A stretch of DNA of 64,000 bases from Phycisphaerales bacterium (lineage in GTDB: Bacteria > Planctomycetota > Phycisphaerae > Phycisphaerales > SM1A02). Where the stretch lies: NCBI GenBank assembly GCA_029260575.1, contig JAJDDB010000020.1:24189-88188 (forward strand). Reading direction: 5' to 3'. The notes beneath the pieces were generated by a model that did no database searches, had not been told where the DNA came from, and was given only the letters and a program-made list of their open reading frames with translations. Positions 1 through 64,000 of this stretch are shown here, piece by piece. Made by a program: the position numbers and the translations under genes. How positions within the stretch are numbered: the first letter of the stretch is position 1; each line of letters opens with the position of its first letter.

Positions 1-560
1 ACCGGCACGAGTCGCTGCTTGGAGCCCTTGCCGGTCACAAGCAACACTGCAAGCGTCGGGTTGTAATCCCTGAGTTGTAGGGCGCCCACTTCCGACGCTC
101 GCAGGCCGGCTGCGTACATGAGTTCCAGCATCGCTTTATCGCGGAGCCATAGTCTGCCGGTCTCCGGCGATGGCGAAGCAAGCAGCTTCTTCATCCGGGC
201 CGGTGATATCACTCCGGGCAATCTGCGCCAACGCGTCGGGCGCTCCAGCAGCAGCGCAGGGTTGTCAGCAATGCGGCCGTTGGCGAAGAGGAATCGAAAG
301 AACACGCGGATCGTCGAAAGATGCCGGGCGATGGATGACGGCTGCATGCCCCTGCCGCGATACAGATTGCGCAGATGTTCCGCAAGATCATGCGCGCGAA
401 CATCATGTAGTGCCGACACGCCGGAGTCGTGCAGGTGGGTGAGCAGGTCGTTCAGATCTCGGCCGTATGCTTCCAGCGTTGCGTCGGCGAGACCGGCTTC
501 GACCTTCAGATACGCTGTGAAATCACGTACCTGTGCGGCGAAGTGTGCTGGTGGATCCAT
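1..560 (-). CDS. xerD: XerC/XerD-type tyrosine recombinase, N-terminal part (cut by window edge)
   Basis: Reading the minus strand from the ATG at 560 gives an open frame of about 186 residues that runs off the window. It opens with a SAM-like core-binding domain (residues about 5-95: DFTAYLKVEAGLADATLEAY, then HLSTIRVFFRFLF). It continues into the catalytic domain, where AAGLRASE carries the first catalytic arginine; a GKGSKQRLVP stretch follows. This layout is that of Xer recombinases, which resolve chromosome dimers at dif with FtsK. The remaining catalytic residues (HxxR, Tyr) lie outside the window, so a phage or integron integrase is not excluded, but the N-terminus is typical of XerD. 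The upstream neighbour is the divergent flagellar operon. Confidence 0.85.
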   Translation of the reverse strand, partial: MDPPAHFAAQVRDFTAYLKVEAGLADATLEAYGRDLNDLLTHLHDSGVSALHDVRAHDLAEHLRNLYRGRGMQPSSIARHLSTIRVFFRFLFANGRIADNPALLLERPTRWRRLPGVISPARMKKLLASPSPETGRLWLRDKAMLELMYAAGLRASEVGALQLRDYNPTLAVLLVTGKGSKQRLVP

Positions 561-1032
561 TCGTGGTCAGGGTGACTCGCGGCATACAGCCGACGTTTTC
601 ATTGCGGGCGGAGCTGATTTCGCAGTTAATCCGGTGGTACATAGGACAGGCGTTGAACGATCCGAGACAGACCGTGAACGCCTGGTCAAGTCGAGTAAGC
701 GTGAACCGGTTACCGCAACGTTGATCGTCGCGATTGATGTGAGGACAGGCGCATGCGCCAGCCGGGGTCGTTCCGTCGTCCATGACGTGCCCTTTTATAT
801 ATCGCTGCTACGCCATCGGTTGGCTCCGTTTCATTTCGCCAGAAATGGTTCTGAGGGTTATCGGCGAGAATTGCGCGTTCGATGAAAAGCCCATCGGCGA
901 GCTTTGCGCTCGGCGCAGTGTTCGAGCGATTTTCTCCTCTGCAAACTCTGCTCACACCCTAGCACGGGCGCTTCCCAACAGGCATGGCGATTGCATCAGT
1001 GCATCGGAAGTGTCCAAGGCAAGGAGTGCCAC
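561..1032. other. Intergenic region between xerD and the flagellar operon
   Basis: This 472-base stretch separates two divergent transcription units. The open frames here are short, overlap each other on both strands and show no recognisable domain. The one clear element is the sigma-54 promoter match near the right end, listed separately. No tRNA or terminator hairpin was seen. Confidence 0.5.
981..995 (+). promoter_or_regulatory. Putative sigma-54 (RpoN) promoter for the flagellar operon
   Basis: The sequence GGCATGGCGATTGCA fits the -24/-12 consensus (TGGCACG-N4-TTGCA): the GG and GC dinucleotides are separated by exactly 10 bases and the TTGCA block is intact. It lies about 38 bases before the GTG at 1033, so transcription would start near 1007. 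Rod and ring genes are RpoN-dependent in many flagellated bacteria, which supports the call. It rests on one sequence match. Confidence 0.6.
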
Positions 1033-1269
1033 GTGCGCGAGCACACGAACACGATTGATCTGAACGTACGACGAGCCGAGGAGTCGGTCGGCGTGCGAAG
1101 CGAGCGCAGCGACGATATCGCAGCGCTGGCGGCTTCGGCCATTCGCATCGCCCGCGCGGCTACTTCGATTCACCTGGCGCAATCCGTTGGTCTGCCGTCA
1201 CCAGACGATCAGCCAACCGACAACGCAGCCAATGGTGCATTGCGGTTCGCGCGGGAGCAGTGCTCATGA
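1033..1269 (+). CDS. Small hypothetical protein translationally coupled to flgF
   Basis: A 78-residue frame starts at GTG 1033, preceded by a strong ribosome binding site (AAGGAG at 1021-1026, six-base spacing). Its stop overlaps the flgF start as ATGA at 1266-1269, a sign of translational coupling. The product is hydrophilic, without signal peptide or membrane segment. It has an alanine-rich helical middle (about residues 28-50: DDIAALAASAIRIARAATSI). I do not recognise a family; FlgM or FlgN similarity was looked for and not seen. Its position as first gene behind the RpoN-like promoter suggests a flagellar accessory role, which is inference. Confidence 0.55.
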   Translation: MREHTNTIDLNVRRAEESVGVRSERSDDIAALAASAIRIARAATSIHLAQSVGLPSPDDQPTDNAANGALRFAREQCS

Positions 1270-2045
1270 ACTACGGAATGTATCTGGCTGCGTCGGGCGT
1301 GCTGACGAACCTGTACCGGCAGGACGTCATCGCGAACAATCTCGCCAACGCCAACACTGTCGGTTTCAAACCCGACATGGTTTTCAGCCGGGCTCGTCTT
1401 CCGGAGCGCCTTGAAGGCCCCGTGCCAACAGCCGATCCGCAGTGGCTCCTCGAACAGCTCGGTGGCGGCACGTTGCTCGCGCCGACAATGATCAGCAATG
1501 ATCAGGGACATCTCGAGCAGACAGGCGGGCCGCTGGATGTTGCGATCAAAGGCGAGGGGTTCTTTCTCGTCGAAGGCAATAAAGCTGACGGCACCGAGTC
1601 GTTTCAGTTGACCCGCGACGGCCGATTCACCATGAACAACAACGGCGAACTGGTGATGGCAACAACCGGACGACAGGTGCTGGATGTTAATCACCAGCCA
1701 ATTACGCTTAATCCCACCAAGTCGGTGCAGATCAATAGTGACGGCGCGATCATGCAGGACGGCGCATTGGTGTCGCAGTTGCAACTCGTCGTGCCGGCCG
1801 CCCCCGCAGCACTGCAAAAAGTCGGCAACAACCTTCTGAAACTCGCAGGTGATGACAAGGGCTTATTGCAACCGGCAACCGGTTCGATCAACCAGGGGTT
1901 TATAGAAACCAGCGCGGTTGATTCCATCATGGCGCTCAATGCAATGATCGGTGCGACCAAATCCGCACAGAGCAGCGCGCGGATGATGCAGTATCACGAT
2001 CAGGTTATGGAACAGGCAATCGGAACATTCGGCCGGGTTGCGTAA
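1266..2045 (+). CDS. flgF: Flagellar basal-body rod protein FlgF
   Basis: This 259-residue protein has the N-terminal rod/hook signature (DVIANNLANANTVGFK, about residues 20-35). It also has the conserved middle motif LDVAIKGEGFFLVE and a C-terminal helical segment starting QGFIETSAVDSIMALNAMI. FlgF is a proximal rod component next to FlgG; length matches the family. The ATG at 1266 is chosen over the in-frame GTG at 1260 because it gives the usual MNYGMYLAA start and the ATGA overlap with the preceding gene. flgG follows after 61 bases. FlgF and FlgG are close paralogues; shorter length and gene order favour FlgF here. Confidence 0.9.
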   Translation: MNYGMYLAASGVLTNLYRQDVIANNLANANTVGFKPDMVFSRARLPERLEGPVPTADPQWLLEQLGGGTLLAPTMISNDQGHLEQTGGPLDVAIKGEGFFLVEGNKADGTESFQLTRDGRFTMNNNGELVMATTGRQVLDVNHQPITLNPTKSVQINSDGAIMQDGALVSQLQLVVPAAPAALQKVGNNLLKLAGDDKGLLQPATGSINQGFIETSAVDSIMALNAMIGATKSAQSSARMMQYHDQVMEQAIGTFGRVA

Positions 2046-2106
2046 TTCGCACCTGCTTGGTTGAGCTGCGCAACGTGTCGCGCAGTGTATGAAAAGGAAC
2101 ACGACA

Positions 2107-2919
2107 ATGGCCATCGTCGCATTGCAGGCCGCATCAACCGGACTCAGCGCACTCAACACGTCGCTGGATGTCATTGCCAACAACCTGGCAAACGTCAACA
2201 CCGACGGGTTCAAGAGCAGCCGAACCAATTTTCAGGATTTGCTGTATATGGAACGCGCCCAACCCGGCGTGGAAAACGCCAACGCAGATCAACGGCCAAC
2301 CGGTTTGTACGTCGGCCTGGGAACAAAAGTCTCCGGTACGCAGCTCGATTTTGAACAAGGCGCGCTGCGCAACAGTGGTCGGCCGCTCGATATTGCCATC
2401 GAAGGCGACGGATTCTTTCCCGTGCAGGTGGAAGACGACTTGAGCGAAGGCGGCGTCGCCTATACCCGGGCTGGCAACTTCGTCGTGAATTCAGATGGCG
2501 AAATTGTCCTTGCCAACGACACAGGCAGACGCCTTGATCCGACGATCACCATTCCTGAAGAAGCCACAGGCATCACGATCACAAGCGACGGTGTGGTCGG
2601 CGTCACAGTCCCCGGGCAGGCGGATGTGGATGAAGTCGGGCAAATTGAACTGGCAACGTTTATTAACCCTGCGGGGCTGCGGCAGATCGGCGAAAACCTC
2701 TACGCACCGAGCGCAGCCTCCGGCGACCCGAACACTGGCGAACCACTCGACGGCGGGCGCGGCGGCATACTTCAGGGTTTTATCGAAGCGTCAAACGTTG
2801 ACCCCGTCACCGAACTGGTGGATCTCATCCGTACGCAACGAGCATTCGAACTCAATAGCCAGTCAATCCAGGCTGCGGATGAAGTGTTGCAAACCATCAG
2901 CAACATCCGCCGCGGGTAA
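2107..2919 (+). CDS. flgG: Flagellar distal rod protein FlgG
   Basis: The 270-residue product has the rod signature VIANNLANVNTDGFKSSR near residue 23 and the typical FlgG segment NFQDLLYMERAQPG. The core motif LDIAIEGDGFFPV follows. The C-terminus (ELVDLIRTQRAFELNSQSIQ) is classic for FlgG. FlgG polymerises into the distal rod that crosses the periplasm. I choose ATG 2107, preceded by AAAGGA at 2092-2097, over the upstream ATG at 2089, because it gives the family start MAIVALQAA. It lies between flgF and flgA in one operon. Confidence 0.93.
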   Translation: MAIVALQAASTGLSALNTSLDVIANNLANVNTDGFKSSRTNFQDLLYMERAQPGVENANADQRPTGLYVGLGTKVSGTQLDFEQGALRNSGRPLDIAIEGDGFFPVQVEDDLSEGGVAYTRAGNFVVNSDGEIVLANDTGRRLDPTITIPEEATGITITSDGVVGVTVPGQADVDEVGQIELATFINPAGLRQIGENLYAPSAASGDPNTGEPLDGGRGGILQGFIEASNVDPVTELVDLIRTQRAFELNSQSIQAADEVLQTISNIRRG

Positions 2920-2972
2920 TAAACACACTTTGAATTGAGACGCCGATGACCTACAACGCAGGACGCAACACA

Positions 2973-4031
2973 ATGATCAGGACGATCGCAGCAGCAATTC
3001 TGACATTCACATTCGGTGCGAATACCGCACAGGCGGATTCGATCGCGATAATGCAGTCGGTGACGCTTGCGCCTGACGTACAGACTGTCACGCTCGGCGA
3101 CGTTGCCAAACTCACCGGCGAACATGCGCAGCGATACACCGATGTTGTGTTGACAACCATCGATGATCCCGCACAACCGATGACGATCACCATCGGGCAG
3201 GTGCGAAAAACGCTGAGTGCTGCTGGCGCACACTGGGGTTTGATTGACCTCAACGGCTGCAAAGCTGATGTGCGATGCGCGTCACGACTCGCTGGCGCTC
3301 CGCAGGCAATGACCGGCGCAACAATCGGCGAAGTTGCGCAAACGCTCGAAAGTAGCGCCACAGACAACAACAGCCTGCGTGCCAATTCGATCCTGCGCCA
3401 ACGAAATGCAGCAAGCATCATCGCGGCAACACTTGCTCAGCAGCTTCGACTCGATCCCGCACGGCTCCGATTGACGTTCGATACGAAAGATCAGGAGTTC
3501 CTCAGTCTGCCGACTGCGCAATATCGATTCGAAATACAGCCAACGAGCAGTTTTGAAGCGGATCGTGTGATCTTGCAGATCCGAGCGTGGCACAACGGCC
3601 GCATCGCACTGCAACAGACCGTACACGTCGATGTGGAAGTTCATGTGACTGCCGGTCAGGCCAGCCGTGACATTCGCAGGGGTGCAGTGCTTGACGCGAA
3701 TGACGTGCAAACAACAAACCAGTGGGTGCAGGGAAGCATGGTGCGCGAGATGATCAGCCCAGCCGATCTCGCCGGGCGCATCGCAACAACATCTTTGAAA
3801 CAGGACGATCTGATCCGACTGCGTGATGTGAAGAAACAAACTCTGATCGAACGCGGTGATGTTGTGCAAGTGCGCTGCCTGGTCGGCGGTGTTGCCTTGA
3901 CCATGCAGGCAGAAGCTCGAACTGACGGCTCCGAAGGCGACACTATCGAATTTCGCAAACTCGGAGAACGCGAGACATTCCTCGCCCAAGTCACCGGCAG
4001 AAACCAGGCAATTGTTGACCTCGCGCGGTGA
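2973..4031 (+). CDS. flgA: Flagellar P-ring assembly chaperone FlgA
   Basis: The 352-residue product begins with a signal peptide (MIRTIAAAILTFTFG...AQA), so it acts in the periplasm. The C-terminal third (from about residue 225) has the SAF-like FlgA fold: ASRDIRRGAVLDANDVQT, then DLAGRIATTSLKQDDLIR, then IERGDVVQVRCLVGGVAL. FlgA helps assemble FlgI into the P ring. An in-frame ATG at 2946 would add nine residues before the signal peptide; 2973 is preferred for the GCAGGA upstream and the clean signal sequence. flgI is not in this window, although flgA and flgH usually have it nearby. Confidence 0.85.
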   Translation: MIRTIAAAILTFTFGANTAQADSIAIMQSVTLAPDVQTVTLGDVAKLTGEHAQRYTDVVLTTIDDPAQPMTITIGQVRKTLSAAGAHWGLIDLNGCKADVRCASRLAGAPQAMTGATIGEVAQTLESSATDNNSLRANSILRQRNAASIIAATLAQQLRLDPARLRLTFDTKDQEFLSLPTAQYRFEIQPTSSFEADRVILQIRAWHNGRIALQQTVHVDVEVHVTAGQASRDIRRGAVLDANDVQTTNQWVQGSMVREMISPADLAGRIATTSLKQDDLIRLRDVKKQTLIERGDVVQVRCLVGGVALTMQAEARTDGSEGDTIEFRKLGERETFLAQVTGRNQAIVDLAR

Positions 4032-4067
4032 TAAGTCATTCGCCTCGCAGATGCAGAGAACTCAGAG

Positions 4068-4811
4068 ATGAAACCAAAGAAACAGCACATGAAAATGACC
4101 TTGATAGTGACCGCAGTGTTTCTGACGTCAGTGGGAACTACTGCGTCTGCACAAGAAGTGCCTGTCGTTGAAGAATCGCAATCCGTTATGGCACAGGCCT
4201 ACGCAGCGGATGTGGCGCGGGCGGAGTTGCATACAGATCGCGCCCATGCGATGCGTGCAGTGAGTCTGTTTGCGATCGAACAACCGGAGCCGCGTATCTT
4301 CGAACGCCATGATCTGATCCAGGTCATTGTGCGCGAAGTGAGCAAAGCCGAAAGCACGCATGAACTGAGAGCGGAAAAGAAAGGCGAGATCGGCGCGAAG
4401 GTCAATGCCTGGCCGCATTTTGATCTGGTGAGCATGTTGCAACTGCAACTCGAAGCAGGCAGCGGCACAAACCTGCCTGAAATTGATGTCGAAGCAAACA
4501 AGAAATTCAGAGGCAAGGGTGATTACGAACGCGAAGATGAATTCACCGCACGGCTCACCGCTGAAGTCATCGAAGTCCTGCCCAACGGCAATCTCATTCT
4601 CGAAGCCCGCACACACATCAAACAGGATCAGGAAGATTCGACGATGAAGGTGACAGGCGTATGTCGGCCGGAGGATGTCACGCCCGCCAATACGATTCTT
4701 TCCAACCAGATTCACGATCTCTCCGTCGAGAAGGTAAACAGTGGTGAACTAAAGAAAGCCAACGAAAAAGGTCTCATCGCCCAGGTCTTCGACGCCATCT
4801 TTGCATGGTGA
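4068..4811 (+). CDS. flgH: Flagellar L-ring protein FlgH, apparently not a lipoprotein
   Basis: The 247-residue product shows the FlgH core: DLIQVIVREVSKAE, then FTARLTAEVIEVLPNGNLIL, EARTHIKQDQEDSTMKVTG and CRPEDVTPANTILSNQIHDL. FlgH forms the outer-membrane L ring. The N-terminus is an ordinary signal peptide (hydrophobic TLIVTAVFLTSVG ending ASA) with no lipobox cysteine, whereas classical FlgH is a lipoprotein. The only cysteine is in the GVCRPEDV motif. It is the last gene of the operon and is followed by hairpins at 4828-4896. An internal start at 4089 is possible. Confidence 0.88.
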   Translation: MKPKKQHMKMTLIVTAVFLTSVGTTASAQEVPVVEESQSVMAQAYAADVARAELHTDRAHAMRAVSLFAIEQPEPRIFERHDLIQVIVREVSKAESTHELRAEKKGEIGAKVNAWPHFDLVSMLQLQLEAGSGTNLPEIDVEANKKFRGKGDYEREDEFTARLTAEVIEVLPNGNLILEARTHIKQDQEDSTMKVTGVCRPEDVTPANTILSNQIHDLSVEKVNSGELKKANEKGLIAQVFDAIFAW

Positions 4812-4827
4812 GACCGATTCATAAAGC

Positions 4828-4896
4828 CGCGACCGTTGGTCGCGTTCAGCGGAAAACGAAGGAAGACTTGCGCAGCGCCGTCCGATCCGGGCGGCG
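4828..4896. terminator. Two hairpins between convergent flgH and trpS
   Basis: At 4828-4844, CGCGACC-GTT-GGTCGCG forms a perfect 7-bp stem with a 3-base loop. At 4876-4896, CGCCGTCC and GGGCGGCG form an 8-bp stem (one GU pair) around GATCC, followed by TTGTT. They lie between the stop codons of two converging genes, so bidirectional termination is likely. Neither has a long T tract. Confidence 0.55.
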
Positions 4897-4947
4897 TTGT
4901 TCATACACCGTGAGCACTGCATCGAATGCGGCGCTGGGGTTCTGCGA

Positions 4948-6030
4948 TTACTTCAATACGATATCCCGTTCGAAGAACTTCAGCTTCGCTGCGTCCTTCG
5001 CCATCAACAGCGTCTGCTCCGCAATGACATTCGCCTTGCGGGTGCCGTCTTCGAGAATATCGATGATCGCTTGATCATCGCCTTCGTATTTCGCGCGCCG
5101 CTCGCGCATTGGTTCGAGCAATTCGTTGATGGCATCAGCGACTTCGACCTTGATATGCCCGTCGCCGATGTTTTCGCCTGCTGCGTACGCTCGCTCGAGT
5201 TCTTTGACACGCTCGACATCAGGAATAAACGTGCGCACGTACTGAAACAGCGCGTTGTTGATATCGCCTAGGTCGGTAGGATTCTGCCTGCCGGTGTAGA
5301 GCTTGCCAAGTTTCTTCTTGATCTGTTTATGCGTGTCGGTGATGAAAATCGCGTTGCTGAGGCTCTTGGACATCTTGTTGACGCCGTCGGTGCCGATGAG
5401 TCTGCCGATGGTTCCGACATCTGCTTTGGGAACGGGGAACACACCGCCGAGTTTTTCGTGATCGTCATCTTCTGCGTGTTCATCGACGCCGCAGTACATC
5501 TGATTGAACCGCCGAGCCACTTCGCGCGTCAGTTCAATGTGCGGAACCTGGTCTTCCCCCACCGGCACGGAATGCGCGCGGAACGCAAGAATGTCCGCCG
5601 TCTGCCCGACTGCGTACAGCGGAAAACCGAAACTGTAATTCTCGCCGAGATTCTTAACCTTGATTTCATCCTTGAGCGTGGGGTTGCGCATAACGCGGTT
5701 GAACGGCAACAGCATCGCAAAGAAGTACGTCAGCTCCGCAATGGCGGGCACTTCCGTCTGCAACACCATCGCGCATCGCTGCGGTTCCAGCCCCATTGCA
5801 AGCCAGTCGCGCACGATCTCAAGACAATCCCTGCGAATCTCATCGGGCTTGTCCGAACGAGTCGTGAACGCGTGCATATTGGCAATGAGAATGTACGCTT
5901 CGTACTTATCCTGCAGTTCGACCCGGCGTTTGACCGAGCCAACGTAATGGCCGAGGTGCAGCTGCCCCGTCGGCGTATCACCGGTGAGAATGCGCGGTTT
6001 GGCGGTGGTGGTAGTCATCGGGGCGGTCAT
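4948..6030 (-). CDS. trpS: Tryptophan--tRNA ligase
   Basis: This 360-residue class I aminoacyl-tRNA synthetase charges tRNA-Trp. The HIGH-type motif is visible near residue 15 (TGDTPTGQLHLGHYVGS) and the KMSKS loop as NKMSKSLSN around residue 205. Other family segments are VLQTEVPAIAELTYFF and FPLYAVGQTADILAF. Length is within the family range. The start at 6030 overlaps the stop of the upstream CPBP gene as ATGA; an alternative start at 6018 would lose only MTAP. Being next to divergent trpC is suggestive but no attenuator or T-box was seen. Confidence 0.95.
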   Translation of the reverse strand: MTAPMTTTTAKPRILTGDTPTGQLHLGHYVGSVKRRVELQDKYEAYILIANMHAFTTRSDKPDEIRRDCLEIVRDWLAMGLEPQRCAMVLQTEVPAIAELTYFFAMLLPFNRVMRNPTLKDEIKVKNLGENYSFGFPLYAVGQTADILAFRAHSVPVGEDQVPHIELTREVARRFNQMYCGVDEHAEDDDHEKLGGVFPVPKADVGTIGRLIGTDGVNKMSKSLSNAIFITDTHKQIKKKLGKLYTGRQNPTDLGDINNALFQYVRTFIPDVERVKELERAYAAGENIGDGHIKVEVADAINELLEPMRERRAKYEGDDQAIIDILEDGTRKANVIAEQTLLMAKDAAKLKFFERDIVLK

Positions 6031-7052
6031 GGTAACAACGCTGCAGCGGATGTTGTCTGCGATGCAAGCATTGCTATCCCCAGATTGCCCGCATTGAACA
6101 GCGCGTGCATGACGATCGGCGCGGTGAGCCTGCCGGTTTTTTCGTAGATCCAGCCGAAACCGATGGACAGCACCGCCAGCGAGACAAGTGCATGAATTTC
6201 CACGACCGTCCAATGCATTGCCGCAAAGAAGATGCTCGTGCCGAGAATTGCCGGCCAGGCGCCGAGCCCCAACCTGCGGAGCGTTTCCTGAAAGATCCCC
6301 CGGTATAGAACCTCTTCCAGAACCGGCGCGAAGACTATGACGAGTACCGCCTGCGCGAAGAACCACCCGTCAGCCGGGCGTTCGAGCATTTCCCGCAGTG
6401 TTTCATGCGCCAGAATGCGAATCGGCTCATCCGTCAACAGCGTCTGCACGAAACCCGCAGCTGCTGCGACGGCCTGGGAAACCGGCCAGGTCAACAGCAA
6501 CGCAGCCCCGCCGAGCATTCCAGCAACCCAAAGCCGCGATCGCTGCTCGGTCGACTGCGTTGCGGCCCTGAGGACCAACACGAAAAACACGATTGCAACG
6601 AGACATTGCAGCAGGTACGCACAGGCCTGCACGATCACGCTGTCCTGAAACGCCGGATCAGCTGCGTCAAAGGATTCTGACACGAATGCCGGCGCAATGA
6701 ACAATGCTCCAAGAATCGCTGCGAGATAGATGGCGATGTATAGCGCGACGCCAACAACCGGCGGAAACGCTTCCGGGCGATTTGAATGTCTGGGCAGCCG
6801 CCACAGCCGTGCTCCGAAAAAAATTCCGAGACTCAGTGCTGCAAGACCGAGCATGACAGCATCAGCGACGGTGAACCGCCCGGCTTCACCTCTCAGAACA
6901 GCCGTCTCGACCGGCGGTTGGTCGCCAGCCGGGGGCGCGGCTATAACTGGAGCCGCTGGTTCGTCCTGTGCCCATGCAGTCGAGCCGACCGGCACGACAG
7001 CCAGAGCAGCCCACACAACGACCGCATACACGAGGACATTGCGAACCGTCAT
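6027..7052 (-). CDS. CPBP-family (CAAX-like) intramembrane metalloprotease
   Basis: The 341-residue product starts with a signal or first membrane segment (VLVYAVVVWAALAVVPVG) and a proline/alanine-rich linker. About seven further hydrophobic segments follow. The CPBP (Abi) signature is present in the C-terminal half: FAPVLEEVLYRGIFQETLRR, with the EE and R motif, then GTSIFFAAMHW and APIVMHALFNAGN, supplying the catalytic glutamates and histidines. Such enzymes are membrane proteases of mostly unknown substrates; some give bacteriocin self-immunity. It is coupled to trpS by a 4-base overlap. Its start codon overlaps that of divergent trpC; ATG 7058 is an alternative. Confidence 0.85.
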   Translation of the reverse strand: MTVRNVLVYAVVVWAALAVVPVGSTAWAQDEPAAPVIAAPPAGDQPPVETAVLRGEAGRFTVADAVMLGLAALSLGIFFGARLWRLPRHSNRPEAFPPVVGVALYIAIYLAAILGALFIAPAFVSESFDAADPAFQDSVIVQACAYLLQCLVAIVFFVLVLRAATQSTEQRSRLWVAGMLGGAALLLTWPVSQAVAAAAGFVQTLLTDEPIRILAHETLREMLERPADGWFFAQAVLVIVFAPVLEEVLYRGIFQETLRRLGLGAWPAILGTSIFFAAMHWTVVEIHALVSLAVLSIGFGWIYEKTGRLTAPIVMHALFNAGNLGIAMLASQTTSAAALLP

Positions 7053-7908
7053 GACCATCGGCCTGGAAACAATCATCGCTCGCAAACGTGTGGAAGTCGC
7101 CAAGGCAATGTCACAAACGCCGCTGGAGACACTGAAACAACGGGTCAATGAAGTCGGTCGACCTCGGAATTTCTTCAAAGCTCTTGTACGCGAACGCAAC
7201 ACCGAAACCAGCAGGATCATTGCTGAGGTGAAAAAGAGCAGCCCGTCAGCAGGACTGATCCGCGAAGATTTTGATCCGGTGGCCATTGCTCAACAGTACC
7301 AGCGCGGCGGCGCTGCTGCGATTTCCTGCCTGACTGATGAACGGCACTTCGGCGGACACCTCGGCTATATCCAGCAGATTCGCACTGCCGTCGACCTGCC
7401 TGTGCTGCGCAAGGATTTCATCGTCGATGAGTACCAGATCTGGCAAAGCAGAGCAGCCGGCGCCGATGCAGTGCTGCTTATCGCTGAGGTTCTCACCGAA
7501 GGCGCGATGCTGGACATGCTGATTCTCGCACGTGAACTGGGGATGACTACGCTTGTCGAAGTTCACGATGTTGAAAACCTGCTGAAGGTGAAACGGCACA
7601 TCGGGTTTCCGCACTCCGGCTATTCGCTGCTGGGGATCAACAACCGTGATCTGAAAACGATGACCACGGATGTCTCACACACGCTGCGGATGCTGGACAT
7701 GGTCGATGACACGCGCATCGTTGTTAGCGAATCCGGAATTCGCTCCGCCGAAGACCTTGCGAAACTGCGCCGCCAAGGTGTCTACATTGCACTTGTCGGC
7801 GAGCATCTGCTCCGGCAATCCGATCCCGAACAATCACTTCGAGCAATGTTGACGCCAACGCATCTACAACACAAAGATGCCGACGACAATAATAATCCAA
7901 TGAAATAA
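7051..7908 (+). CDS. trpC: Indole-3-glycerol phosphate synthase
   Basis: The 285-residue TIM-barrel enzyme closes the indole ring in tryptophan biosynthesis. The N-terminus LETIIARKRVEVAKA is typical. Catalytic and substrate loops are visible: EVKKSSPSAGLI (about residue 58), LPVLRKDFIVDEYQI (about residue 115), LVEVHDVENL, LLGINNRDLKT and VSESGIRSAEDLAKL. It is alone, without other trp biosynthesis genes, but next to trpS. The only Shine-Dalgarno-like GAGGA is 14 bases upstream, rather far. The start overlaps the start codon of the divergent protease gene, so both promoters must lie inside coding sequence. Confidence 0.94.
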   Translation: MTIGLETIIARKRVEVAKAMSQTPLETLKQRVNEVGRPRNFFKALVRERNTETSRIIAEVKKSSPSAGLIREDFDPVAIAQQYQRGGAAAISCLTDERHFGGHLGYIQQIRTAVDLPVLRKDFIVDEYQIWQSRAAGADAVLLIAEVLTEGAMLDMLILARELGMTTLVEVHDVENLLKVKRHIGFPHSGYSLLGINNRDLKTMTTDVSHTLRMLDMVDDTRIVVSESGIRSAEDLAKLRRQGVYIALVGEHLLRQSDPEQSLRAMLTPTHLQHKDADDNNNPMK

Positions 7909-8036
7909 CTCTTCCGACACGGAATACACGCCGCGTTCACTTAGTCTCTCAAGAATACGAGACAAGGGAACAAGAATCGAGTGCAATGCCGAAGTTCGTG
8001 ATTGAATGCTTTCTGCTTGCCTTGAAAGGACCCGCC

Positions 8037-8807
8037 ATGAATCGGATCGCATGGATCGGAATTGGAATTGTATTCAGTTTGTCCGTCGTAGCTATTGGAC
8101 AAAACACTGTAATAGACGACGACGAGCAGAGTGATCAGAGAATCGTACTTGATGAAACTACGCCAGAGCGTCTTCAATCATTGGAGACGATTCGGCCGAG
8201 TCAAATCTTTGGCGATCCTGTAAAGGCCGACGTTGATAATGACGGCAGCGAGGAACTGATCGTGACGACAAACGGCAACGTCGTCCACGTAATCTCCGCC
8301 GACGGTTCTACCCGATCAGTGCGACTGGAGGGGCTGCCGCAGCAGTATCCCGCCTATATACGTGTCATCTCTATTGACGGCATTCCACACTTCGCGGCGG
8401 GAACACAAATAGACGCGCCAGCGGCGGTAACCAGGTGTTACACCGGTGTTTGGCAAACCGATGGTCGACAAGTCTGGATGGAACAATTGAAACTGCCTGA
8501 CAATACCGCTGTATTTCCATTATTTGCGACGCATGATATTACGGGTGATGGCGATGAAGAGTTATTGTTGGCTTTTACTGCAACGAGATTCGACGAACAG
8601 TACGAACTTGATCTAGCTTCTCAGAGTTCGTACCTCTCGATCTACAATACAGCCGGTGATCTTCTCACGATGCGCCAACTTCCGGACATGGCGAGATCAA
8701 TAGAATTTATTGCTGACGATCGTGGAATCACGATACTCCATGTCATTACAATAACCACAGTGCTGCGTTTCAGATTTGAAACGAGTGCGATTCAACTCAC
8801 TGAATGA
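8037..8807 (+). CDS. Secreted protein with FG-GAP/VCBS-like repeats
   Basis: The 256-residue product has a signal peptide (MNRIAWIGIGIVFSLSVVAI). Two calcium-loop-like FG-GAP motifs are visible: KADVDNDGSEELIV (about residue 60) and THDITGDGDEELLLAF (about residue 165). Such repeats build beta-propeller blades in extracellular proteins. The small size suggests an incomplete propeller or a stand-alone sensor-like domain. AAAGGA precedes the ATG at 8037 by six bases. Its stop overlaps the next gene as ATGA, indicating coupling to the glycosyltransferase. Function unknown. Confidence 0.65.
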   Translation: MNRIAWIGIGIVFSLSVVAIGQNTVIDDDEQSDQRIVLDETTPERLQSLETIRPSQIFGDPVKADVDNDGSEELIVTTNGNVVHVISADGSTRSVRLEGLPQQYPAYIRVISIDGIPHFAAGTQIDAPAAVTRCYTGVWQTDGRQVWMEQLKLPDNTAVFPLFATHDITGDGDEELLLAFTATRFDEQYELDLASQSSYLSIYNTAGDLLTMRQLPDMARSIEFIADDRGITILHVITITTVLRFRFETSAIQLTE

Positions 8808-9529
8808 CCAGCGATCTGATTATTCCCGCGCTGGATGAACAGGCGAATATCAATGCGCTGTTTGATGTGCTTGATGCGTTGCCGGCGGGTTTGGTTCGGC
8901 GGGTGGTGCTTGCGGACAACGGATCAACCGACCAAACCGCAGCAATGGCTTGTGCTCGCGGCGCAATCGTCGTACATGAACCGCAGCGCGGGTATGGCGC
9001 TGCGTGTCTAAAAGCACTTGACTTTCTGCGCAACAACGACCCGCCGAATATTGTTGCGTTTGTTGATGCGGATCTTGCGGATGACCCCACCGCTCTGCGT
9101 GCGGTTCTTGAACCGATACTGAGCGGTGCCGCGGACGTTTCAATCGGTTGCCGACCTGCACAAGCAGAGCCGGGTTCGTTGAATGCAGTACAGCGCTTCG
9201 GCAACAGACTTGCATGCACAATGATGCGCGTTCTGACCGGCGCGAAGTATCGCGATCTCGGCCCGATGCGCGCTGTTGCCTGGGGTGCGCTGCTCCGCAT
9301 GCACATGGCTGACCGCACATGGGGCTGGACTGTGGAAATGCAGATGAAAGCTGCGTTGTTGGGATTGCGCGTGGCGCAGGTTGATGTCCCCTACCGCAAC
9401 CGCAGATCAGGCACCAGCAAGATTTCGGGATCACTGCGCGGAGCGACTGCTGCGGGCACGAAAATTATTGCGACCATCTTGTCGTTGTGGTGGAATCGGC
9501 GCGGCGTGCGCACGTCCAGCAACGCGTGA
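8804..9529 (+). CDS. Family 2 glycosyltransferase (dolichol-phosphate-mannose-synthase-like)
   Basis: The 241-residue protein has the GT-A fold of family 2. The nucleotide-binding start is DLIIPALDEQANI, followed by VLADNGSTDQTA and the DXD-like metal site FVDADLADDP (about residue 90). A YRDLGPMRAV segment and the acceptor-loop motif RTWGWTVEMQMKA follow. YRNRRSGTSKISGS near residue 200 is common in prenyl-phosphate glycosyltransferases. No strong C-terminal membrane segment is seen. The start overlaps the preceding gene by four bases. Likely role: sugar transfer to a lipid carrier; acceptor unknown. Confidence 0.85.
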   Translation: MTSDLIIPALDEQANINALFDVLDALPAGLVRRVVLADNGSTDQTAAMACARGAIVVHEPQRGYGAACLKALDFLRNNDPPNIVAFVDADLADDPTALRAVLEPILSGAADVSIGCRPAQAEPGSLNAVQRFGNRLACTMMRVLTGAKYRDLGPMRAVAWGALLRMHMADRTWGWTVEMQMKAALLGLRVAQVDVPYRNRRSGTSKISGSLRGATAAGTKIIATILSLWWNRRGVRTSSNA

Positions 9530-9566
9530 TCTGCCACATCCGGCTCTGCCTGATTACACTTCAGCC

Positions 9567-10304
9567 ATGTTTCGTGTGCTGCAAAGACATTTGCGACTGA
9601 TTCGCTATTACTCTGCGAGTTCCAAACGAACACGATGGTCGACCGCCACCGACATCGCGATGATCATCGCCGTTGTGCTTGCGCCGCTTCTTGTCTGGCT
9701 GATGAATTCGCTAATAGTGACGCAGCGCATCAATACTGAAGTCTTCGGGCGCACGATGTTTGACTCCGCCGGCTCCATGCGTGCTGAACTTGTGAACAAG
9801 GAACGATTGCTCTCGCCCTGGCCGTCAGGAATGACCCCCGTAGGCGAGTTTCATCTCTTCAAAGCTGTTGAGCTTGGCGGGTGGCCGGTGCGAACAGCCA
9901 GTATTGCCCGCCCGCCGCAACTTGATCTTACGTTGACTGTCGATCGACAACTCACAACCAACGTAACTTTCAATTCCAACGATGCAGAGCTGGCATCGAT
10001 CGCTGCGACACTGCGCGCAAAAGAACATGATGCGCTCACAGATGAATGGCGACAGGCGAAATCCAGCAGCGAGACGCTCGTTTTGGGTTGGATATTCGGC
10101 TCGGTGCTGTGGTGCATAATGCTTTGGGTTGTGCTGTTGATTGCCATCAACATCACACGATTCATTGTTTTCATCTTCTCAACGAAGCGACAGGTGCGCG
10201 GCGCCTTGCTGCGGCAAGCCAACAAATGCCCGAACTGCGGATACGACCTGCGCGGTCTGGAATTCAAGGATCGATGCCCGGAATGCGGACAGTTGAGCTG
10301 GTAA
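9567..10304 (+). CDS. Membrane protein with C-terminal zinc ribbon
   Basis: The 245-residue product has an N-terminal membrane segment (DIAMIIAVVLAPLLVWLMNS), an extracytoplasmic middle of about 110 residues, and a second membrane segment (VLWCIMLWVVLLIAINI). It ends in a four-cysteine zinc ribbon, CPNCGYDLRGLEFKDRCPEC. This ribbon tailing a membrane protein is very frequent in planctomycetes and is mostly uncharacterised. A related ribbon sits at the N-terminus of the protein at 15805. No enzymatic motif seen. Confidence 0.7.
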   Translation: MFRVLQRHLRLIRYYSASSKRTRWSTATDIAMIIAVVLAPLLVWLMNSLIVTQRINTEVFGRTMFDSAGSMRAELVNKERLLSPWPSGMTPVGEFHLFKAVELGGWPVRTASIARPPQLDLTLTVDRQLTTNVTFNSNDAELASIAATLRAKEHDALTDEWRQAKSSSETLVLGWIFGSVLWCIMLWVVLLIAINITRFIVFIFSTKRQVRGALLRQANKCPNCGYDLRGLEFKDRCPECGQLSW

Positions 10305-10353
10305 ACCAAGATTGCGAGAACCCGCGCCACAGCAACGCGTTACACTGTCACGC

Positions 10354-11109
10354 ATGTCAGAAGAGCTTGCATTGCTGGAATTCGAAGACGGTGTTGCGAC
10401 GATATCAATGAATCGGCCGGCCAAGCGCAACGCGCTGTCGGTGGGGTTGATCGATGCACTACACGATGCAGTGAAAAGCGTAACTGCGCGCATTGAAACC
10501 GGCGAAATACGGGTGCTAGTGCTCGCAGGAACAGGCAAATCTTTCTGCGCGGGAATGGATCTGCGCGGCGTGATTGATGATGCCAATGCCATGGCGGGCA
10601 TGTTGCAACGGCTTGCTCAGGTCGGCATGCAGATTCGACAGTTGCCAGTGCCGACGATCGCGCGAGTGCAGGGCGCAGCGGTCGGCGGCGGGTGCGGGCT
10701 TATGGTTGTACCGGACTTTGCAGTCACGCATCCTGAATCAACGGTCGGTTACCCGGAAGTCACGCTCGGCGTGTGTCCGGCGGTCGTCGCACCGTGGCTG
10801 ATCAAGAAAATCGGCGCGGGTCGAGCACGCCACATGCTGCTCGGCGGCGGGACAATTTCCGGGCAAGACGCATACGACATCGGCCTTGCAACCCATCTAT
10901 GTCCGGCTGACCAATTGGACGCAATGGTACAGAAGATCGCAGCAAATCTCGCCACCGGTGGCGCACATGCCATGACTGTAACCAAACGCTGGCTCAATGA
11001 ACTTGACGGCTCAAATGAACAGCCGGTCTTCGAGAAAGCGTGGAAGCTCTCAGCGGATGTCATCGCTGGCGAAGAAGCGCAGCAGCGCTTACGAAAGCTG
11101 TACGGCTGA
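10354..11109 (+). CDS. Enoyl-CoA hydratase/isomerase family protein
   Basis: The 251-residue crotonase-fold protein binds acyl-CoA thioesters. The oxyanion-hole segments are visible: AGTGKSFCAGMDLRG (about residue 55) and RVQGAAVGGGCGLMV (about residue 103). The catalytic-glutamate region reads VGYPEVTLGVCPAV. Candidate roles are hydration in fatty-acid or branched-chain amino-acid breakdown, consistent with the downstream acyl-CoA and leucine dehydrogenases; methylglutaconyl-CoA hydratase is one possibility. Exact substrate cannot be assigned. The next gene starts 11 bases after its stop. Confidence 0.85.
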   Translation: MSEELALLEFEDGVATISMNRPAKRNALSVGLIDALHDAVKSVTARIETGEIRVLVLAGTGKSFCAGMDLRGVIDDANAMAGMLQRLAQVGMQIRQLPVPTIARVQGAAVGGGCGLMVVPDFAVTHPESTVGYPEVTLGVCPAVVAPWLIKKIGAGRARHMLLGGGTISGQDAYDIGLATHLCPADQLDAMVQKIAANLATGGAHAMTVTKRWLNELDGSNEQPVFEKAWKLSADVIAGEEAQQRLRKLYG

Positions 11110-11120
11110 CGGACAACCTG

Positions 11121-11651
11121 ATGCAGTGGCTGAAGATCATCGCATTGTGCACGTTGGCTGCCATCACCTATGGCATTGTTCATGACCAGGTCACCGTTCG
11201 CATCTGCATCGAGTATTTCACGATCGGCCATCCGAGGATCATTGAATCTGAAGACCCTACACTCCTTGCCCTTGCATGGGGCGTTGTGGCGACATGGTGG
11301 GTTGGCTTACCGCTTGGCCTCGGTGTTGCATCTGTAGCACGTTTGGGCCGATTGCCAAAGCGCAGCGCCCAATCGCTCGTACGTCCGTTGCTGATCGTCC
11401 TGGCGGTAACCGAAGTCACGTCGATCATCAGCGGATTTCTTGGCGCGATCGCGTTCGCATCCGGCGCCGTACGACTGCTTGAGCCAATAGCATCACGCGT
11501 GCCCTCCGATCAGCACATCCGGTTTGGAATCTGCCTTTGGGCGCATAGTGCTGCGTACTTCGTCGGCGTGATCTGCTCCTTCGTTCTGATCGTGCAGATC
11601 TGGCGATCACGAATGCGATCGAAATCGCAACAGAATTCAACCCATACATAA
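11121..11651 (+). CDS. Conserved polytopic membrane protein of unknown function
   Basis: The 176-residue product has four predicted membrane segments: WLKIIALCTLAAITYGIV, LALAWGVVATWWVGLPLGLG, LLIVLAVTEVTSIISGFLGA and AAYFVGVICSFVLIVQIW. The segment HDQVTVRICIEYFTIGHP after the first helix looks conserved. The start at 11121 gives a clean first helix. No catalytic motif is seen. It sits 11 bases behind the enoyl-CoA hydratase gene. Confidence 0.65.
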   Translation: MQWLKIIALCTLAAITYGIVHDQVTVRICIEYFTIGHPRIIESEDPTLLALAWGVVATWWVGLPLGLGVASVARLGRLPKRSAQSLVRPLLIVLAVTEVTSIISGFLGAIAFASGAVRLLEPIASRVPSDQHIRFGICLWAHSAAYFVGVICSFVLIVQIWRSRMRSKSQQNSTHT

Positions 11652-12028
11652 CTCAAACAGACTGGCTACAAGCTGGCCACTACGATCATCCTTTGCTACC
11701 ATCAACCCAGCGGAATACGGCTACCAGCCGGCCTGTGTGCAACGACCATGTCGCTTCATTGACTTCGTCTCGTCCTTGGCGGCTTTGTCCGGTCCGGAGG
11801 CGTCTGTTCGGGATCGTTCTCGACGCAGAACGTGTGCCGCGTCGGCGAACGAAGTCGTTGCGTTGCCCAGCCCACCGGCTGGCCCTGATTTGACCGCGTG
11901 CAGGACGCTCGCGTTCTACAATGCGACAGCGTATCGAGCGATGGGCGATTGGTCTGTCCGGGTGCATGAGAGCCATTGGCGGCGCGGAGGTCGCAGCCGC
12001 AGGCCGGGGCGACAAGGAGAATGAATCG
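11652..12028. other. Intergenic region before the acyl-CoA dehydrogenase
   Basis: These 377 bases hold no convincing gene; frames on both strands are short or shadows. A possible promoter is noted at 11890-11922 and a good ribosome binding site (AAGGAG at 12014-12019) serves the next gene. Nothing else was seen. Confidence 0.4.
11890..11922 (+). promoter_or_regulatory. Possible vegetative promoter for the acyl-CoA dehydrogenase gene
   Basis: TTGACC (11890-11895) and TACAAT (11917-11922) resemble -35 and -10 boxes but are separated by 21 bases, longer than the usual 17. The -10 match is good, about 107 bases before the GTG. A similar TTGACG-N20-TACAGT arrangement is at 15724-15755. Tentative. 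Confidence 0.3.
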
Positions 12029-13954
12029 GTGTCCGAAACCAAGCTGACCGACAAACTCAAAAACGTCTCGGAAAAAGACCGCAAGCAGATCGATCAGGCT
12101 CAGGAAATGCTCGGCCCCGATCCGAGCACAATGGGACTGCTCAAGAACTTCTTCTGGGGCAACTACCGCGAAGAGCTTGCCTTCCCCTATCCGCAACTCC
12201 AGCCCGAGGAAACCGCACGCTGCGATCAGTTGCTTGCTGCACTTGATGAATACATGCGCAACGAGCATCCGCATGTCGAAATCGACAAGACCGAGGAAAT
12301 CCCGGATTGGGCAATCAAACGCCTGTTCAAACTCGGCGTCATGGGCATGATCATCCCCAGGGAGTACGGCGGCGGCGGCTTCAGCATCACCAGTTACAAC
12401 CGCGTCCTCTCACGCATCGGCGAGACGTGCGGCTCCACAGCAGTCATGGTCTCCGCGCACCAGTCCATCGGCTGCGGCGCGATCAACCTCTTCGGCACCG
12501 ATGAACAAAAGAAGCGCTACCTGCCGCGCATGGCAACGGACATGCTCAGCGCGTTCTGTCTCAGCGAACCAAACGTCGGCTGCGATGCCGGCGGACAGGA
12601 AACTCACTGCGAACTCAGCGCAGACGGCACACATTACATTCTCAATGGCGAGAAGAAGTGGGCGACAAGCGGTGCGATGTCCGGCCTGTTCACGGTCATG
12701 GCCAAACAGAAAATGCCGGATGGCAAGGAGCGCATCACCGCGCTCATCTGCACGCCGGACATGCCGGGCATTGACATCTTCAGCAGAAACCGCAGCAAAT
12801 GCGGCATCCGAGGAACCTGGCAGGCGCGCATCCGTTACACCAACGTCAAAGTGCCTCGCGAAAACCTGCTGCACAAAGAAGGCAAGGGACTCAACGTCGC
12901 ATTGACGTGCCTGAACTACGGCAGATGCACGCTCTCCGCCGGCATGGTCGGCGCGGGCAAGGCTGCATACGAACAGGCTGTCAAATGGGTGCAATACCGC
13001 CACCAGTTCGATCGGGCGCTGTTCGAGTTTGAACTCGTACAGGAAAAAGTTGCGTGGATGGCTGCGTATGTCTACGCAATGGAAGCCATGCTCTACATGA
13101 CCTGCGGCATTGTCGATCGTGATGATGAAGACATCATGCTCGAAACCGCAGCGTGCAAAGTCTTCTGCTCCGAATACGGCTTCTGGACCACCGACCACGC
13201 TCTGCAGATCATGGGCGGCGAAGGGTACATGACCGAAAACCTCGTCGAGCGCCTCTGGCGCGACAGCCGCATCAACCGAATCGTCGAGGGTGCAAATGAA
13301 GTCATGCACAACTTCATCTTTGCCTACGGCTCCAAGCAACTCGGCGAATACATGATCGGCGTGAAGGAAAAACCATTCTCAAATATCGGCGCAGCACTGC
13401 GCATCGGCGCAGAACTCTTCCTGGGTATGAAACGACCCAAACCCAGCATCACCAGGGTGCACCCCAAACTCACGCCGCTCAGTGATCGCCTTGAAAAACT
13501 CGTGCAGCGGTTCAGCCATAAAGTCAAACTCATGTTCAAGGAACACGAAGAGCGACTCATCACCCGCCAGACCATTCAGGCCCGCCTCAGTTGGACTGCT
13601 GTCTGGCTGTACGCAATGACATGCACGCTGTCAAAGATCGACGCCTCCGTGCGCAGCGGAGTCAACGGCACCGAGCTTTCCGATGAAATGACGCTCGCCG
13701 AACACGTCTTCAACGTCGGCGAGAACTTCATCAACGAACAGCTTCGCGGTCTTCGACATCATGCCGACGCCATGATCAACGCTGCGGCGGACGTCGCCAG
13801 CCGGCACATGGATTCCAAACCGAATTCCGATTACGTTATTGCGGAAAAGACGCCCAACGACGAAGCCCGCGGAACCGGTCGAGAACAGGACCAGACGCAT
13901 ATCAATCAGTTCGGTTCAGGATCGCTGGTCAACCCGCAGGACGTGCCGGCGTAG
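12029..13954 (+). CDS. Acyl-CoA dehydrogenase family protein with C-terminal extension
   Basis: The 641-residue flavoprotein oxidises an acyl-CoA thioester. Recognisable segments are the N-terminal helical domain (DWAIKRLFKLGVMGMIIP), the FAD-binding region (MLSAFCLSEPNVGCDAGG, then GEKKWATSGAMSGLF), the middle beta domain (KCGIRGTWQARI) and the C-terminal domain with QIMGGEGYM. NRIVEGANEVM carries the catalytic glutamate. About 200 residues beyond the usual 380-400 form an extra helical domain, as in very-long-chain types. The start is GTG 12029, nine bases after AAGGAG; longer upstream starts look artefactual. Nearby leucine dehydrogenase suggests branched-chain or long-chain acyl-CoA substrates. 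Confidence 0.9.
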   Translation: MSETKLTDKLKNVSEKDRKQIDQAQEMLGPDPSTMGLLKNFFWGNYREELAFPYPQLQPEETARCDQLLAALDEYMRNEHPHVEIDKTEEIPDWAIKRLFKLGVMGMIIPREYGGGGFSITSYNRVLSRIGETCGSTAVMVSAHQSIGCGAINLFGTDEQKKRYLPRMATDMLSAFCLSEPNVGCDAGGQETHCELSADGTHYILNGEKKWATSGAMSGLFTVMAKQKMPDGKERITALICTPDMPGIDIFSRNRSKCGIRGTWQARIRYTNVKVPRENLLHKEGKGLNVALTCLNYGRCTLSAGMVGAGKAAYEQAVKWVQYRHQFDRALFEFELVQEKVAWMAAYVYAMEAMLYMTCGIVDRDDEDIMLETAACKVFCSEYGFWTTDHALQIMGGEGYMTENLVERLWRDSRINRIVEGANEVMHNFIFAYGSKQLGEYMIGVKEKPFSNIGAALRIGAELFLGMKRPKPSITRVHPKLTPLSDRLEKLVQRFSHKVKLMFKEHEERLITRQTIQARLSWTAVWLYAMTCTLSKIDASVRSGVNGTELSDEMTLAEHVFNVGENFINEQLRGLRHHADAMINAAADVASRHMDSKPNSDYVIAEKTPNDEARGTGREQDQTHINQFGSGSLVNPQDVPA

Positions 13955-14098
13955 TGTACAACGTAGCGACGGGTGGGAAACGAAGTCGCCCAGACAATCA
14001 AGCACGAGCGTTGCTTCAGTTGACGGCGCACCCATCGCCTTCGCTGTGAAACTTCGCCCGATTGAAAATGGACAACCGTTATGAGGGATTGGGATCAG

Positions 14099-15166
14099 AT
14101 GAACATCTTCGAGCAGATGACCGAACGTGATCATGAGCGCGTGTGCTTTTATCAAGATCGCGCAACCGGCCTCAGAGCCATCGTTGCCATCCACTCCACA
14201 GCATTAGGCAACGCGCTCGGCGGAACCCGCCGCTGGCATTACACCACCGAAGCTGACGCCATCTACGACGTGCTGCGCCTTTCTGAAGGCATGACGTACA
14301 AAGCTGCCTGCGCCGGCCTGCCCATGGGCGGCGCTAAGAGTGTCATTCTGCTGCCGCAGCGCGGCCACGAAGCTACCGAAGCCGAAGCACGCGCTATGGG
14401 CCGCTTCGTCAACAACTTCACCGGCCAATACATCGCCGCTGAAGACGTCGGCGTCAACACACAGTTCGTCGACTGGATGGCTCTGGAAACCAAGCACGTC
14501 ATGGGCGGCGAAAAGGTTGCCATTGGCGGCGACCCCTCGCCATACACCGCAAAAGGTGTCTTCAACGCAATGAAAGCATGCCTTGCCCATCGTGGTGAAG
14601 CGGTCGATTTCACCGGCAAGACCATCGCCATCCAGGGCGTTGGCTCCGTCGGCCACTACCTTGCCAAACTGCTCAGCGATGCCGGCGCACGCATCATCGT
14701 TGCTGATATCAAGGAAGGCAATCTCGATCGCGCACGTTCGATCAAAGGCGTCGAAATCACCGACACCGATTCGATCCTCTCTACTGAATGCGACATCCTC
14801 GCGCCGTGCGCCCTCGGCAGCGTCATCACCGGCTCCAACATCAGCACACTCAACACCCCAATCATCTGCGGCGCTGCCAACAACGTGCTGGAAGATCCCG
14901 ATGAAGATGCGGTATTGCTCAACAACGCGGACATTCTGTATGCACCGGACTTTGTTGTAAACGCAGGCGGCCTCATCGAACTGGCCGGCCTGTACCTCGG
15001 CATGACCCGCCAGCAGCTCGATGAGAAGCACGATCACATCGAACAAACAACCGCACAGATTCTCACGGAAGCAAAGAGCCAAAGCTCAACGCACGCAGCA
15101 GCAATCGCAGTCGCCCTGCAGCGCATCAAAGCCGCAGCAGGCAAGGAGCAGGTGCACGCGCATTGA
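14099..15166 (+). CDS. ldh: Leucine dehydrogenase (Glu/Leu/Phe/Val dehydrogenase family)
   Basis: The 355-residue enzyme reversibly deaminates leucine, valine or isoleucine with NAD. The start MNIFEQMTERDHERVCFYQD is characteristic of leucine dehydrogenase; an ATG six codons upstream (14081) is less likely. The catalytic lysine lies in GLPMGGAKSVILLP (about residue 80). The NAD-binding Rossmann motif is IQGVGSVGHYLAKLL (about residue 182), and ILAPCALGSVI and ICGAANNVLEDP follow. Length agrees with the family. Together with the acyl-CoA dehydrogenase upstream it fits branched-chain amino-acid breakdown. Confidence 0.92.
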   Translation: MNIFEQMTERDHERVCFYQDRATGLRAIVAIHSTALGNALGGTRRWHYTTEADAIYDVLRLSEGMTYKAACAGLPMGGAKSVILLPQRGHEATEAEARAMGRFVNNFTGQYIAAEDVGVNTQFVDWMALETKHVMGGEKVAIGGDPSPYTAKGVFNAMKACLAHRGEAVDFTGKTIAIQGVGSVGHYLAKLLSDAGARIIVADIKEGNLDRARSIKGVEITDTDSILSTECDILAPCALGSVITGSNISTLNTPIICGAANNVLEDPDEDAVLLNNADILYAPDFVVNAGGLIELAGLYLGMTRQQLDEKHDHIEQTTAQILTEAKSQSSTHAAAIAVALQRIKAAAGKEQVHAH

Positions 15167-15254
15167 TGAACCCCGCCCACCTGCCTGATGTGCTCACATC
15201 AAGCCCCCCATGCGATCGAGATACCCGAACGCATGGTGCATAGGATTGTGTGTG

Positions 15255-15575
15255 ATGAAACAGCGATTGACACCACAGCGAAAAAAGCAACTGAGCCTCG
15301 CAAAGGATCAGCGCAGCGCCTATGGCAACAATGACAAGGCAGCCCGCACCGGGGTGCGCCGCAAACGTGCGCTGAAGAACCGCAAGTATCGTCACAACAT
15401 TCGAAACGCCATTGCCAACCTGTTGACCAAAGCCTCCGATGCCCCCGAAGCTATCGACGAAGCCACCAGCAAGGTGCAGCGCAAAGAGTGGCGAAAATGG
15501 CGTGACATTCCGCTCGGCAAGGTGATTGAGGAAAAATTGAAAAGACGCAACCGAACAGGCCAGACACGCAAATGA
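15255..15575 (+). CDS. Small highly basic hypothetical protein
   Basis: This 106-residue protein is rich in lysine and arginine (MKQRLTPQRKKQLSLAKDQR, ARTGVRRKRALKNRKYRHN) with a predicted long amphipathic helix in the C-terminal half. There is no signal peptide. It could bind nucleic acid, but no domain is recognised. ATG 15255 is preferred to an upstream start at 15210 because the preceding residues are not basic. Confidence 0.55.
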   Translation: MKQRLTPQRKKQLSLAKDQRSAYGNNDKAARTGVRRKRALKNRKYRHNIRNAIANLLTKASDAPEAIDEATSKVQRKEWRKWRDIPLGKVIEEKLKRRNRTGQTRK

Positions 15576-15723
15576 TCCAGATCGCGGTCATCTCCGGCTG
15601 CGATGCCCGCCCACTGCTTTGATACATAGAAATAAAACCGCTCGCCGATCTTGTGCGTCCGCATCGTGCTGTACTCGATCGTCTTGACCCCCCGCAGGAT
15701 CAGTATCCGGGGGCGGCATACGG

Positions 15724-15755
15724 TTGACGGATGGACAGTGCGAGCATGCTACAGT
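15724..15755 (+). promoter_or_regulatory. Possible promoter for the zinc-ribbon gene at 15805
   Basis: TTGACG (15724-15729) and TACAGT (15750-15755), 20 bases apart, lie 50 bases before the ATG. Spacing is longer than optimal, like the pair at 11890-11922. Tentative. Confidence 0.28.
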
Positions 15756-15804
15756 TCATCGACTCGACACCGTTGGGACTTCCCCTAAACGCTGGACTTG
15801 TCGC

Positions 15805-16290
15805 ATGACTCAATGTCGAAAGTGCAAATATTCGCTGGAGGGATTGGACGGCGCAACCTGCCCGGAGTGCGGTTTTTCGAACTCACCTGATGCCATCTTC
15901 GACCTTGAGCGACGCCGCAAGCGGCGAGAGACAGCAGTGGCTAGCACGATCATTGTGCTCATGGTTCTGACCTGCGCCTTCACTTCGCCGATCGGCTTCC
16001 TCAACGTCGGTTCGCCATTCGGTTACTACGGCGACTTGAACCGAACGAAGTGGCGCATCGACGCAATCGACGGCGTGGACGTCATTGATGTCAAGGCGAA
16101 CTATGACCTCACCGTCGAAGAAATGTTCTTCGAGGTGCTGATCGATGACACGCATCGCGCACGGATTGATATTGCCCAAGGCTCGATATGGCAGAAGTTT
16201 GCCGCCGTCGATGCGTGGGAAGAGAATGTCCTGCCTGAGTTGCGAACATCCGGCAGTGATTCGAACGCCAGCAGACCGCAGACGGAATAA
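15805..16290 (+). CDS. Zinc-ribbon membrane protein
   Basis: The 161-residue product begins with a four-cysteine ribbon (MTQCRKCKYSLEGLDGATCP, then ECG). A single membrane segment follows (VASTIIVLMVLTCAFTSPIG, about residues 47-66), with about 90 extracytoplasmic residues. The ribbon resembles the C-terminal one of the protein at 9567 but sits at the other end. Function unknown. It precedes the restriction-modification genes, separated by inverted repeats. Confidence 0.65.
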   Translation: MTQCRKCKYSLEGLDGATCPECGFSNSPDAIFDLERRRKRRETAVASTIIVLMVLTCAFTSPIGFLNVGSPFGYYGDLNRTKWRIDAIDGVDVIDVKANYDLTVEEMFFEVLIDDTHRARIDIAQGSIWQKFAAVDAWEENVLPELRTSGSDSNASRPQTE

Positions 16291-16401
16291 CCCCCCACAG
16301 GTCCACGAGTCGCCTCAGGAGACTTGACGAATGGACCGGGCGAGCCAGAGGCAAGCCTCGACGCAATGCTGGAGCAGATTCAGTCGTAGCGATCAGCCGG
16401 A

Positions 16402-16441
16402 AAGTCGCCTCCTGAGGTAGATTTGCAACCTCGGGCGACTT
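16402..16441. terminator. Strong hairpin before the restriction-modification genes
   Basis: AAGTCGCC at 16402-16409 pairs with GGCGACTT at 16434-16441, and GAGGT pairs with ACCTC inside, giving a long stem around AGATTTGCA. A related inverted sequence, GTCGCCTCAGGAGACTT, lies near 16309-16325. The hairpin could end the upstream transcript or be part of a small inverted-repeat element; there is no T tract. Confidence 0.45.
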
Positions 16442-16529
16442 GGCAACCAGCATGTCCGCCAAGATCGGTCAGCCTGAGTAGGGTGTTCAATTTGTTGTCT
16501 GTCTGGTGATCGTCGCGTACTCTCAGAGC

Positions 16530-17228
16530 ATGGCGAAGAAGCGCCCGAAGAAAAAAGTACAACCCAAGAAGAAGACGCGAGCTAAGCGTGAAAGCTTCGT
16601 TCAACGAAGCCGAGTTGGCGACTACGCATCGGATGATGATCTCAAGGGGCGGATCCCGGATGACATCCTCTCGATGTACGAGTGCCGCCAGTGGAAGCAC
16701 GCTGGCGCAATCCTCGCCACTGATTTCCCGAAAGAATTGAGCGATATCGTTGCCGTCCTTCGAGAGATCAAGCTCAAGAAAAGCGTCATTATTTCCGGAG
16801 GCGGCGGAAAGACGGAATATGCAAAATCAATTGATCGAGCATTTAAGTTGCTGGGTTGGATGCCAAAACGTTTCGACACCGCAATAGTCGTCGATCAGAC
16901 CGAATTGGCAAGCCCTACCCACGAAGTTGATTGCGTGAAGGGGCGAATAGCACTCGAATTGGAATGGTCCAACAAGGACCCATTCTACGATCGTGATCTA
17001 AACAACTTCAGATTGCTTTTCGAATTGCGCGTCATCAGCGTGGGTGTCATAATCACCAAGTCGGATGAACTTGCGGGACTCATGTCTGACCTTGGCGTAT
17101 GGCGCAAGTATGGAACGACCACAACATGGATGTCGAAGCTACTGCCGCGCATTCGCGGTGGTGGTGGTGGCGGGTGTCCATTACTCGTCGTCGGTATTCG
17201 AAAGAGCGTTTACGCGGAGGATGGATGA
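16530..17228 (+). CDS. BglII/BstYI-like type II restriction endonuclease
   Basis: The 232-residue protein has a lysine-rich N-terminal tail and then the core of the BglII-type endonuclease family: AILATDFPKELSDIVAVLRE, FDTAIVVD, then SPTHEVDCVKGRIALELEWS with the acidic ELEWSNKDPFYDRDLNNFRL segment. VISVGVIITKSDEL and the glycine-rich LLPRIRGGGGGGCPLLVVGI follow. The ELEW region probably holds metal-binding residues. BglII and BstYI cut AGATCT and RGATCY; the site here is unknown. Its stop overlaps the methyltransferase start (ATGA), as expected for a type II pair. A start at GTG 16506 is possible. Confidence 0.78.
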   Translation: MAKKRPKKKVQPKKKTRAKRESFVQRSRVGDYASDDDLKGRIPDDILSMYECRQWKHAGAILATDFPKELSDIVAVLREIKLKKSVIISGGGGKTEYAKSIDRAFKLLGWMPKRFDTAIVVDQTELASPTHEVDCVKGRIALELEWSNKDPFYDRDLNNFRLLFELRVISVGVIITKSDELAGLMSDLGVWRKYGTTTTWMSKLLPRIRGGGGGGCPLLVVGIRKSVYAEDG

Positions 17229-17881
17229 TGTCTTCAGAATTCTGCATCGACAGCGTTGGCATGGAATTGCTGACGAAGTACAAGAGAAAACGTTACAAGA
17301 CAATTCTCGCTGACCCGCCTTGGCGTTTCTCGAATCGCACCGGCAAGATGGCACCCGAGCACAAGCGATTGAGCCGCTATGAAACGATGTCAAATAAGGA
17401 CATAATGAACCTGCCCGTTGGCGAAATCGCCGCGAATCAGTCGCACCTCTACCTGTGGGTGCCCAACGCGCTCATTCAGGAAGGCCTCGAAGTCATGCGG
17501 CGGTGGGGCTTCACCTATAAGACCAATATCGTCTGGTACAAAGTTCGCAAAGATGGCGGACCCGATGGCCGCGGCGTCGGCTTCTATTTCCGCAACGTTA
17601 CCGAACTCGTTCTCTTCGGCATTCGCGGCAAACTTCGCACCGAGCAACCGGGACGAAGTCAGACCAACATCGTCGTCACACGAAAACGGGCGCACTCCGT
17701 CAAGCCGGATGAACTCTACAACATCATCGAGGATTGCAGCCCCGGTCCATATATGGAACTCTTCGCCAGGTTCAAACGCAAAGGATGGTCGAACTGGGGC
17801 AACGAAGCCAATATGAACGGCGAGCAGATCAAGGTACATCCCATGTACCGTGGGAATGGGACGAGTAACGGATCCCATTGA
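17225..17881 (+). CDS. MT-A70-family DNA adenine-N6 methyltransferase
   Basis: The 218-residue protein shows the MT-A70 layout. The catalytic motif DPPW occurs in YKTILADPPWRFSNRTG (about residue 30). HLYLWVPNALIQEGLEVMRR is the second core strand, followed by GFTYKTNIVWYKV and a FYFRNVTELVLFGIRG segment. SAM-binding residues are expected near ELFARFKRKGWSNWGNEAN. In bacteria this family often partners type II endonucleases, and here it overlaps one by four bases. It should protect host sites against the upstream enzyme. GGAGG lies four bases before ATG 17225; ATG 17228 is also possible. Confidence 0.8.
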   Translation: MMSSEFCIDSVGMELLTKYKRKRYKTILADPPWRFSNRTGKMAPEHKRLSRYETMSNKDIMNLPVGEIAANQSHLYLWVPNALIQEGLEVMRRWGFTYKTNIVWYKVRKDGGPDGRGVGFYFRNVTELVLFGIRGKLRTEQPGRSQTNIVVTRKRAHSVKPDELYNIIEDCSPGPYMELFARFKRKGWSNWGNEANMNGEQIKVHPMYRGNGTSNGSH

Positions 17882-17935
17882 GGCAAGTGTTTGGCCATGA
17901 CGACCTTCTACCTCCTGTAGAACACCTCGTCGGTG

Positions 17936-18229
17936 TCGTGCGCGTCCCGCGTTTACGCAGCGTCCACGGCCAAGAAACGCACTTCCACGACCTAAAAACA
18001 CCTCTCCATGCTCCGTACTCGCGCGTGGACGACTTGAAAACGCGCGGTTTCGTCGTAAAACTGCGCACTATCATCGCATAACTGCGCGTTTTCGCCATGT
18101 AAGCGCGCGCTTTCGCCGCATAACTGCGCGTTTTCGCCGTGAAAGCGCGCGTTTTCGCCGTGAAAGCGCGCGCTTTCGCCGCGTAACGGCGCGTTTCTAT
18201 CGCAAAAACATCTCTTTCCATGAAGTCGC
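17936..18229. repeat. Degenerate 21-bp tandem array 1
   Basis: About fourteen adjoining units of exactly 21 bases run from near 17936 to 18229. Best units (18083-18187) start YGCGCG, have TTTTCGCC or CTTTCGCC in the middle and end GTGAAAG or GCATAAC. Outer units are more diverged (for example 17957, 17978 and 18020). Because 21 is a multiple of three, every frame encodes heptapeptide repeats. The minus strand is open throughout and reads AKTRAFT, AKTRSYA, AKARAYM; the plus strand has stops. There are no spacers, so it is not CRISPR. The array lies between the methyltransferase gene and the hypothetical gene at 18340. Confidence 0.8.
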
Positions 18230-18339
18230 CTTGCACTTGTGACGAACATGTGTGCATCACGCGGCTGGCAGGGCATCGACTGTATGTCGATTGCTCTCTC
18301 GCCGCATCTTCAACACATACATATGTAGAGGACACACTC

Positions 18340-19026
18340 ATGGCGACCAACTTCATTCCGAGCCGTGAAGCGGACCTGCTGGCATGGGCCAACAACTTTG
18401 CCACGCTCATTACCGCCGATCCGACCGCGTACGGCCTTGATGCCATTCAGGCGACGACCTTCAGCACCTATCGCGATGATTTTGCGACGGCGTACACGAC
18501 CAGCGTGGAACCGACCACGCGCACGCCTCCCAGCATCGTCACCAAGCGCAACGCCAAGGCCGTGCTGATTCAGAATGCCCGGCTACTGGCCCGCATCGTG
18601 CAGGCTGATCCGAGCGTCACTGACACGCAGATTGCGGACCTTGGCCTGACTGTTCGTGATGATGAGCCGACGCCGGTTCCTGTGCCCGACGAAGCGCCTG
18701 CGATGGACATTGTGTCGGTGACCGGCAGGATCATCAGCCTGCGGTTGCACGATCCGAAATCCGCATCCAAGCGCGGCAAGCCCGCTGGTGTACAGGGTGC
18801 AACCGTTCTCAGTTTCGTCGGCGATGAAGCGCCTGCGGACATCGACGATTGGACTTTCGAAGGCAGTATCACACGAACCACGATCGATGTTGAAATCGCA
18901 GCGACCGTGCCCGGCGGTTCCAAGGTGTGGCTGACCGCGTTCTGGTTCAACCCGCGATTACAGTCCGGCCCCGCAGCAGCCCCGCTGAGCACACGCATCG
19001 GCGACGGCCTGTCACAAGCAGCGTAA
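18340..19026 (+). CDS. Hypothetical protein, paralogue of the 34320 gene product
   Basis: The 228-residue protein begins MATNFIPSREADLLAWANNF, has a helical N-terminal half (about residues 1-105), a proline-rich hinge (EPTPVPVPDEAP) and a beta-rich C-terminal half (WTFEGSITRTTIDVEIA, then VWLTAFWFNPRLQSGPAA). No signal peptide. The same order of segments occurs in the protein at 34320-35282 (FIPDADSAF; WYLRSFTTSRFEVDF; VVYWGRWADASGG). AGAGGA lies seven bases before the ATG. A CATATG-centred palindrome lies just upstream and array 1 ends 110 bases upstream. Function unknown; no phage or toxin domain recognised. Confidence 0.65.
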   Translation: MATNFIPSREADLLAWANNFATLITADPTAYGLDAIQATTFSTYRDDFATAYTTSVEPTTRTPPSIVTKRNAKAVLIQNARLLARIVQADPSVTDTQIADLGLTVRDDEPTPVPVPDEAPAMDIVSVTGRIISLRLHDPKSASKRGKPAGVQGATVLSFVGDEAPADIDDWTFEGSITRTTIDVEIAATVPGGSKVWLTAFWFNPRLQSGPAAAPLSTRIGDGLSQAA

Positions 19027-19164
19027 CCCCCGGAAGTGAAGAAAGAGGACACGCGTCAGAGGCCGGATGAAAGTCTGGTCTCTGGCTTTACTTGTCTCAT
19101 CGCAGAGGGTTGAAAGCGAAACATCCGAACAGCCAAGATGCCAAACAGGATAAGGAATAGAACA

Positions 19165-19320
19165 ATGACGCAGACAAATACAAGTAAACAAGGCGGATTG
19201 TGGTTCGGCCCGCAGGACGAGGCCACTGAAAGCGAACCCGCGCAGCAGATTGAAGAACACGAGACGCTCGCTGAAGATGCAGATGCCGAAGTTGACTGCG
19301 AACCCGCGCAGGCAACGTAA
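19165..19320 (+). CDS. Small acidic hypothetical protein with GGLWFGP motif
   Basis: The 51-residue product has a short motif (KQGGLWFGPQDEA) followed by a strongly acidic tail rich in glutamate and aspartate. TAAGGA at 19151-19156 lies eight bases before the ATG. The motif resembles GGLRFGPPPEA in the C-terminal part of the next gene product (about residue 297), so the two may share a binding element. No signal peptide. Could be translated from the same message as the GNAT gene 76 bases downstream. Confidence 0.5.
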   Translation: MTQTNTSKQGGLWFGPQDEATESEPAQQIEEHETLAEDADAEVDCEPAQAT

Positions 19321-19333
19321 GGCAGACTTCAAG

Positions 19334-19374
19334 TTCTCTCTGTGTCCTCTGTACCTCTGTGGTGAATGTCTTCT
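19334..19374. repeat. CTCTGTGTCC/CTCTGTGG-type intergenic repeat
   Basis: This stretch contains phased CTCTGTGTCCTCTGTACCTC and TGTGGTGAA words. Related diverged copies are at about 21287-21319, 24378-24404, 30511-30539 and 34286-34317, most in short intergenic gaps. It looks like a dispersed non-coding repeat family. Confidence 0.5.
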
Positions 19375-19396
19375 TCTGGACCCCCGGAGTTCAGCC

Positions 19397-20557
19397 ATGA
19401 CCGACATTGTTCTTGAACATGAAAACACCGAGTCGAATCTGATCGCCCTGCCGCAACCTCGGCATGCCATTGATATCCGACAGGCGAAACTCGGCGATCT
19501 GCCGTTTGTTGATGATCTGCAGAAGAAGCATTCGAAGATGGTCGGGTTCTTCCCGAAGCCGTGGTTCGAGAAGAACATCACCGATGGCAAGGTGTTGATT
19601 GCAGAAACAGTCAACGAGCCGCGCCCGTCAGGAAGCGGAGCCGGCGAGAACGATTCAAGCGTCAACGAAGTTCGGGCGCACAACCCGCTCCCTCACCCCC
19701 GGAATGGTCGCGGCTCGTCACATCCGCTCGGGTACTGCATTGCCCATGATCGCTACTTCAAGCGTGATGATGTCGGCGTTGTGTATCAGCTCAACGTGAC
19801 CCCCGGAAGGCAGCGCGGCCTGATCGGCGCGTCTTTGATCAAAGCAGTCTTTGAACGTGCTGCGTATGGGTGCAAGCTGTTCTGCTGCTGGTGCGCGCAG
19901 GACCTGGATGCGAACCACTTCTGGGAGAGCATCGGGTTTGTGCCATTAGCATTCCGCACCGGTTCACGAGGAACCCCCGGAAGAAAGAACGCGGAACCTC
20001 GTATACACATTTTCTGGCAGAAGCGGATTCGGGAAGGTGATTGCGAAACTCCCTATTGGTTTCCATCGCAGACGCATGGCGGTGCAGTTCGTGAGAATCG
20101 ATTGGTGCTGCCGATCCCGCCGGGCACGCATTGGTCTGATGCGAAGCCTGCGGTGCTGCCGGGCATGGAGAAGATGGAAGCGGAGCGACAGGCGCTTCTG
20201 GAAAGTGACGCGGAGAAATCGAAACGCCCCCGGCAACGCGCACCGCGCAAGAAGAAGGTGGTGCAGAAGCCGAACGCGATTGCCAATGGCGGCTTGCGCT
20301 TTGGTCCCCCGCCTGAAGCGAAACCAGAGAAACCAAAGAAGGCAAAACGCGCACCGCTCAAGCACGATCCGAAGTACGTCGCAGCAGCGCGGGAGTTGAA
20401 GGATCGTTATCTGGATGAAGTGAATTCAGGGCGCATGCTGCCGAGTGCGGATGGGAAGTATGATGTGTCCCGGCAGTTGGAAGCAGCGCCGACAGTGTTT
20501 AATGCTGGTGGCAGCGCTGAGACAGTTGAGGAAATGCGCTTGCTTGATGCAGCGTGA
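19397..20557 (+). CDS. GNAT-family N-acetyltransferase with REP-derived insertion and basic tail
   Basis: The 386-residue protein starts with a GNAT domain: IDIRQAKLGDLPFVDDLQKK, VLIAET (about residue 70), then LGYCIAHDRYFKRDDVGVV and the acetyl-CoA-binding stretch NVTPGRQRGLIGASLIKAVF. CCWCAQDLDANHFWESIGF follows. Between VLIAET and LGYCIAH lie about 35 low-complexity residues (PRPSGSGAGEN to NGRGSSHP) encoded by an inverted pair of REP sequences (19613-19718). The C-terminal 120 residues are basic (KRPRQRAPRKKKVVQK) and carry GGLRFGPPPEA and MLPSADGKYDVSRQLEAAP. GGAG seven bases upstream serves as ribosome binding site. Substrate unknown. Its 3' end is duplicated at 21202-21352. Confidence 0.7.
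   Translation: MTDIVLEHENTESNLIALPQPRHAIDIRQAKLGDLPFVDDLQKKHSKMVGFFPKPWFEKNITDGKVLIAETVNEPRPSGSGAGENDSSVNEVRAHNPLPHPRNGRGSSHPLGYCIAHDRYFKRDDVGVVYQLNVTPGRQRGLIGASLIKAVFERAAYGCKLFCCWCAQDLDANHFWESIGFVPLAFRTGSRGTPGRKNAEPRIHIFWQKRIREGDCETPYWFPSQTHGGAVRENRLVLPIPPGTHWSDAKPAVLPGMEKMEAERQALLESDAEKSKRPRQRAPRKKKVVQKPNAIANGGLRFGPPPEAKPEKPKKAKRAPLKHDPKYVAAARELKDRYLDEVNSGRMLPSADGKYDVSRQLEAAPTVFNAGGSAETVEEMRLLDAA
19613..19718. repeat. Inverted REP pair inside the GNAT gene
   Basis: The left arm (19613-19638) contains ACGAGCCGCGCCCGTCAGG. The right arm (19685-19718) reads CCGCTCCCTCAC, then CCCCGGAAT, then GGTCGCGGCTCGT on the plus strand. They are inverted copies of one REP-like element; the right arm carries an extra nine bases that match the local ACCCCCGGAA motif. 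A third copy is at 35305-35329. All added lengths keep the reading frame open. Confidence 0.65.
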
Positions 20558-20602
20558 GTCTGTTTCTGATGCTCATTGAGGTGTAATGCCGACTTTTTCT
20601 GT

Positions 20603-21202
20603 ATGAATATCTGCATAAAGCGTGACAACCGCGTAAGAGTGTTGCGACAGGTACTTGCAATGTCAGCATTGTATATGGGCACGACGCAGGCAATCGCGGG
20701 AGTTACAGTCACGATCGAAGAGGTCGGCAATGACGTTGTTATGACCGGGGCAGGGACACTTGATCTCACGTTGTGGATGTATTATCTCCAAGGTGCCGGC
20801 AATACCGTGATCGAAGCATCCAATGGCATAACGTTGGGATCTCCTGCTGATATGGATATTTATTATCAGCCGATTGGGCTTACGGGTGCGTCCAATCTTG
20901 GGCCACTCGACAGCCCCCAGTATCCCGATGCCACGTCGGGAGATTTCCTGGGTTTGTGGTGGGAAGCGGATTTCCTGTTCGCGCCGCTCGGCTATGAATC
21001 CGGCGCTGAACTCACTGGTTCCGCGCATTATGAAGATGAATCTTTTCAGTCAATCGGACTGACCGAGGGGGTTTATACCTGGATGTGGGACACAACAACA
21101 GGGACAGATTTCTTCACTGTTCATGTTGTACCTGCACCGGGCGTGCTGGCGCTGCTCGGCATCGCAGGGATGTTTGGCGCGCGGCGTCGGCGAATGCGCT
21201 GA
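20603..21202 (+). CDS. Secreted protein with PEP-CTERM-like sorting signal
   Basis: The 199-residue product has a signal peptide (about residues 15-36: VLRQVLAMSALYMGTTQAIAG) and a beta-rich body. Its C-terminus is VPAPGVLALLGIAGMFGARR followed by RRMR: a short P-x-P motif, a hydrophobic helix and an arginine cluster, as in PEP-CTERM/exosortase substrates. Such signals route proteins to the outer surface. No exosortase gene is in the window. The gene sits between the GNAT gene and a duplicated copy of its 3' end. Function of the body unknown. Confidence 0.75.
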   Translation: MNICIKRDNRVRVLRQVLAMSALYMGTTQAIAGVTVTIEEVGNDVVMTGAGTLDLTLWMYYLQGAGNTVIEASNGITLGSPADMDIYYQPIGLTGASNLGPLDSPQYPDATSGDFLGLWWEADFLFAPLGYESGAELTGSAHYEDESFQSIGLTEGVYTWMWDTTTGTDFFTVHVVPAPGVLALLGIAGMFGARRRRMR

Positions 21203-21352
21203 TTCAGTGAAGCGCACATGCTGCCGTGCGCGGATGGGAAGTACGATGTGTCGCGGCAGTTGGATGCAGCGCCGACGTGCAATGGATTCTTCACCACGAA
21301 GGGCACGGAGAGCACACAGGCTGAGACGGTGCGATTACTTGACGCGGCGTAA
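21202..21352 (+). pseudogene. Duplicated 3' fragment of the GNAT gene
   Basis: This segment mirrors the last 138 bases of the GNAT gene (20420-20557). Both encode MLP.ADGKYDVSRQL.AAP and end R.LLDAA before a stop (TAA at 21350). The copy carries an in-frame insertion containing TTCACCACGAAGGGCACGG, a member of the dispersed repeat family. It has no upstream part, so it is a gene remnant or a duplicated tail, separated from the original by the PEP-CTERM gene. Confidence 0.7.
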
Positions 21353-21449
21353 ACGGCTCTGCTCGTATTTGGTGCAATTCAGAAATCGACGTCGATAATG
21401 CTGACAGTCGATCACGAGTATCGATATACGTTGTCGACGAGGTGTTCTT

Positions 21450-21950
21450 ATGCGAGACGTTCTGCTGGCTTTGGTCTTTCTCTGTCTCGCCGGATGTGCA
21501 AAGTCCAATCTACGATCGTGCATGGAACGCGCTGCCGCACCATCGAAAGGTGTGAAGCAGACGCAATTCGCTCACATTGGCGAGTTGCACATCGATGATC
21601 GGGTGTATCACGTCGCTACACAACGCCTTGTCCTAGAAGTGATGCTTGCCCCGCGTGGACTGCGGCATCGCCTTCTCATCTTTGATAATGATGCACGACT
21701 CGTTTCAACGTACGAGTACAACTTTGATTCGGCAGAACCACTGTGGTGCCATGGATCGCGCGTTTATCTCTTCGGCAACGGATCGTTCATGGGAATCGAA
21801 CCTGGTCCGAGACTTGTATTGATGGCATCCGAAGATGAGCAACCGATCGGAAACGTGATCGATTTTTCGAACGGGCCAACCTCGCCGATTCTGACTCGTG
21901 AGAAGCAGTACGGCAGTTCCGGTGGTATTGAAGATGATCCGTGGCGATGA
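21450..21950 (+). CDS. Putative lipoprotein
   Basis: The 166-residue product begins with a lipoprotein signal peptide (MRDVLLALVFLCLAGCAK) whose lipobox LAGC puts the acylated cysteine at residue 16. The rest is soluble and beta-rich (HIDDRVYHVATQRLVLEVML, LLIFDNDARLVSTYEYNF). No known domain. It stands alone between the GNAT/PEP-CTERM locus and the dehydrogenase operon. Confidence 0.6.
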   Translation: MRDVLLALVFLCLAGCAKSNLRSCMERAAAPSKGVKQTQFAHIGELHIDDRVYHVATQRLVLEVMLAPRGLRHRLLIFDNDARLVSTYEYNFDSAEPLWCHGSRVYLFGNGSFMGIEPGPRLVLMASEDEQPIGNVIDFSNGPTSPILTREKQYGSSGGIEDDPWR

Positions 21951-22201
21951 CGTCGGTGAGATACGCTCTTATGTCGCACTAACCACTTTACGAATCCTGC
22001 CTCCGCGATTTCCCCGGACTCCGTAGTGAATCCCTCCTCCTGCCAGTACCTCTATCTCCCCTGCTCGTGGCCTGATTCGCGGTGGTCCGCTATCCTGTAG
22101 GGGCCCGAAGTGGGACGGGCGACTCCAGAATTCGGCCGGCCAGAGCTTCTGAGAAGTGCTTTCGCATTGCCAGAAGTCATCGCAGCGAGGTTCTTGCGCA
22201 A

Positions 22202-23347
22202 ATGCCTTTGAAAAAAGCTTTTACGACCACGATCGACAACGTCTCGATCCTCGATGAACACGGCAGCTTCGATGCCAAACTCGGCGCACCCGGAGGCAAG
22301 CCGATTATCCCTGATGACGATCTGGTCAAGCTGTACGAGCACATGTGCCTGTGCAGGAAGTACGACGAGGTGGCGTTCAAGCTGCAGCGGTCCGGCCGCA
22401 TGGGCACCTATCCCGAGAACCGCGGGCAGGAAGCGACGTCGCTCGGGGCTGCCTATGCCCTGAACGGCGACGACTGGCTGGTGCCGTGCTATCGCGAGAA
22501 TGCGGGGCTGTTCTGGCGCGGGCTGCCTTTGGAATTTGTCCTGCTGCACTGGATGGGTGATGAGCGCGGCAACGCCATTCCCGAGGGCATGTGCATCACG
22601 CCGCTGGCCATTCCGATCGGCACGCAGATGCTGCACGCAACCGGCCTGGCGTGGGCGTCGAAGTATCGCAACGAAAAACGTCTTGCGTGCACATTCTTCG
22701 GCGATGGCGCGACAAGCGAAGGCGACTTCCACGAAGCAGCGAACTTCGCAGCCAACCTCGACATCCCGGTGATCTTCTTCTGCCAGAACAACGGCTGGGC
22801 GATCTCCGTGCCGACGAAGATTCAGTGCAGCGCGCCGACGATCGCGCAGCGCGGCATTGCATACGGCATGGACAGCATTCAGTGTGATGGCAACGACATC
22901 TTCGCTGTTGTGTACTGCATGAAGGAAGCAGCGAAGCGGGCTCGTGAAAACAATCGGCCGACGTTCATTGAAGCAGTCACGTATCGCCTTGGCGATCACA
23001 CCACCGCTGACGATGCCCGTCGGTATCGCGATGCCAAGGAAGTTGAGAAGTGGAACAATCGCGATCCGATGATCCGCCTGCGAAACTATCTCGTGCAGCG
23101 CAAGCTCTGGGATGATGCCAAGCAGGAAGCTGCTGTTGCCCGTGCAAAGGAAGCAGTGACTGCTGCGGTAAAGCGTGCGGAAGAAATCGCATCGCCGAAG
23201 ACGGCAGACATTTTCAATTCGATGTACGCAGAGTTGCCGGATGATCTTGTGATTCAGCGTGAGACGATGATGACGCATTCATTGGGACAACATCCGGAAG
23301 AGTTGCCGCCAACCAGTACGCAGCAGCGCACGCATCAGCAGGCATAG
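22202..23347 (+). CDS. pdhA: 2-oxoacid dehydrogenase E1 component, alpha subunit (pyruvate-dehydrogenase type)
   Basis: The 381-residue thiamine-diphosphate enzyme decarboxylates a 2-oxoacid and passes the acyl group to the lipoyl arm of E2. The TPP/Mg motif is clear: FFGDGATSEGDFHEAANFAA followed by FFCQNN (about residues 170-200). YRENAGLFWRGLP and GNAIPEGMCITPLAIPIG resemble the Bacillus-type PdhA. HTTADDARRYRD is the phosphorylation-loop region. Pyruvate is most likely, but a branched-chain 2-oxoacid cannot be excluded, since leucine dehydrogenase is nearby. The beta subunit follows after 45 bases. Confidence 0.9.
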   Translation: MPLKKAFTTTIDNVSILDEHGSFDAKLGAPGGKPIIPDDDLVKLYEHMCLCRKYDEVAFKLQRSGRMGTYPENRGQEATSLGAAYALNGDDWLVPCYRENAGLFWRGLPLEFVLLHWMGDERGNAIPEGMCITPLAIPIGTQMLHATGLAWASKYRNEKRLACTFFGDGATSEGDFHEAANFAANLDIPVIFFCQNNGWAISVPTKIQCSAPTIAQRGIAYGMDSIQCDGNDIFAVVYCMKEAAKRARENNRPTFIEAVTYRLGDHTTADDARRYRDAKEVEKWNNRDPMIRLRNYLVQRKLWDDAKQEAAVARAKEAVTAAVKRAEEIASPKTADIFNSMYAELPDDLVIQRETMMTHSLGQHPEELPPTSTQQRTHQQA

Positions 23348-23392
23348 CTCAACATTCGCATTCAACAAACAGCTCTTGAGCTTTGATTCACT

Positions 23393-24361
23393 ATGGCAAA
23401 CCTCACACTCGTACAGGCAATCAACCTCGCGCTCATCCAGGAAATGGAAGATGACGATCGCGTCATCATCCTCGGCGAAGATGTCGGGCCCAACGGCGGC
23501 GTCTTCCGCGTCACCGAGGGTTTGCATCAACGATTCGGAAGCGATCGCGTCGTCGACACACCACTTGCAGAATCCGGCATCATCGGCTCAGCAATCGGCC
23601 TGGCAATGGCGGGCCTGCGGCCGATCCCTGAGATTCAGTTCGAGGGTTTCCTCGGCCCCGCGTTTGATCAGATTTGCACACACGCAGCCCGCATGCGCAC
23701 CAGAACCCGTGGGGCGCTCACCGTTCCGTTGACCATCCGCGTGCCCGTCGGCGGCGGCATTCACGCACCGGAACTGCACAGCGACAGCCCTGAATCGTTC
23801 TACGCGCATCAGCCCGGCTTAAAAGTCGTCATGCCGGCCTCGCCGTATGACGCAAAGGGATTGTTGATCTCCGCAATCCGTGATCCGGACCCGGTGATCT
23901 ACTTCGAACCCAAACGAATCTACCGCGCATTCCGCGAAGAAGTGCCCGAAGATGAATACACGATCCCGATTGGCAAGGCCCGCGTAGTCTCGGAAGGCGA
24001 TGACATCACGATTGTTTCGTGGGGCGCTTCGGTTGTGCAGTGCATGAAAGCTATTGAAGCCAGCGATCGTTCAATCGAACTGATCGATTTGCGAACGATC
24101 TACCCACTGGACATTGAAACGATCGAAGCATCAGTCAAGAAAACCGGACGCGTTGTCGTCGTCCACGAAGCGCCGCTGACAGCCGGCTTCGGCGCTGAGA
24201 TCGCTGCTCGTGTTATGGAACATTGCTTCCTGTATCTGGAAGCGCCTGTGCAGCGCGTCACCGGCTTCGACACAATCATGCCGTACTACAAACTTGAACT
24301 GGAATATCTCCCCGAAGCGGAACGCATCGCTACTGCGATCGATCATGTTGCGGCGTATTAA
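23393..24361 (+). CDS. pdhB: 2-oxoacid dehydrogenase E1 component, beta subunit
   Basis: The 322-residue subunit pairs with the alpha chain to form the E1 active site. Typical segments are VIILGEDVGPNGGVFRVTEG (about residue 24), DTPLAESGIIGSAIGLAMAG, IEIQF-type PIPEIQFEGF, and VKVV-type LKVVMPASPYDAKGLLISAI. The C-terminal transketolase domain shows IELIDLRTIYPLDIETIEAS and VVVHEAPLTAGFGAEIAARV. It is closest in appearance to Gram-positive PdhB. Between it and the E2 gene lie 45 bases holding one of the CTCTGCGGTGAA repeats. Confidence 0.92.
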   Translation: MANLTLVQAINLALIQEMEDDDRVIILGEDVGPNGGVFRVTEGLHQRFGSDRVVDTPLAESGIIGSAIGLAMAGLRPIPEIQFEGFLGPAFDQICTHAARMRTRTRGALTVPLTIRVPVGGGIHAPELHSDSPESFYAHQPGLKVVMPASPYDAKGLLISAIRDPDPVIYFEPKRIYRAFREEVPEDEYTIPIGKARVVSEGDDITIVSWGASVVQCMKAIEASDRSIELIDLRTIYPLDIETIEASVKKTGRVVVVHEAPLTAGFGAEIAARVMEHCFLYLEAPVQRVTGFDTIMPYYKLELEYLPEAERIATAIDHVAAY

Positions 24362-24406
24362 TCGAGCTGACATTCTTTTCCTTACACGCCTCTGCGGTGA
24401 ATACTC

Positions 24407-25771
24407 ATGGCTGGAATCAAACAACCCAATGACAAGTCGTACTTCATCCTTCCCGATCTCGGCGAGGGTGTACACGAAGCTGAACTCGTCAAGTGGCGCG
24501 TAAAGCCCGGCGATACCGTTGATGAACACCAGACCCTGGCGGAGATGGAAACCGACAAGGCGCTTGTCGAAGTGCCCAGCCCCTGGGCGGGTGTCGTCAG
24601 CGAACTGCACGGCAGCGAAGGCGAAATCCTCAACGTCGGCAACAAACTCGTGAGTTATAAAGTCGCCGGCGGCTCATCCAGCGCAGCCAAGGCGCAGGCC
24701 GCCGAACCGAAACCAGCCGCCGCAAGCGGAGCAGAAGAACGCGAAGATGCAGGCACTGTCGTTGGTTCGATGGGCGCGGAATTGACCATTTCCCAGCGAT
24801 TTGCGCGACGCGAGTTGGAACATGCAGGCGCAGCAACCAGCGGCAGCAAAGCGCTCGCCACTCCCGCGGTCCGGCGCATTGCACGCGAGCTCGGCGTGGA
24901 CATCAACCACATCGACGGCACCGGCCGAGGCGGTCGCGTCACCGCAAGTGATGTTGAAGCATTCGCAGGCAGCGGCTCGCCTGCCTCGACTCCTGCACCA
25001 GCGCGACAACGCGACCTGCTTGAAACCGCAACACGCGCACCATCTCATTACAAGACAACACCCGCAGCTGTTGCAGACGGAATCGCTGAACGCATTGCCT
25101 TCCGAGGCGTGCGTCGCAAGATCGCTGAATCACTACACCGGTCAATTACGACGGCTGTACACTTCACCGTCGTTGATGAAGCGGACGTCACAGCGCTGGA
25201 CAAGAAGCGCCTCGAATACAGCGCAGTGCTCGGCCGCAAGCTGAGTTTCCTGCCGTTCATCCTCACTGCTGTCTGCCAGGCGCTGCACACCCATTCCACA
25301 CTGAACGCAAACGTTGATGATGAGAATCAGGAAATCCTGCTCAAAGCAGTGGTGAACCTCGGCATCGCAGTGGACACGGATCACGGGCTTATGGTTCCGG
25401 TCGTGCATCACGCAGATCAGAAGAGTCTTGTGCAACTTGCCGAATCCGTCAGCGAGCTTGCTGCCGGTGCTCGCAGTCGAACAATCGATCGCGAGAAACT
25501 GATGGGCGGCACCTTTACGGTGTCGAACGTCGGCAGTTACGGCGGGCGCTTTGCCACACCAATTATCAACTATCCGGAAGTCGCTATTCTTGCGGCCGGC
25601 CGGGTCTATGAGAAAGTGCTGACGCGCGACGGCATGTTCTATGCGGGCAAAGTACTGCCGCTGAGCATGAGTTGCGATCATCGTGTCGTTGATGGCGCTG
25701 AAGGTGCTCGATTCCTCAATACCGTCGTCACGCTGCTGCAGAACCCTGAACAGATGTTGCGGGACCGTTGA
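24407..25771 (+). CDS. pdhC: Dihydrolipoamide acyltransferase (E2)
   Basis: The 454-residue protein has three parts. The lipoyl domain (about residues 8-85) carries the lysine in METDKALVEVPSPWAG. The E1/E3-binding domain (about residues 145-180) reads ATPAVRRIARELGVDINHID. The catalytic domain (about residues 225-454) has TVSNVGSYGGRFATPIINYP and the active-site motif LSMSCDHRVVDGAEGARFL. It forms the core of the complex and moves acyl groups to CoA. There is a single lipoyl domain. No E3 (lpd) gene follows; the next gene belongs to sugar metabolism, so E3 must be encoded elsewhere. Confidence 0.92.
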   Translation: MAGIKQPNDKSYFILPDLGEGVHEAELVKWRVKPGDTVDEHQTLAEMETDKALVEVPSPWAGVVSELHGSEGEILNVGNKLVSYKVAGGSSSAAKAQAAEPKPAAASGAEEREDAGTVVGSMGAELTISQRFARRELEHAGAATSGSKALATPAVRRIARELGVDINHIDGTGRGGRVTASDVEAFAGSGSPASTPAPARQRDLLETATRAPSHYKTTPAAVADGIAERIAFRGVRRKIAESLHRSITTAVHFTVVDEADVTALDKKRLEYSAVLGRKLSFLPFILTAVCQALHTHSTLNANVDDENQEILLKAVVNLGIAVDTDHGLMVPVVHHADQKSLVQLAESVSELAAGARSRTIDREKLMGGTFTVSNVGSYGGRFATPIINYPEVAILAAGRVYEKVLTRDGMFYAGKVLPLSMSCDHRVVDGAEGARFLNTVVTLLQNPEQMLRDR

Positions 25772-25870
25772 ACCGCCGATCAACTTTGACACTATGTGCT
25801 ATAGAAGGCGAACTCCGAAGCGTCAGCCGGTCGTTGACGTGTGGGCGGTTCCAGAAGTGATGAACACACT

Positions 25871-27238
25871 ATGACAACTGCTCGACAGACTGCGGAGATT
25901 GTGAGTATCGACGTGCCCGACGCAGCATCGGAATTGCGAACCAAACTGCAGCAGAAAACCGCAACGATTGGCGTGGTCGGGCTCGGCTACGTCGGCCTGC
26001 CGCTTGTGCGGGCTGTTCATGACAGTGGGTTTCCCGTCATCGGTTTCGATGTTGATGAAGAAAAAGTCCGAATGCTCAAAGCCGGTGCGAATTACCTGCA
26101 CCATCTCGGCGACGATCTGACGGCCGAACTCGCACAATCTGATCGATTCGAACCAACCAGCGATGCATTGCGGCTCGCAGATGCTGATGTCATTGTCCTG
26201 TGTGTGCCAACACCGCTTGGTGTGCATCGTGAACCGGATCTGAGTTTTGTGCTGCGCAGTACGGAAATGGCTGCAAAGGTGCTTCGGCGTGGCCAGCTTG
26301 TTGTACTCGAATCAACGACATATCCGGGCACGACACGCGGTGAGATGCTGCCGATTCTCGAAAGGACCGGCCTGACCTGCGGGACGGATTTCTTCCTTGC
26401 CTACAGCCCCGAGCGCGAAGACCCCGGCAGGGCTGAAGTCACGACAAGCAGCATTCCCAAACTTGTCGGCGGCGTCGATGTACACAGCACCGACCTGTCG
26501 ATGGAGTTTTACACCCGCGTCATCGACCAGGTCCATCGCGTGTCAACCGCAGAAGTCGCAGAAGCTGCCAAGCTGCTTGAGAACATTTATCGCGCGGTGA
26601 ACATTGCACTGGTCAACGAATTGAAAGTCCTGCTCACGGAAATGGATGTCGACGTCTGGGAAGTCGTCGAAGCTGCATCAACCAAGCCGTTCGGTTTTCA
26701 GCCGTTTTATCCCGGACCTGGGCTGGGCGGACACTGCATCCCGATTGACCCGTTCTATCTGTCGTGGAAAGCCCGCGAAATCGGCCTGGACACGCGGTTT
26801 ATCGAACTGGCCGGTGAGATTAACCGGCAGATGCCCAAATACGTCGTCAACCGCGTTGCAGGCGCACTGAACGACGATGGCAAGGCTCTGCACGGCGCTA
26901 ATGTGCTCGTCGTCGGCATCGCATACAAACCAAACGTCGATGACATCCGTGAAAGTCCTGCTGCGGAAGTCATCGAATTGCTCATGGACGGCGGCGCGAA
27001 TGTGTCGTATCACGATCCGCTGGTACCGAAGTTTCCATCGATGCGGAAGTACGACATTCAACTCGAATCCACATCGTTGAGCGAACAATCGCTGCAGAAT
27101 GTTGATGCGGTCCTGATCGTGACCAATCACAATGTGATTGACTACAACCTGCTCGGCAGAAGCGCGAAACTCATCGTCGACACACGCAACGCCATGGCCG
27201 GTCAATCCGATATCGCAGCTCGAATTGTGAAAGCATAA
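25871..27238 (+). CDS. wbpA: UDP-N-acetylglucosamine 6-dehydrogenase (WbpA-like)
   Basis: The 455-residue nucleotide-sugar dehydrogenase oxidises the C6 hydroxyl to a carboxylate with NAD. The Rossmann start is IGVVGLGYVGLPLVRAVHDS (about residue 36). YSPEREDPGR and KLLENIYRAVNIALVNEL are family segments; the active-site cysteine lies in GPGLGGHCIPIDPFYL (about residue 290). ESTTYPGTTRGEMLPILE favours the UDP-GlcNAc type. With the WbpB, WbpE and WbpD homologues at 30542-33422 it would begin UDP-2,3-diacetamido-2,3-dideoxy-glucuronate synthesis. ATG 25871 is used; an upstream in-frame start at 25841 adds ten unconserved residues. Confidence 0.87.
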   Translation: MTTARQTAEIVSIDVPDAASELRTKLQQKTATIGVVGLGYVGLPLVRAVHDSGFPVIGFDVDEEKVRMLKAGANYLHHLGDDLTAELAQSDRFEPTSDALRLADADVIVLCVPTPLGVHREPDLSFVLRSTEMAAKVLRRGQLVVLESTTYPGTTRGEMLPILERTGLTCGTDFFLAYSPEREDPGRAEVTTSSIPKLVGGVDVHSTDLSMEFYTRVIDQVHRVSTAEVAEAAKLLENIYRAVNIALVNELKVLLTEMDVDVWEVVEAASTKPFGFQPFYPGPGLGGHCIPIDPFYLSWKAREIGLDTRFIELAGEINRQMPKYVVNRVAGALNDDGKALHGANVLVVGIAYKPNVDDIRESPAAEVIELLMDGGANVSYHDPLVPKFPSMRKYDIQLESTSLSEQSLQNVDAVLIVTNHNVIDYNLLGRSAKLIVDTRNAMAGQSDIAARIVKA

Positions 27239-27242
27239 CGTT

Positions 27243-28091
27243 GTGACGACGTGGTCCTGGCAACTGCTTCGCGCTGGTGCGTTTCGCCTTGATGGCGGGA
27301 GCATGTTCGGCGTCGTACCCAAAGTCCTCTGGCAGAAGCTCGCCACGCCGGATGAATCCAATCGCATCGACCTCAACTGCAACTGCCTGCTGCTGCGTAA
27401 TGCCACCGACACCGTCCTGATCGAAACCGGCTACGGCGGCAAGTGGACCGAAAAGGACCGCACAATCTTTGCCATGCAGCAGCGCACCATTGTCGATGCG
27501 CTGTGCGAAATCGACATAGCGCCTACTGACATCACCCACGTCATCGTCAGCCACCTGCACTTTGACCATGCCGGGGGGCTGACGCATCTGAATGACGCAG
27601 GTGATCCCGTCAGCAGCTTTCCCAATGCTCGCATATTCAGCCAGCAGCGAGAATGGGACGATGCATTGGCAAACCGCAGCACGATGACGCGCACTTACCT
27701 TCGCAATCATCTCGATCCGGTCGCTTCGCAGATGCAGCTCGTCGATGGTGAAACAGAAGTTCTGCCGAACATCACGGTTTGGCCGGTGCCTGGGCATACA
27801 TGGGGCCAACAGGCAATTCGTTTCGAGGATGGCAATGGCATGGTTGCGTTCATTGGCGACGTGATGCCGACGGTGCAGCACATCGGTTTGGCGTTTTCAC
27901 TTGCGTATGACATGGAACCGTTCACCAATATGCTTACCAAACGCGATCTGCTGAGCCGCGCAAGCAGTGAGAACTGGCGGATCGCGCTCGATCATGAACC
28001 GGGCGACCCGATCGTCACTGTCGCGCCGGATCCGCAAAAGCACGGCCGGTATGTGCTCAACGCAGTACCCACTCCGACAACGGCTGACTAA
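27243..28091 (+). CDS. MBL-fold metallohydrolase
   Basis: The 282-residue protein has the metallo-beta-lactamase motif HVIVSHLHFDHAGGLTHL (about residue 100). Further metal ligands lie in VPGHTWGQQAIRF and FIGDVMP, and a final histidine in ALDHEPGD. Such enzymes are usually hydrolases of lactones, thioesters or phosphoesters; substrate unknown here. The start is GTG 27243, four bases after the previous stop. Cytoplasmic, no signal peptide. Confidence 0.82.
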   Translation: MTTWSWQLLRAGAFRLDGGSMFGVVPKVLWQKLATPDESNRIDLNCNCLLLRNATDTVLIETGYGGKWTEKDRTIFAMQQRTIVDALCEIDIAPTDITHVIVSHLHFDHAGGLTHLNDAGDPVSSFPNARIFSQQREWDDALANRSTMTRTYLRNHLDPVASQMQLVDGETEVLPNITVWPVPGHTWGQQAIRFEDGNGMVAFIGDVMPTVQHIGLAFSLAYDMEPFTNMLTKRDLLSRASSENWRIALDHEPGDPIVTVAPDPQKHGRYVLNAVPTPTTAD

Positions 28092-28124
28092 CATCAGAGT
28101 TCGCGGTCGTGTATCGTCACCACC

Positions 28125-29234
28125 ATGCGTGTCGTGCATATCACATATCAACACTCCGCAGATGATGCGCGGATATTGCACAAGCAGTGTCGCTCGCTTG
28201 CTGAAGCAGGGCTCGACACGCATCTGCTTGCGCCGCCCCCCAAGCCGCCGAAGCTATTCGGCGTGACGCTCCACTCTTTGAATACCGACATCACCGGCAA
28301 CAAACTACGACGGCTTCGTAAATGGTTCACGCAGATAAAAGTGATTGTTGCGGACGTTTGCCCCGACATCATTCACCTGCACGATCCTCTGCTGCTGCGT
28401 CTTGCCAGACACTTTTGCGCCGAAACCCGCGCCCGGCTTGTGTATGACGCACATGAAGATCATGCACGGCAGATCCGTGCGCTGTCGCATTTGTCGTGGG
28501 CACGGCGCACTACGCAAGCAGCGCTGTACGGCCATCTTGAACGTAATGCACCAAAATGGATTGACCTGTTCGTCGCTGCCACGCCGGGGATTGCTGACCA
28601 CTATCCTGCGGATCGCACAATCACTGTGCGCAACCTGCCGCGGCTGTCAGACTTTGAACCTACTCACGCGCAAGCGCGAAACGCGTCGATGATATACGTC
28701 GGCGGCCTGACCCGTTCGCGCGGCATCATCGAAATGATCGACGCCATTGAGCTTGTGCAGCATGATGATGCACGATTGATCCTTGCGGGAAAGTTCGACA
28801 GCGACGAAACGCGACGCGCTGCGGAATCGCGACCGGGTTGGAAACATGTTGATTTTCGAGGTTGGGTGGATCACGCGCACGTGCCGACGTTGCTGGACAA
28901 TGCTGCTGCCGGTCTTGTCGTCCTGCATCCCAAGCCGAACTACCTTGACGCCTGGCCGGTAAAATTATTTGAGTATATGGCTTCCGGCCTGCCGTTCATT
29001 GCATCCAGTTTTCAGCCATGGCGCGATATGCTCAGCAACGAAAAATCCGGAATCTTTGTCGACCCGCTGGATGTGCGCGCGATCGCTGCGGCGATGGAGC
29101 AACTGCTGCACCATCCAAACGATTCCGCCGCAATGGGCGCAGTCGGCCGCGCACGGATCGAGCGCGATTTGCACTGGCAGCGCGAAGCTGCAATTTTGTT
29201 GCGCGGCTATGAAACGCTGGGCGTACGGACCTGA
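28125..29234 (+). CDS. Family 4 glycosyltransferase
   Basis: The 369-residue GT-B protein has an N-terminal acceptor domain (MRVVHITYQHSADDARILHK; DIIHLHDPLLLRL; LVYDAHEDHARQI). The C-terminal donor domain shows MIYVGGLTRSRGIIEMIDAI and VVLHPKPNYLDAWPVKLFEY, with the EX7E region near FEYMASGLPFIAS. It likely adds a sugar to the surface polysaccharide supported by neighbouring genes. Its 3' end overlaps the convergent gene at 29207 by 28 bases. Confidence 0.87.
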   Translation: MRVVHITYQHSADDARILHKQCRSLAEAGLDTHLLAPPPKPPKLFGVTLHSLNTDITGNKLRRLRKWFTQIKVIVADVCPDIIHLHDPLLLRLARHFCAETRARLVYDAHEDHARQIRALSHLSWARRTTQAALYGHLERNAPKWIDLFVAATPGIADHYPADRTITVRNLPRLSDFEPTHAQARNASMIYVGGLTRSRGIIEMIDAIELVQHDDARLILAGKFDSDETRRAAESRPGWKHVDFRGWVDHAHVPTLLDNAAAGLVVLHPKPNYLDAWPVKLFEYMASGLPFIASSFQPWRDMLSNEKSGIFVDPLDVRAIAAAMEQLLHHPNDSAAMGAVGRARIERDLHWQREAAILLRGYETLGVRT

Positions 29235-30376
29235 TCCGCAAATGTTTCGATTGCCGGGGCGCAACACGCTGAAGACGCGCCGCAGTCACCGACAAGTGTT
29301 CGCGCGACATCATTCCACGTCTGAATGTCCGCCCGCCAATCATCGCTGCGCGGCAGTTGCAGTGCGGTACTGAACGATTGCAGAGCAGATTGATCATTGC
29401 CCGGCTCATACGTCACGACATTCTGCCGATCGCTTGTAATGAACTGCGGCGCAACGATCGGCAGCCGACACCATGAGTATTGCATCATCTTCAGACTGTC
29501 TGCGAACGACTCCGCGCCCGGGCCACCTGTAATCGTTTGCAAGCCGACGTCAGCAAACTTCACAAACGGGACACTCTGTTCGAACGGAAGCTCGCCGTGG
29601 TAGAAGATGTTCGATCGCTGCGGTTTCTTTTCAACCGGCCCGATGATATGGAAATCGACATCGCGTCGGGCGTTACTGAGCACATCGAGATACCAGTGAT
29701 CAAATCGGGCCACGCCGGTGAACACCGCCGTCGTATGATCGTTGGTGAACGGCGATGTCTCACAACTCTCAAAGAGTTGCGCCGGCACGCCGTGCCGATC
29801 CAGCCGAGCGGCAGGCAGATGCGCAAACTTTTGGTGAATTGTCTCCGTCGGTGAACTGATGCAATCGAATAGTTTCGCCAGTTGCATCTCACGTTCGTGC
29901 AAGGTCGGCGGCACACGCAACGTACACAAATCATCGGAAACGCGGTACACCATGCGGGCGCGAGCATTGAGTTGCCGAAATCGGTCCGCCAATACAAGTG
30001 CGGAAGTACTTTCGAAGATAAAGCACTCCGCATTCTCGACTTCTGATTCGATCGCGCCGAGCTGTTGTCGCTCAAATCGATCAAAGACTGGCCGGGCAAG
30101 CTGGTTGAGCGCTTTGTATTTCAACGCAACAGGATGCACCGCCGTCCACGAGATGTAACTTCCCAGTCGATCATCCGACCAGATGATCCGGCCGGCCTGT
30201 TTGCGCACGCCGTACTGCATGCGGTGATCGCGATTCAGCCAGGAGAGCCAACTGATCGGCGTGGTCATCATGATCACCCGCCAACCGCAGCTATGTAGCG
30301 CATCCGCAAGCCAGTGAAACCCCGCCCGCCGCTGCGAGTGCAAGTAATGGCCGGTGATGAGTATGACTGTTCGCAT
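29207..30376 (-). CDS. GumK-like glycosyltransferase
   Basis: The 389-residue product begins MRTVILITGHYLHSQRRAGF followed by HWLADAL, like the N-terminal domain of GumK-type (GT70) glucuronosyltransferases. FIFESTSALVLADRFRQLNA and ARMVYRVSDDLCTLRVPP belong to the acceptor half. HGVPAQLFESCE, AVFTGVARFDHWYLDVLSNA, and DVGLQTITGGPGAESFADSL with KMMQYSWCRLPIVAPQF form the donor half. It could transfer the uronate made by the adjacent nucleotide-sugar genes, which is inference from context. An upstream in-frame start at 30436 looks spurious. It ends inside the convergent GT4 gene. Confidence 0.7.
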   Translation of the reverse strand: MRTVILITGHYLHSQRRAGFHWLADALHSCGWRVIMMTTPISWLSWLNRDHRMQYGVRKQAGRIIWSDDRLGSYISWTAVHPVALKYKALNQLARPVFDRFERQQLGAIESEVENAECFIFESTSALVLADRFRQLNARARMVYRVSDDLCTLRVPPTLHEREMQLAKLFDCISSPTETIHQKFAHLPAARLDRHGVPAQLFESCETSPFTNDHTTAVFTGVARFDHWYLDVLSNARRDVDFHIIGPVEKKPQRSNIFYHGELPFEQSVPFVKFADVGLQTITGGPGAESFADSLKMMQYSWCRLPIVAPQFITSDRQNVVTYEPGNDQSALQSFSTALQLPRSDDWRADIQTWNDVARTLVGDCGASSACCAPAIETFADQVRTPSVS

Positions 30377-30541
30377 AGTCAACCACAGTGTAGCCGCACA
30401 AGGCTCATGGCAGAGGCTCAGTATTCGCACAGACATCGCAGGTGTCTCTGCAAGCGCCTCAACACAAGAAGCCGCTGTCTAAGAATTGGCGGCTGCACAC
30501 GAGGTCGAATCCTCTTCGTCCTCTGCGTCTCTGCGGCGCCA

Positions 30542-31732
30542 TCAGGCCACCGATGCGTGCTGCTTGACGAATTCGATCACCGTATTCGCAACATGGTGCA
30601 ACTGCTCATCCGTCAATTCAGGATAGATAGGCAGCGCGATCGTTTGATTTGCAGCAGATTCAGACTGCGGCAAGTCGCCGGTCGAGTAACCGAGATATTC
30701 AAAGCACTGCTGCTGATGCAGCGGCACCGGATAGTAAATCTCTGTGCCGATGTTGCGATCCTTCATGAAATCACGAAGCGCATCGCGCTGATCTTCGGGC
30801 ACTCGGATGACATACTGATTGTAAATGTGCCGAGCGGGTCCATCCGGGCACGTCGGATAGCGCAGTGGCAGCCCGCCCTCCAGCAGTGGATGCGCAGTCG
30901 TCTTTGCCCCGGCATCTGCAAACAGCTTGTCATATGTCTTGGCATTGCTGCGTCGACCTTCATGCCATGTGTCCAGATAACGCAGCTTGACCTGCAAGAC
31001 AGCTGCCTGCAGCGCATCCAGACGTGAATTCACACCGATGATGCTGTGGTAATACTTCGGTTTGCCGCCGTGCAATCGCAGAATGCTCAGGCGTTCGGCA
31101 AGTTTGTCATCGTTGGTTGTGACGATGCCGCCATCACCAAAGCCGCCGAGGTTCTTGGATGGGAAGAAACTAAAACACCCGATTGTGCCTCGGCTGCCTG
31201 TGGGTGCTCCGGTGTCGTCAAGCGTACCAATCGCCTGCGCTGCATCTTCAACAATCGGCACGTTGAACTGCTTACCGAGTGCAAGGTAGGCATCCATATC
31301 ACACGCCTGGCCAAACAGATGCACGGGCATAATCGCTTTGAGGCGAGTGCATTTTGCTGCTGCTTCGCGGACAAGTTCCGGGTCCATGTTGTACGTCACC
31401 GGGTCGATATCAACGTACACAGGTTTGACGCCGAGGCGGGCAATTGAACCGCCGGTCGCAAAGAACGTAAATGACGGGCAAATAACTTCATCGCCTGCCT
31501 GCACCTCGAGAGCCATCAACGCGAGCAGCAGCGCATCAGACCCGGAAGCGCAACCGATCGCATGCTTGACGTTGCAATACTGCGCGATGTCCGTCTCAAG
31601 CGCCTGCACTGTCGGCCCCATGATGAAGTACTGACTTTCGATAACTTCCGTAATCGCAGTCTGAATTTCATCGCGAAGCGTGGCGTACTGGGCCTTCAAG
31701 TCAAGCAGTGGAACGTTGATGGAGTTGCTCAT
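30542..31732 (-). CDS. wbpE: DegT/DnrJ/EryC1/StrS aminotransferase (WbpE-like)
   Basis: The 396-residue PLP enzyme transfers an amino group to a keto nucleotide sugar. Key segments: VPLLDLKAQYATLRDEI, GCASGSDALLLALMAL (cofactor phosphate site), VEDAAQAIG and FSFFPSKNLGGFGDGGIVTT with the Schiff-base lysine in PSKNLG. HIYNQYVIRVP and EIYYPVPLHQQQCF match sugar aminotransferases. In the WbpABED pathway this step makes the 3-amino sugar. The start codon overlaps the WbpD-like stop (TAATG). A CTCTGCG-type repeat lies downstream at 30511-30539. Confidence 0.88.
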   Translation of the reverse strand: MSNSINVPLLDLKAQYATLRDEIQTAITEVIESQYFIMGPTVQALETDIAQYCNVKHAIGCASGSDALLLALMALEVQAGDEVICPSFTFFATGGSIARLGVKPVYVDIDPVTYNMDPELVREAAAKCTRLKAIMPVHLFGQACDMDAYLALGKQFNVPIVEDAAQAIGTLDDTGAPTGSRGTIGCFSFFPSKNLGGFGDGGIVTTNDDKLAERLSILRLHGGKPKYYHSIIGVNSRLDALQAAVLQVKLRYLDTWHEGRRSNAKTYDKLFADAGAKTTAHPLLEGGLPLRYPTCPDGPARHIYNQYVIRVPEDQRDALRDFMKDRNIGTEIYYPVPLHQQQCFEYLGYSTGDLPQSESAANQTIALPIYPELTDEQLHHVANTVIEFVKQHASVA

Positions 31733-32343
31733 TAATCCTGAACCTCATGTTTCGGCGATAGCATCTCGCCGAGTTGTTCGTATGTGTTGCCGCAGGCATC
31801 GCAGGTGTACGATTCGCCCCTGGTGTTGTTCAATGTTTCGCCACATCGGCAGGCCCATGCCCCGCGCCGTGCAGGCACGCCCAGCATCAAGCCGTAATCG
31901 GGAACATCTTTGGTCACAACCGCGCCTGCACCGATGAGCGCATATTTCCCGATTGTTGTGCCGCAGACAATGGTGCAATTTGCGCCGAAACTTGCGCCTC
32001 GCTTCACGAGTGTCTTTCGATATTCATCACGCCGGGGAATCTCACTACGCGGGTTTATGACGTTGGTGAACACCATCGACGGACCGCAGAAAACGTAGTC
32101 TTCTAATTCCACGCCGGTATACAGCGACACGTTGTTCTGAATCTTGCAGTGATTGCCAATCGTTACGTTCGGCGAAACCACAACATTCTGCCCGATGTTG
32201 CATCCCATACCGATCCGGCTGTTCTTCATCACATGCGAAAAATGCCAGATGCTTGTGCCCGCGCCGATTTCGCATGGCTCATCAATGCATGCTGTCTCGT
32301 GAATCTTTGTGTCCGGGAATGTCGATGTTGCAACGCTGCTCAT
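31732..32343 (-). CDS. wbpD: Left-handed beta-helix N-acetyltransferase (WbpD-like) with zinc-ribbon tail
   Basis: The 203-residue protein has hexapeptide repeats (IGAGTSIWHFSHVMKNSRIG, MGCNIGQNVVVSPNVTIG, NHCKIQNNVSLYTGVELE) and the segment VFTNVINPRSEIPRRDEY typical of WbpD/WlbB. These enzymes acetylate UDP-2-acetamido-3-amino-glucuronate. The C-terminus adds a four-cysteine ribbon (CRCGETL...CDACGNTY, about residues 166-190), as in some homologues. It overlaps the WbpB-like gene by four bases and the WbpE-like gene by one, a tight operon. Confidence 0.86.
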   Translation of the reverse strand: MSSVATSTFPDTKIHETACIDEPCEIGAGTSIWHFSHVMKNSRIGMGCNIGQNVVVSPNVTIGNHCKIQNNVSLYTGVELEDYVFCGPSMVFTNVINPRSEIPRRDEYRKTLVKRGASFGANCTIVCGTTIGKYALIGAGAVVTKDVPDYGLMLGVPARRGAWACRCGETLNNTRGESYTCDACGNTYEQLGEMLSPKHEVQD

Positions 32344-33422
32344 GATTGTGCTGTGCTGACTCGCGTTCCTGCACCGGGTACAACGGTCACAGCAGGCTCA
32401 ATGTCGCGCGATCGCGAACGCAACTCATCAAGCACAACATCCGTCGGCCGGCCGTTGGTCATCATAGATCGCTGGGCTGCGTGCAGAATCTGCAGCACCC
32501 GCACACCGCTCACACCGTCCGTCAACGGCTGCTGCCGCGATTCAATACAGTCAACAAAGTGCTGGCATTCACGATCGAGCGGCATTTCGTCACCAAACGC
32601 AACAGCAACGCCTTCACCTTTGACCGGCACCGGCTGGCCCTTCTCCCAATCGACACGCTGGTCATACAGCAGCAGCGACTTGGAAACATCATCGAAGCTT
32701 GCCATCTTCTTTGAACCAACCACAACGAGCTTCTGTTCTTTAAACGGATGCAGCCAGCTCACGAAAATGTGCGAGCGCACACCGTTGTCGAACAGCAGTT
32801 GCGTCACGGTCACGTCAGCAATATTCGGGCTGACATATTCCCCGCCGGTGGCGACGACTTCGATCGGCGCGCTGCCGACGAGCCGGAGAATCACTGCAAT
32901 GTCATGCGGCGCGAACGACCACAGCGCGTTTTCTTCCGTGCGAATCTTGCCGAGGTTCAATCGGTTGCTGATGACATAGCGAATGCTGCCGAGTTCACCG
33001 GACTGAATAAGTTCGTGCAGCTTGAGGATCGCCGGGTGGTACTCCAGCAGGTGGCCGACCATCAGAATCCGACCGAGGCTGCGTGCCAATCGCACCAGTT
33101 CGCGTGCTTCATCGACATCAATGGTCAGCGGCTTCTCGACAAAGACATCCTTGCCTGCGGTCAATGCCCGCCGGGCCAGATCAAAATGCGTTTCCGCAGG
33201 GGTTGCAATCATGACCCCCCGGATCGACTCGTCATCCAGCACCGCCTGAGGGTCGTTGTAAAACGCCGCATCCGGAGCAAGTTCGCGCGCGGTGGCCGCA
33301 CCCGTTTTCGACGGATCAACAACCGCCCGCAGGTGCCCGAGTTTACTGAGGGTGCGAACAATGTTCTTACCCCATCCGCCGCACCCGAGCACGGCGATGT
33401 GTGCTGCACTATCCAATGTCAT
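32340..33422 (-). CDS. wbpB: Gfo/Idh/MocA oxidoreductase (WbpB-like)
   Basis: The 360-residue NAD-dependent oxidoreductase has the Rossmann motif IAVLGCGGWGKNIVRTLSKL (about residue 9), then VMIATPAETHFDLARRAL and the family signature VFVEKPLTID (about residue 97). The middle has GRILMVGHLLEYHPAILKLH and ALWSFAPHDIAVILRL, with the catalytic histidine region. In the pathway it oxidises C3 of UDP-GlcNAcA. ATG 33422, preceded by GGAG, is preferred; GTG 33458 would add 12 residues. The divergent methyltransferase gene starts 151 bases away. Confidence 0.87.
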   Translation of the reverse strand: MTLDSAAHIAVLGCGGWGKNIVRTLSKLGHLRAVVDPSKTGAATARELAPDAAFYNDPQAVLDDESIRGVMIATPAETHFDLARRALTAGKDVFVEKPLTIDVDEARELVRLARSLGRILMVGHLLEYHPAILKLHELIQSGELGSIRYVISNRLNLGKIRTEENALWSFAPHDIAVILRLVGSAPIEVVATGGEYVSPNIADVTVTQLLFDNGVRSHIFVSWLHPFKEQKLVVVGSKKMASFDDVSKSLLLYDQRVDWEKGQPVPVKGEGVAVAFGDEMPLDRECQHFVDCIESRQQPLTDGVSGVRVLQILHAAQRSMMTNGRPTDVVLDELRSRSRDIEPAVTVVPGAGTRVSTAQS

Positions 33423-33573
33423 GTGCTCCAGGTATTTGGAGGTTTGGGTGACGGCCACGCTGCTGGGTCACAGCAGTCTGGCGGCTCCGCCACGGGCTGG
33501 ATAACCTACCATTGACCTTCTCCCCGGTCAACAATTTGTTGGCCACAGCAGCGTTTCTCGCAAGGAGCAATCC

Positions 33574-34278
33574 GTGTCCACGACGATCAGGCCGGTGTAT
33601 GAATCCTCAGCTGAGGCGCTCGCCGCAACGGACTCCTTTTACGGCTCCGCAGCCGGGTTCGAATACACCCCCGAGCAGGTTCGCAACTGGCTGACGCTCT
33701 ATATCCCCCGCCTGCCCAAAGCCGGCCGGGTGCTCGATCTCTGCTGCGGCGATGGCGTGTGGTCCGCAGGGATTGCAGAATTGAACCCGAATCTGGAACT
33801 GCATGGCATTGACATCAGCACCGGCGGAATCGACAAGGCCCAGCGAAATTTGCCCGGGCACAAATCGAGATTCGTCGTAGGCGACGCTGAACAGCAATTA
33901 CCCTTCCCCGATGGCACCTTTGATCTGATATTCGCTCGCGGCCCCGGCCTCTTTAATCAACACTCGATGGACCGCCCCGCTGCAATTGCGGTCATCGAGA
34001 AGTGGCATCGCGCTCTTGCGCCCTCCGGCCGAATGATCTCGATCTTCTATTCCAGCCCGGAACTGATGGGCACGTATACGAACCCGCTCAAAGTCGCCCT
34101 GCCATACAACCGTGCGCCGCGTTTGACCGATGCAGTGGACTTCACCGGCGGCAAGTTCCACCACACCATTGCAACCTTCCAACTTCCGTTTCGAAAAGCC
34201 GCCAACGTCAAGCTCGGCGAATATCGTTTCGTGCGCAACAATCACATTCTGGAAACCCGGCTCAATGCCGAAGGCTGA
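33574..34278 (+). CDS. Class I SAM-dependent methyltransferase
   Basis: The 234-residue protein shows the SAM-binding core: RVLDLCCGDGVWSAGIAELN (motif I, about residue 55), LHGIDISTGGIDKAQRNL, then FVVGDAEQQLPFPDGTFDLI and a FARGPGLFN segment. WHRALAPSGRMISIFYS is the later core strand. Substrate unknown; position beside the sugar genes suggests glycan or lipid methylation. Start is GTG 33574, six bases after AAGGAG. Confidence 0.83.
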   Translation: MSTTIRPVYESSAEALAATDSFYGSAAGFEYTPEQVRNWLTLYIPRLPKAGRVLDLCCGDGVWSAGIAELNPNLELHGIDISTGGIDKAQRNLPGHKSRFVVGDAEQQLPFPDGTFDLIFARGPGLFNQHSMDRPAAIAVIEKWHRALAPSGRMISIFYSSPELMGTYTNPLKVALPYNRAPRLTDAVDFTGGKFHHTIATFQLPFRKAANVKLGEYRFVRNNHILETRLNAEG

Positions 34279-34285
34279 GGGAGAA

Positions 34286-34317
34286 GAATTCACCACGGAG
34301 ATCGCGGAGGGCGCGGA
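34286..34317. repeat. TTCACCACGGAG-type intergenic repeat
   Basis: GAATTCACCACGGAG followed by ATCGCGGAGGGCGCGGA lies just after the methyltransferase stop and before the convergent gene end. It is a diverged inverse-orientation copy of the repeat at 19334-19374. Confidence 0.4.
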
Positions 34318-34319
34318 CC

Positions 34320-35282
34320 TCAACCGCACGGCAGCGCACGCACCTCCCGCACATCGGGCTTCGCCTCGATCTGCCCGCACATCTCCGTCATCGGCATCAC
34401 ACGAAAATCCTCGTGCCGCCCGCCCGCCAGCCGAAACGGACTCGCACCACCCGGCAGGTACTGCGGCGCGTTCTCCACCGGCGCTGCGCAGGTCTGCGAA
34501 AACGGCCCGACACCGCCCGACGCATCCGCCCATCGACCCCAATACACAACGCGCATCGGCACCGGCCGATCACCATCAAACAGCCTCGGAAAATCAACCT
34601 CGAACCGGCTCGTCGTAAACGAACGCAGATACCAGAGCCGCCCGCCGCTGCGGGCACCGGGGTGCGTCGGAATCGGCTCATCGATCGGCACCAGCTCCAC
34701 AAATAATTCCAATCGCACCGTCCCGTGCGGCTTGGCGGTGCTCGCGCGATCGAAGTCATTGCGATATTCGAGAATGTGCCTGCCGCCCTGCGCCGCATTT
34801 CCGTACGGATCGGTCGAGCCGATGAACTTCAGGATCGGCGCGACCTGCGGGCATACAAGGCGACGTGTTTGACGCTTGGATCGCTTGGGCATGTTCAGAT
34901 TCATGCGATCGACCTCGGTCAGCGAATCCTCCGCCGTGCCGCGCACAAACTTTGCCACGCTGCGGACGATTCGCTCCGCTTCCTTGCGCGCATCGTTCTT
35001 GATCCGCGTCGCTCGCGGCCCCGCGCTGCTGTGATGAATAGTCCTGGTCAGCGCATCACGAAACGCTGCAACGGCATTGTTCAGCTCATCAACCTTTTCC
35101 GGGGCGACATCCAACCGCTCCGCATGCTGCTCGATGTGCGCTGCGAAGTGTTTCGCCATAAGCGCAAAGGCGCTGTCCGCATCGGGGATGAAGCGGGTTG
35201 TCCGCGCCTTGCCGCCGCGCAGGCGATATTTGCGCTCGCGAAGCTCTTTCAGTGTCCGGTCGATGCGTCGTCGTCGTGCCAT
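34320..35282 (-). CDS. Hypothetical protein, paralogue of the 18340 gene product
   Basis: The 320-residue protein begins with a basic tail (MARRRRIDRTLKELRERKYR), then a helical domain (FIPDADSAFALMAKHFAAHI to about residue 135). A beta-rich C-terminal domain follows (RLWYLRSFTTSRFEVDFPRL; MRVVYWGRWADASGGVGPFS). Segment order and spacing match the protein at 18340-19026, though the pair is quite diverged. No signal peptide or catalytic motif. Its start lies 23 bases from a REP copy (35305-35329) and about 97 bases from the 21-bp array 2, echoing the position of array 1 upstream of its paralogue. Confidence 0.65.
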   Translation of the reverse strand: MARRRRIDRTLKELRERKYRLRGGKARTTRFIPDADSAFALMAKHFAAHIEQHAERLDVAPEKVDELNNAVAAFRDALTRTIHHSSAGPRATRIKNDARKEAERIVRSVAKFVRGTAEDSLTEVDRMNLNMPKRSKRQTRRLVCPQVAPILKFIGSTDPYGNAAQGGRHILEYRNDFDRASTAKPHGTVRLELFVELVPIDEPIPTHPGARSGGRLWYLRSFTTSRFEVDFPRLFDGDRPVPMRVVYWGRWADASGGVGPFSQTCAAPVENAPQYLPGGASPFRLAGGRHEDFRVMPMTEMCGQIEAKPDVREVRALPCG

Positions 35283-35304
35283 GGCAGGGCATCCTTTGCT
35301 TCAA

Positions 35305-35329
35305 CCGCTTCCTCACGGGCGCGGCTCGT
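35305..35329 (+). repeat. Single REP copy
   Basis: The copy contains the core CTCACGGGCGCGGCTCGT preceded by CCGCTTC. It matches the arms of the inverted pair inside the GNAT gene (19613-19718). It sits between array 2 and the start of the hypothetical gene at 35282. Confidence 0.65.
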
Positions 35330-35379
35330 TCTGGTTGCGCTTATCGGCCGCACCACCGGCCAGCTTGACGCCAGACCGC

Positions 35380-35631
35380 TGTTTCACCGAAAAAACGCCG
35401 GTGTCCGCCGCTCACATGCCTATTCCGCACGCTCACACTCGAGTGTGAGCCGCCCACGCAGCCGTGTGACCGGCAGATTCATTCGTGTCAGCTGCCCGCG
35501 CGGCGGTGTGCAACGCATCCCCAGCCGTGTCTTTCGCACACCCGGGCAGGTCAACAACACCCCCGGCCGTGTGCATCGTCGGCACAGCCATGTCGGCAGC
35601 AGCCCCGTTTGCGCATCGGTGCGCACGAGAC
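35380..35631. repeat. Degenerate 21-bp tandem array 2
   Basis: Twelve consecutive 21-base units begin at 35380, 35401, 35422 and so on up to 35611. Most start GTGTG or GTGTC on the plus strand (35401, 35443, 35464, 35485, 35506, 35527, 35569) and several end in CAGCC or CGGCC. The remaining bases vary widely. Both strands have open frames across it. The unit sequence differs from array 1, but the period is identical and the location relative to the related gene is the same. No spacers or palindromes typical of CRISPR. Confidence 0.7.
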
Positions 35632-35928
35632 GAATTCAGGTGCGCGATGACGGTGAATGGTTTCCCGACGCGCCGCACGGGACGCGCAATCGCCGAAGCA
35701 TGATGCGCAGCGCATGCCGATGTGTGCGCATCTGCCCGATCACTGTGCGACACAAAGGTGCGCAGACGTGCGCCGCACGGCAGCGGGTTTCGGCAGTGAG
35801 TCTTAGGATTCAAAACCAAGCGTGCGGAGTTGGAAACATCGTCGGTCAATCACAGTTCATTGTTAGGGAGTTGGTTTGATGCTGGTTCGTTCCATTGCAT
35901 TGGCGGGTCATGCGGCAACCGTTAGCAG
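35632..35928. other. Intergenic region downstream of the HepT-like gene
   Basis: This stretch between array 2 and the HepT-like stop has GTGCGCA/TGCGCAC-rich sequence up to about 35770, perhaps further eroded repeat units without strict 21-base phase. No gene or terminator is supported. Confidence 0.35.
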
Positions 35929-36306
35929 TCATTGGCAAAAGCAAGCCAGCGCATCTTCGACCGTCTGGAGCATGCGCGGGAGTTCGTTTCGCGTCGCACG
36001 CCAGAGAACGCCATAGTCGATCGAGTCATAGTCCTTCCGGATTGCTTCGCCGAATCGAATGGCGGTTTCAGCATCTTCGACGCGGTGCCACGTCTCTTCG
36101 TCGACATTGCGCAGCCGGGTCAATGCCTCCGCGATCACTTCGAACTGCCGCTCCACGGCTGCACGTTTTTGCTTGTCCGCCCACAGTTGACGCTCGTTCA
36201 CGTCCACGGACCAATCAAGGATGAAGCGACCGGCCTTCAGTACGCGTTCCAAAGGATCGCGCGCCTCCTTACTCGGGGCGGGATTGGCTGAGTGCTTTTT
36301 CTGCAT
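35929..36306 (-). CDS. HepT-like (DUF86) protein with altered catalytic motif
   Basis: The 125-residue helical protein resembles HepT/DUF86 toxins: LERVLKAGRFILDW, AAVERQFEVIAEALTRL, and a C-terminal DYDSIDYGVLWRATRNELP with RMLQTVEDAL. In HepT the segment before DYDSID normally reads R-N-x-x-x-H; here it is GEAIRKDY, so the arginine and histidine of the RNase motif are not conserved, while the tyrosine remains. HepT toxins pair with an MntA nucleotidyltransferase antitoxin; none is adjacent. It may be an inactive or repurposed member. Confidence 0.65.
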   Translation of the reverse strand: MQKKHSANPAPSKEARDPLERVLKAGRFILDWSVDVNERQLWADKQKRAAVERQFEVIAEALTRLRNVDEETWHRVEDAETAIRFGEAIRKDYDSIDYGVLWRATRNELPRMLQTVEDALACFCQ

Positions 36307-36316
36307 AACATACGTA

Positions 36317-36374
36317 GCTCAGTTGCCGGCCACACACGAAAGCAGGCATCCAACCGGCCACTGGATTCTCCATC
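36317..36374. repeat. Direct repeat, copy 1
   Basis: This 58-base sequence begins GCTCAGTTGCCGGCC and ends CCACTGGATTCTCCATC, with GCAGGCATCCAACCGGC inside. It matches copy 2 at 36653-36712 at most positions. The two copies flank the small gene at 36418-36639, next to the RAYT gene, so they may be the cognate REP-type sequences of that transposase. Confidence 0.6.
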
Positions 36375-36417
36375 TATTTTCCGGGGGCAGGCGTCGTTGG
36401 TCAACTGCGGTTGCTGA

Positions 36418-36639
36418 TTAGGTGGCCGTCTCAAATGCAACCAGACCACTACCGGAATCAAAGCGGCGCTCGCGGCAACGGACAGTCTCGCCAGGACCAA
36501 ACTGCCACTGCTCGTCGTCAGGAATCTTCGTCTGGGGATCAATACGAAACACGTTGTGGCCTAACGCTTCTGCGTTCACCGGACGCCACACGTCGGTGCC
36601 TTCATTGAGAAGCGCGACATAGATCATTGCGGAGGCCAT
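36418..36639 (-). CDS. Small conserved hypothetical protein
   Basis: The 73-residue product reads IYVALLNEGTDVWRPVNAEA near its start, then FRIDPQTKIPDDEQWQFGPG and ETVRCRERRFDSGSGLVAFE. The opening LLNEGTDVWRPV and the ending with a RFDSG-GLVA motif look like a small conserved beta-rich family of unknown function that I recognise only by style. No signal peptide. It lies between two direct repeats. A second start at 36627 is possible. Confidence 0.6.
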   Translation of the reverse strand: MASAMIYVALLNEGTDVWRPVNAEALGHNVFRIDPQTKIPDDEQWQFGPGETVRCRERRFDSGSGLVAFETAT

Positions 36640-36652
36640 CTAGTGTCTCTCG

Positions 36653-36712
36653 GCTCAGTTGCCGCCCGCGACCCGGAGAGCAGGCGTCCAACCGGCAACC
36701 GGATTATCCATC
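36653..36712. repeat. Direct repeat, copy 2
   Basis: The 60-base copy begins GCTCAGTTGCCGCCC and ends CAACCGGATTATCCATC, with GCAGGCGTCCAACCGGC inside. It ends 36 bases before the transposase start codon at 36749, a typical location for REP sequences next to a RAYT gene. Confidence 0.6.
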
Positions 36713-36748
36713 ACAGGCGCAGGAAATGCTACCCGTATACTGCCACGC

Positions 36749-37339
36749 ATGGCGTGGACGCAGAAGAGCGATGGATGGGACCGCAAGAGACTGCCAGGTC
36801 CTGATCCGTTTCAGCACTGGTATCGCGACAACCAGGTGTACTTCATCACCGCGCGGTGCAGGGATGGGTACCCAGCGTTTGCCAGCGATGCAGCATGCTC
36901 AGTGTTCTGGGATCGGTTCGAGCATTACACCAAAATGCACACGTTTGATCCGTGGATCGCAACGCTGATGAATAATCATTACCACTTTGTTGGCTATCTC
37001 AAGGTTGGCGAAGAACTGCGCGAGATGATGCGCAAGCTGCACGGCTCGGTGGCGAAGCTGGTCAATGATGTATTACCTGAGCGGCGCGTACCGTTCTGGC
37101 GCGATGACGATGGCCATGATTATTTCGACGGCTGCCTGCGTGATGATGAGCAGTACGTGAAGGCGTACCGGTACACGCTCATGCAGGCCGTGCGGGCTCG
37201 GATCGTTTCAAGCTGGCGCGAGTATCCGCACACGCGGGTGTTTGTGGATATGGAAACCGGGCTGGCGCTGGCGCGCACCCGCAGGGCGTTCCTGTATGGC
37301 GTGCCGTACAAGCGGTATGAACAGCGCGACAACCAATAA
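36749..37339 (+). mobile_element. REP-associated tyrosine transposase (RAYT, Y1/IS200-like)
   Basis: The 196-residue protein belongs to the Y1 HUH transposase family. VYFITARCRDGYPAFASDAA is the N-terminal strand region and WIATLMNNHYHFVGYLKVGE carries the metal-binding HxH (HYH). The catalytic tyrosine is probably in DEQYVKAYRYTLMQAVRARI (about residues 140-160). There is no tnpB partner and no IS-type terminal pair was proved, so a domesticated RAYT is likelier than an IS200. REP copies in the window (19613-19718, 35305-35329) and the adjacent direct repeats are candidate substrates. A hairpin follows at 37341-37367. Confidence 0.8.
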
Positions 37340-37340
37340 T

Positions 37341-37367
37341 GGCCCGGGCACTTAAGTGCCTTGGGCC
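37341..37367. terminator. Hairpin after the RAYT gene
   Basis: GGCCC at 37341-37345 pairs with GGGCC at 37363-37367, and GGCACTTAAGTGCC inside forms a further perfect stem, followed by TTTC. It lies between the RAYT stop and the convergent polysaccharide-locus end. It may terminate both transcripts or be an element end. Confidence 0.5.
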
Positions 37368-37386
37368 TTTCAACAGGGTTCAGCCG

Positions 37387-39735
37387 TCACATCCGCGCCA
37401 CGACGTAGAACATGTTCGAGAAGAACTCGAACTCATATTCCGCCCAGTCAGCGAACAACTCACGAATTGACTTTTCCGTGAACGACCACATGTGCCCCTT
37501 GAGGCCGATGTTGCCCAGCGGTTCGCGCCCCCGGGTCCACACCGGCCGCATGACCGGGTCCCACAGGCCGCCGCGCACCGGATGCGTGTCCGCGGCGAAG
37601 CCGAACAATGACACACCGTTCGGCTTTGTCAATTCCCGGCACGCATCCACCGCACGGCTCGGCGAGTGAATGATCGTCAGACCGAACAGCAGAACGCAAT
37701 CAAACGAACCCAGCATTTCGCGTGGTGGATTGGTAATGTCCGCAAGAACATCAGGCCGACGGGCAGGATCGATATCCATCTCAAAGACTTCCGCACTGCC
37801 AACAAAATCAAGCGTCTCGTTGCGGCGATCGGGCGGCATCGCACCGACATTCAGAATTCGGCCGGTCTTCGGCGCATACGCATCAAGCATGCGCCACCAA
37901 TACACGCGCGGATCGCCCCACATCCAAGGCGACTGGCGCACAAAGCGTTCGGTTCGCCCTTCGTACAAGCGCTCAACCGTTGGCCCGATACGTTCGCGCG
38001 GCGTCATCCCCGCAGTTAACGGCTTGTGATGATTTGCGCGACTTGTTCGCAATCCCATCCGGTATTCAATGCGATCATCAATCCAGCGCGTCTGTTTTTC
38101 AATAGCGCGATCAATCTGAACGCGCAGTTCATCCGTCGCGCGCCCGCCGACGTTCGTGATGTCTTCCGCAACCAACGGCGGAACATCAAAGTCCGGATCG
38201 TAATTCGCATATTTTGCGGGATGATTACGAATGAAATATCTGCCGCGATTGAATTCTGCCAGACGCTGCTGCAGCGGCTTCGGCCGACTCTGAAAACCGC
38301 CATCGGAATAGCTGCGATCAATCGTCGCCCACAGATCGGCGTTGAATGCCTTATCTACGCACACCACTTCCGCGCTGACAGGCACCGGCGTGCGATGGTT
38401 GACGACATTGCCGCCGTGATGCGTGAATACCTTTACATCAAACCACTGTCGAAGATGTTCAACATCATCTGCAAACCGGCGCTGGGCTTCGATCAACACG
38501 CCTTCGCTGTAATCACCTGCCCGATCGGTTCGCTGCACGTTGCCGATGCTGTTGTTGTGGTACCCAATCGTCCAGCCGTTGGCTTCCGCTTCCTGCAGCA
38601 GATCACAATCGAGATCTTCAACTTCGTATTCATACCAGTCAAAGCACCTGCGGTGAATCATGATGGAACCACGCACCCCCAGCCGATGCAGCTCCGGATA
38701 CAGCCGTGCAAACGATTTCGGCCCAGCATCCACATCAAACTGCAGCACGATTTCGTGATTACTCCTCGGCGCAGGATTGTCAAGCAGTTCGTTCCACGTT
38801 CGGAACGCAAAGCCGCGCTCGACTAATGCAGCAATACAGTCCAGGTAGTACGTCCATGGATCGCGGTAATACGCAGGCAACTCGTTCACAAGCATGCTCG
38901 ATCCGTCATAGCACGGCGTCCGGAACCAGCGCACATCGGCATCATCGGGACAATTCGGCGGCAGCGCCCACGGATCGGTGACTGTCAGCACGCCGTGGGC
39001 ATCACGATCCGCCATCAGCGAAAGTCTGTGCTCTGCAATGCGAGCCTCGTGTGCCTGCTGCTCATCGCGCTTGCGCCATACAGCCAACTGCAACGGCTTG
39101 GACCACGGCGACCACATCGCTGCATCACCCTGCCATGTCTCGACCGGCATGAGTTGCCGTACTCGAACGGCATACCGCCCCGGTTCGATCCCGCGCTTAA
39201 AGCGCTTGCGGTTGCCCTGCACGATCATGCGCCGCGTTGTCGCAGCATCGCCGTCTTCATCCTCATCATCGCTGGATGTTGTGCCTTCTTCTATTGGTCG
39301 AATGACCATTTCATAGAACCCGCCATCCGCAGGCGCACACTGCAGCAACAATTCTTCGCCCGCAACAAACTGCGCATCCGGCGTCGCGGTTGTGACAATC
39401 GGCACATCCCCAGCCACCCGCGGCAGCACCAGCATCAACTCGGACAAATCTGTGGGCGCTGATTCTGATTCAACAATGTTCTTCCAGGGTTGATCCCGCA
39501 GCATGCGCGCCCGCATCGGTGTCGCAAAGTCGTATTGATACAGACCCGGCCGTATCGACAACACCGTCGATTGCGCATCAGCAATTTCCACATCCCACGC
39601 TTCAGCAGTCGGCGGCAGATACAGCAGACGCTGCTTCTTGATGAGCTTCGGCTGCTGCACATCAGTCCGTGTGCCGTTACCAGTTTGAATATCAACCGTC
39701 ACGACCGGCCCCTGTTCGGAGACATGTGGATTCAT
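37387..39735 (-). CDS. Polysaccharide-deacetylase-like / methyltransferase fusion protein
   Basis: The 782-residue protein has an N-terminal beta-rich region (about residues 1-240) with an acidic stretch (SSDDEDEDGD). A deacetylase-like domain follows (about 280-560: EIVLQFDVDAGPKSFARL, IGYHNNSIGN, VKVFTHHGGN). A C-terminal SAM-methyltransferase-like domain (about 620-782) shows GRILNVGAMPPDRR, AEVFEMDIDPARRPDVLADI and FDCVLLFGLTIIHS. It likely edits surface glycan, removing acetyl groups and methylating. Metal ligands of the deacetylase are only partly conserved. It is the last gene of the minus-strand polysaccharide locus. An upstream GTG start at 39759 is possible. Confidence 0.7.
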   Translation of the reverse strand: MNPHVSEQGPVVTVDIQTGNGTRTDVQQPKLIKKQRLLYLPPTAEAWDVEIADAQSTVLSIRPGLYQYDFATPMRARMLRDQPWKNIVESESAPTDLSELMLVLPRVAGDVPIVTTATPDAQFVAGEELLLQCAPADGGFYEMVIRPIEEGTTSSDDEDEDGDAATTRRMIVQGNRKRFKRGIEPGRYAVRVRQLMPVETWQGDAAMWSPWSKPLQLAVWRKRDEQQAHEARIAEHRLSLMADRDAHGVLTVTDPWALPPNCPDDADVRWFRTPCYDGSSMLVNELPAYYRDPWTYYLDCIAALVERGFAFRTWNELLDNPAPRSNHEIVLQFDVDAGPKSFARLYPELHRLGVRGSIMIHRRCFDWYEYEVEDLDCDLLQEAEANGWTIGYHNNSIGNVQRTDRAGDYSEGVLIEAQRRFADDVEHLRQWFDVKVFTHHGGNVVNHRTPVPVSAEVVCVDKAFNADLWATIDRSYSDGGFQSRPKPLQQRLAEFNRGRYFIRNHPAKYANYDPDFDVPPLVAEDITNVGGRATDELRVQIDRAIEKQTRWIDDRIEYRMGLRTSRANHHKPLTAGMTPRERIGPTVERLYEGRTERFVRQSPWMWGDPRVYWWRMLDAYAPKTGRILNVGAMPPDRRNETLDFVGSAEVFEMDIDPARRPDVLADITNPPREMLGSFDCVLLFGLTIIHSPSRAVDACRELTKPNGVSLFGFAADTHPVRGGLWDPVMRPVWTRGREPLGNIGLKGHMWSFTEKSIRELFADWAEYEFEFFSNMFYVVARM

Positions 39736-39804
39736 GCGTAAAGCGTACCGGCCCGACACGTTGCCGCCAAGACTCAGCCCTGCCTGATTCCCATACTGCC
39801 TGAT

Positions 39805-40632
39805 TCAATGCGCCCACGCGCTGCGAATTGCATCTGCCACCGCTCTGCCGAGCAGTTCCGCCCCAGCTGCACTGAGATGAATTCCATCGGCAATCAGGCA
39901 CTGTTCCAGTCCACGCTCAACCACCGTGCTGTACAAATCGTTGATCGGAATGTCATGCTCGCCCATGACTTCCGCAGCGGCCTGGTTGTATCGGATCACA
40001 TCAGCGTTCATGCGCAACACACCACGGCTCTTGCCGGTGCGAACATCAACATTATGCCAACCATCATGAGCCGGCGTCGATGAACCCCAGATGATCTTCC
40101 GCGCGCCGCTGTTGCCAATGGCAGCAATGATACGTCGCAGATTCTCCTGATACTGCGGAATCGTATTGTGCCACGGAGGCAACACATCCGTGCTCGGAAC
40201 GGTCGCAAGATCATGAAGGCCGGCGTTGAAATGCACGATGGCAGGCGAGTCCTGGAGCCAGTCCTCAATGAAATGCAGCACCAACCCGGAGTTCTCTGTG
40301 TTGTGCGGAATGTGTGTGATGTTAAAGTCATCAACGAGGTGGCGATATGCGTGCAGCCCGTAGCCGGTCGCGTCCGCCTGCCGCATGCGGATTGAATCGC
40401 CGATGATCAGCACGCGCGGATGGATCGGCTGTTCCTGCGATTCCAGCCACTGCAAAATGTGCAATTGCAGAGCACGCTCGAATTCATTGCGCCCACCAAC
40501 AATGCGCAGGCGCTTCTCCGGCATAGTGGACCGATTTGCCAGATATACCGCGACAGCTTCGTCGCGCGTCAACGTCTCGGTCGAGCCGTCGCTGAACTGC
40601 ATCGTGGCGGATTCGGGTATCAGCGCGCGCAT
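39805..40632 (-). CDS. SGNH/GDSL-family hydrolase
   Basis: The 275-residue protein has the SGNH blocks: RVLIIGDSIRMRQADATGYG (block I, serine; about residue 75), FNAGLHDLATVP (block III, Asn), and LIADGIHLSAAGAELLGRAV (block V, Asp-His). The first 60 residues (QFSDGSTETLTRDEAVAVYL) form a separate small domain. Such enzymes esterify or de-esterify glycans. No signal peptide, so it may act in the cytoplasm on nucleotide- or lipid-linked sugars. Its start overlaps the upstream gene by 13 bases. Confidence 0.8.
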   Translation of the reverse strand: MRALIPESATMQFSDGSTETLTRDEAVAVYLANRSTMPEKRLRIVGGRNEFERALQLHILQWLESQEQPIHPRVLIIGDSIRMRQADATGYGLHAYRHLVDDFNITHIPHNTENSGLVLHFIEDWLQDSPAIVHFNAGLHDLATVPSTDVLPPWHNTIPQYQENLRRIIAAIGNSGARKIIWGSSTPAHDGWHNVDVRTGKSRGVLRMNADVIRYNQAAAEVMGEHDIPINDLYSTVVERGLEQCLIADGIHLSAAGAELLGRAVADAIRSAWAH

Positions 40633-42071
40633 GCCGGGCTCCCACTTTGCGCGACGACATCACGAATCACCGATGCCAATTCCGATCCCACCGCGTTGCG
40701 GTCTGTTTGTGAAATATGAACCCGGGCATCCACAAATGTTGCCTCGTAGTCCGCGCACAACTGCTGCGCGATCCCGACGTATTGATCCGCAATCGCAACG
40801 TCATAGTCGTACCCGTTGCGGACATCGCTGAATTGTGCTGCGGCCGGAGTCGCCACATACACAACACGGCTGCCCGCTTCCGTGCGCAACACTTCAAGCA
40901 CCCAGCGCAATCGATATCGAAACTCATCGCGATCGACATTCGGCAGGTTGACCGCGCAATCGATCTTGAAATCCTCCAACCCCGGGCCGATCACCACAAC
41001 GTCCGGCCGATGCGCGGACCACTGCGAAACGCATTTACACAAATGCCGAACGGTCGCAATCATCCCCGGCCAGACGAGCACATTGCACCGTTCATGCAGC
41101 GCGTCAGCAATCGGCTGGTACACATCAGCCGCTCGCGCATTCATCATCCGCACACGACCGAGACCGAGCAGCACACGCGGTTGGCCGGGCACGAAATGTA
41201 CACCCGCATCCCGGGTTCGATCCGCATGACGTTGTATGTCCTTTTCCTTTGCGCCGGGCTGCGGATCGAATGCGACAAACTGCTTGCGATCGGCAACTGC
41301 ACGAGTTCGCTGCAGCCGCTGTGCGGTCAACGCGTCGCCGGAGACGAAAACCGACTGTTCGGAATTGTCGTTCATATGAAAAACAATGCGACGCGGCATT
41401 GGTGGTTGTATCGATGGTGCATGTTCTGTATCCGCAGCTTTGCGATAGACGCAAATGTATGCACTGTCATCTTGAATCAAGGCAGCCGGCCCAAAGACGC
41501 TTTCTCCAACATCAAAGATATCTGTATCCCAGTCTGCGCAATTGTCGTTGGACCACACCTGATAGAACTGTTTGTACTGCACGAACAGATATATTCCGCC
41601 GACCCGAAGCAGCCGGGCGATTCCTGAAAGCATTGTGCGGTATTCATCTGCAGATCGCACCTGTGTCAGACCGCCTTTGTTGATCACCAGATCGAACGTG
41701 CCGATGTACCGCCTGCTGTCTTCGCGATCGAGAAAATCCTGGAAGCTGTCCGCAATCCAGTTGATCGTTGGTTCGCGCTGCTCGCACTGCTTGATTGCGA
41801 CGTCGCTGATGTCAATTCCGAACAGTGCACTTGCGCTGAGATGTTGCGGCGCGTTGCGCTCTATGAACTGCCAAACATAGCTGATGACCTGTCCCTGTCC
41901 GCAGCCAAGATCAAATGCGCGAATCGGCTGATCGACGTTCATCCGGCCAGCAAACAGTTCATCCAAAGCGCGAAACGTGATCGTGTGCCCGAATCGATCA
42001 GGATCGTGACGATAGGTTTCGTCATACGCCTCGCCGGTAAATATTCGATTCTTGTTGCTGTAGATAATCAA
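40620..42071 (-). CDS. Methyltransferase / SGNH-like fusion protein
   Basis: The 483-residue product begins with a class I methyltransferase (about residues 1-210). AFDLGCGQGQVISYVWQFIE is motif I, then LFGIDISDVAIKQCEQ, and FDLVINKGGLTQVRSADEYR. The second half (about 285-470) contains RVLLGLGRVRMMNARAADVY and VVVIGPGLEDFKIDCAVNLP, which follow SGNH topology, but the catalytic serine is not obvious and may be replaced. It precedes a canonical SGNH protein and overlaps it. Likely role is glycan methylation plus binding or acyl chemistry; speculative for the second half. Confidence 0.65.
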   Translation of the reverse strand: MIIYSNKNRIFTGEAYDETYRHDPDRFGHTITFRALDELFAGRMNVDQPIRAFDLGCGQGQVISYVWQFIERNAPQHLSASALFGIDISDVAIKQCEQREPTINWIADSFQDFLDREDSRRYIGTFDLVINKGGLTQVRSADEYRTMLSGIARLLRVGGIYLFVQYKQFYQVWSNDNCADWDTDIFDVGESVFGPAALIQDDSAYICVYRKAADTEHAPSIQPPMPRRIVFHMNDNSEQSVFVSGDALTAQRLQRTRAVADRKQFVAFDPQPGAKEKDIQRHADRTRDAGVHFVPGQPRVLLGLGRVRMMNARAADVYQPIADALHERCNVLVWPGMIATVRHLCKCVSQWSAHRPDVVVIGPGLEDFKIDCAVNLPNVDRDEFRYRLRWVLEVLRTEAGSRVVYVATPAAAQFSDVRNGYDYDVAIADQYVGIAQQLCADYEATFVDARVHISQTDRNAVGSELASVIRDVVAQSGSPACAR

Positions 42072-42187
42072 CGCATATCGCTCCGCACTGCAAGCCTACC
42101 GGCGTGCGTCGGCGTCGGCAACGGCACGTGTATACTTGTTGCTCAGCCGGCAGCCGATGTCAGCTTGTGAATCTTCGGAACGACACG

Positions 42188-43189
42188 ATGTACCACTACA
42201 ACCCCGATCGACGCGGACTCAGCGAAGTGAAGCTCCTGAAACTGGAGCCGTGGCGGCTGTATCCCAAGGGTGGCGACCTGTCCGTTGACTTTCTCAAGAC
42301 ACACAGACCCGATCAGCCTCGCCTCGACCGCTCGACACCGATTGCCTCCATCGGAAGCTGCTTTGCCCGCGAAATCAAGCTTTGGTTGCAGGGCAACAAC
42401 TACAACTTCATCGAAACCGCTACCGGCCCTTCCGCGGAAGCCGGCTCTGCTCGGTACGACCGTGTCTACAACACGTTCACACTTCGTCAGGAATTCGAAC
42501 GCGCCTTCGGCGAATTCGCACCAAGCGAAGACCGCTGGGAGTTTACCGACGAAGACGGCACGCATCGCCTACTCGATCCATATCGAAAAGGTGTTGCGTG
42601 GAAATCCGAGCAGGAGATGCGCGAAGAACTTGCGGAACACCGCGCAAACGTGCAGCGCGCGTTCACCGAAGCGGGTGTGCTGATCATCACCGTCGGCCAG
42701 GCGGAAGTGTGGTATCACAAAGCTGACAATTACGTCTACCCGCTCGTGCCGCCCGTGCAGGTGTTCGATGATGCACAGCACGGCTTCCGACTCACCACGT
42801 ATGAAGAAAATCTTGCCAACCTTGAACGTGTATTCGAGTTGTTCACAGCAAACAATTCAGCCGGCCACATCGTCATCAGCGTCTCGCCGGTGCCGCTGCG
42901 TGCAACGTTTCGCCCGATGAACGCCGTCATCGCTGACACCGCAAGCAAGTCAATGCTGCGGGCTGTGGTTGATTCGTTCGTAAGTCGCCACGAAGAACGT
43001 GTGACATACTTCCCCGCATATGAAATCGTCACCACCATTGATGATGCGGCGTATGCCGATGACAATCGTCACGTGCAGCCGGAGTGTGTGCAGCGGATTA
43101 TGGAAGTATTCGAAGCATGGTTTGTGGATGATCCGGCTGCCAATGACATCGCCGATGCCGATCATGCAGGCGTCTCACACAAGAATTGA
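42188..43189 (+). CDS. GSCFA-domain protein
   Basis: The 333-residue protein contains the name-giving motif in TPIASIGSCFAREIKLWLQG (about residue 55). It continues with the family-typical RVYNTFTLRQEFERAFGEFA, LIITVGQAEVWYHKADN and VISVSPVPLRATFRP. GSCFA proteins are SGNH-hydrolase relatives thought to modify carbohydrates. It is the only plus-strand gene inside the 37-57 kb locus, with TATACT about 55 bases before the start as a possible -10. Convergent with the deacetylase-like gene three bases beyond its stop. Confidence 0.85.
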   Translation: MYHYNPDRRGLSEVKLLKLEPWRLYPKGGDLSVDFLKTHRPDQPRLDRSTPIASIGSCFAREIKLWLQGNNYNFIETATGPSAEAGSARYDRVYNTFTLRQEFERAFGEFAPSEDRWEFTDEDGTHRLLDPYRKGVAWKSEQEMREELAEHRANVQRAFTEAGVLIITVGQAEVWYHKADNYVYPLVPPVQVFDDAQHGFRLTTYEENLANLERVFELFTANNSAGHIVISVSPVPLRATFRPMNAVIADTASKSMLRAVVDSFVSRHEERVTYFPAYEIVTTIDDAAYADDNRHVQPECVQRIMEVFEAWFVDDPAANDIADADHAGVSHKN

Positions 43190-43191
43190 CT

Positions 43192-44112
43192 CTATCCGAA
43201 GTCGCGCAGCTTCTGTTGATACCACTGCTGTTCGCTCAGTGCAGGGTTGTACGCACGATTGATGTTGTACCCCCAAAGCTGCGGGTGAATAAGCGCAAAA
43301 TACCGCCGGCCGGGTTCGAGCGCATTGAGAAAACCAGCAAGATTGAGGCGCTGTAAATGCTGCGGATCATTCACGCGCCGCAAGCCCCCATCGCTGAACC
43401 TGCCTGAGTATCGAAGTGCATAGCGGTTGTACACCCAGCGCAGTGAATCACGCAGCACATCAGGAACCGGTACGTCGAAGTTGTGCAATCGCCGGCCGTC
43501 AATTTCCACCGCTCGGCCGCCATGCGGGCAGAAGTATCGAATGTCATAGTGCTCTCGCAGCGCCATGACATCATTCGCAAACTGCTGCGTCGCATCTTCA
43601 AGATTCTTCGTCACAGACAACGCATTCTGGTGGTATCCGATCACAAACCCCCGCTGCTGCATCGCCGTGAAGAATTCGTGATCAACAACATACGGCGAGT
43701 CGTCGTACGGGCTGTCCGCAGGAATCTCATCAACAAAACGATTGAAAACAAAAATGCTGGATCGAATGCCGTACAGTGCTTCCAGCGCAACCATCCGCTT
43801 CGTAAAATCCGGCACGAAATCCACATCATGCTGAATGAGCAGGTATGTCGCCTGCGGATCGCGAATGTGTTCATGCCAGTGTTTGAATTCGCGTTCGTAA
43901 CAATTTTCCCAATCGCGGTCATCACTGTGCGCAAACAGATCACTGTAGGTCAGCGCAACAATGCCGCGCTGCTGAATTTCCTGCAACAAAGACTCGTACC
44001 AACCAAGCGGAAATACGCAGCCGTATTCAGTGCTCGGATCATTCGGCGGCTGCGCAATTTTGCGCAATGCAGCGTCATCGAATGGTGCAGGCACCGACAT
44101 TGATTCAGGCAT
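43192..44112 (-). CDS. Polysaccharide-deacetylase-like protein (A)
   Basis: The 306-residue protein is a NodB-barrel relative: YLLIQHDVDFVPDFTKRMVA (about residue 95), LYGIRSSIFVFNRF, FVIGYHQNALSV and YFCPHGGRAVEIDG. The C-terminus reads FALIHPQLWGYNINRAYNP. It is a clear paralogue of the product at 50596-51558 (IQHDVDNHPHF, IGYHQNAF, VPHGGVGAEVNG, LIHPQRWGFNIE). Copy A lacks the histidines that follow HDVD in the other copy, so its metal site may be altered. It overlaps the sulfotransferase stop by eight bases. Confidence 0.75.
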   Translation of the reverse strand: MPESMSVPAPFDDAALRKIAQPPNDPSTEYGCVFPLGWYESLLQEIQQRGIVALTYSDLFAHSDDRDWENCYEREFKHWHEHIRDPQATYLLIQHDVDFVPDFTKRMVALEALYGIRSSIFVFNRFVDEIPADSPYDDSPYVVDHEFFTAMQQRGFVIGYHQNALSVTKNLEDATQQFANDVMALREHYDIRYFCPHGGRAVEIDGRRLHNFDVPVPDVLRDSLRWVYNRYALRYSGRFSDGGLRRVNDPQHLQRLNLAGFLNALEPGRRYFALIHPQLWGYNINRAYNPALSEQQWYQQKLRDFG

Positions 44113-45022
44113 TGCTCACAGTGTGTCCTGACAATTCGTAGCCGAGTTCGTGCAACAACTCGCCCGCCCCGGCTTCGAACGCAGCGATTTCTTCCGCCGT
44201 CAGGTCACGTTTCCATCGCCCGAGACTTCCTGCATTGATCGGCTTGCTGACCTGATCGCGCGAGAGATGCCCGGTCGGGTTCTTATAGATCGTCAGATCC
44301 TGATCGTGGAACGACATCAATCGATCACTGAACGGCAGGTCGAGGAACGCCGCTATTGCACGCAACTCCGGCTCCGGATCGGTCACCAGTTTCTCATAGT
44401 GAACAATGTGCGCGTACACATCATCGCGCTGAGCGAATTTCTGGAAGTTGCGAATCTGATCCCGCCACGCGCCGGCAATGTGTTCAATGCCCTGCCCGAA
44501 ATCACCAACCGTTCGGCGTGACGCTGCAACGTCACGACCGTCACGCATCATGAACAGAAAATACGAATCCGGCCACAATTCCTGTAACGGTCGAACAATC
44601 CCGCCAATCTTCGTGCCCCAGTTGGCTTTATTCTCGCTGGCGCCCTTTGCAAGCCCCAGCCGTTCGATGAAATGCATTCGCTGCTCAAACGTCGTGAAGT
44701 CGCCACCGCTTGCTTGATGCTGATTCATCATTTCAAGCAGCACGTCAGCTTCGATACCCGCACGCATGGCACGAAATACAAACTTGTTGAGGTTCCCATC
44801 TTCAAGCTTCTTCAATTTCAGCGTCTTGACCACCGGAAGATTGCTGAGTGCATTGCGCAACGTCGTGACAAGGCGGTCAAGCGAATCTGTTTCATCATCT
44901 CGCGGTGCCAGCAGATGCTCATATACCTCATAGCACATCGCTATATCCGGATGAGCATCGAGCACCGTAGCCATCAGCGTGCCGCCGGAGCGGCTCATTC
45001 CACGAACAAAAATGCGTTTCAT
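44105..45022 (-). CDS. Sulfotransferase
   Basis: The 305-residue protein has the PAPS 5'-phosphosulfate loop at its start (KRIFVRGMSRSGGTLMATVL) and the 3'-phosphate motif FLFMMRDGRDVAASRRTVGD (about residue 155). A later segment, VHYEKLVTDPEPELRAIAAF, is typical of the family. It should transfer sulfate to a sugar hydroxyl or lipid. ATG 45022 is used; a TTG one codon upstream is also in frame. It shares its first base region with the stop of the upstream methyltransferase gene (TGATG). Confidence 0.87.
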   Translation of the reverse strand: MKRIFVRGMSRSGGTLMATVLDAHPDIAMCYEVYEHLLAPRDDETDSLDRLVTTLRNALSNLPVVKTLKLKKLEDGNLNKFVFRAMRAGIEADVLLEMMNQHQASGGDFTTFEQRMHFIERLGLAKGASENKANWGTKIGGIVRPLQELWPDSYFLFMMRDGRDVAASRRTVGDFGQGIEHIAGAWRDQIRNFQKFAQRDDVYAHIVHYEKLVTDPEPELRAIAAFLDLPFSDRLMSFHDQDLTIYKNPTGHLSRDQVSKPINAGSLGRWKRDLTAEEIAAFEAGAGELLHELGYELSGHTVSNA

Positions 45023-45675
45023 CAATGCTGCCCTTTCGGGGCGTGGAGGTTCTTCAGGAACAGCGGGTGATTCTCGACCCTGCCGGTGACACCATAGTAG
45101 GCCGCCTGTTCAAGCGTGAGTTCATAGCGATCCCAGCCACACGCTGCAAACGCCATGTCCTGTGCTTTCAGCAGCATTGCAGCGAGATCATCATCAATGC
45201 CGTGCTTCGGCCGGCCGTTCCATGGTGCGATCCAGCCCCAACCTTCGGGCTTCAGAAAGCTGTCCAATTCGCGCACGAAATGCATCGTGTCATCTGCTGT
45301 TGTGAACCAGAACGCGCTGATCGAGAATTTGCAGAACACGCCGTCGTACCGACTACGCTGCTCTATTGCATCCAACTGTTTCATATCCATATTGATACAG
45401 GTGAAACCGAGGTATTCGCCAAGCTCAATCACCGCTGGGTCGTAATCAATATTCTCACAGTCCCCGCCGAAGTCGCGAATGATTCGAGCGAAGTCGAACT
45501 GCCCGGGACCAAGATCAACAAGCAACTGCCCTGCAAAGCCGGCTGATCGTGCCCACTGTCGAAAAAAATCCTTGAAGATGTGCCGAAAATCCTTGTCGGT
45601 CGTGCGCGGCTTGGCGACGTTCGGCCGTGTAGCCTTGCTGATGATCTCGATGGCTTTGGGGTCATTGAGCGGCAT
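45022..45675 (-). CDS. SAM-dependent methyltransferase-like protein
   Basis: The 217-residue protein has a Rossmann methyltransferase core: LLVDLGPGQFDFARIIRDFG (motif I), CENIDYDPAVIELGEYLGFT, then YDGVFCKFSISAFWF and LDSFLKPEGWGWIAPWNG. The acidic residue after strand 2 is present (NIDYD). Substrate unknown; glycan methylation is suggested by context. A GTG start at 45684 is possible. The stop overlaps the sulfotransferase start. Confidence 0.75.
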   Translation of the reverse strand: MPLNDPKAIEIISKATRPNVAKPRTTDKDFRHIFKDFFRQWARSAGFAGQLLVDLGPGQFDFARIIRDFGGDCENIDYDPAVIELGEYLGFTCINMDMKQLDAIEQRSRYDGVFCKFSISAFWFTTADDTMHFVRELDSFLKPEGWGWIAPWNGRPKHGIDDDLAAMLLKAQDMAFAACGWDRYELTLEQAAYYGVTGRVENHPLFLKNLHAPKGQH

Positions 45676-45687
45676 GATCGCCACATC

Positions 45688-46689
45688 TTACCGAACACCG
45701 CCCCGATCCGGTTCAACATTCGCATCGGCAGGGAGCACCGGAAATAGATGCGCTGCTGCAAAGTACAACAGATCACCACCAAGCGTGATCATTCGCATAA
45801 GCAGCGCCGCCACGATGGCCTGCGATTCGCCGAGATAGGGCGTCAACGGCAGAACAATCGCCGCTTCGCGAACTCCAAGCCCGCCCGATGCGCCCGGTAC
45901 GAGAAAACCCGCCAGCCAGGCAAAAGCAAAGACACCTACAACCAACGGAGCTGGCGCGAGGTCGTCGGTGACGAGTCCGAACCGAGTCACCGCGACCAAC
46001 AGCCCACCTGCAATCACCATAAATACAAGTGTGCAAACATACGGCAACAGCAACCACGAAAGTCTGCCTGCCCCGGTTGACTCCGATATTGCCTGAACCC
46101 GCAGCGGTCCGGGCAGATGCCGTGCCGCCATCGCTACAACCAACGGCAACGCAATCAGCACACCAAATCCGATGACCGCTAGCGCCGGATGCAACTGTGA
46201 TGTTGCCTGCTGCAGTCCGAACCACCCGAGTCCGCCCGCAGCCAGCACCGCAGCAGCGGACACCAGCGCGAGAATTTCCATCACCGCCGCTGCAACCATC
46301 GGCGTATGTCCGAAACCAACGTTGCGGCCAACAACATGCCGGCCGGCAAAGTGAAAAACATTGCCCGGCAGATATTTTGCGATCTGCGTTCGGCCGTAAA
46401 TGCCGTGACATTGTGACAATGTTGCCTGCGATTCGCCCGCCCAGCGCAGCCAGGCGCACCACGCAGTGGACAACAACAGACAGTTCAAACCGTAGACAAC
46501 GGCGCCGCAGAACACGACCAACAGTGCCCTGCCGAGCGAAACATCTTCCAGCGTCCACAATCGGCTGACCCAGATACGCTGCGCGAGAAAGACCAGCGCC
46601 GCAAGAATCGCCAGCCACCCGAGCGCACGCAGAATGTTTGCTCGCGTGCTTCGGCCCGCCGCCGGGCTGGCGAGCTTCTCAACCGCCAT
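45688..46689 (-). CDS. Flippase-like polytopic membrane protein (lysylphosphatidylglycerol synthase TM-region type)
   Basis: The 333-residue protein has about eight membrane segments, such as LGWLAILAALVFLAQRIWVS, LLVVFCGAVVYGLNCLLLST and LAGFLVPGASGGLGVREAAI. The segment IYGRTQIAKYLPGNVFHFAG is a hallmark of the UPF0104/AglD-type family. VPGASGGLGVREAA is its second hallmark. Members include lipid-linked-sugar flippase candidates. Here it may move lipid-linked glycan. The start overlaps the upstream methyltransferase stop by 11 bases. Confidence 0.8.
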   Translation of the reverse strand: MAVEKLASPAAGRSTRANILRALGWLAILAALVFLAQRIWVSRLWTLEDVSLGRALLVVFCGAVVYGLNCLLLSTAWCAWLRWAGESQATLSQCHGIYGRTQIAKYLPGNVFHFAGRHVVGRNVGFGHTPMVAAAVMEILALVSAAAVLAAGGLGWFGLQQATSQLHPALAVIGFGVLIALPLVVAMAARHLPGPLRVQAISESTGAGRLSWLLLPYVCTLVFMVIAGGLLVAVTRFGLVTDDLAPAPLVVGVFAFAWLAGFLVPGASGGLGVREAAIVLPLTPYLGESQAIVAALLMRMITLGGDLLYFAAAHLFPVLPADANVEPDRGGVR

Positions 46690-47344
46690 AGCTTTTTCGA
46701 GCCTTGCACAGCGCGAACGTCCACGGCAACGGCGTGCGCATCTCCAGCACATCAACATGCCGCTGAAGCATTGCCCGAAGGCCGCGTCTGGACCAATGAT
46801 TGAGATGCCCAGGCGTGTTGCCGAGATCGCGCAGATATTTGCCCCGCGCCATATTCAGTCCCCGCCACAGCGGCTCGCGCGGCACACTCACAAGCAGCCA
46901 CGGCCGGGCCAATGTCGCAAGCACTTCAACTGCACGCTCGGGTTCTTCCACGTGTTCCAGAACTTCGCAGCAGATGACAAGTTCAGCAGCATCTTCCGGC
47001 GGCTGAAGATCATATACACTCGCAACACTGAACGGGATCGGGTGCTTGGCGTGCGCTGCATTTTCTCGAGCCTGTTCAATGACCTGCTTGGAAAAATCGC
47101 TGCCCCGCACCGTCAAACCCACGCCGGCCATGTGCAGACTGAGGTGCCCCTCGCCGCAACCGACTTCATGCACATCAAGCGCCTCGGTGCGCGCAATCAA
47201 TGCATCAAGCGTATCGTGAAACCCCTGCATCAACTTGCGGTGCAACGGATTCGTGCTGCCGTACTTGTCCGTGTAATTCCCTGCGATCACGCCGCCTTCG
47301 ACGATGACGCTGCGCTGCGAAGTTGACCCAGTCGTCTGCGTCAT
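46679..47344 (-). CDS. Class I SAM-dependent methyltransferase
   Basis: The 221-residue protein shows YTDKYGSTNPLHRKLMQGF, motif I DVHEVGCGEGHLSLHMAG, LTVRGSDFSKQVIEQARENA and VICCEVLEHVEEPERAVEVL, which belong to the UbiE/glycan methyltransferase type. LLVSVPREPLWRGLNMARGK suggests a substrate loop. It is coupled to the upstream GT2 gene by an ATGA overlap and to the downstream flippase-like gene. Likely modifies the glycan or lipid intermediate. Confidence 0.85.
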   Translation of the reverse strand: MTQTTGSTSQRSVIVEGGVIAGNYTDKYGSTNPLHRKLMQGFHDTLDALIARTEALDVHEVGCGEGHLSLHMAGVGLTVRGSDFSKQVIEQARENAAHAKHPIPFSVASVYDLQPPEDAAELVICCEVLEHVEEPERAVEVLATLARPWLLVSVPREPLWRGLNMARGKYLRDLGNTPGHLNHWSRRGLRAMLQRHVDVLEMRTPLPWTFALCKARKSYGG

Positions 47345-48399
47345 TGTTGTTGCGATCCAGCAGGTTGCCCGATTCGCACCGGGCGCGTGGTGACCACCGG
47401 CGGCTGCTTCTGCGCGTCCAGTTCGTCATCCGCAACTGTCACGCCGCGCCGCTGCTCTCGAACTTCTTCATTAAGCAGTGCGATCTTCCAGTCAAGTTTC
47501 TCCAGCAGCTTGCGGTTGACCGAAATCAAATCAGCCATGAGCCCGATGATGACAAGGAAAAACCCCGAACCCATCAGCAGTGACGCAAGAATGACCGATT
47601 GAATGTGTCCCGCGCCTTCGCCAGCGATGTAGAACGACAGGAACCGAATACCCAGCACGAAGCCGATCGTGAAACTGATCAATCCCGGGATGCCGAAGAA
47701 CGGCGCGGGTTTATAGGTCATGAAAATCCGCGCGATGGTGACAATGCTTCTGCGGACGTAACTGGGAATGCTGCGCACCAGCCGCGACGGACGCAGATCA
47801 GCATTTGTGCGAATCGGCACCGATGTCACAGGAATGCCCTTGTGCCCAGCCTGAATAATTGTTTCCAACGTATATGTATAACTGTTGAAGACATTGAGCT
47901 GCATCGCGGCGCTGCGGCTTATTGCGCGGAAGCCGCTGGGGGCATCGGGAATGTCAGTGCGGCTGACCATTCGCACAACCGCGCTGCCTAATCGCTGCAA
48001 CAACTTCTTGATCGGTGAAAAGTGCGCGATCTGTTCGATCGGGCGAGCCCCGACAACCAACTCTGCTCTGCCGTCAAGAATCGGCTCCACCAGCTTGGGT
48101 ATGTCGCCCGCTTCGTACTGATTATCCGCATCGGTGTTGACAATGACATCTGCTCCGTTGCGAATGCACGCTTCCAGACCGGTCATGAATGCTCGCGCCA
48201 GGCCGAGATTCATCTTGTGGCGAACAACATGATCCACTCCCTGTTCGCGCGCGATCTCACTCGTTGCGTCCGTCGATCCGTCATCAACGATCAACCATTC
48301 AACGACATCGAAGCCGGTCACATCGCGCGGCAACTCTGCCAGCGCTTGAGCAAGCGTTTCTGCTTCGTTGTAACACGGGATTTGAATGATCAGTTTCAT
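47341..48399 (-). CDS. Family 2 glycosyltransferase with two C-terminal membrane helices
   Basis: The 352-residue protein has a GT-A domain (LIIQIPCYNEAETLAQALAE; WLIVDDGSTDATSEIA; DVIVNTDADNQYEAGDIPKL with the DXD site), then YKPAPFFGIPGLISFTIGF and SVILASLLMGSGFFLVIIGL as membrane helices. A cytoplasmic coiled segment follows (VNRKLLEKLDWKIALLNEEV). This arrangement matches polyprenyl-phosphate hexose synthases. It probably loads a sugar on undecaprenyl phosphate for the locus. ATG 48399 is used; TTG one codon upstream is in frame. Confidence 0.87.
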   Translation of the reverse strand: MKLIIQIPCYNEAETLAQALAELPRDVTGFDVVEWLIVDDGSTDATSEIAREQGVDHVVRHKMNLGLARAFMTGLEACIRNGADVIVNTDADNQYEAGDIPKLVEPILDGRAELVVGARPIEQIAHFSPIKKLLQRLGSAVVRMVSRTDIPDAPSGFRAISRSAAMQLNVFNSYTYTLETIIQAGHKGIPVTSVPIRTNADLRPSRLVRSIPSYVRRSIVTIARIFMTYKPAPFFGIPGLISFTIGFVLGIRFLSFYIAGEGAGHIQSVILASLLMGSGFFLVIIGLMADLISVNRKLLEKLDWKIALLNEEVREQRRGVTVADDELDAQKQPPVVTTRPVRIGQPAGSQQQ

Positions 48400-48444
48400 C
48401 AACGGCAGGCATTGTAGCCGGGAGAATCGCTGCGCGAACGATGC

Positions 48445-50559
48445 TTAACCACCCAGTTTGCCAGCGAATTCACGCTGGAACGAACGCCTGGCCACGACGC
48501 CCATTGCCAGCCACAGACAATACAGCGTCACTGCAAGAGCCAGCAACAGTCCGATGTGATTGAAATCCATATACCGCACAAGTGCATGCACGAAGTTGTT
48601 GAACACGAATTTCGCGCCGAAGCAGCCAAGCAGCAGCACGCCCATATCCCAGCGGCGCAACAGGAAAATCCCCACGATCGCCAGACCAAGAAGCAGAATG
48701 TCCAGTGCAAACGGCAATTGATATTGAATGAACTTTGCCCACAGCACGAGCAGCGAAATCTTCCACATTTTGCCCTTGCGTATGAGCTGCCGTTCGTGCT
48801 TCAGGACGTAGACTTCCTGTCCGCTTATCGTGACTTTCTGGCCTCGGCCGTCCTTCTCGAATATTTCCCAGCGATCACTGCCGCCATAGCGATACTTGAA
48901 AAATCCCAGACCGTGCTCGTAACTACGCAGCACCGCTGTCGAAAAGAAGTATCCAGACCGTTCCTGCACCGCTGCGACAAGCTGCGGTTTGTACACCAGC
49001 TCATCCGCCGCAGCAGAATGACGAATCATCGCAGTGTCCGGCAGACCTGTCTGTTCAACAATGCGCTCCGTGCGCGTCGAGCCACGCTTGGCAAACCAGA
49101 ACGCGGAGTGCTCGTCATATAACCCGTTGGCCGCCCAGAGAATCTCCGGCACGGTACTGCTTGCCCACGGGTAATCCGGTTTGACGTATCGCTCGCCGAG
49201 TTTTGCAACGTGACGCCCGCCGATGAATGCGGGAATCATCAGCACCAGCAGAACTGCAGGGCCGAGCTGCACGAGAGTCTTGCGCTCGCGCAGCGCCTGC
49301 AGCCACAATCCGAACGGCACAAGCAACAACAAATACGCTGCGGTGACTTTCGCGGTCATCATCACAAAGAACGTCAGCACCATAATGACGATTGCGCCTG
49401 TGCTGCGTCGCCCGCCATACGCGTACGTGATAAACGCTGCCAGGAAAATCGTAAACAGCGGAATCGCATACGCATCATCGCAGATGTTGTACAGATCTAC
49501 GATGAACGGGAAGAACGAGCCTGCAAGGATGCCGAAGATCGTTGCGACCGCGCGGTTGATGTATGTCCACACTGCAGCGATCAGCAGCGGCAGCCCGCAT
49601 GCAAACCACGCAAACATGATGTATCGCGGCGTCGGCAGCGTACTCAACATAAAGTGCCGATCCTTCGACGCAGCCAACCCTTCGATCATGAACGTCACAA
49701 CCGGCACGAGCATGTAACCCGTACTGCGGTATTGCTCTGCCTTCCATTCGCCTTCGTTGAAGAACAGGTGCGCATCGCCGTACGTTGAGAGAATCGAATC
49801 TTCGGTTTCCTCGAAGAATTCATTGCTGGTGAATGCTCCGCTGTGCAACGGCAACATGACGCCGAAGCTCAGCGCAATCGCGCCCAGAAGCAGCATATTG
49901 CGAAAACACTGCGCAAATGCCAACAGGAACATCATGCCGTAACCGAGCACTGCAAACAACACGATTGGAAACCAGTATGTAACGCCGACAATGTTCGTCG
50001 ACAGCGATATGTGCTCGACGACCGGGCCGGTATCCGCCGGGATGAATCGAATGGATGTCTCATTGCGCTTGCCCGCTTCGGTCACCCACGGAATCGTGTG
50101 TCGCTGCTGCAGTGTGGCGGACAACGGCACATCGACCGCGTTCACCACAACATCGCGCACGCGATTTTCAATGTGCAGTGTGCCTACCGTCGCAGCAGCA
50201 ACCGCACCTTCCGGCACCCCGTCCATGCGAATGAAGAACTCGATGCCCTTGTTCTCCGCTGCATCAAGCACACGCACGGAACCGTAATGCAGAACGAATT
50301 CATGGTTTGGTTCGAGACGTCTGCCATCGAAGTAGACAACATCCCTGAACATAAACTGTTCAGGCTGGCCGCCTTCCAGTTTCCTGGCAAAATCCTCCAG
50401 TGGAAGCGATACGAAGAACAGTTGATATGTCAGAAAGTACCCCGCCGTAAGCAGAAACGCTGCGCACAGCACTCGATACACCCAGAGCATGGGGCGCTTG
50501 CGGAACCATGACTGGCGCGCGGTCGTTGGAGTGATCTTGGGTGCGTCTTGCTTCGTCAT
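48445..50559 (-). CDS. Large polytopic membrane protein (glycosyltransferase- or polymerase-like)
   Basis: The 704-residue protein has one N-terminal membrane helix (VYRVLCAAFLLTAGYFLTY), an extracytoplasmic domain of about 150 residues, then at least ten further helices. These include VLFAVLGYGMMFLLAFAQCF, IMVLTFFVMMTAKVTAAYLL and the C-terminal LLGLAIVGIFLLRRWDMGVL. No sequence motif is recognised. Topology and place in the locus would suit a GT-C glycosyltransferase or O-antigen-polymerase-like enzyme, but that is inference. ATG 50559 is preferred to an upstream in-frame start at 50586. Confidence 0.65.
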   Translation of the reverse strand: MTKQDAPKITPTTARQSWFRKRPMLWVYRVLCAAFLLTAGYFLTYQLFFVSLPLEDFARKLEGGQPEQFMFRDVVYFDGRRLEPNHEFVLHYGSVRVLDAAENKGIEFFIRMDGVPEGAVAAATVGTLHIENRVRDVVVNAVDVPLSATLQQRHTIPWVTEAGKRNETSIRFIPADTGPVVEHISLSTNIVGVTYWFPIVLFAVLGYGMMFLLAFAQCFRNMLLLGAIALSFGVMLPLHSGAFTSNEFFEETEDSILSTYGDAHLFFNEGEWKAEQYRSTGYMLVPVVTFMIEGLAASKDRHFMLSTLPTPRYIMFAWFACGLPLLIAAVWTYINRAVATIFGILAGSFFPFIVDLYNICDDAYAIPLFTIFLAAFITYAYGGRRSTGAIVIMVLTFFVMMTAKVTAAYLLLLVPFGLWLQALRERKTLVQLGPAVLLVLMIPAFIGGRHVAKLGERYVKPDYPWASSTVPEILWAANGLYDEHSAFWFAKRGSTRTERIVEQTGLPDTAMIRHSAAADELVYKPQLVAAVQERSGYFFSTAVLRSYEHGLGFFKYRYGGSDRWEIFEKDGRGQKVTISGQEVYVLKHERQLIRKGKMWKISLLVLWAKFIQYQLPFALDILLLGLAIVGIFLLRRWDMGVLLLGCFGAKFVFNNFVHALVRYMDFNHIGLLLALAVTLYCLWLAMGVVARRSFQREFAGKLGG

Positions 50560-50595
50560 CGACAGCGCATGGTAACATCCTGGCACTGCGATGAG

Positions 50596-51558
50596 TTACT
50601 CGCCGGGTGCTGGCGCCATATCACTTGGCCCGCCTGTTGGTTCCTGAATGTTCGAGCAAACCGTCCCCGGATACTGTCTGCAAAGCTGTTGATACCACTG
50701 CTCATCAACCAGGACCGGGTTTGCATCCACCTCGATATTGAAACCCCACCGCTGCGGGTGGATCAGACAGAAATTCCGCGTTCCCGGCTTGAGTTGATCC
50801 ACAAACTTCTCAATCAGGTTGTACTCGCGGATCTTCTTGCGATCGCGCGTGCGGCGCATCCCGCCGTCGGACCATCGCCTGGTAAAACGCACGCCGTGGC
50901 CGTTGAACACCCACCGCAGATTCGTTCGCAGTTCCTCCGGCATGGGAACGCTGTAATTGTGCAGCATCTTGCCGTTGACTTCCGCGCCAACGCCTCCATG
51001 CGGCACGACATAACGGATGTCATACAACTCACGAAGCTCTGCTACATCACTGCGATACCTTTGTACCGCTTCGTCCATCTTGAAATCCGTAAGCTGGAAC
51101 GCGTTCTGGTGGTAGCCGATGACAAATCCCTGCTGCGCAGCCGCCTGAAAGAAATCGTGATCGACCGGATACTCCGGGTTCGCCTGTTTGCGAGAATACC
51201 GATTGCGGAAAATGAAAATGTTCGACCGAATCCCGTAGATGTGCTCCATCGCAACCATCCGCGATGTGAAGTGCGGGTGGTTGTCGACATCGTGTTGAAT
51301 GACGAGATAGGTCTGCGCCGGATCCCTGCGGTGTTTCTGCCAGTGCTTGAACTCCGCGACGTAATTTGACTGATAGTCCCAGTCATCCGAGCCTTCAAAG
51401 ATGTCATCAAACGTCAGGACGGTAATGCCCCGCTGCTTGATCGCGCGCAGAAAATCTTCGTAGAACCCCAGCGGAAAGTTTGCTCCGGGTTCCGAAGCGG
51501 GGTCGTCAGGCGGCGCGTAAAACGCCCGCAATTGCTCGGGATGATCGAAAATACTCAT
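50596..51558 (-). CDS. Polysaccharide-deacetylase-like protein (B)
   Basis: The 320-residue NodB-barrel relative shows YLVIQHDVDNHPHFTSRMVA (about residue 85), IYGIRSNIFIFRNRY, FVIGYHQNAFQLTD and VVPHGGVGAEVNGKML. LIHPQRWGFNIEVDANP and DEQWYQQLCRQYP end the protein. HDVD followed by HPH gives a plausible metal site. It is a paralogue of the protein at 43192. It probably removes acetyl groups from amino sugars in the surface glycan. No signal peptide, so cytoplasmic action on precursors is possible. Confidence 0.77.
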   Translation of the reverse strand: MSIFDHPEQLRAFYAPPDDPASEPGANFPLGFYEDFLRAIKQRGITVLTFDDIFEGSDDWDYQSNYVAEFKHWQKHRRDPAQTYLVIQHDVDNHPHFTSRMVAMEHIYGIRSNIFIFRNRYSRKQANPEYPVDHDFFQAAAQQGFVIGYHQNAFQLTDFKMDEAVQRYRSDVAELRELYDIRYVVPHGGVGAEVNGKMLHNYSVPMPEELRTNLRWVFNGHGVRFTRRWSDGGMRRTRDRKKIREYNLIEKFVDQLKPGTRNFCLIHPQRWGFNIEVDANPVLVDEQWYQQLCRQYPGTVCSNIQEPTGGPSDMAPAPGE

Positions 51559-51649
51559 GCGCTCGTTTCTGAGTCCCTTGAAGCAGCTTCACATGCTGCG
51601 AACCGCTCAGCATAGCAGCAACCCGAGACGATTTGATCGCGTCAGCGGC

Positions 51650-53737
51650 TCAACCGGTCACCGCGGACGGCCGATTCAACGTCGTGCCCGGCCCGGCCTC
51701 GGGGCGCGCGGTGTACCGGCGATCCATAGTGTGAGCCTCCACCCGTACGCGCTCAAGCACAACAGTCTGACTCGGCTGGGCCGTTCCCAGATGCAAAGCA
51801 AGCGCGAAATGTGATGCACCCATCGCAGGTGAGAACGACACTCTTCGCTGCGGCGTGTCCGATCGAAGCGTCGCTACTTGAAGTTTTCGAACGAGGGTTT
51901 CATTGCTGTCGTAGAACAAGACAAACAGGCGTACCCGAACGTCCTTATCGACGCGCGATGCAATGCTGCACGTGTAATACACATCCGGCCGACACGCAAC
52001 GCCCGATTCCGCATGAACCTTCGACCAGGCCCCTTCGCACAACATCAGAACGCGATTCTTCACCTCGGCGCTGCTGTCGGAAGCCCAAACGCTCAGGCCG
52101 GCTGCTGTGAACGCAACTTCCACGTTCTTCGGAGACACGGCCGGCTCCGGACCGTTAGACATTTCAAGATCAAGAACAATGTGCGATTCGTTGAGCGAAT
52201 CCTGCGCAGGTGTCGGCTCGTGTTGTGTACGTGCTGAAGCCGCTCGACGTGCTGAGCCATAACCAAGAGTGCTGCGCAGCAAATCACAGATACGATCGAA
52301 CGTCTCTTTGTATGCAGTTGGCCAGAGATCATACGAACCAAACACTGATTCACGAGATTGATTCATTGGCGTGTCAAACACCTTCTCAGCCAGCAGCGGA
52401 TGCACAACAATCCCAAGCTGTTCAAGCTGGCGCGACAGATACGCTTTGTCGGTCACCATATTCTCAAAGCGCAGCCGTGCCGATGTATGCGGCATGATCG
52501 ATTCATTCGTGTACTGCCAGTACCAGCACGCCCGCTCAAACTGTGTGAGCCTGTTCCAGTGCGCAACCGGCATCGCGCGATGTTTGTGATCCTGCGGGCT
52601 TGCATACCAACCACGATCAAGTATCGATCGCACGACATCCCTGCCGTCCCTATGCACGTGTACCAGCACAGCATCCGACGCCAACTCCCGAAGCTCCGTC
52701 AGAAATGGTTCCAGATAGACGTTGGCCTCAGCGATATCGCCGCTCTGCTGGCGCATCCACCGCAGCGAATGCCGAATCAGATTGATAGCCGTCGACTTAT
52801 CATTGCACAATGTGTCGAAGTCATCGGTTGTGCGCTTGTCAGCAACGAGTTCATCATTGTCATACCGATGATTGAACGTGAATTCGTGTACGCCCGCGCA
52901 GGACGTCGCCCTGTCAATGAAATTGCTCAGCCAGGCTGTGCCCGATCGTGCTGCGGACAAGAAGAAATAGCGCTTTTGCTGCCCGCGCCACCACCACGGA
53001 TGTATGAGCACCTGGTGCCTGCCAGCTGACAAGTCGTGCGCCATCGGATCGCCTGTGCGCGACCATTTGCCGCCAGTGTCGGTCCAGTAGTGATCGATTG
53101 GAACGTGTATCGCATCGCATTCCAATCCATGCGCAGCAAGAGATGATTGCCACAGTTGTAGCTGCTCGCCATCAGCACGATGAAGAACATGATCAGCCGG
53201 ATAGGTAATCTGCCAGCGTTCTTCGTCAACAGCAATGCCTTCTGCGCTCCTGCTGTGCTGCGCTGCAATGGGGTCATCGCCACGAAGCTCCTGCCAGATC
53301 CAGTAGTTACTGAACCCGTGCTCATAACACGCCCGGTCGCCGTGCGCGCTGGTGCTGGTGATAACAACCCCGGCTTCATGGAGCGGCGTCAACACATCGG
53401 CGATTGCAGCATCAATATCGTTGCACGAACCGTTGATCCACTGCGTGAGCACATTCAGATGCAAGCCAACTTCGTGGCCGTACTCCTGCAACTGTCTGCA
53501 TTTGAGCACAAGATCAGGATCCTGCCAGTACGAATGCGTGTGCAACAGATAGTACGTCGCTCGTATGCCTCGCTGGTGTTCGTAATGCGCGAGCTCCAGC
53601 GCCAGATCGAGGCTGTGATCAATGTCATGACGAAGCGCGATGACGTTCGCAACATCGTCCTGCTGCGCGAGATCGCGCACAGGAACCGTACGACCGAAGT
53701 AGTCCAGATATTCAAAGAGTTCGAGGCGTATGGTCAT
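51650..53737 (-). CDS. Deacetylase-like / sulfotransferase / beta-sandwich fusion protein
   Basis: The 695-residue protein has three parts. A NodB-like domain (about residues 1-255) shows VIALRHDIDHSLDLALELAH, GHEVGLHLNVL and SAHGDRACYEHGF. A sulfotransferase domain (about 260-500) has the PAPS loop KRYFFLSAARSGTAWLSNFI and VLVHVHRDGRDVVRSILDRG. A C-terminal jelly-roll-like domain (about 545-690: HIVLDLEMSNGPEPAVSPKN, VSFSPAMGASHFALALHLG) resembles carbohydrate-binding modules. One chain could thus deacetylate, sulfate and hold the same glycan, in the manner of heparan-sulfate N-deacetylase/N-sulfotransferases. The upstream GT4 stop overlaps its start by 26 bases. Confidence 0.78.
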   Translation of the reverse strand: MTIRLELFEYLDYFGRTVPVRDLAQQDDVANVIALRHDIDHSLDLALELAHYEHQRGIRATYYLLHTHSYWQDPDLVLKCRQLQEYGHEVGLHLNVLTQWINGSCNDIDAAIADVLTPLHEAGVVITSTSAHGDRACYEHGFSNYWIWQELRGDDPIAAQHSRSAEGIAVDEERWQITYPADHVLHRADGEQLQLWQSSLAAHGLECDAIHVPIDHYWTDTGGKWSRTGDPMAHDLSAGRHQVLIHPWWWRGQQKRYFFLSAARSGTAWLSNFIDRATSCAGVHEFTFNHRYDNDELVADKRTTDDFDTLCNDKSTAINLIRHSLRWMRQQSGDIAEANVYLEPFLTELRELASDAVLVHVHRDGRDVVRSILDRGWYASPQDHKHRAMPVAHWNRLTQFERACWYWQYTNESIMPHTSARLRFENMVTDKAYLSRQLEQLGIVVHPLLAEKVFDTPMNQSRESVFGSYDLWPTAYKETFDRICDLLRSTLGYGSARRAASARTQHEPTPAQDSLNESHIVLDLEMSNGPEPAVSPKNVEVAFTAAGLSVWASDSSAEVKNRVLMLCEGAWSKVHAESGVACRPDVYYTCSIASRVDKDVRVRLFVLFYDSNETLVRKLQVATLRSDTPQRRVSFSPAMGASHFALALHLGTAQPSQTVVLERVRVEAHTMDRRYTARPEAGPGTTLNRPSAVTG

Positions 53738-55472
53738 GAACCTGCCCGGCCTTTGGTGCTGTTAGAACTTCGACAGTAGCTTCCTCATCTGCAATGCAAG
53801 GCGGTGGCACCGGACGCGCCCGACCCTCGAGGATGTTTGCGTACACCGTTCGCAGCGCAAACTCTTCGTGCTCCCAGTTCAACTCCCGGGCAGCACGCAC
53901 GCAGTTTCGCTGCATATGTTCGTATTGCGAACGGTCTGCGAAGAGTTGGTGTACCGCCTCAGCAATCGCACGCGGGTCGGTTTCGTCAAACAGCACACCG
54001 ACGCCGAATTGCTCGGAAATACGCCGTTTTTCAATGTGATCACTCATCGCAAGCGGCACGCCGCCCATCAGACAATGGAAGATCTTGTTGCTTGATTCGA
54101 ACTGATAACTCAGGCACACATTTTGCGTAGGGACTATCCCCGCATCAGCAGACACTGCATAGCGCACGACATCATCGATCGGAACTGCATCGCGGAAGAA
54201 TACAGTCGCTCCGAGCTGACCGTTGTCGCGTGCTCGCTGCTTGAGCGTTTCAAGGTATGCGGGATTGCCCGCATAGCCCATGATCACGTACGCAGCGCCG
54301 TGCAGATGCACTGCGGAATCGATGAGTTGTTCCAGACCGCGATTGATCGTAATAGCGCCTGGGTATAGCACAATCGCTCGTTCGCGATCAATACCCAGTT
54401 CATCGCTGAGCACGCGCGTGTGCGGAGCCGGCGGTTCATATGGTTGCACATTCCGCACAAGCGTCGGCCGCGGTATGCCGTACTGCTCTTGCAGATGATC
54501 ACAAATTCCATCCGCCACAGTCATCACCGCAGAACACTTGCCGATGAACGCGCGTTCCACCGGCCACCAGAACAGCTTGTCCATGAATCGGCTCTTGTCG
54601 CCGATGTTGCGTTCGAGATACAACTCATGTGAGTCATACACGACAGGTGTCTTCGTAACTCGGCGGACAATCATCGCCCCGAACAACGTGTTCAAATCAT
54701 GTGCGACAATAATGTCCGGGCGCAGGCGAATTGCTTCAGCAGCATGGCGATGATTCAACGCCAGCAATCGTACTGCAGGTGGAAAGAGCGACCGAGACCG
54801 TTGTGCCAGGGTCCGTATCGGTCGTGCACTTTGCCTGTAGGATGCTACGCTGCCCCGGCGAACAATTCGTGCCACACCGAGAACAACAACATCGTAGATC
54901 CGGCCGGGAATGGACATCACGCGCCGCATGAAAATCGAAACACTTTTTCGTATACGTCTCCAATAGACCTTGCCTCGCCGATACGCGCGAGCTGGCAAAC
55001 TGCGATTGAGCGGAGCAGGCAGCGGTTCGTGCTGCGTCGGACCGGCCTTGGAATCCGCGCTGACGACGCCGTTCGATGAAATGCCTGCCGGGCGCATGGA
55101 ACCTGTGTCTAATACAGGCGCAGTATGTTCAACAACGATCCGCGACGGTTGGGCATCAGCGCGACACACCGTTCGACGCAGCATCGTACGCGACCACCAC
55201 AGCCCCACAGCAAACAACACATCCCGGAAGCTGCGCGCATTAATCGGCACTCGATGCACCATAATTTCCCGATGCACCTCTTCAGCGGGTAGATGCGCCT
55301 TTGCGGTAGCCACGACATGCACCTCGCAGCCCCATTCGATCAGGCTGCGGGCCTGCTTGAACACGCGCGTGTCGTGCGTGAAGTCGTTGGCCAGCAACAT
55401 CACAATGCGCGGCCGCGCTCGGTGAGCTGCATCGCATTCCGGCGAACTGTTTGTATCCGACTGATCCAGCAT
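53712..55472 (-). CDS. Family 4 glycosyltransferase with long central insertion
   Basis: The 586-residue GT-B protein begins IVMLLANDFTHDTRVFKQAR. The acceptor domain is interrupted by about 140 basic, proline-rich residues (about 95-235, for example RRGKVYWRRIRKSVSIFMRR) that may form an amphipathic membrane anchor. Then come PDIIVAHDLNTLFGAMIVRR, VVYDSHELYLERN and the donor domain: IVLYPGAITINRGLEQLIDS, IVPTQNVCLSYQFESSNKIF and HCLMGGVPLAMSD. It adds a sugar in the polysaccharide pathway. Start is ATG 55472, overlapping the previous stop as TAATG. Confidence 0.83.
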   Translation of the reverse strand: MLDQSDTNSSPECDAAHRARPRIVMLLANDFTHDTRVFKQARSLIEWGCEVHVVATAKAHLPAEEVHREIMVHRVPINARSFRDVLFAVGLWWSRTMLRRTVCRADAQPSRIVVEHTAPVLDTGSMRPAGISSNGVVSADSKAGPTQHEPLPAPLNRSLPARAYRRGKVYWRRIRKSVSIFMRRVMSIPGRIYDVVVLGVARIVRRGSVASYRQSARPIRTLAQRSRSLFPPAVRLLALNHRHAAEAIRLRPDIIVAHDLNTLFGAMIVRRVTKTPVVYDSHELYLERNIGDKSRFMDKLFWWPVERAFIGKCSAVMTVADGICDHLQEQYGIPRPTLVRNVQPYEPPAPHTRVLSDELGIDRERAIVLYPGAITINRGLEQLIDSAVHLHGAAYVIMGYAGNPAYLETLKQRARDNGQLGATVFFRDAVPIDDVVRYAVSADAGIVPTQNVCLSYQFESSNKIFHCLMGGVPLAMSDHIEKRRISEQFGVGVLFDETDPRAIAEAVHQLFADRSQYEHMQRNCVRAARELNWEHEEFALRTVYANILEGRARPVPPPCIADEEATVEVLTAPKAGQVHDHTPRTL

Positions 55473-57310
55473 TAGTCTTCGTCGTCATCATCGAGCAGTG
55501 AGCCCGCAGACTGCGTCTGCACAACCTTCGCTCGAGCGTCCAGAGCCGGTCGCCATCGGCTGACCAACTGCACCTGGGCAGACTCATACCATAGCCCGTC
55601 ACCGATTCCGATGACATCATCTTCCACAACAACAGCCGATTGCGCGATATCAGGCATGACCCGGGGTACATCACCCGCCGCAAGCAGCAACACTCGATCG
55701 TTCAACACGTCTGCAACTGCTTTGACAAACGAATCCGAATGTGCCGACAGCGCAGACCAATCCAACACAATGATCGGCCGATGTGTAATGACACCCTCCA
55801 TCAAGGCGATGGCGTAGCGCAGACTCCGACTCATTCGCAGATCGACAGTCGTGTCGAGAATCGTCTCCAGACCGCCGGGCAGATTTCGATACTCCTCGAA
55901 CACGCCAAGTTGATCGAAAACTGCTTGCACATGCGCCGATTCCCGGCTGACGATCGATGCATCGTGTGCGACAATCTCACTCAACCGAAGCATCGGCAGC
56001 CGCGATACATCGCCCAGGTAATACGCCTGCCACCACAACTGATCGCCAAGCTTCGCGCCGGCGCACAATTGCCTGCTCCACCGCCGTAGCGATCCAACGT
56101 GCAGCGGCAACATGTTCACCACCAACACAGGCTGGCCCGGCCCGACGTCACAACTCGATGCGCTGCCTTCAAGCGCCGGTTTCGCACAACGAATCTCGAA
56201 TTGCGAAAGCGGGTTCGCAGCGACTGAGGTGTGCTCCACTTCATCAGAGACAGTTCGAAGACGACTGCTGCGGACGAATTCGACATACCGCCGAACCTGC
56301 GGCACGAAGCGATTGCTGCTGGTTATAAACGATGCGATTGATTTCAGCGCAGCCGCCGCAAAGCGCAGTGCGACGAGATACATCAGAAACAGCGCCCACG
56401 ACGTATCGCCATCTGCAAGCAGCAGCGCGAACACAATGAGCGACGCCACAAGAACGAAACCGAACAGCACATCCTGAAGCAGCCCAACGCGCTTGCGGGC
56501 AAGTAGAATATCCTGCAATGCTGACAGGTTTTCGTCGATCGGCAGCATGTCGTGATACACATCCGCCCAGTTGCGCCGCTGCTCGCTCGCGCCCCGGCGG
56601 TTCATGACCATAGGCAGCAGCCGGCGAATCCCCGATCCGACACCAACACTGTGCTGTTCACGATCACGCGATGCACGAACAACGCGCGCATTCAAAAGGA
56701 AAAACGGTGCTGCGTAAATCGCCAGAAACACCAACACGATTGCAGACAGCATCGCGTGAATCATGACCATCCACACCGCTGCGACAATGACCGTCACCAG
56801 CGGGATCACACACCGCAGCAGAATCAGCGTCGCCCGCAGCACCATGTTCAGATCGCGCGACAACAGCTTGCGCACGTGATCCTGTTCCTGATACAACGGA
56901 AGGTTCGGCACTTGCGGGCCGCCCCCCGCTTCAAACGCGTGCAGCACCAACCTCGCGGCGCGGCGCATGTACCCACTTGCAATTTCAAACGCAAGCCATT
57001 CCGCAGCATACGTACTTACCGCAGCAATGAGCGCGAGCACCAGCGTCGCGCCCGCCCATAACCCGAGGCTTTCCAACTCCGTCGTGGCCGCAATCGCAAC
57101 TCCTGCAATGTTCGCATCCGCACCCGAACCGAGTGCTTTGACATACGCAAGCACCAGGCCGATTGCCCCCAGCCGGGTCATGATTCCGATGACGCTCAGC
57201 AGCACAACACTGATGCTGGCAAGCGGCATTGACCGAGCGACATCGCCGACCAGCCAGCCGTACACCTGCGCATACGCTGTGAGCTTCGCTCGTATCGTGG
57301 CGACGTTCAT
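55472..57310 (-). CDS. ABC-exporter-like protein with degenerate nucleotide-binding domain
   Basis: The 612-residue protein has an exporter-type membrane domain with about six helices (ISVVLLSVIGIMTRLGAIGL; LVLALIAAVSTYAAEWLAFE; VTVIVAAVWMVMIHAML). A C-terminal domain (about 380-600) is laid out like an ABC ATPase. Walker A is missing: the aligned stretch is VGPGQPVLVVNMLPLHVGSL, without GxxGxGK[ST]. The signature region reads VDLRMSRSLRYAIALMEGVI and Walker B is IIVLDWSALS, with Trp in place of the catalytic Glu. ATP hydrolysis is therefore unlikely. It ends in an acidic tail DDDDED. First gene of the locus; may be a scaffold or export partner. Confidence 0.75.
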   Translation of the reverse strand: MNVATIRAKLTAYAQVYGWLVGDVARSMPLASISVVLLSVIGIMTRLGAIGLVLAYVKALGSGADANIAGVAIAATTELESLGLWAGATLVLALIAAVSTYAAEWLAFEIASGYMRRAARLVLHAFEAGGGPQVPNLPLYQEQDHVRKLLSRDLNMVLRATLILLRCVIPLVTVIVAAVWMVMIHAMLSAIVLVFLAIYAAPFFLLNARVVRASRDREQHSVGVGSGIRRLLPMVMNRRGASEQRRNWADVYHDMLPIDENLSALQDILLARKRVGLLQDVLFGFVLVASLIVFALLLADGDTSWALFLMYLVALRFAAAALKSIASFITSSNRFVPQVRRYVEFVRSSRLRTVSDEVEHTSVAANPLSQFEIRCAKPALEGSASSCDVGPGQPVLVVNMLPLHVGSLRRWSRQLCAGAKLGDQLWWQAYYLGDVSRLPMLRLSEIVAHDASIVSRESAHVQAVFDQLGVFEEYRNLPGGLETILDTTVDLRMSRSLRYAIALMEGVITHRPIIVLDWSALSAHSDSFVKAVADVLNDRVLLLAAGDVPRVMPDIAQSAVVVEDDVIGIGDGLWYESAQVQLVSRWRPALDARAKVVQTQSAGSLLDDDDED

Positions 57311-57403
57311 TGAATTGCGCCAACCTCCTCAAACAGGAATTCTAAGCTGCCTGAGCCGCCATCGCTTCATGGATTGTGAGAGTAACCCCACCCTTCGCCA
57401 GCA

Positions 57404-58306
57404 TCACAGAATCGACTCTGCTTCGCGCTCGACCACTGCGGTGAATAATTCCGACAACTTGCCGGTCATCGGCCCCATCGATCCGCTGCCGATCATTCTG
57501 CCATCAACCTGCAGCACCGGCGCAAGCTCCCCCATCGTGCCCGTGCAGAACATCTCAGGTGCCCGATAGACCTCCGCCAGGCCGATGTCACGCACAGCAT
57601 TTGGAATGTCGTTTTCTTTGCACACATCCAGAACCACCTGCCGGGTAATCCCCTCCGGGCAAGCCGCAACAGTCGGCGTATGCACGACCCCCGATTCATC
57701 AACGATGAATACATGCGTCGCATTCGTCTCCGCAATGAATCCACGCAGGTCAAGCATCAGCGCATCATCAGCACCCGATGCGTTGGCTTCGAGCTTCGCA
57801 AGAATTGATGTCAACTGGTTGCACGAATGAATGCGCTGATCCAGCACATCGCTGGGCGGCCGACGATGCGCCGCGGCAATCAACGTCACACCCGCCTTGT
57901 CATACACCGGCGGCTTGTGCTCGGCCAGCACGAACAGCGAACACCCTGCATTGTTGATCCGCGGGTCCAGGCCGCTCGTATATTTCACACCACGAGATAG
58001 CGTCAACCGAATATGCACGTTGTCGCGCATGTCATTGGCCGCCAGCGTCGCTCGAATCTGCTCGATGATGTGCTCGCGCGATGGAATGCCCTGATACGCA
58101 AGCGCCGCAGCGGAATGAAACAACCGATCGATGTGTGCGCTGAGACGAAAGATCCTGCCCTCATACAACCGCAATCCTTCCCATACACCATCGCCATTTT
58201 GCACAGTTGAATCGAATGGGCTTACCCCGGCTTCGTCGCGATGCACCAACTCGCCGTTGATGTTGACGATGAGATTTCGATTCGCTTCATAAAACTGCTG
58301 CAGCAT
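57404..58306 (-). CDS. Class IV aminotransferase homologue lacking the PLP lysine
   Basis: The 300-residue protein has the branched-chain/D-amino-acid aminotransferase fold: VSPFDSTVQNGDGVWEGLRL, IRLTLSRGVKYTSGLD, DDALMLDLRGFIAETNATHV, CPEGITRQVVLDVC and MFCTGTMGELAPVLQVDGR. At the Schiff-base position, where the family has I-K-S-x-N, this protein has QRIHSCNQLTSILAK, so histidine replaces lysine. Ordinary transamination is then doubtful. The sulfotransferase-like gene 30 bases upstream is likely co-transcribed. I therefore do not assign ilvE. Length is normal for the family. Confidence 0.78.
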   Translation of the reverse strand: MLQQFYEANRNLIVNINGELVHRDEAGVSPFDSTVQNGDGVWEGLRLYEGRIFRLSAHIDRLFHSAAALAYQGIPSREHIIEQIRATLAANDMRDNVHIRLTLSRGVKYTSGLDPRINNAGCSLFVLAEHKPPVYDKAGVTLIAAAHRRPPSDVLDQRIHSCNQLTSILAKLEANASGADDALMLDLRGFIAETNATHVFIVDESGVVHTPTVAACPEGITRQVVLDVCKENDIPNAVRDIGLAEVYRAPEMFCTGTMGELAPVLQVDGRMIGSGSMGPMTGKLSELFTAVVEREAESIL

Positions 58307-58336
58307 GAATACTTTCCCTGCGGCCGCACCAGTAGA

Positions 58337-59080
58337 TCATCCAACTGAATGAGCCGGATGAATGCGACGATCCGCAAGTTGATCGTACAGCAATTGGCAT
58401 TCATCGAGCACCGGCTGAAGGTGATCCGGGACGTTGTCCTCGCTCGGACGATACGGTTGGAAACCCGTGCTCTGCCAGACATTGGCATACCAATGCGATG
58501 CCCATGAGCCGTCGGTATCGCGCCGGCCCGGCTCCCAATGCAGCATCACATCGGTGTACGGCACATCCAACTGTTTGCACAACAACTCCAGCATCGTCGC
58601 TGGATCGCGCAGGACATCAGTGGAATCAACAATCGGCGGCGGCGCACCCTGCTCCGAAAGCAACTCATACAACACGACCTGCTGCGGCAGGCCGGTCTGA
58701 TCTGCTGAAAGATTCGGCAGGACTTTCGACAACGATGCCAGCATGGACCTTGGATCGCGAATAAGCAGACAGTTGCGGAGCGACCCAAGCCACTGCTGAT
58801 CCATCCCCGGCAGCAGATGATGGGCCATGTGTTTCTGATACCAGATCGGTTTGTCGTTCGGCACAGGCCCGCACAAATACTCAACGACACGCCGCCAGTC
58901 TGTTTCACCAGCTGCAATCACGTCCGCACTGCCGGGATGGTCGATCCCGGTTGCGTGCAGATAGTGCGCATAAAGCGGTTCATCGCTGACGAACGTGTCC
59001 GGCCGAGCACCCCACGAGCGCAGCAGCGCGGTGGAAATATTCCGCGGCCCGGACCACATGGCTATGCGAATCGGTGTCAT
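58337..59080 (-). CDS. Sulfotransferase-like P-loop protein
   Basis: The 247-residue protein starts with MTPIRIAMWSGPRNISTALL, a PAPS-loop-like motif, and has the second nucleotide-binding motif NCLLIRDPRSMLASLSKVLP (about residue 105). IWYQKHMAHHLLPGMD and LHWEPGRRDTDGSWASHWY are further conserved-looking segments. It probably belongs to the sulfotransferase-like family often found beside or fused to class IV aminotransferases, and that is its neighbour here. The true reaction is unknown. First gene of a two-gene unit; tRNA-Leu lies just upstream. Confidence 0.75.
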   Translation of the reverse strand: MTPIRIAMWSGPRNISTALLRSWGARPDTFVSDEPLYAHYLHATGIDHPGSADVIAAGETDWRRVVEYLCGPVPNDKPIWYQKHMAHHLLPGMDQQWLGSLRNCLLIRDPRSMLASLSKVLPNLSADQTGLPQQVVLYELLSEQGAPPPIVDSTDVLRDPATMLELLCKQLDVPYTDVMLHWEPGRRDTDGSWASHWYANVWQSTGFQPYRPSEDNVPDHLQPVLDECQLLYDQLADRRIHPAHSVG

Positions 59081-59111
59081 GATGAATCGAGAGTGAACTG
59101 CCGTACGAAAG

Positions 59112-59197
59112 TGGGCCCGGTGGGACTCGAACCCACACGAGGGTTACCCCTCAGCGGATTTTAAGTCCGCTGCGTCTGCCAATTCCGCCACAGGCCC
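59112..59197 (-). tRNA. tRNA-Leu (UAA)
   Basis: The minus strand folds as an 86-base class II tRNA. Acceptor GGGCCTG pairs with CGGGCCC (one GU), the discriminator is A, and the D arm starts GGCGGAATTGGCAGACGC. The anticodon arm GCGGACTTAAAATCCGC carries TAA, the variable arm is long (TGAGGGGTAACCCTCG), and the T arm GTGGGTTCGAGTCCCAC is perfect. The CCA end is not encoded. Confidence 0.97.
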
Positions 59198-59399
59198 TGT
59201 GGTCGTTGCATTGTAGCAATCGCTGTTTGCGGGCGATGATTGCGGGTTCTTAGACATTGAGGCGGACACCGGCTGCGCACCGCCGTGTATTGAATTAAGT
59301 TGCTCAGCGCGCTGTTGCGACAAGCAATCCGCCGAGCGCGCAGATACATCATCGGCGCCGTGTGACGGATCAGGTTTCATGCGGATCGCACTGTCGTTT

Positions 59400-60806
59400 T
59401 CACAAGCCCCATGCCCGCAGGACCGCTAACAGATCGAATACGTCCACGATGTTGTTTTCGTCAACATCAGCAGCTTTATTGGCTGTCGACCACCGTTCAA
59501 GCACTTCGACCACATCCGCGCTGTCGATGACGCCGTCAACAGTTACATCTTCCCGAGGCGTCGGTGCGATTGCTGCAATGTTGACAATCGGCGTGGCGTG
59601 CGGCTTGAACAGCTCCATCTGCACATCAACCGGTCGTGGCGGCCGAGGTGATCTGAAACGAAAGTTGTACATCGTCCCCCACCTTAGCGCGTTTGCATTG
59701 CTGTTGATCTCGAATACTTCGCCAAACCAACGCAGCACATCGTCCTGATACTGCTGCGTCCAGTCCGTGTTGTCGAAAGGCTCACCGGAGTGGTACCGCA
59801 CATCGTGAAACTCGATACTCGAAAGTCCTGTACTTGCAGCAGCAGGCACCGCGAAACTCCGAGCAGCGCGATCGGAGTTGTAATTCAAGAGTGCATACTC
59901 GTAGTCATACAAGTTGTCCATCGCCAGCGTGGCGCGAAACCCGAAATAGAATCGCCCATCATTGGGTATGTCCACAACAACGATCTGCACACCCGGGTCC
60001 GCATCCTGCCAGGCATATATCGCAGGCAATTCCGCAACAGTATCTGCGAGATACCCTTCGATTCCCTGCTGATCCATATTCACTTCACGATACGCGCTGT
60101 TATTGAGATCATTTCCCCATATCGATTCATCTGCTGCGATGTATTGGGCTGCGACGAAATACCTGTCTTCCTGAGCTCGAGGAGTCCCGCCGGGATCAGG
60201 CGGCTCCGGGAGATCAAGCACACGTACCTGCAGACGTCGCGCGGTAATGCCGGTCCATTCCGGGTTTGATGGCGGGTACGGAAAGCTGCCGTTGGAAGGA
60301 TTGACCTCGTATTTCGGTCCGGCTGCGATCTGCGTTCCGTTGAGTGATGACGAATACGGATCAGAACATCCAACCGCAAGCGATGTGCATGTGCCGTTGC
60401 CGACACATCCCGTGCAGAAGTCGTCGCCATCCACAGCGCAAAAACCATGTTTGAGCCAGCTTTGCCCGATCTGCTCGAAACGTCCGTCTGTCAGGCGATA
60501 CAGATTCTGCGCAATAATCGGATGGCGACTGTCGGGAAAGTCCGGCGTGCCGATGCGCCAAGACACCGGCAACGAACCAATATTGCACGAACGCGTTCCG
60601 ATCGAAATCGCAGCGATGCCGTTCTCGACACCCCAGTTCCGCCAACCATAAATCTGTGAACAAATGATGTCCGGCCCTGTGCCGCGCGGGCCGGTGCCGC
60701 TGCGAGCAGTTTCACCGGTTTCCTCAGCCGTACCCGGGTGCGCGATGATGGCGCACAGCAACAGCGCTGCTGCCAAACCCGCACTGGCTCCAAATCGCCT
60801 GAACAT
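59400..60806 (-). CDS. Secreted protein with C-terminal dockerin-like repeats
   Basis: The 468-residue product has a signal peptide (MFRRFGASAGLAAALLLCAI). The body shows repeated cysteines (CTGCVGNGTCTSLAVGC) and IICSQIYGWRNWGVENGIAA, pointing to an extracellular structural protein. At the C-terminus, DVTVDGVIDSADVVEVLERW and ADVDENNIVDVFDLLAVLRA are two EF-hand-like dockerin repeats, common at the ends of planctomycete secreted proteins. Start 60806 is chosen because AAGGA lies eight bases upstream and a signal peptide follows; the frame extends upstream to 61004 without support. Function unknown. Confidence 0.75.
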   Translation of the reverse strand: MFRRFGASAGLAAALLLCAIIAHPGTAEETGETARSGTGPRGTGPDIICSQIYGWRNWGVENGIAAISIGTRSCNIGSLPVSWRIGTPDFPDSRHPIIAQNLYRLTDGRFEQIGQSWLKHGFCAVDGDDFCTGCVGNGTCTSLAVGCSDPYSSSLNGTQIAAGPKYEVNPSNGSFPYPPSNPEWTGITARRLQVRVLDLPEPPDPGGTPRAQEDRYFVAAQYIAADESIWGNDLNNSAYREVNMDQQGIEGYLADTVAELPAIYAWQDADPGVQIVVVDIPNDGRFYFGFRATLAMDNLYDYEYALLNYNSDRAARSFAVPAAASTGLSSIEFHDVRYHSGEPFDNTDWTQQYQDDVLRWFGEVFEINSNANALRWGTMYNFRFRSPRPPRPVDVQMELFKPHATPIVNIAAIAPTPREDVTVDGVIDSADVVEVLERWSTANKAADVDENNIVDVFDLLAVLRAWGL

Positions 60807-61062
60807 CTGATTGATCCTTCCCTGCTGCGCTGCCAGCCAGTCCTTCGACCTGAACAGCCTCTGCCATAAGCAACCTGCTGCTGCAGCCGATAATGCACCG
60901 CCCCAACCGAGAATCCCGCAAACCGTCCCACCGACGGTGTATTCGAACCAGCAAAAGGATAGGTTGCCAGACGCACCCGGTGGTGCGCAAAATCCGCTCG
61001 GCAATCAGTTTGGGAGGTGTTTGCCGCAATGTCGCCCCGGAACCGCCAACAACTGCGTGCAA
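60807..61062. other. Region between tRNA-Cys and the dockerin-like gene
   Basis: These 256 bases hold only the ribosome binding site of the downstream gene and frame extensions of it. The reading frame continuing upstream encodes a hydrophobic, cysteine-rich stretch without family features and was not annotated. No terminator seen after the tRNA. Confidence 0.35.
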
Positions 61063-61136
61063 AGGCCGAGGTGGGATTCGAACCCACGAATAACGGATTT
61101 GCAATCCGTCCCCTTAGTCCACTTGGGTACTCGGCC
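61063..61136 (-). tRNA. tRNA-Cys (GCA)
   Basis: The minus strand folds as a 74-base tRNA. Acceptor GGCCGAG pairs with CTCGGCC, and the discriminator is U, as usual for tRNA-Cys. The anticodon arm ACGGATTGCAAATCCGT carries GCA, and the T arm GTGGGTTCGAATCCCAC is perfect. CCA is not encoded. Confidence 0.97.
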
Positions 61137-61514
61137 GATCAATCAACTCCGGATTCGCACCGGATCAACCCCGCAGGATATCCCCCCAGCCGAGACCGGG
61201 CAATCAGCAGCAGCATCGAACCCCGCCCCCAAACGCAGCACAGTGGCGGATCACAAAGCCCCATCGCACCACGCAGTAAGGCGTACTTCAGCATGCCGCT
61301 CGATCAAAGATCAAGCCGAACAGCACCTGCACCATCAACAAAGTCAATTTCGACGGCGATGTCAACTGCGTGGTGATTCTTGTGAGTCAACAAACTGAGG
61401 AATCCACTACGCCGCATCGAATGGTAAAACGGCCTGCAATTCGACTGCGGATGGGCCGATAGCACGCGAGTCAATATTGGCCATGCGTTGCGTAGACAAT
61501 TCACAATCGACAAC
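61137..61514. other. Intergenic region downstream of the CsgG-like lipoprotein gene
   Basis: No gene is supported in these 378 bases; both strands give short frames only. It must contain the promoter of tRNA-Cys on the minus strand, but I could not pick a convincing -10/-35 pair. Confidence 0.35.
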
Positions 61515-62609
61515 TTACCGGCCGCCTGATTCCGCCTGGGTGACTTCCACCGCGGTGTTGGCCGACACACTGCCCTGCGTTGCGGAAGCTGCATCGTCGA
61601 CTTCCGCCACGACCGGCTTGGGATCTTTCGGCCGGCTGCGCAGCAGGCGCGTCCCGCGAATGGGTTGGTCGACAGATGCACGTCCGATCAGCCACGCAGT
61701 TGCTTCATCACTGTCAACGTCCGTCACCTTGGCGACAAGCGGTTGATTGGTATCAACATCGCGCAGGGCGACATATTCACCCGTCGTGGGATGCAGCGCG
61801 CACACGAAATACTGCTGGCCGACGATCAGACCCATATTGCGGCCGGCGTTGAGTTCAACTTTGCGCGAATCAATTCTGCGGACGATCATCGGCTGACCCT
61901 GCAAAAGCGGCACAGCTTTGTGAATGCGCTCGGCTGCTTTCTCCACTGCTTCGCGCGTTGCTTCACCAAGCGGGGTGTTCCAGAACACGTAGGACCCGAA
62001 AGCGATGTTCTGGTATTGATCGCGGCTTTTCATGTCATCGCTGACGCCGTCGGTACCGGTGACGTGATCATCAAGCACGACTGCGCCGCTGGCGATGTCG
62101 ACAACTGTCAGCCGGATGGCGACGATGGCTTCGCGCTTCTCGCCGAAGATGCTGCGCTGCCGCGCGGATTTGGGCAGATCGGATGAATGATGGAAGTCTG
62201 TCACCTCGCCGATGACGACGTAATCAACATCGGGATAGCTGTTGCGGAATTTCTCCAGCCGGCGCCAGCGGTCGCCCGCAGCACGAACCAGCGTCTGCTC
62301 GATGTCGCTGCCCAATCGTCGATCGCTGCGCACTGCGTAGCGTTTGTTGTTACGAAGCTCGCGAACGATTGATTCGGTGACTCCCGAGCCGATATCGCGC
62401 CAGCGGACCGATGCAGTCTGCGGATTCTCCAGCAGGCCGAGCACGACGACTGTGCGTTCACCCTCGACAGACTGGCTCTGCAGCCGCACGGACGATGCCG
62501 GCGGGTCGTCGTAGCCGAATGGATCGATTGACGAGCAGCCGCCTGCAGCGCCAAGGGCCAGAATCGCCGAAAGCGTCAGCACGAACAGTTTGCGCAAGTC
62601 CAGTGTCAT
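61515..62609 (-). CDS. CsgG-like lipoprotein
   Basis: The 364-residue product starts with a lipoprotein signal (LFVLTLSAILALGAAGGCSS), acylated cysteine at about residue 25. The following domain resembles CsgG/curli-assembly-type lipoproteins: TVVVLGLLENPQTASVRWRD, VTESIVRELRNNKRYAVRSD, YVVIGEVTDFHHSSDLPKS and IRLTVVDIASGAVVLDDHVT. EATREAVEKAAERIHKAVP is the typical late helix. The C-terminal part (about 240-330) has an extra beta domain (RRIDSRKVELNAGRNMGLIV). It probably faces the periplasm at the outer membrane; export-pore function is not proved. Confidence 0.7.
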   Translation of the reverse strand: MTLDLRKLFVLTLSAILALGAAGGCSSIDPFGYDDPPASSVRLQSQSVEGERTVVVLGLLENPQTASVRWRDIGSGVTESIVRELRNNKRYAVRSDRRLGSDIEQTLVRAAGDRWRRLEKFRNSYPDVDYVVIGEVTDFHHSSDLPKSARQRSIFGEKREAIVAIRLTVVDIASGAVVLDDHVTGTDGVSDDMKSRDQYQNIAFGSYVFWNTPLGEATREAVEKAAERIHKAVPLLQGQPMIVRRIDSRKVELNAGRNMGLIVGQQYFVCALHPTTGEYVALRDVDTNQPLVAKVTDVDSDEATAWLIGRASVDQPIRGTRLLRSRPKDPKPVVAEVDDAASATQGSVSANTAVEVTQAESGGR

Positions 62610-62732
62610 TGCACCTATGAGATCGACCTTCGAGCATCAGCCGCTTGAAACTCCACCCATTTACGGCACGATGACGATCATCGAGACGAGAGCGGTCGTG
62701 CTAGACTGGACCGACGAATGACGAGGCTGCTG

Positions 62733-63665
62733 ATGAAACGACGATGTGTTCGCTGTCTGATGACTCCTGCTGCAATGGTGCTGATTGCGTGTCTTGGCGA
62801 TGCAGCACAGCTGGCAGGTGCGCAAACGGAGACGCCTGGCGCGGAACATGCCCCCGTGGCGCATTCCATGGCAGAACTGCGGCCGGGCAGAGTTGTGCTG
62901 CTGCGCGAGGGAAGTGTGCTGACGCAGACGACCGGCGTGCTGCGCCGTAATGCCGATGGACAGTGGGTGTTCGTCATCACAATGCCCGATGTCCAGAAGC
63001 AGCAAATCGAGCTGATCCTGCTGCCGAATTCCACACTCGAAGAAATGCAGCGCATCGCAGAGTCGATTGAAGACCGCGAACTCGCATTTGAGACGACCGG
63101 CGAGGTGTTCGTCTACCAAAACCGCAATTATCTGCTGCCTACGCATGCACCGCATTTGATTGAAACCCGAAACGTCGTCGAACCCGAACCAGCCCAATCG
63201 CAGCCTGCTGATGAGGCAACAACACCTGATGATGAAGCGGATGTTGCGGAAGAAGACGATTCGATCGAATCGATCATGCAGCGGCTGGAAGAGCGATCCG
63301 GCCCGATCGCGCGCAGTAGTGCAGACGATAGACCTGCAACATCGCAGCCGATCGGGCAGATGGCTGCAGCGAATAACAGCACGCTGCGTGAGGGAATGAC
63401 GCTTGTGGATCGTCGTGGTCATATTACACGCGGGTCGCAGGGCGCGTGGATGTTCGTGTTTGATGCGGATGCGGAAGGGTTGGCGGATCCGCCGGTGCGG
63501 ATTTTGCCGTGCATGATGCTGGAGCGCATGCAGGAGTATGCACGGCTGCGCAGCAACATCGCGCCGATGTTGCTCAGCGGGCGGGTGTTTGAATATCAGG
63601 GGCGGCGGTATGTGCTGCCGACCCTGTATCGGATTCCGCGCACGCGCACGCCGATGACGCCGTAA
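62733..63665 (+). CDS. Secreted hypothetical protein with two related domains
   Basis: The 310-residue product has a signal peptide (CLMTPAAMVLIACLGDAAQL) and two copies of a beta-rich unit. The first reads LREGSVLTQTTGVLRRNADG, QWVFVITMP, LLPNSTLEEMQRIAESIEDR and FETTGEVFVYQNRNYLLPTH. The second reads LREGMTLVDRRGHITRGSQG, AWMFVFD, ILPCMMLERMQEYARLRSN and LLSGRVFEYQGRRYVLPTLY. An acidic linker (about 160-195) joins them. The internal duplication is clear; function unknown. ATG 62733, with GAGG six bases upstream, is preferred to ATG 62718. Divergent from the CsgG-like gene. Confidence 0.65.
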   Translation: MKRRCVRCLMTPAAMVLIACLGDAAQLAGAQTETPGAEHAPVAHSMAELRPGRVVLLREGSVLTQTTGVLRRNADGQWVFVITMPDVQKQQIELILLPNSTLEEMQRIAESIEDRELAFETTGEVFVYQNRNYLLPTHAPHLIETRNVVEPEPAQSQPADEATTPDDEADVAEEDDSIESIMQRLEERSGPIARSSADDRPATSQPIGQMAAANNSTLREGMTLVDRRGHITRGSQGAWMFVFDADAEGLADPPVRILPCMMLERMQEYARLRSNIAPMLLSGRVFEYQGRRYVLPTLYRIPRTRTPMTP

Positions 63666-64000
63666 GCGCGACAAGTCGCAGCGCTTCACTTGACAATTTT
63701 GTATGCCCGGATGCAACGCGTTTGTGCGCGCCTGTTGCAACGAAAAAACACAGCGCTGCGGCGCGCGCACGTCTCTCAGCAGGCGCTTTTTCAGAGGGTC
63801 AACCCCGCTGGCGCGTTGCAATCGATGCATGCAACATCGCAGCGCGCGCCACATGCAATATTTTGCGCTCTTGCAGTGAGAATCCGAGACAAACCGAAGA
63901 CTTCTGCTGTGGAAACGTTCTGCGCACAACCACAATCGAGAACAATCTGCTGTTGAAAAACGACAATCCGCGCGGCCGTTTTGGACGTTGCGCGCGCCAG
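63666..64000. other. Gene-free right end of the window
   Basis: This stretch is rich in GCGC and contains several TTGCAAC/TTGCAA words (near 63735, 63815 and 63830), including an imperfect palindrome around 63812-63855. An 88-residue frame at 63690 has no features of a real protein. It may be the control region of a gene beyond the window. Confidence 0.35.

What the first reader, a model, noticed from the sequence alone, without database searches (positions are those of the whole stretch)
17936..35631. Candidate undescribed system: paralogous hypothetical genes each preceded by a 21-bp array
The proteins at 18340 and 34320 share a helical FIP-start domain and a C-terminal domain with matching WxFxxSxTx and WF/WG-xP/RW-type segments. 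Each gene has a 21-bp array about 100-110 bp upstream of its start codon, on the 5' side, in accessory DNA, although the array sequences differ. This recurrent gene-plus-array layout is not explained by known features. It could be an autoregulatory binding platform, a protein-DNA defence or partition module, or a coding array with its partner.
Basis: partly seen in the sequence, partly recalled or inferred. Interest (0 to 1): 0.75.

Follow-up and report, generated by a model that had tools for sequence, protein, structure and literature searches.

The report
Planctomycete genes with private 21-bp arrays
Bacteria of the phylum Planctomycetota carry an uncharacterised gene family, with some twenty copies in this genome, in which most tested members are preceded by their own row of about twelve apparently non-coding repeats spaced 21 (in one branch 20) bases apart; the row is likely a docking strip for a paired DNA-binding protein, probably the gene's own product, and would be a gene-control or DNA-tethering arrangement not described before.

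Summary
The proteins at 18340 and 34320 belong to one undescribed family (predicted helical domain plus fibronectin type III fold; no Pfam hit over its cut-off). Of 108 family members tested, 77 have a 20- or 21-bp tandem array upstream, against 14 of 1217 other genes of this genome. In 1.66 Mb of the genome 21-bp arrays outnumber those of any other period, and 12 of 21 lie 57-462 bp from a family gene or fragment. The association reaches other families of the phylum.

Coding repeats are rejected as a general explanation (18 of 77 arrays have stops in all six frames; 20-bp arrays cannot keep one frame). Units tend to be palindromic (combined p 4e-18) but the two arms do not covary: this fits a symmetric protein-binding DNA site, not an RNA hairpin. 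The 8 strongest motifs of 22 occur nowhere else in the 1.66 Mb. Period 20 needs one change on the protein tree.

Best reading: a private DNA platform, one site per two helical turns, likely bound by the gene's own product. Binding, binder and function are inferred.

The parts
17950..18280 (+). Array 1: about 11-14 units of 21 bp, GCGCGYTTTCGCC...GAAAGCGC-type core, palindromic (p=0.010)
18340..19026 (+). Gene 1: 228-aa protein, predicted helical domain (about residues 1-105) plus fibronectin type III fold (about 113-222), C-terminus ...SQAA
   Evidence: ORF; family; AlphaFold2 pLDDT 93.4; FnIII match
19397..20557 (+). Companion GNAT-like gene (start taken by eye at the MTD residues; the ORF is open from 19250), C-terminus ...LLDAA
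34320..35282 (-). Gene 2: 320-aa distant paralogue with a basic N-terminal extension, C-terminus ...LPCG
35364..35634 (-). Array 2: about 10-11 units of 21 bp, weaker and different in sequence from array 1 (palindrome p=0.059)

Best explanation
This is a phylum-wide, multi-copy family of predicted two-domain proteins whose genes mostly sit just downstream of their own, apparently non-coding array of 20- or 21-bp units, and the array is likely a DNA docking strip predicted to be bound, one symmetric protein unit per two helical turns, by the gene's own product, which would thereby control its own expression. Shown by calls: the gene-array association, the 21/20-bp period, the palindromic tendency without covariation, the confinement of the strongest unit motifs to their own array, and that period 20 sits on one branch of the protein tree. 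Inferred: that a protein binds the array, that the binder is the helical-FnIII protein as a dimer, that binding is cooperative along one face of the DNA, and that the effect is autoregulation with mutual insulation of the paralogues. The frequent ...AA C-terminus (49 of 61) resembles this organism's tmRNA tag (ANSQYALAA), so the protein may also be a short-lived ClpXP substrate; that is a guess from sequence.
For: Association: 77 of 108 members against 14 of 1217 control genes, Fisher p 4e-84, rows not independent. Census of 1.664 Mb: 21 arrays at lag 21, 1 at lag 20, at most 7 at any other lag (lag 27); 12 of the 21 lie 57-462 bp from a family gene or fragment, and the 10 next to intact genes are all on the 5' side. 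It reaches other families of the phylum: best lag-21 matches of 50-82 of 84 at 11 of 11 copies tested of genomes G071 and G120. 27 of 63 arrays (55 family, 8 solo) palindromic at p<=0.05, combined p 4e-18. Within-unit arm pairing not above between-unit pairing (57 arrays, mean z -0.16, p 0.41), as expected for two half-sites read by a symmetric protein and not for a hairpin. The 8 of 22 arrays whose unit motif has a median of at least 20 bits have no equal match outside themselves in 1.66 Mb, which argues against a shared regulon. Period 20: one change on the tree, 0 of 500 shuffles as low, although cores among those rows differ. Cores are alike in three pairs whose proteins are 64-74% identical (similarity 0.75-0.89).
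Against: 31 of 108 members have no 20/21 call; two of these were called at lags 18 and 24. Isoelectric points run from 4.4 to 11.6, and strongly acidic members also have arrays, e.g. L026. No known DNA-binding fold was recognised: FnIII plus a helical bundle with only generic matches. In five close groups substitutions are as common in the conserved half of the unit as in the variable half (97/682 against 104/708, summed); only L004/L030 shows constraint (60/178 against 79/164, p 0.008), on an alignment of repeats that is uncertain. Proteins 45-60% identical do not share cores more than distant ones (mean 0.32 against 0.29-0.35), the one pair above 75% has only 0.48, and L054/L056, 29% identical, have 0.77. 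The 14 weaker motifs (10.9-18.2 bits) have 1 to 260 matches elsewhere; array 2 of the window has 7, 4 of them in other arrays. None of the 8 arrays of period 20 is significantly palindromic. The period-20 branch has modest support (65/81; one change in 68% of bootstrap trees). No sigma-70-like site was found by either window array. Of the 22 arrays of the census 10 have no family hit within 1 kb.
Confidence: 0.5

Rival explanations
1. The array is the operator or assembly site of a different DNA-binding protein encoded elsewhere, and the helical-FnIII protein is only the regulated product.
For: No DNA-binding fold recognised in the product; wide range of isoelectric points; some arrays stand without the gene.
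Against: The 8 strongest arrays each have a motif with no equal match elsewhere in 1.66 Mb, so a separate regulator would be needed per copy; no regulator was recognised among recurrent neighbours; period 20 follows a branch of the product's tree.
Confidence: 0.22
2. The array is transcribed into an RNA (antitoxin-like as in type III toxin-antitoxin loci, or guide-like as in CRISPR or TIGR) that works with the protein.
For: Layout of repeats upstream of one gene; half-conserved, half-variable units; palindromic units could be hairpins. An AAAGGAGGTG stretch precedes the array in 3 loci.
Against: No covariation between the arms, with or without G-U pairs; a period near 21 over unrelated sequences fits B-DNA geometry; fold matches are FnIII and generic bundles, though a fold not listed is not excluded; no Rfam match at the two window arrays; in the close pairs printed units keep their order instead of turning over.
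Confidence: 0.13
3. Centromere-like or silencing platform: the protein coats the array to tether, position or insulate the DNA, without controlling its own gene.
For: About 12 sites on one face of the helix resembles parC and iteron arrays; 20-bp repeats are known for pSK41 ParR (PMC9426499, passage read).
Against: No ParM, TubZ or ParA-like gene was recognised among recurrent neighbours; some twenty copies in one genome; on the 5' side at all 10 intact genes of the census.
Confidence: 0.1
4. Neutral satellite: the arrays are tandem duplications that happen to persist at these loci.
For: Higher-order repeats of 60 and 63 bp in L004 and L054; no excess constraint on the cores in five close groups.
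Against: Period 20 or 21 across unrelated sequences and families; odds ratio 213 at one gene family; palindromic bias.
Confidence: 0.05

Closest known systems
ParR/parC plasmid centromeres (pSK41 20-bp repeats, R1 11-bp repeats) and replication iterons
   Same: Tandem direct repeats of about one or two helical turns, just upstream of a gene of the system; sequence and spacing differ between families (ParR: passages of PMC9426499; iterons recalled).
   Different: No ribbon-helix-helix or Rep protein recognised, no NTPase partner recognised, some twenty copies in one genome; binding not shown.
Type III toxin-antitoxin loci (ToxIN, CptIN, TenpIN)
   Same: Tandem repeats upstream of one gene (passages of PMC5086642).
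   Different: No RNA-type covariation, no convincing terminator between array and gene at the two window loci, fold matches of another kind (FnIII, helical bundle).
TIGR-Tas and CRISPR arrays
   Same: Units with a conserved and a variable part next to one protein gene.
   Different: 20/21-bp units against 36-nt tigRNA units (PMC12045711, passages); no Nop, HNH or RuvC match in Pfam; units keep their order in the close pairs looked at.
REP/RAYT palindrome families (recalled)
   Same: Short palindromes, locus-specific sequence, near IS200-like ORFs at two places (by eye).
   Different: The IS200-like ORF is not among the recurrent neighbours; the period is fixed, and the linked gene is not a transposase.

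Membership tests
ParMRC-type centromere module | Direct-repeat array upstream of the operon | tested here: met
ParMRC-type centromere module | Adjacent filament-forming NTPase (ParM, TubZ) or ParA | tested here: not met
   Around 27 copies, ORFs shared by at least 3 other loci are the family gene, a GNAT-like ORF (11 of 27), a small CxxC ORF and antisense shadows; 16 of 27 copies have no such recurrent partner gene. Neighbours found at fewer loci were not identified one by one
ParMRC-type centromere module | Ribbon-helix-helix (or winged-helix) DNA-binding adaptor | tested here: inconclusive
   Predicted helical bundle plus FnIII; helical domain has only generic fold matches
Type III toxin-antitoxin | RNA antitoxin with base-paired fold | tested here: not met
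   No covariation of arms in 57 arrays
Type III toxin-antitoxin | Rho-independent terminator between repeats and gene | tested here: inconclusive
   Array 1: two overlapping 5-pair or weaker hairpins at 18177-18193; array 2: none on the gene's strand between array and start; other loci not scanned
Type III toxin-antitoxin | ToxN-like endoribonuclease fold | tested here: inconclusive
   Fold matches are FnIII and generic helical bundles; a family not listed is not excluded
TIGR-Tas | Nop domain protein | tested here: not met
   hmmscan of both window proteins against Pfam-A gave no Nop match at E<=0.1
TIGR-Tas | Array transcribed and processed to 36-nt RNAs | not testable with these tools
   No RNA data; the unit is 20/21 bp
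Fibronectin type III fold | FnIII beta sandwich in the C-terminal half | tested here: met
Known anti-phage defence systems | Match to a PADLOC model | tested here: not met
   No match for the two family proteins or the GNAT-like protein

The most novel reading that the evidence does not exclude
Each helical-FnIII protein polymerises along its own 20/21-bp array, one symmetric unit per two turns, into a private nucleoprotein filament; dozens of such protein-DNA address pairs diverge in parallel inside one genome, a new class of self-addressed chromosomal regulator that uses a fibronectin-type scaffold on DNA.
Probability: 0.3. Interest if true: 0.88.

Novelty: categorically new. Interest (0 to 1): 0.74.

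Why it matters
A gene family of Planctomycetota without annotation turns out to carry a strict, testable DNA signature: an array of its own with a period of two helical turns. If the protein reads the array, it would be a DNA-binding family with no recognised DNA-binding fold, and its many paralogues with unrelated motifs would form a natural series for studying how protein-DNA specificity diverges. The period switch from 21 to 20 on one branch gives a direct structural prediction.

Tried and rejected
Coding array (heptapeptide repeats): rejected as a general explanation. 18 of 77 arrays have a stop in all six frames, and 7 have a 20-bp period. Some arrays do have an open frame (31 of 55 on the gene's strand, 36 of 55 on the other); L116 is preceded by AAAGGAGGTG, so a coded leader there is not excluded.

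RNA or DNA hairpin: a first test seemed to show covariation (mean z 1.22, 51 of 63 arrays above 0), but the dyad centre had been chosen on the same data. With the centre chosen on between-unit pairing the signal vanished (mean z -0.16).

Array polarity (CRISPR-like growth from one end): suggested by eye, rejected (49 arrays, mean rho -0.02, p 0.55).

Array as the end of a mobile element: in L005/L024 and L027/L048 homology starts at the distal end of the array, but in L041/L042 it continues beyond it, and the near-identical pair L025/L071 is a patch from about -380 to +142, which looks like gene conversion. Not established.

Stronger constraint on the conserved half: not seen in five groups (97/682 against 104/708), seen only in L004/L030.

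Recurrent partner: a GNAT-like ORF beside 11 of 27 copies; 24 of 27 GNAT hits lie within about 4 kb of a family hit or 11 (my comparison of the listings); the other three are G003:C246, G030:C175 and G036:C142, the last two at the first bases of their contigs. It cannot be the general binder, as most of the 27 copies lack it.

Paper searches listed no paper whose title or abstract start describes this family or its arrays; the library holds only open-licence papers. Read: passages of PMC12045711, PMC9426499 and PMC5086642; every other paper only as a search listing.

The array rule used for counts (at least 43 of 84 matches, at least 3 above every other lag from 16 to 26) was set after looking at the data; it was applied unchanged to the 1217 control genes. 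The control genes are longest non-overlapping ATG ORFs of 150 aa or more, not an annotation, and may include genes that face the same arrays from the other side. The tree used a slightly different label rule (6 rows with period 20, 55 with 21, 18 with none).

Rows left out before counting: fragments and contig-edge hits (G039:C21, G039:C16, G049:C3, G053:C67, G057:C9, G057:C14:213221, G030:C19, G000:C28 twice, G000:C29, G000:C27:105142, G000:C27:135587), L103 and L117 and repeats of places already used, L127 (same place as L002); none; of the 22 places so taken, L108 and L113 had too little upstream DNA, 27 of the 30 rows with loci were used (not L264, L267, L273), and rows without loci were not fetched. 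L247, whose upstream DNA matches at many lags, was counted as having no array.
Full report
WHAT IS THERE. The window holds two members of one protein family, at 18340-19026 (+, 228 aa) and 34320-35282 (-, 320 aa), each with a 21-bp periodic array on its 5' side (17950-18280 and 35364-35634). Array 1 is found by TRF; array 2 is weaker, but both stand out in a lag scan (161 against 73, and 119 against 76 for the best other period) and against shuffles (13.1 and 4.8 s.d.). The two proteins align only weakly with each other but are linked by intermediate members in the same genome.

THE ASSOCIATION. With one rule, an array of period 20 or 21 was called upstream of 47 of 61 members, 15 of 20 and 15 of 27, in all 77 of 108; two further members were called at lags 18 and 24. 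The same rule called 14 of 1217 other genes of this genome (Fisher p 4e-84; rows are related, so the p-value is nominal). Across 77 arrays the median is 12 units, and the array ends a median 153 bp before the start codon. In 1.664 Mb of the own genome 21 arrays are specific to lag 21 and 1 to lag 20, against at most 7 for any other lag (lag 27). Twelve of the 21 are within 57-462 bp of a family hit: ten next to ten intact genes, always on the 5' side, and two flanking one fragment at C27:620903. Of the other nine, two look like coding sequence (C27:147130, C4:197629, by eye), one has a family fragment 1.7 kb away (C27:133688), and one shares its flank with array 2 but has no gene (C2:60070, by eye).

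The association is not a local peculiarity. In G071 and G120, which belong to other families of the phylum, all 11 copies tested have lag-21 matches of 50 to 82 of 84. Members without an array are scattered over the tree (14 changes against a shuffled mean of 16.3); the close kin of L130 all lack one.

ANATOMY. Units often have a conserved stretch of about 10-17 nt and a variable rest (by eye). Palindromy beyond column-shuffled controls is seen in 27 of 63 arrays at p<=0.05 (55 family arrays and 8 solo; combined p 4e-18). If these were hairpins, the arms should covary from unit to unit; with an unbiased choice of the dyad they do not (57 arrays, mean z -0.16, p 0.41; adding G-U pairs changes nothing). 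Palindromic consensus without covariation is what a symmetric protein reading DNA leaves behind (inference from general knowledge). Exactly 21 bp is two turns of B-DNA (10.5 bp per turn), so all sites would lie on one face. The 8 arrays of period 20 are not significantly palindromic.

WHO READS IT. The unit motifs of the 8 strongest of 22 arrays (median at least 20 bits) have no equal match elsewhere in 1.66 Mb, which argues against a shared regulator. The 14 weaker motifs (10.9-18.2 bits) have 1 to 260 matches elsewhere, as low-information motifs would; array 2 of the window has 7, of which 4 lie in other arrays. The only gene found next to most of these arrays is the helical-FnIII gene. Period 20 needs one change on the tree of 79 proteins (6 rows; support 65/81; 68% of bootstrap trees; shuffled mean 5.8 changes, 0 of 500 as low), though the cores among those rows differ (L004/L005/L024/L030 against L068, with the fragment L020, against L006). 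Core similarity rises weakly with protein identity (Spearman 0.22 over 601 related pairs): three pairs at 64-74% identity are at 0.75-0.89, but the one pair above 75% is at 0.48, pairs at 45-60% are no more alike than distant ones, and L054/L056 at 29% reach 0.77. Against it: no recognised DNA-binding fold, and isoelectric points from 4.4 to 11.6.

MODULE AND TAIL. Beside 11 of 27 sampled copies lies a GNAT-like ORF on the same strand, starting within about 1.6 kb after the gene; 24 of 27 such hits in 61 genomes lie near a family hit. All 12 GNAT ORFs or pieces end in LDAA, and 49 of 61 family proteins end in AA, while the members of G071 and G120 do not. The tmRNA tag of this genome is ANSQYALAA. 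A shared degron-like tail is a guess, untested.

HOW IT LIKELY WORKS. The protein, likely as a dimer, would dock on about a dozen sites in register along the strip upstream of its own gene, and so set its own level; paralogues in one genome would stay insulated because each has its own motif. Shown: association, period, symmetry without covariation, privacy of the strongest motifs, and one branch for period 20. Inferred: binding, the identity of the binder, cooperativity and autoregulation.

LIMITS. 40% of the own genome was scanned. The calling rule was set after inspection. Members are related and partly orthologous. Close orthologue groups show no extra constraint on the conserved half of the unit, which would fit slow array turnover or a neutral reading. 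No expression data exist here.

Noticed in passing
window 19397-20557: GNAT-like ORF that recurs 3' of the family genes (11 of 27 copies); all 12 such ORFs or pieces end in LDAA.
   Followed up: partly
window 19165-19320: Small ORF between gene 1 and the GNAT-like gene whose GGLWFGP stretch resembles the GGLRFGP stretch in the GNAT-like protein (by eye).
   Followed up: no
window 16506-17881: BglII-type restriction endonuclease (Pfam E 4e-41) followed by an MT-A70 methyltransferase (E 7e-31), directly upstream of array 1.
   Followed up: partly
G000:C27:669700-670175 (L202): Highest-scoring 21-bp array of the census, without a family gene; its left units look like the reverse complement of its right units.
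   Followed up: partly
G000:C27:620532-621619 (L200): A family gene fragment flanked by two different 21-bp arrays.
   Followed up: no
L100, L107, L116: An AAAGGAGGTG (Shine-Dalgarno-like) stretch lies just before the array in three copies of two genomes.
   Followed up: no
L145/L148 (G057): Two paralogues nearly identical from about -380 to +142 and clearly less alike after that: looks like gene conversion over array and gene start.
   Followed up: yes
window 35929-36306 and 36659-37339: HepT-like ORF (Pfam E 2e-9) and a weak IS200-like transposase match (E 0.07) next to array 2.
   Followed up: no
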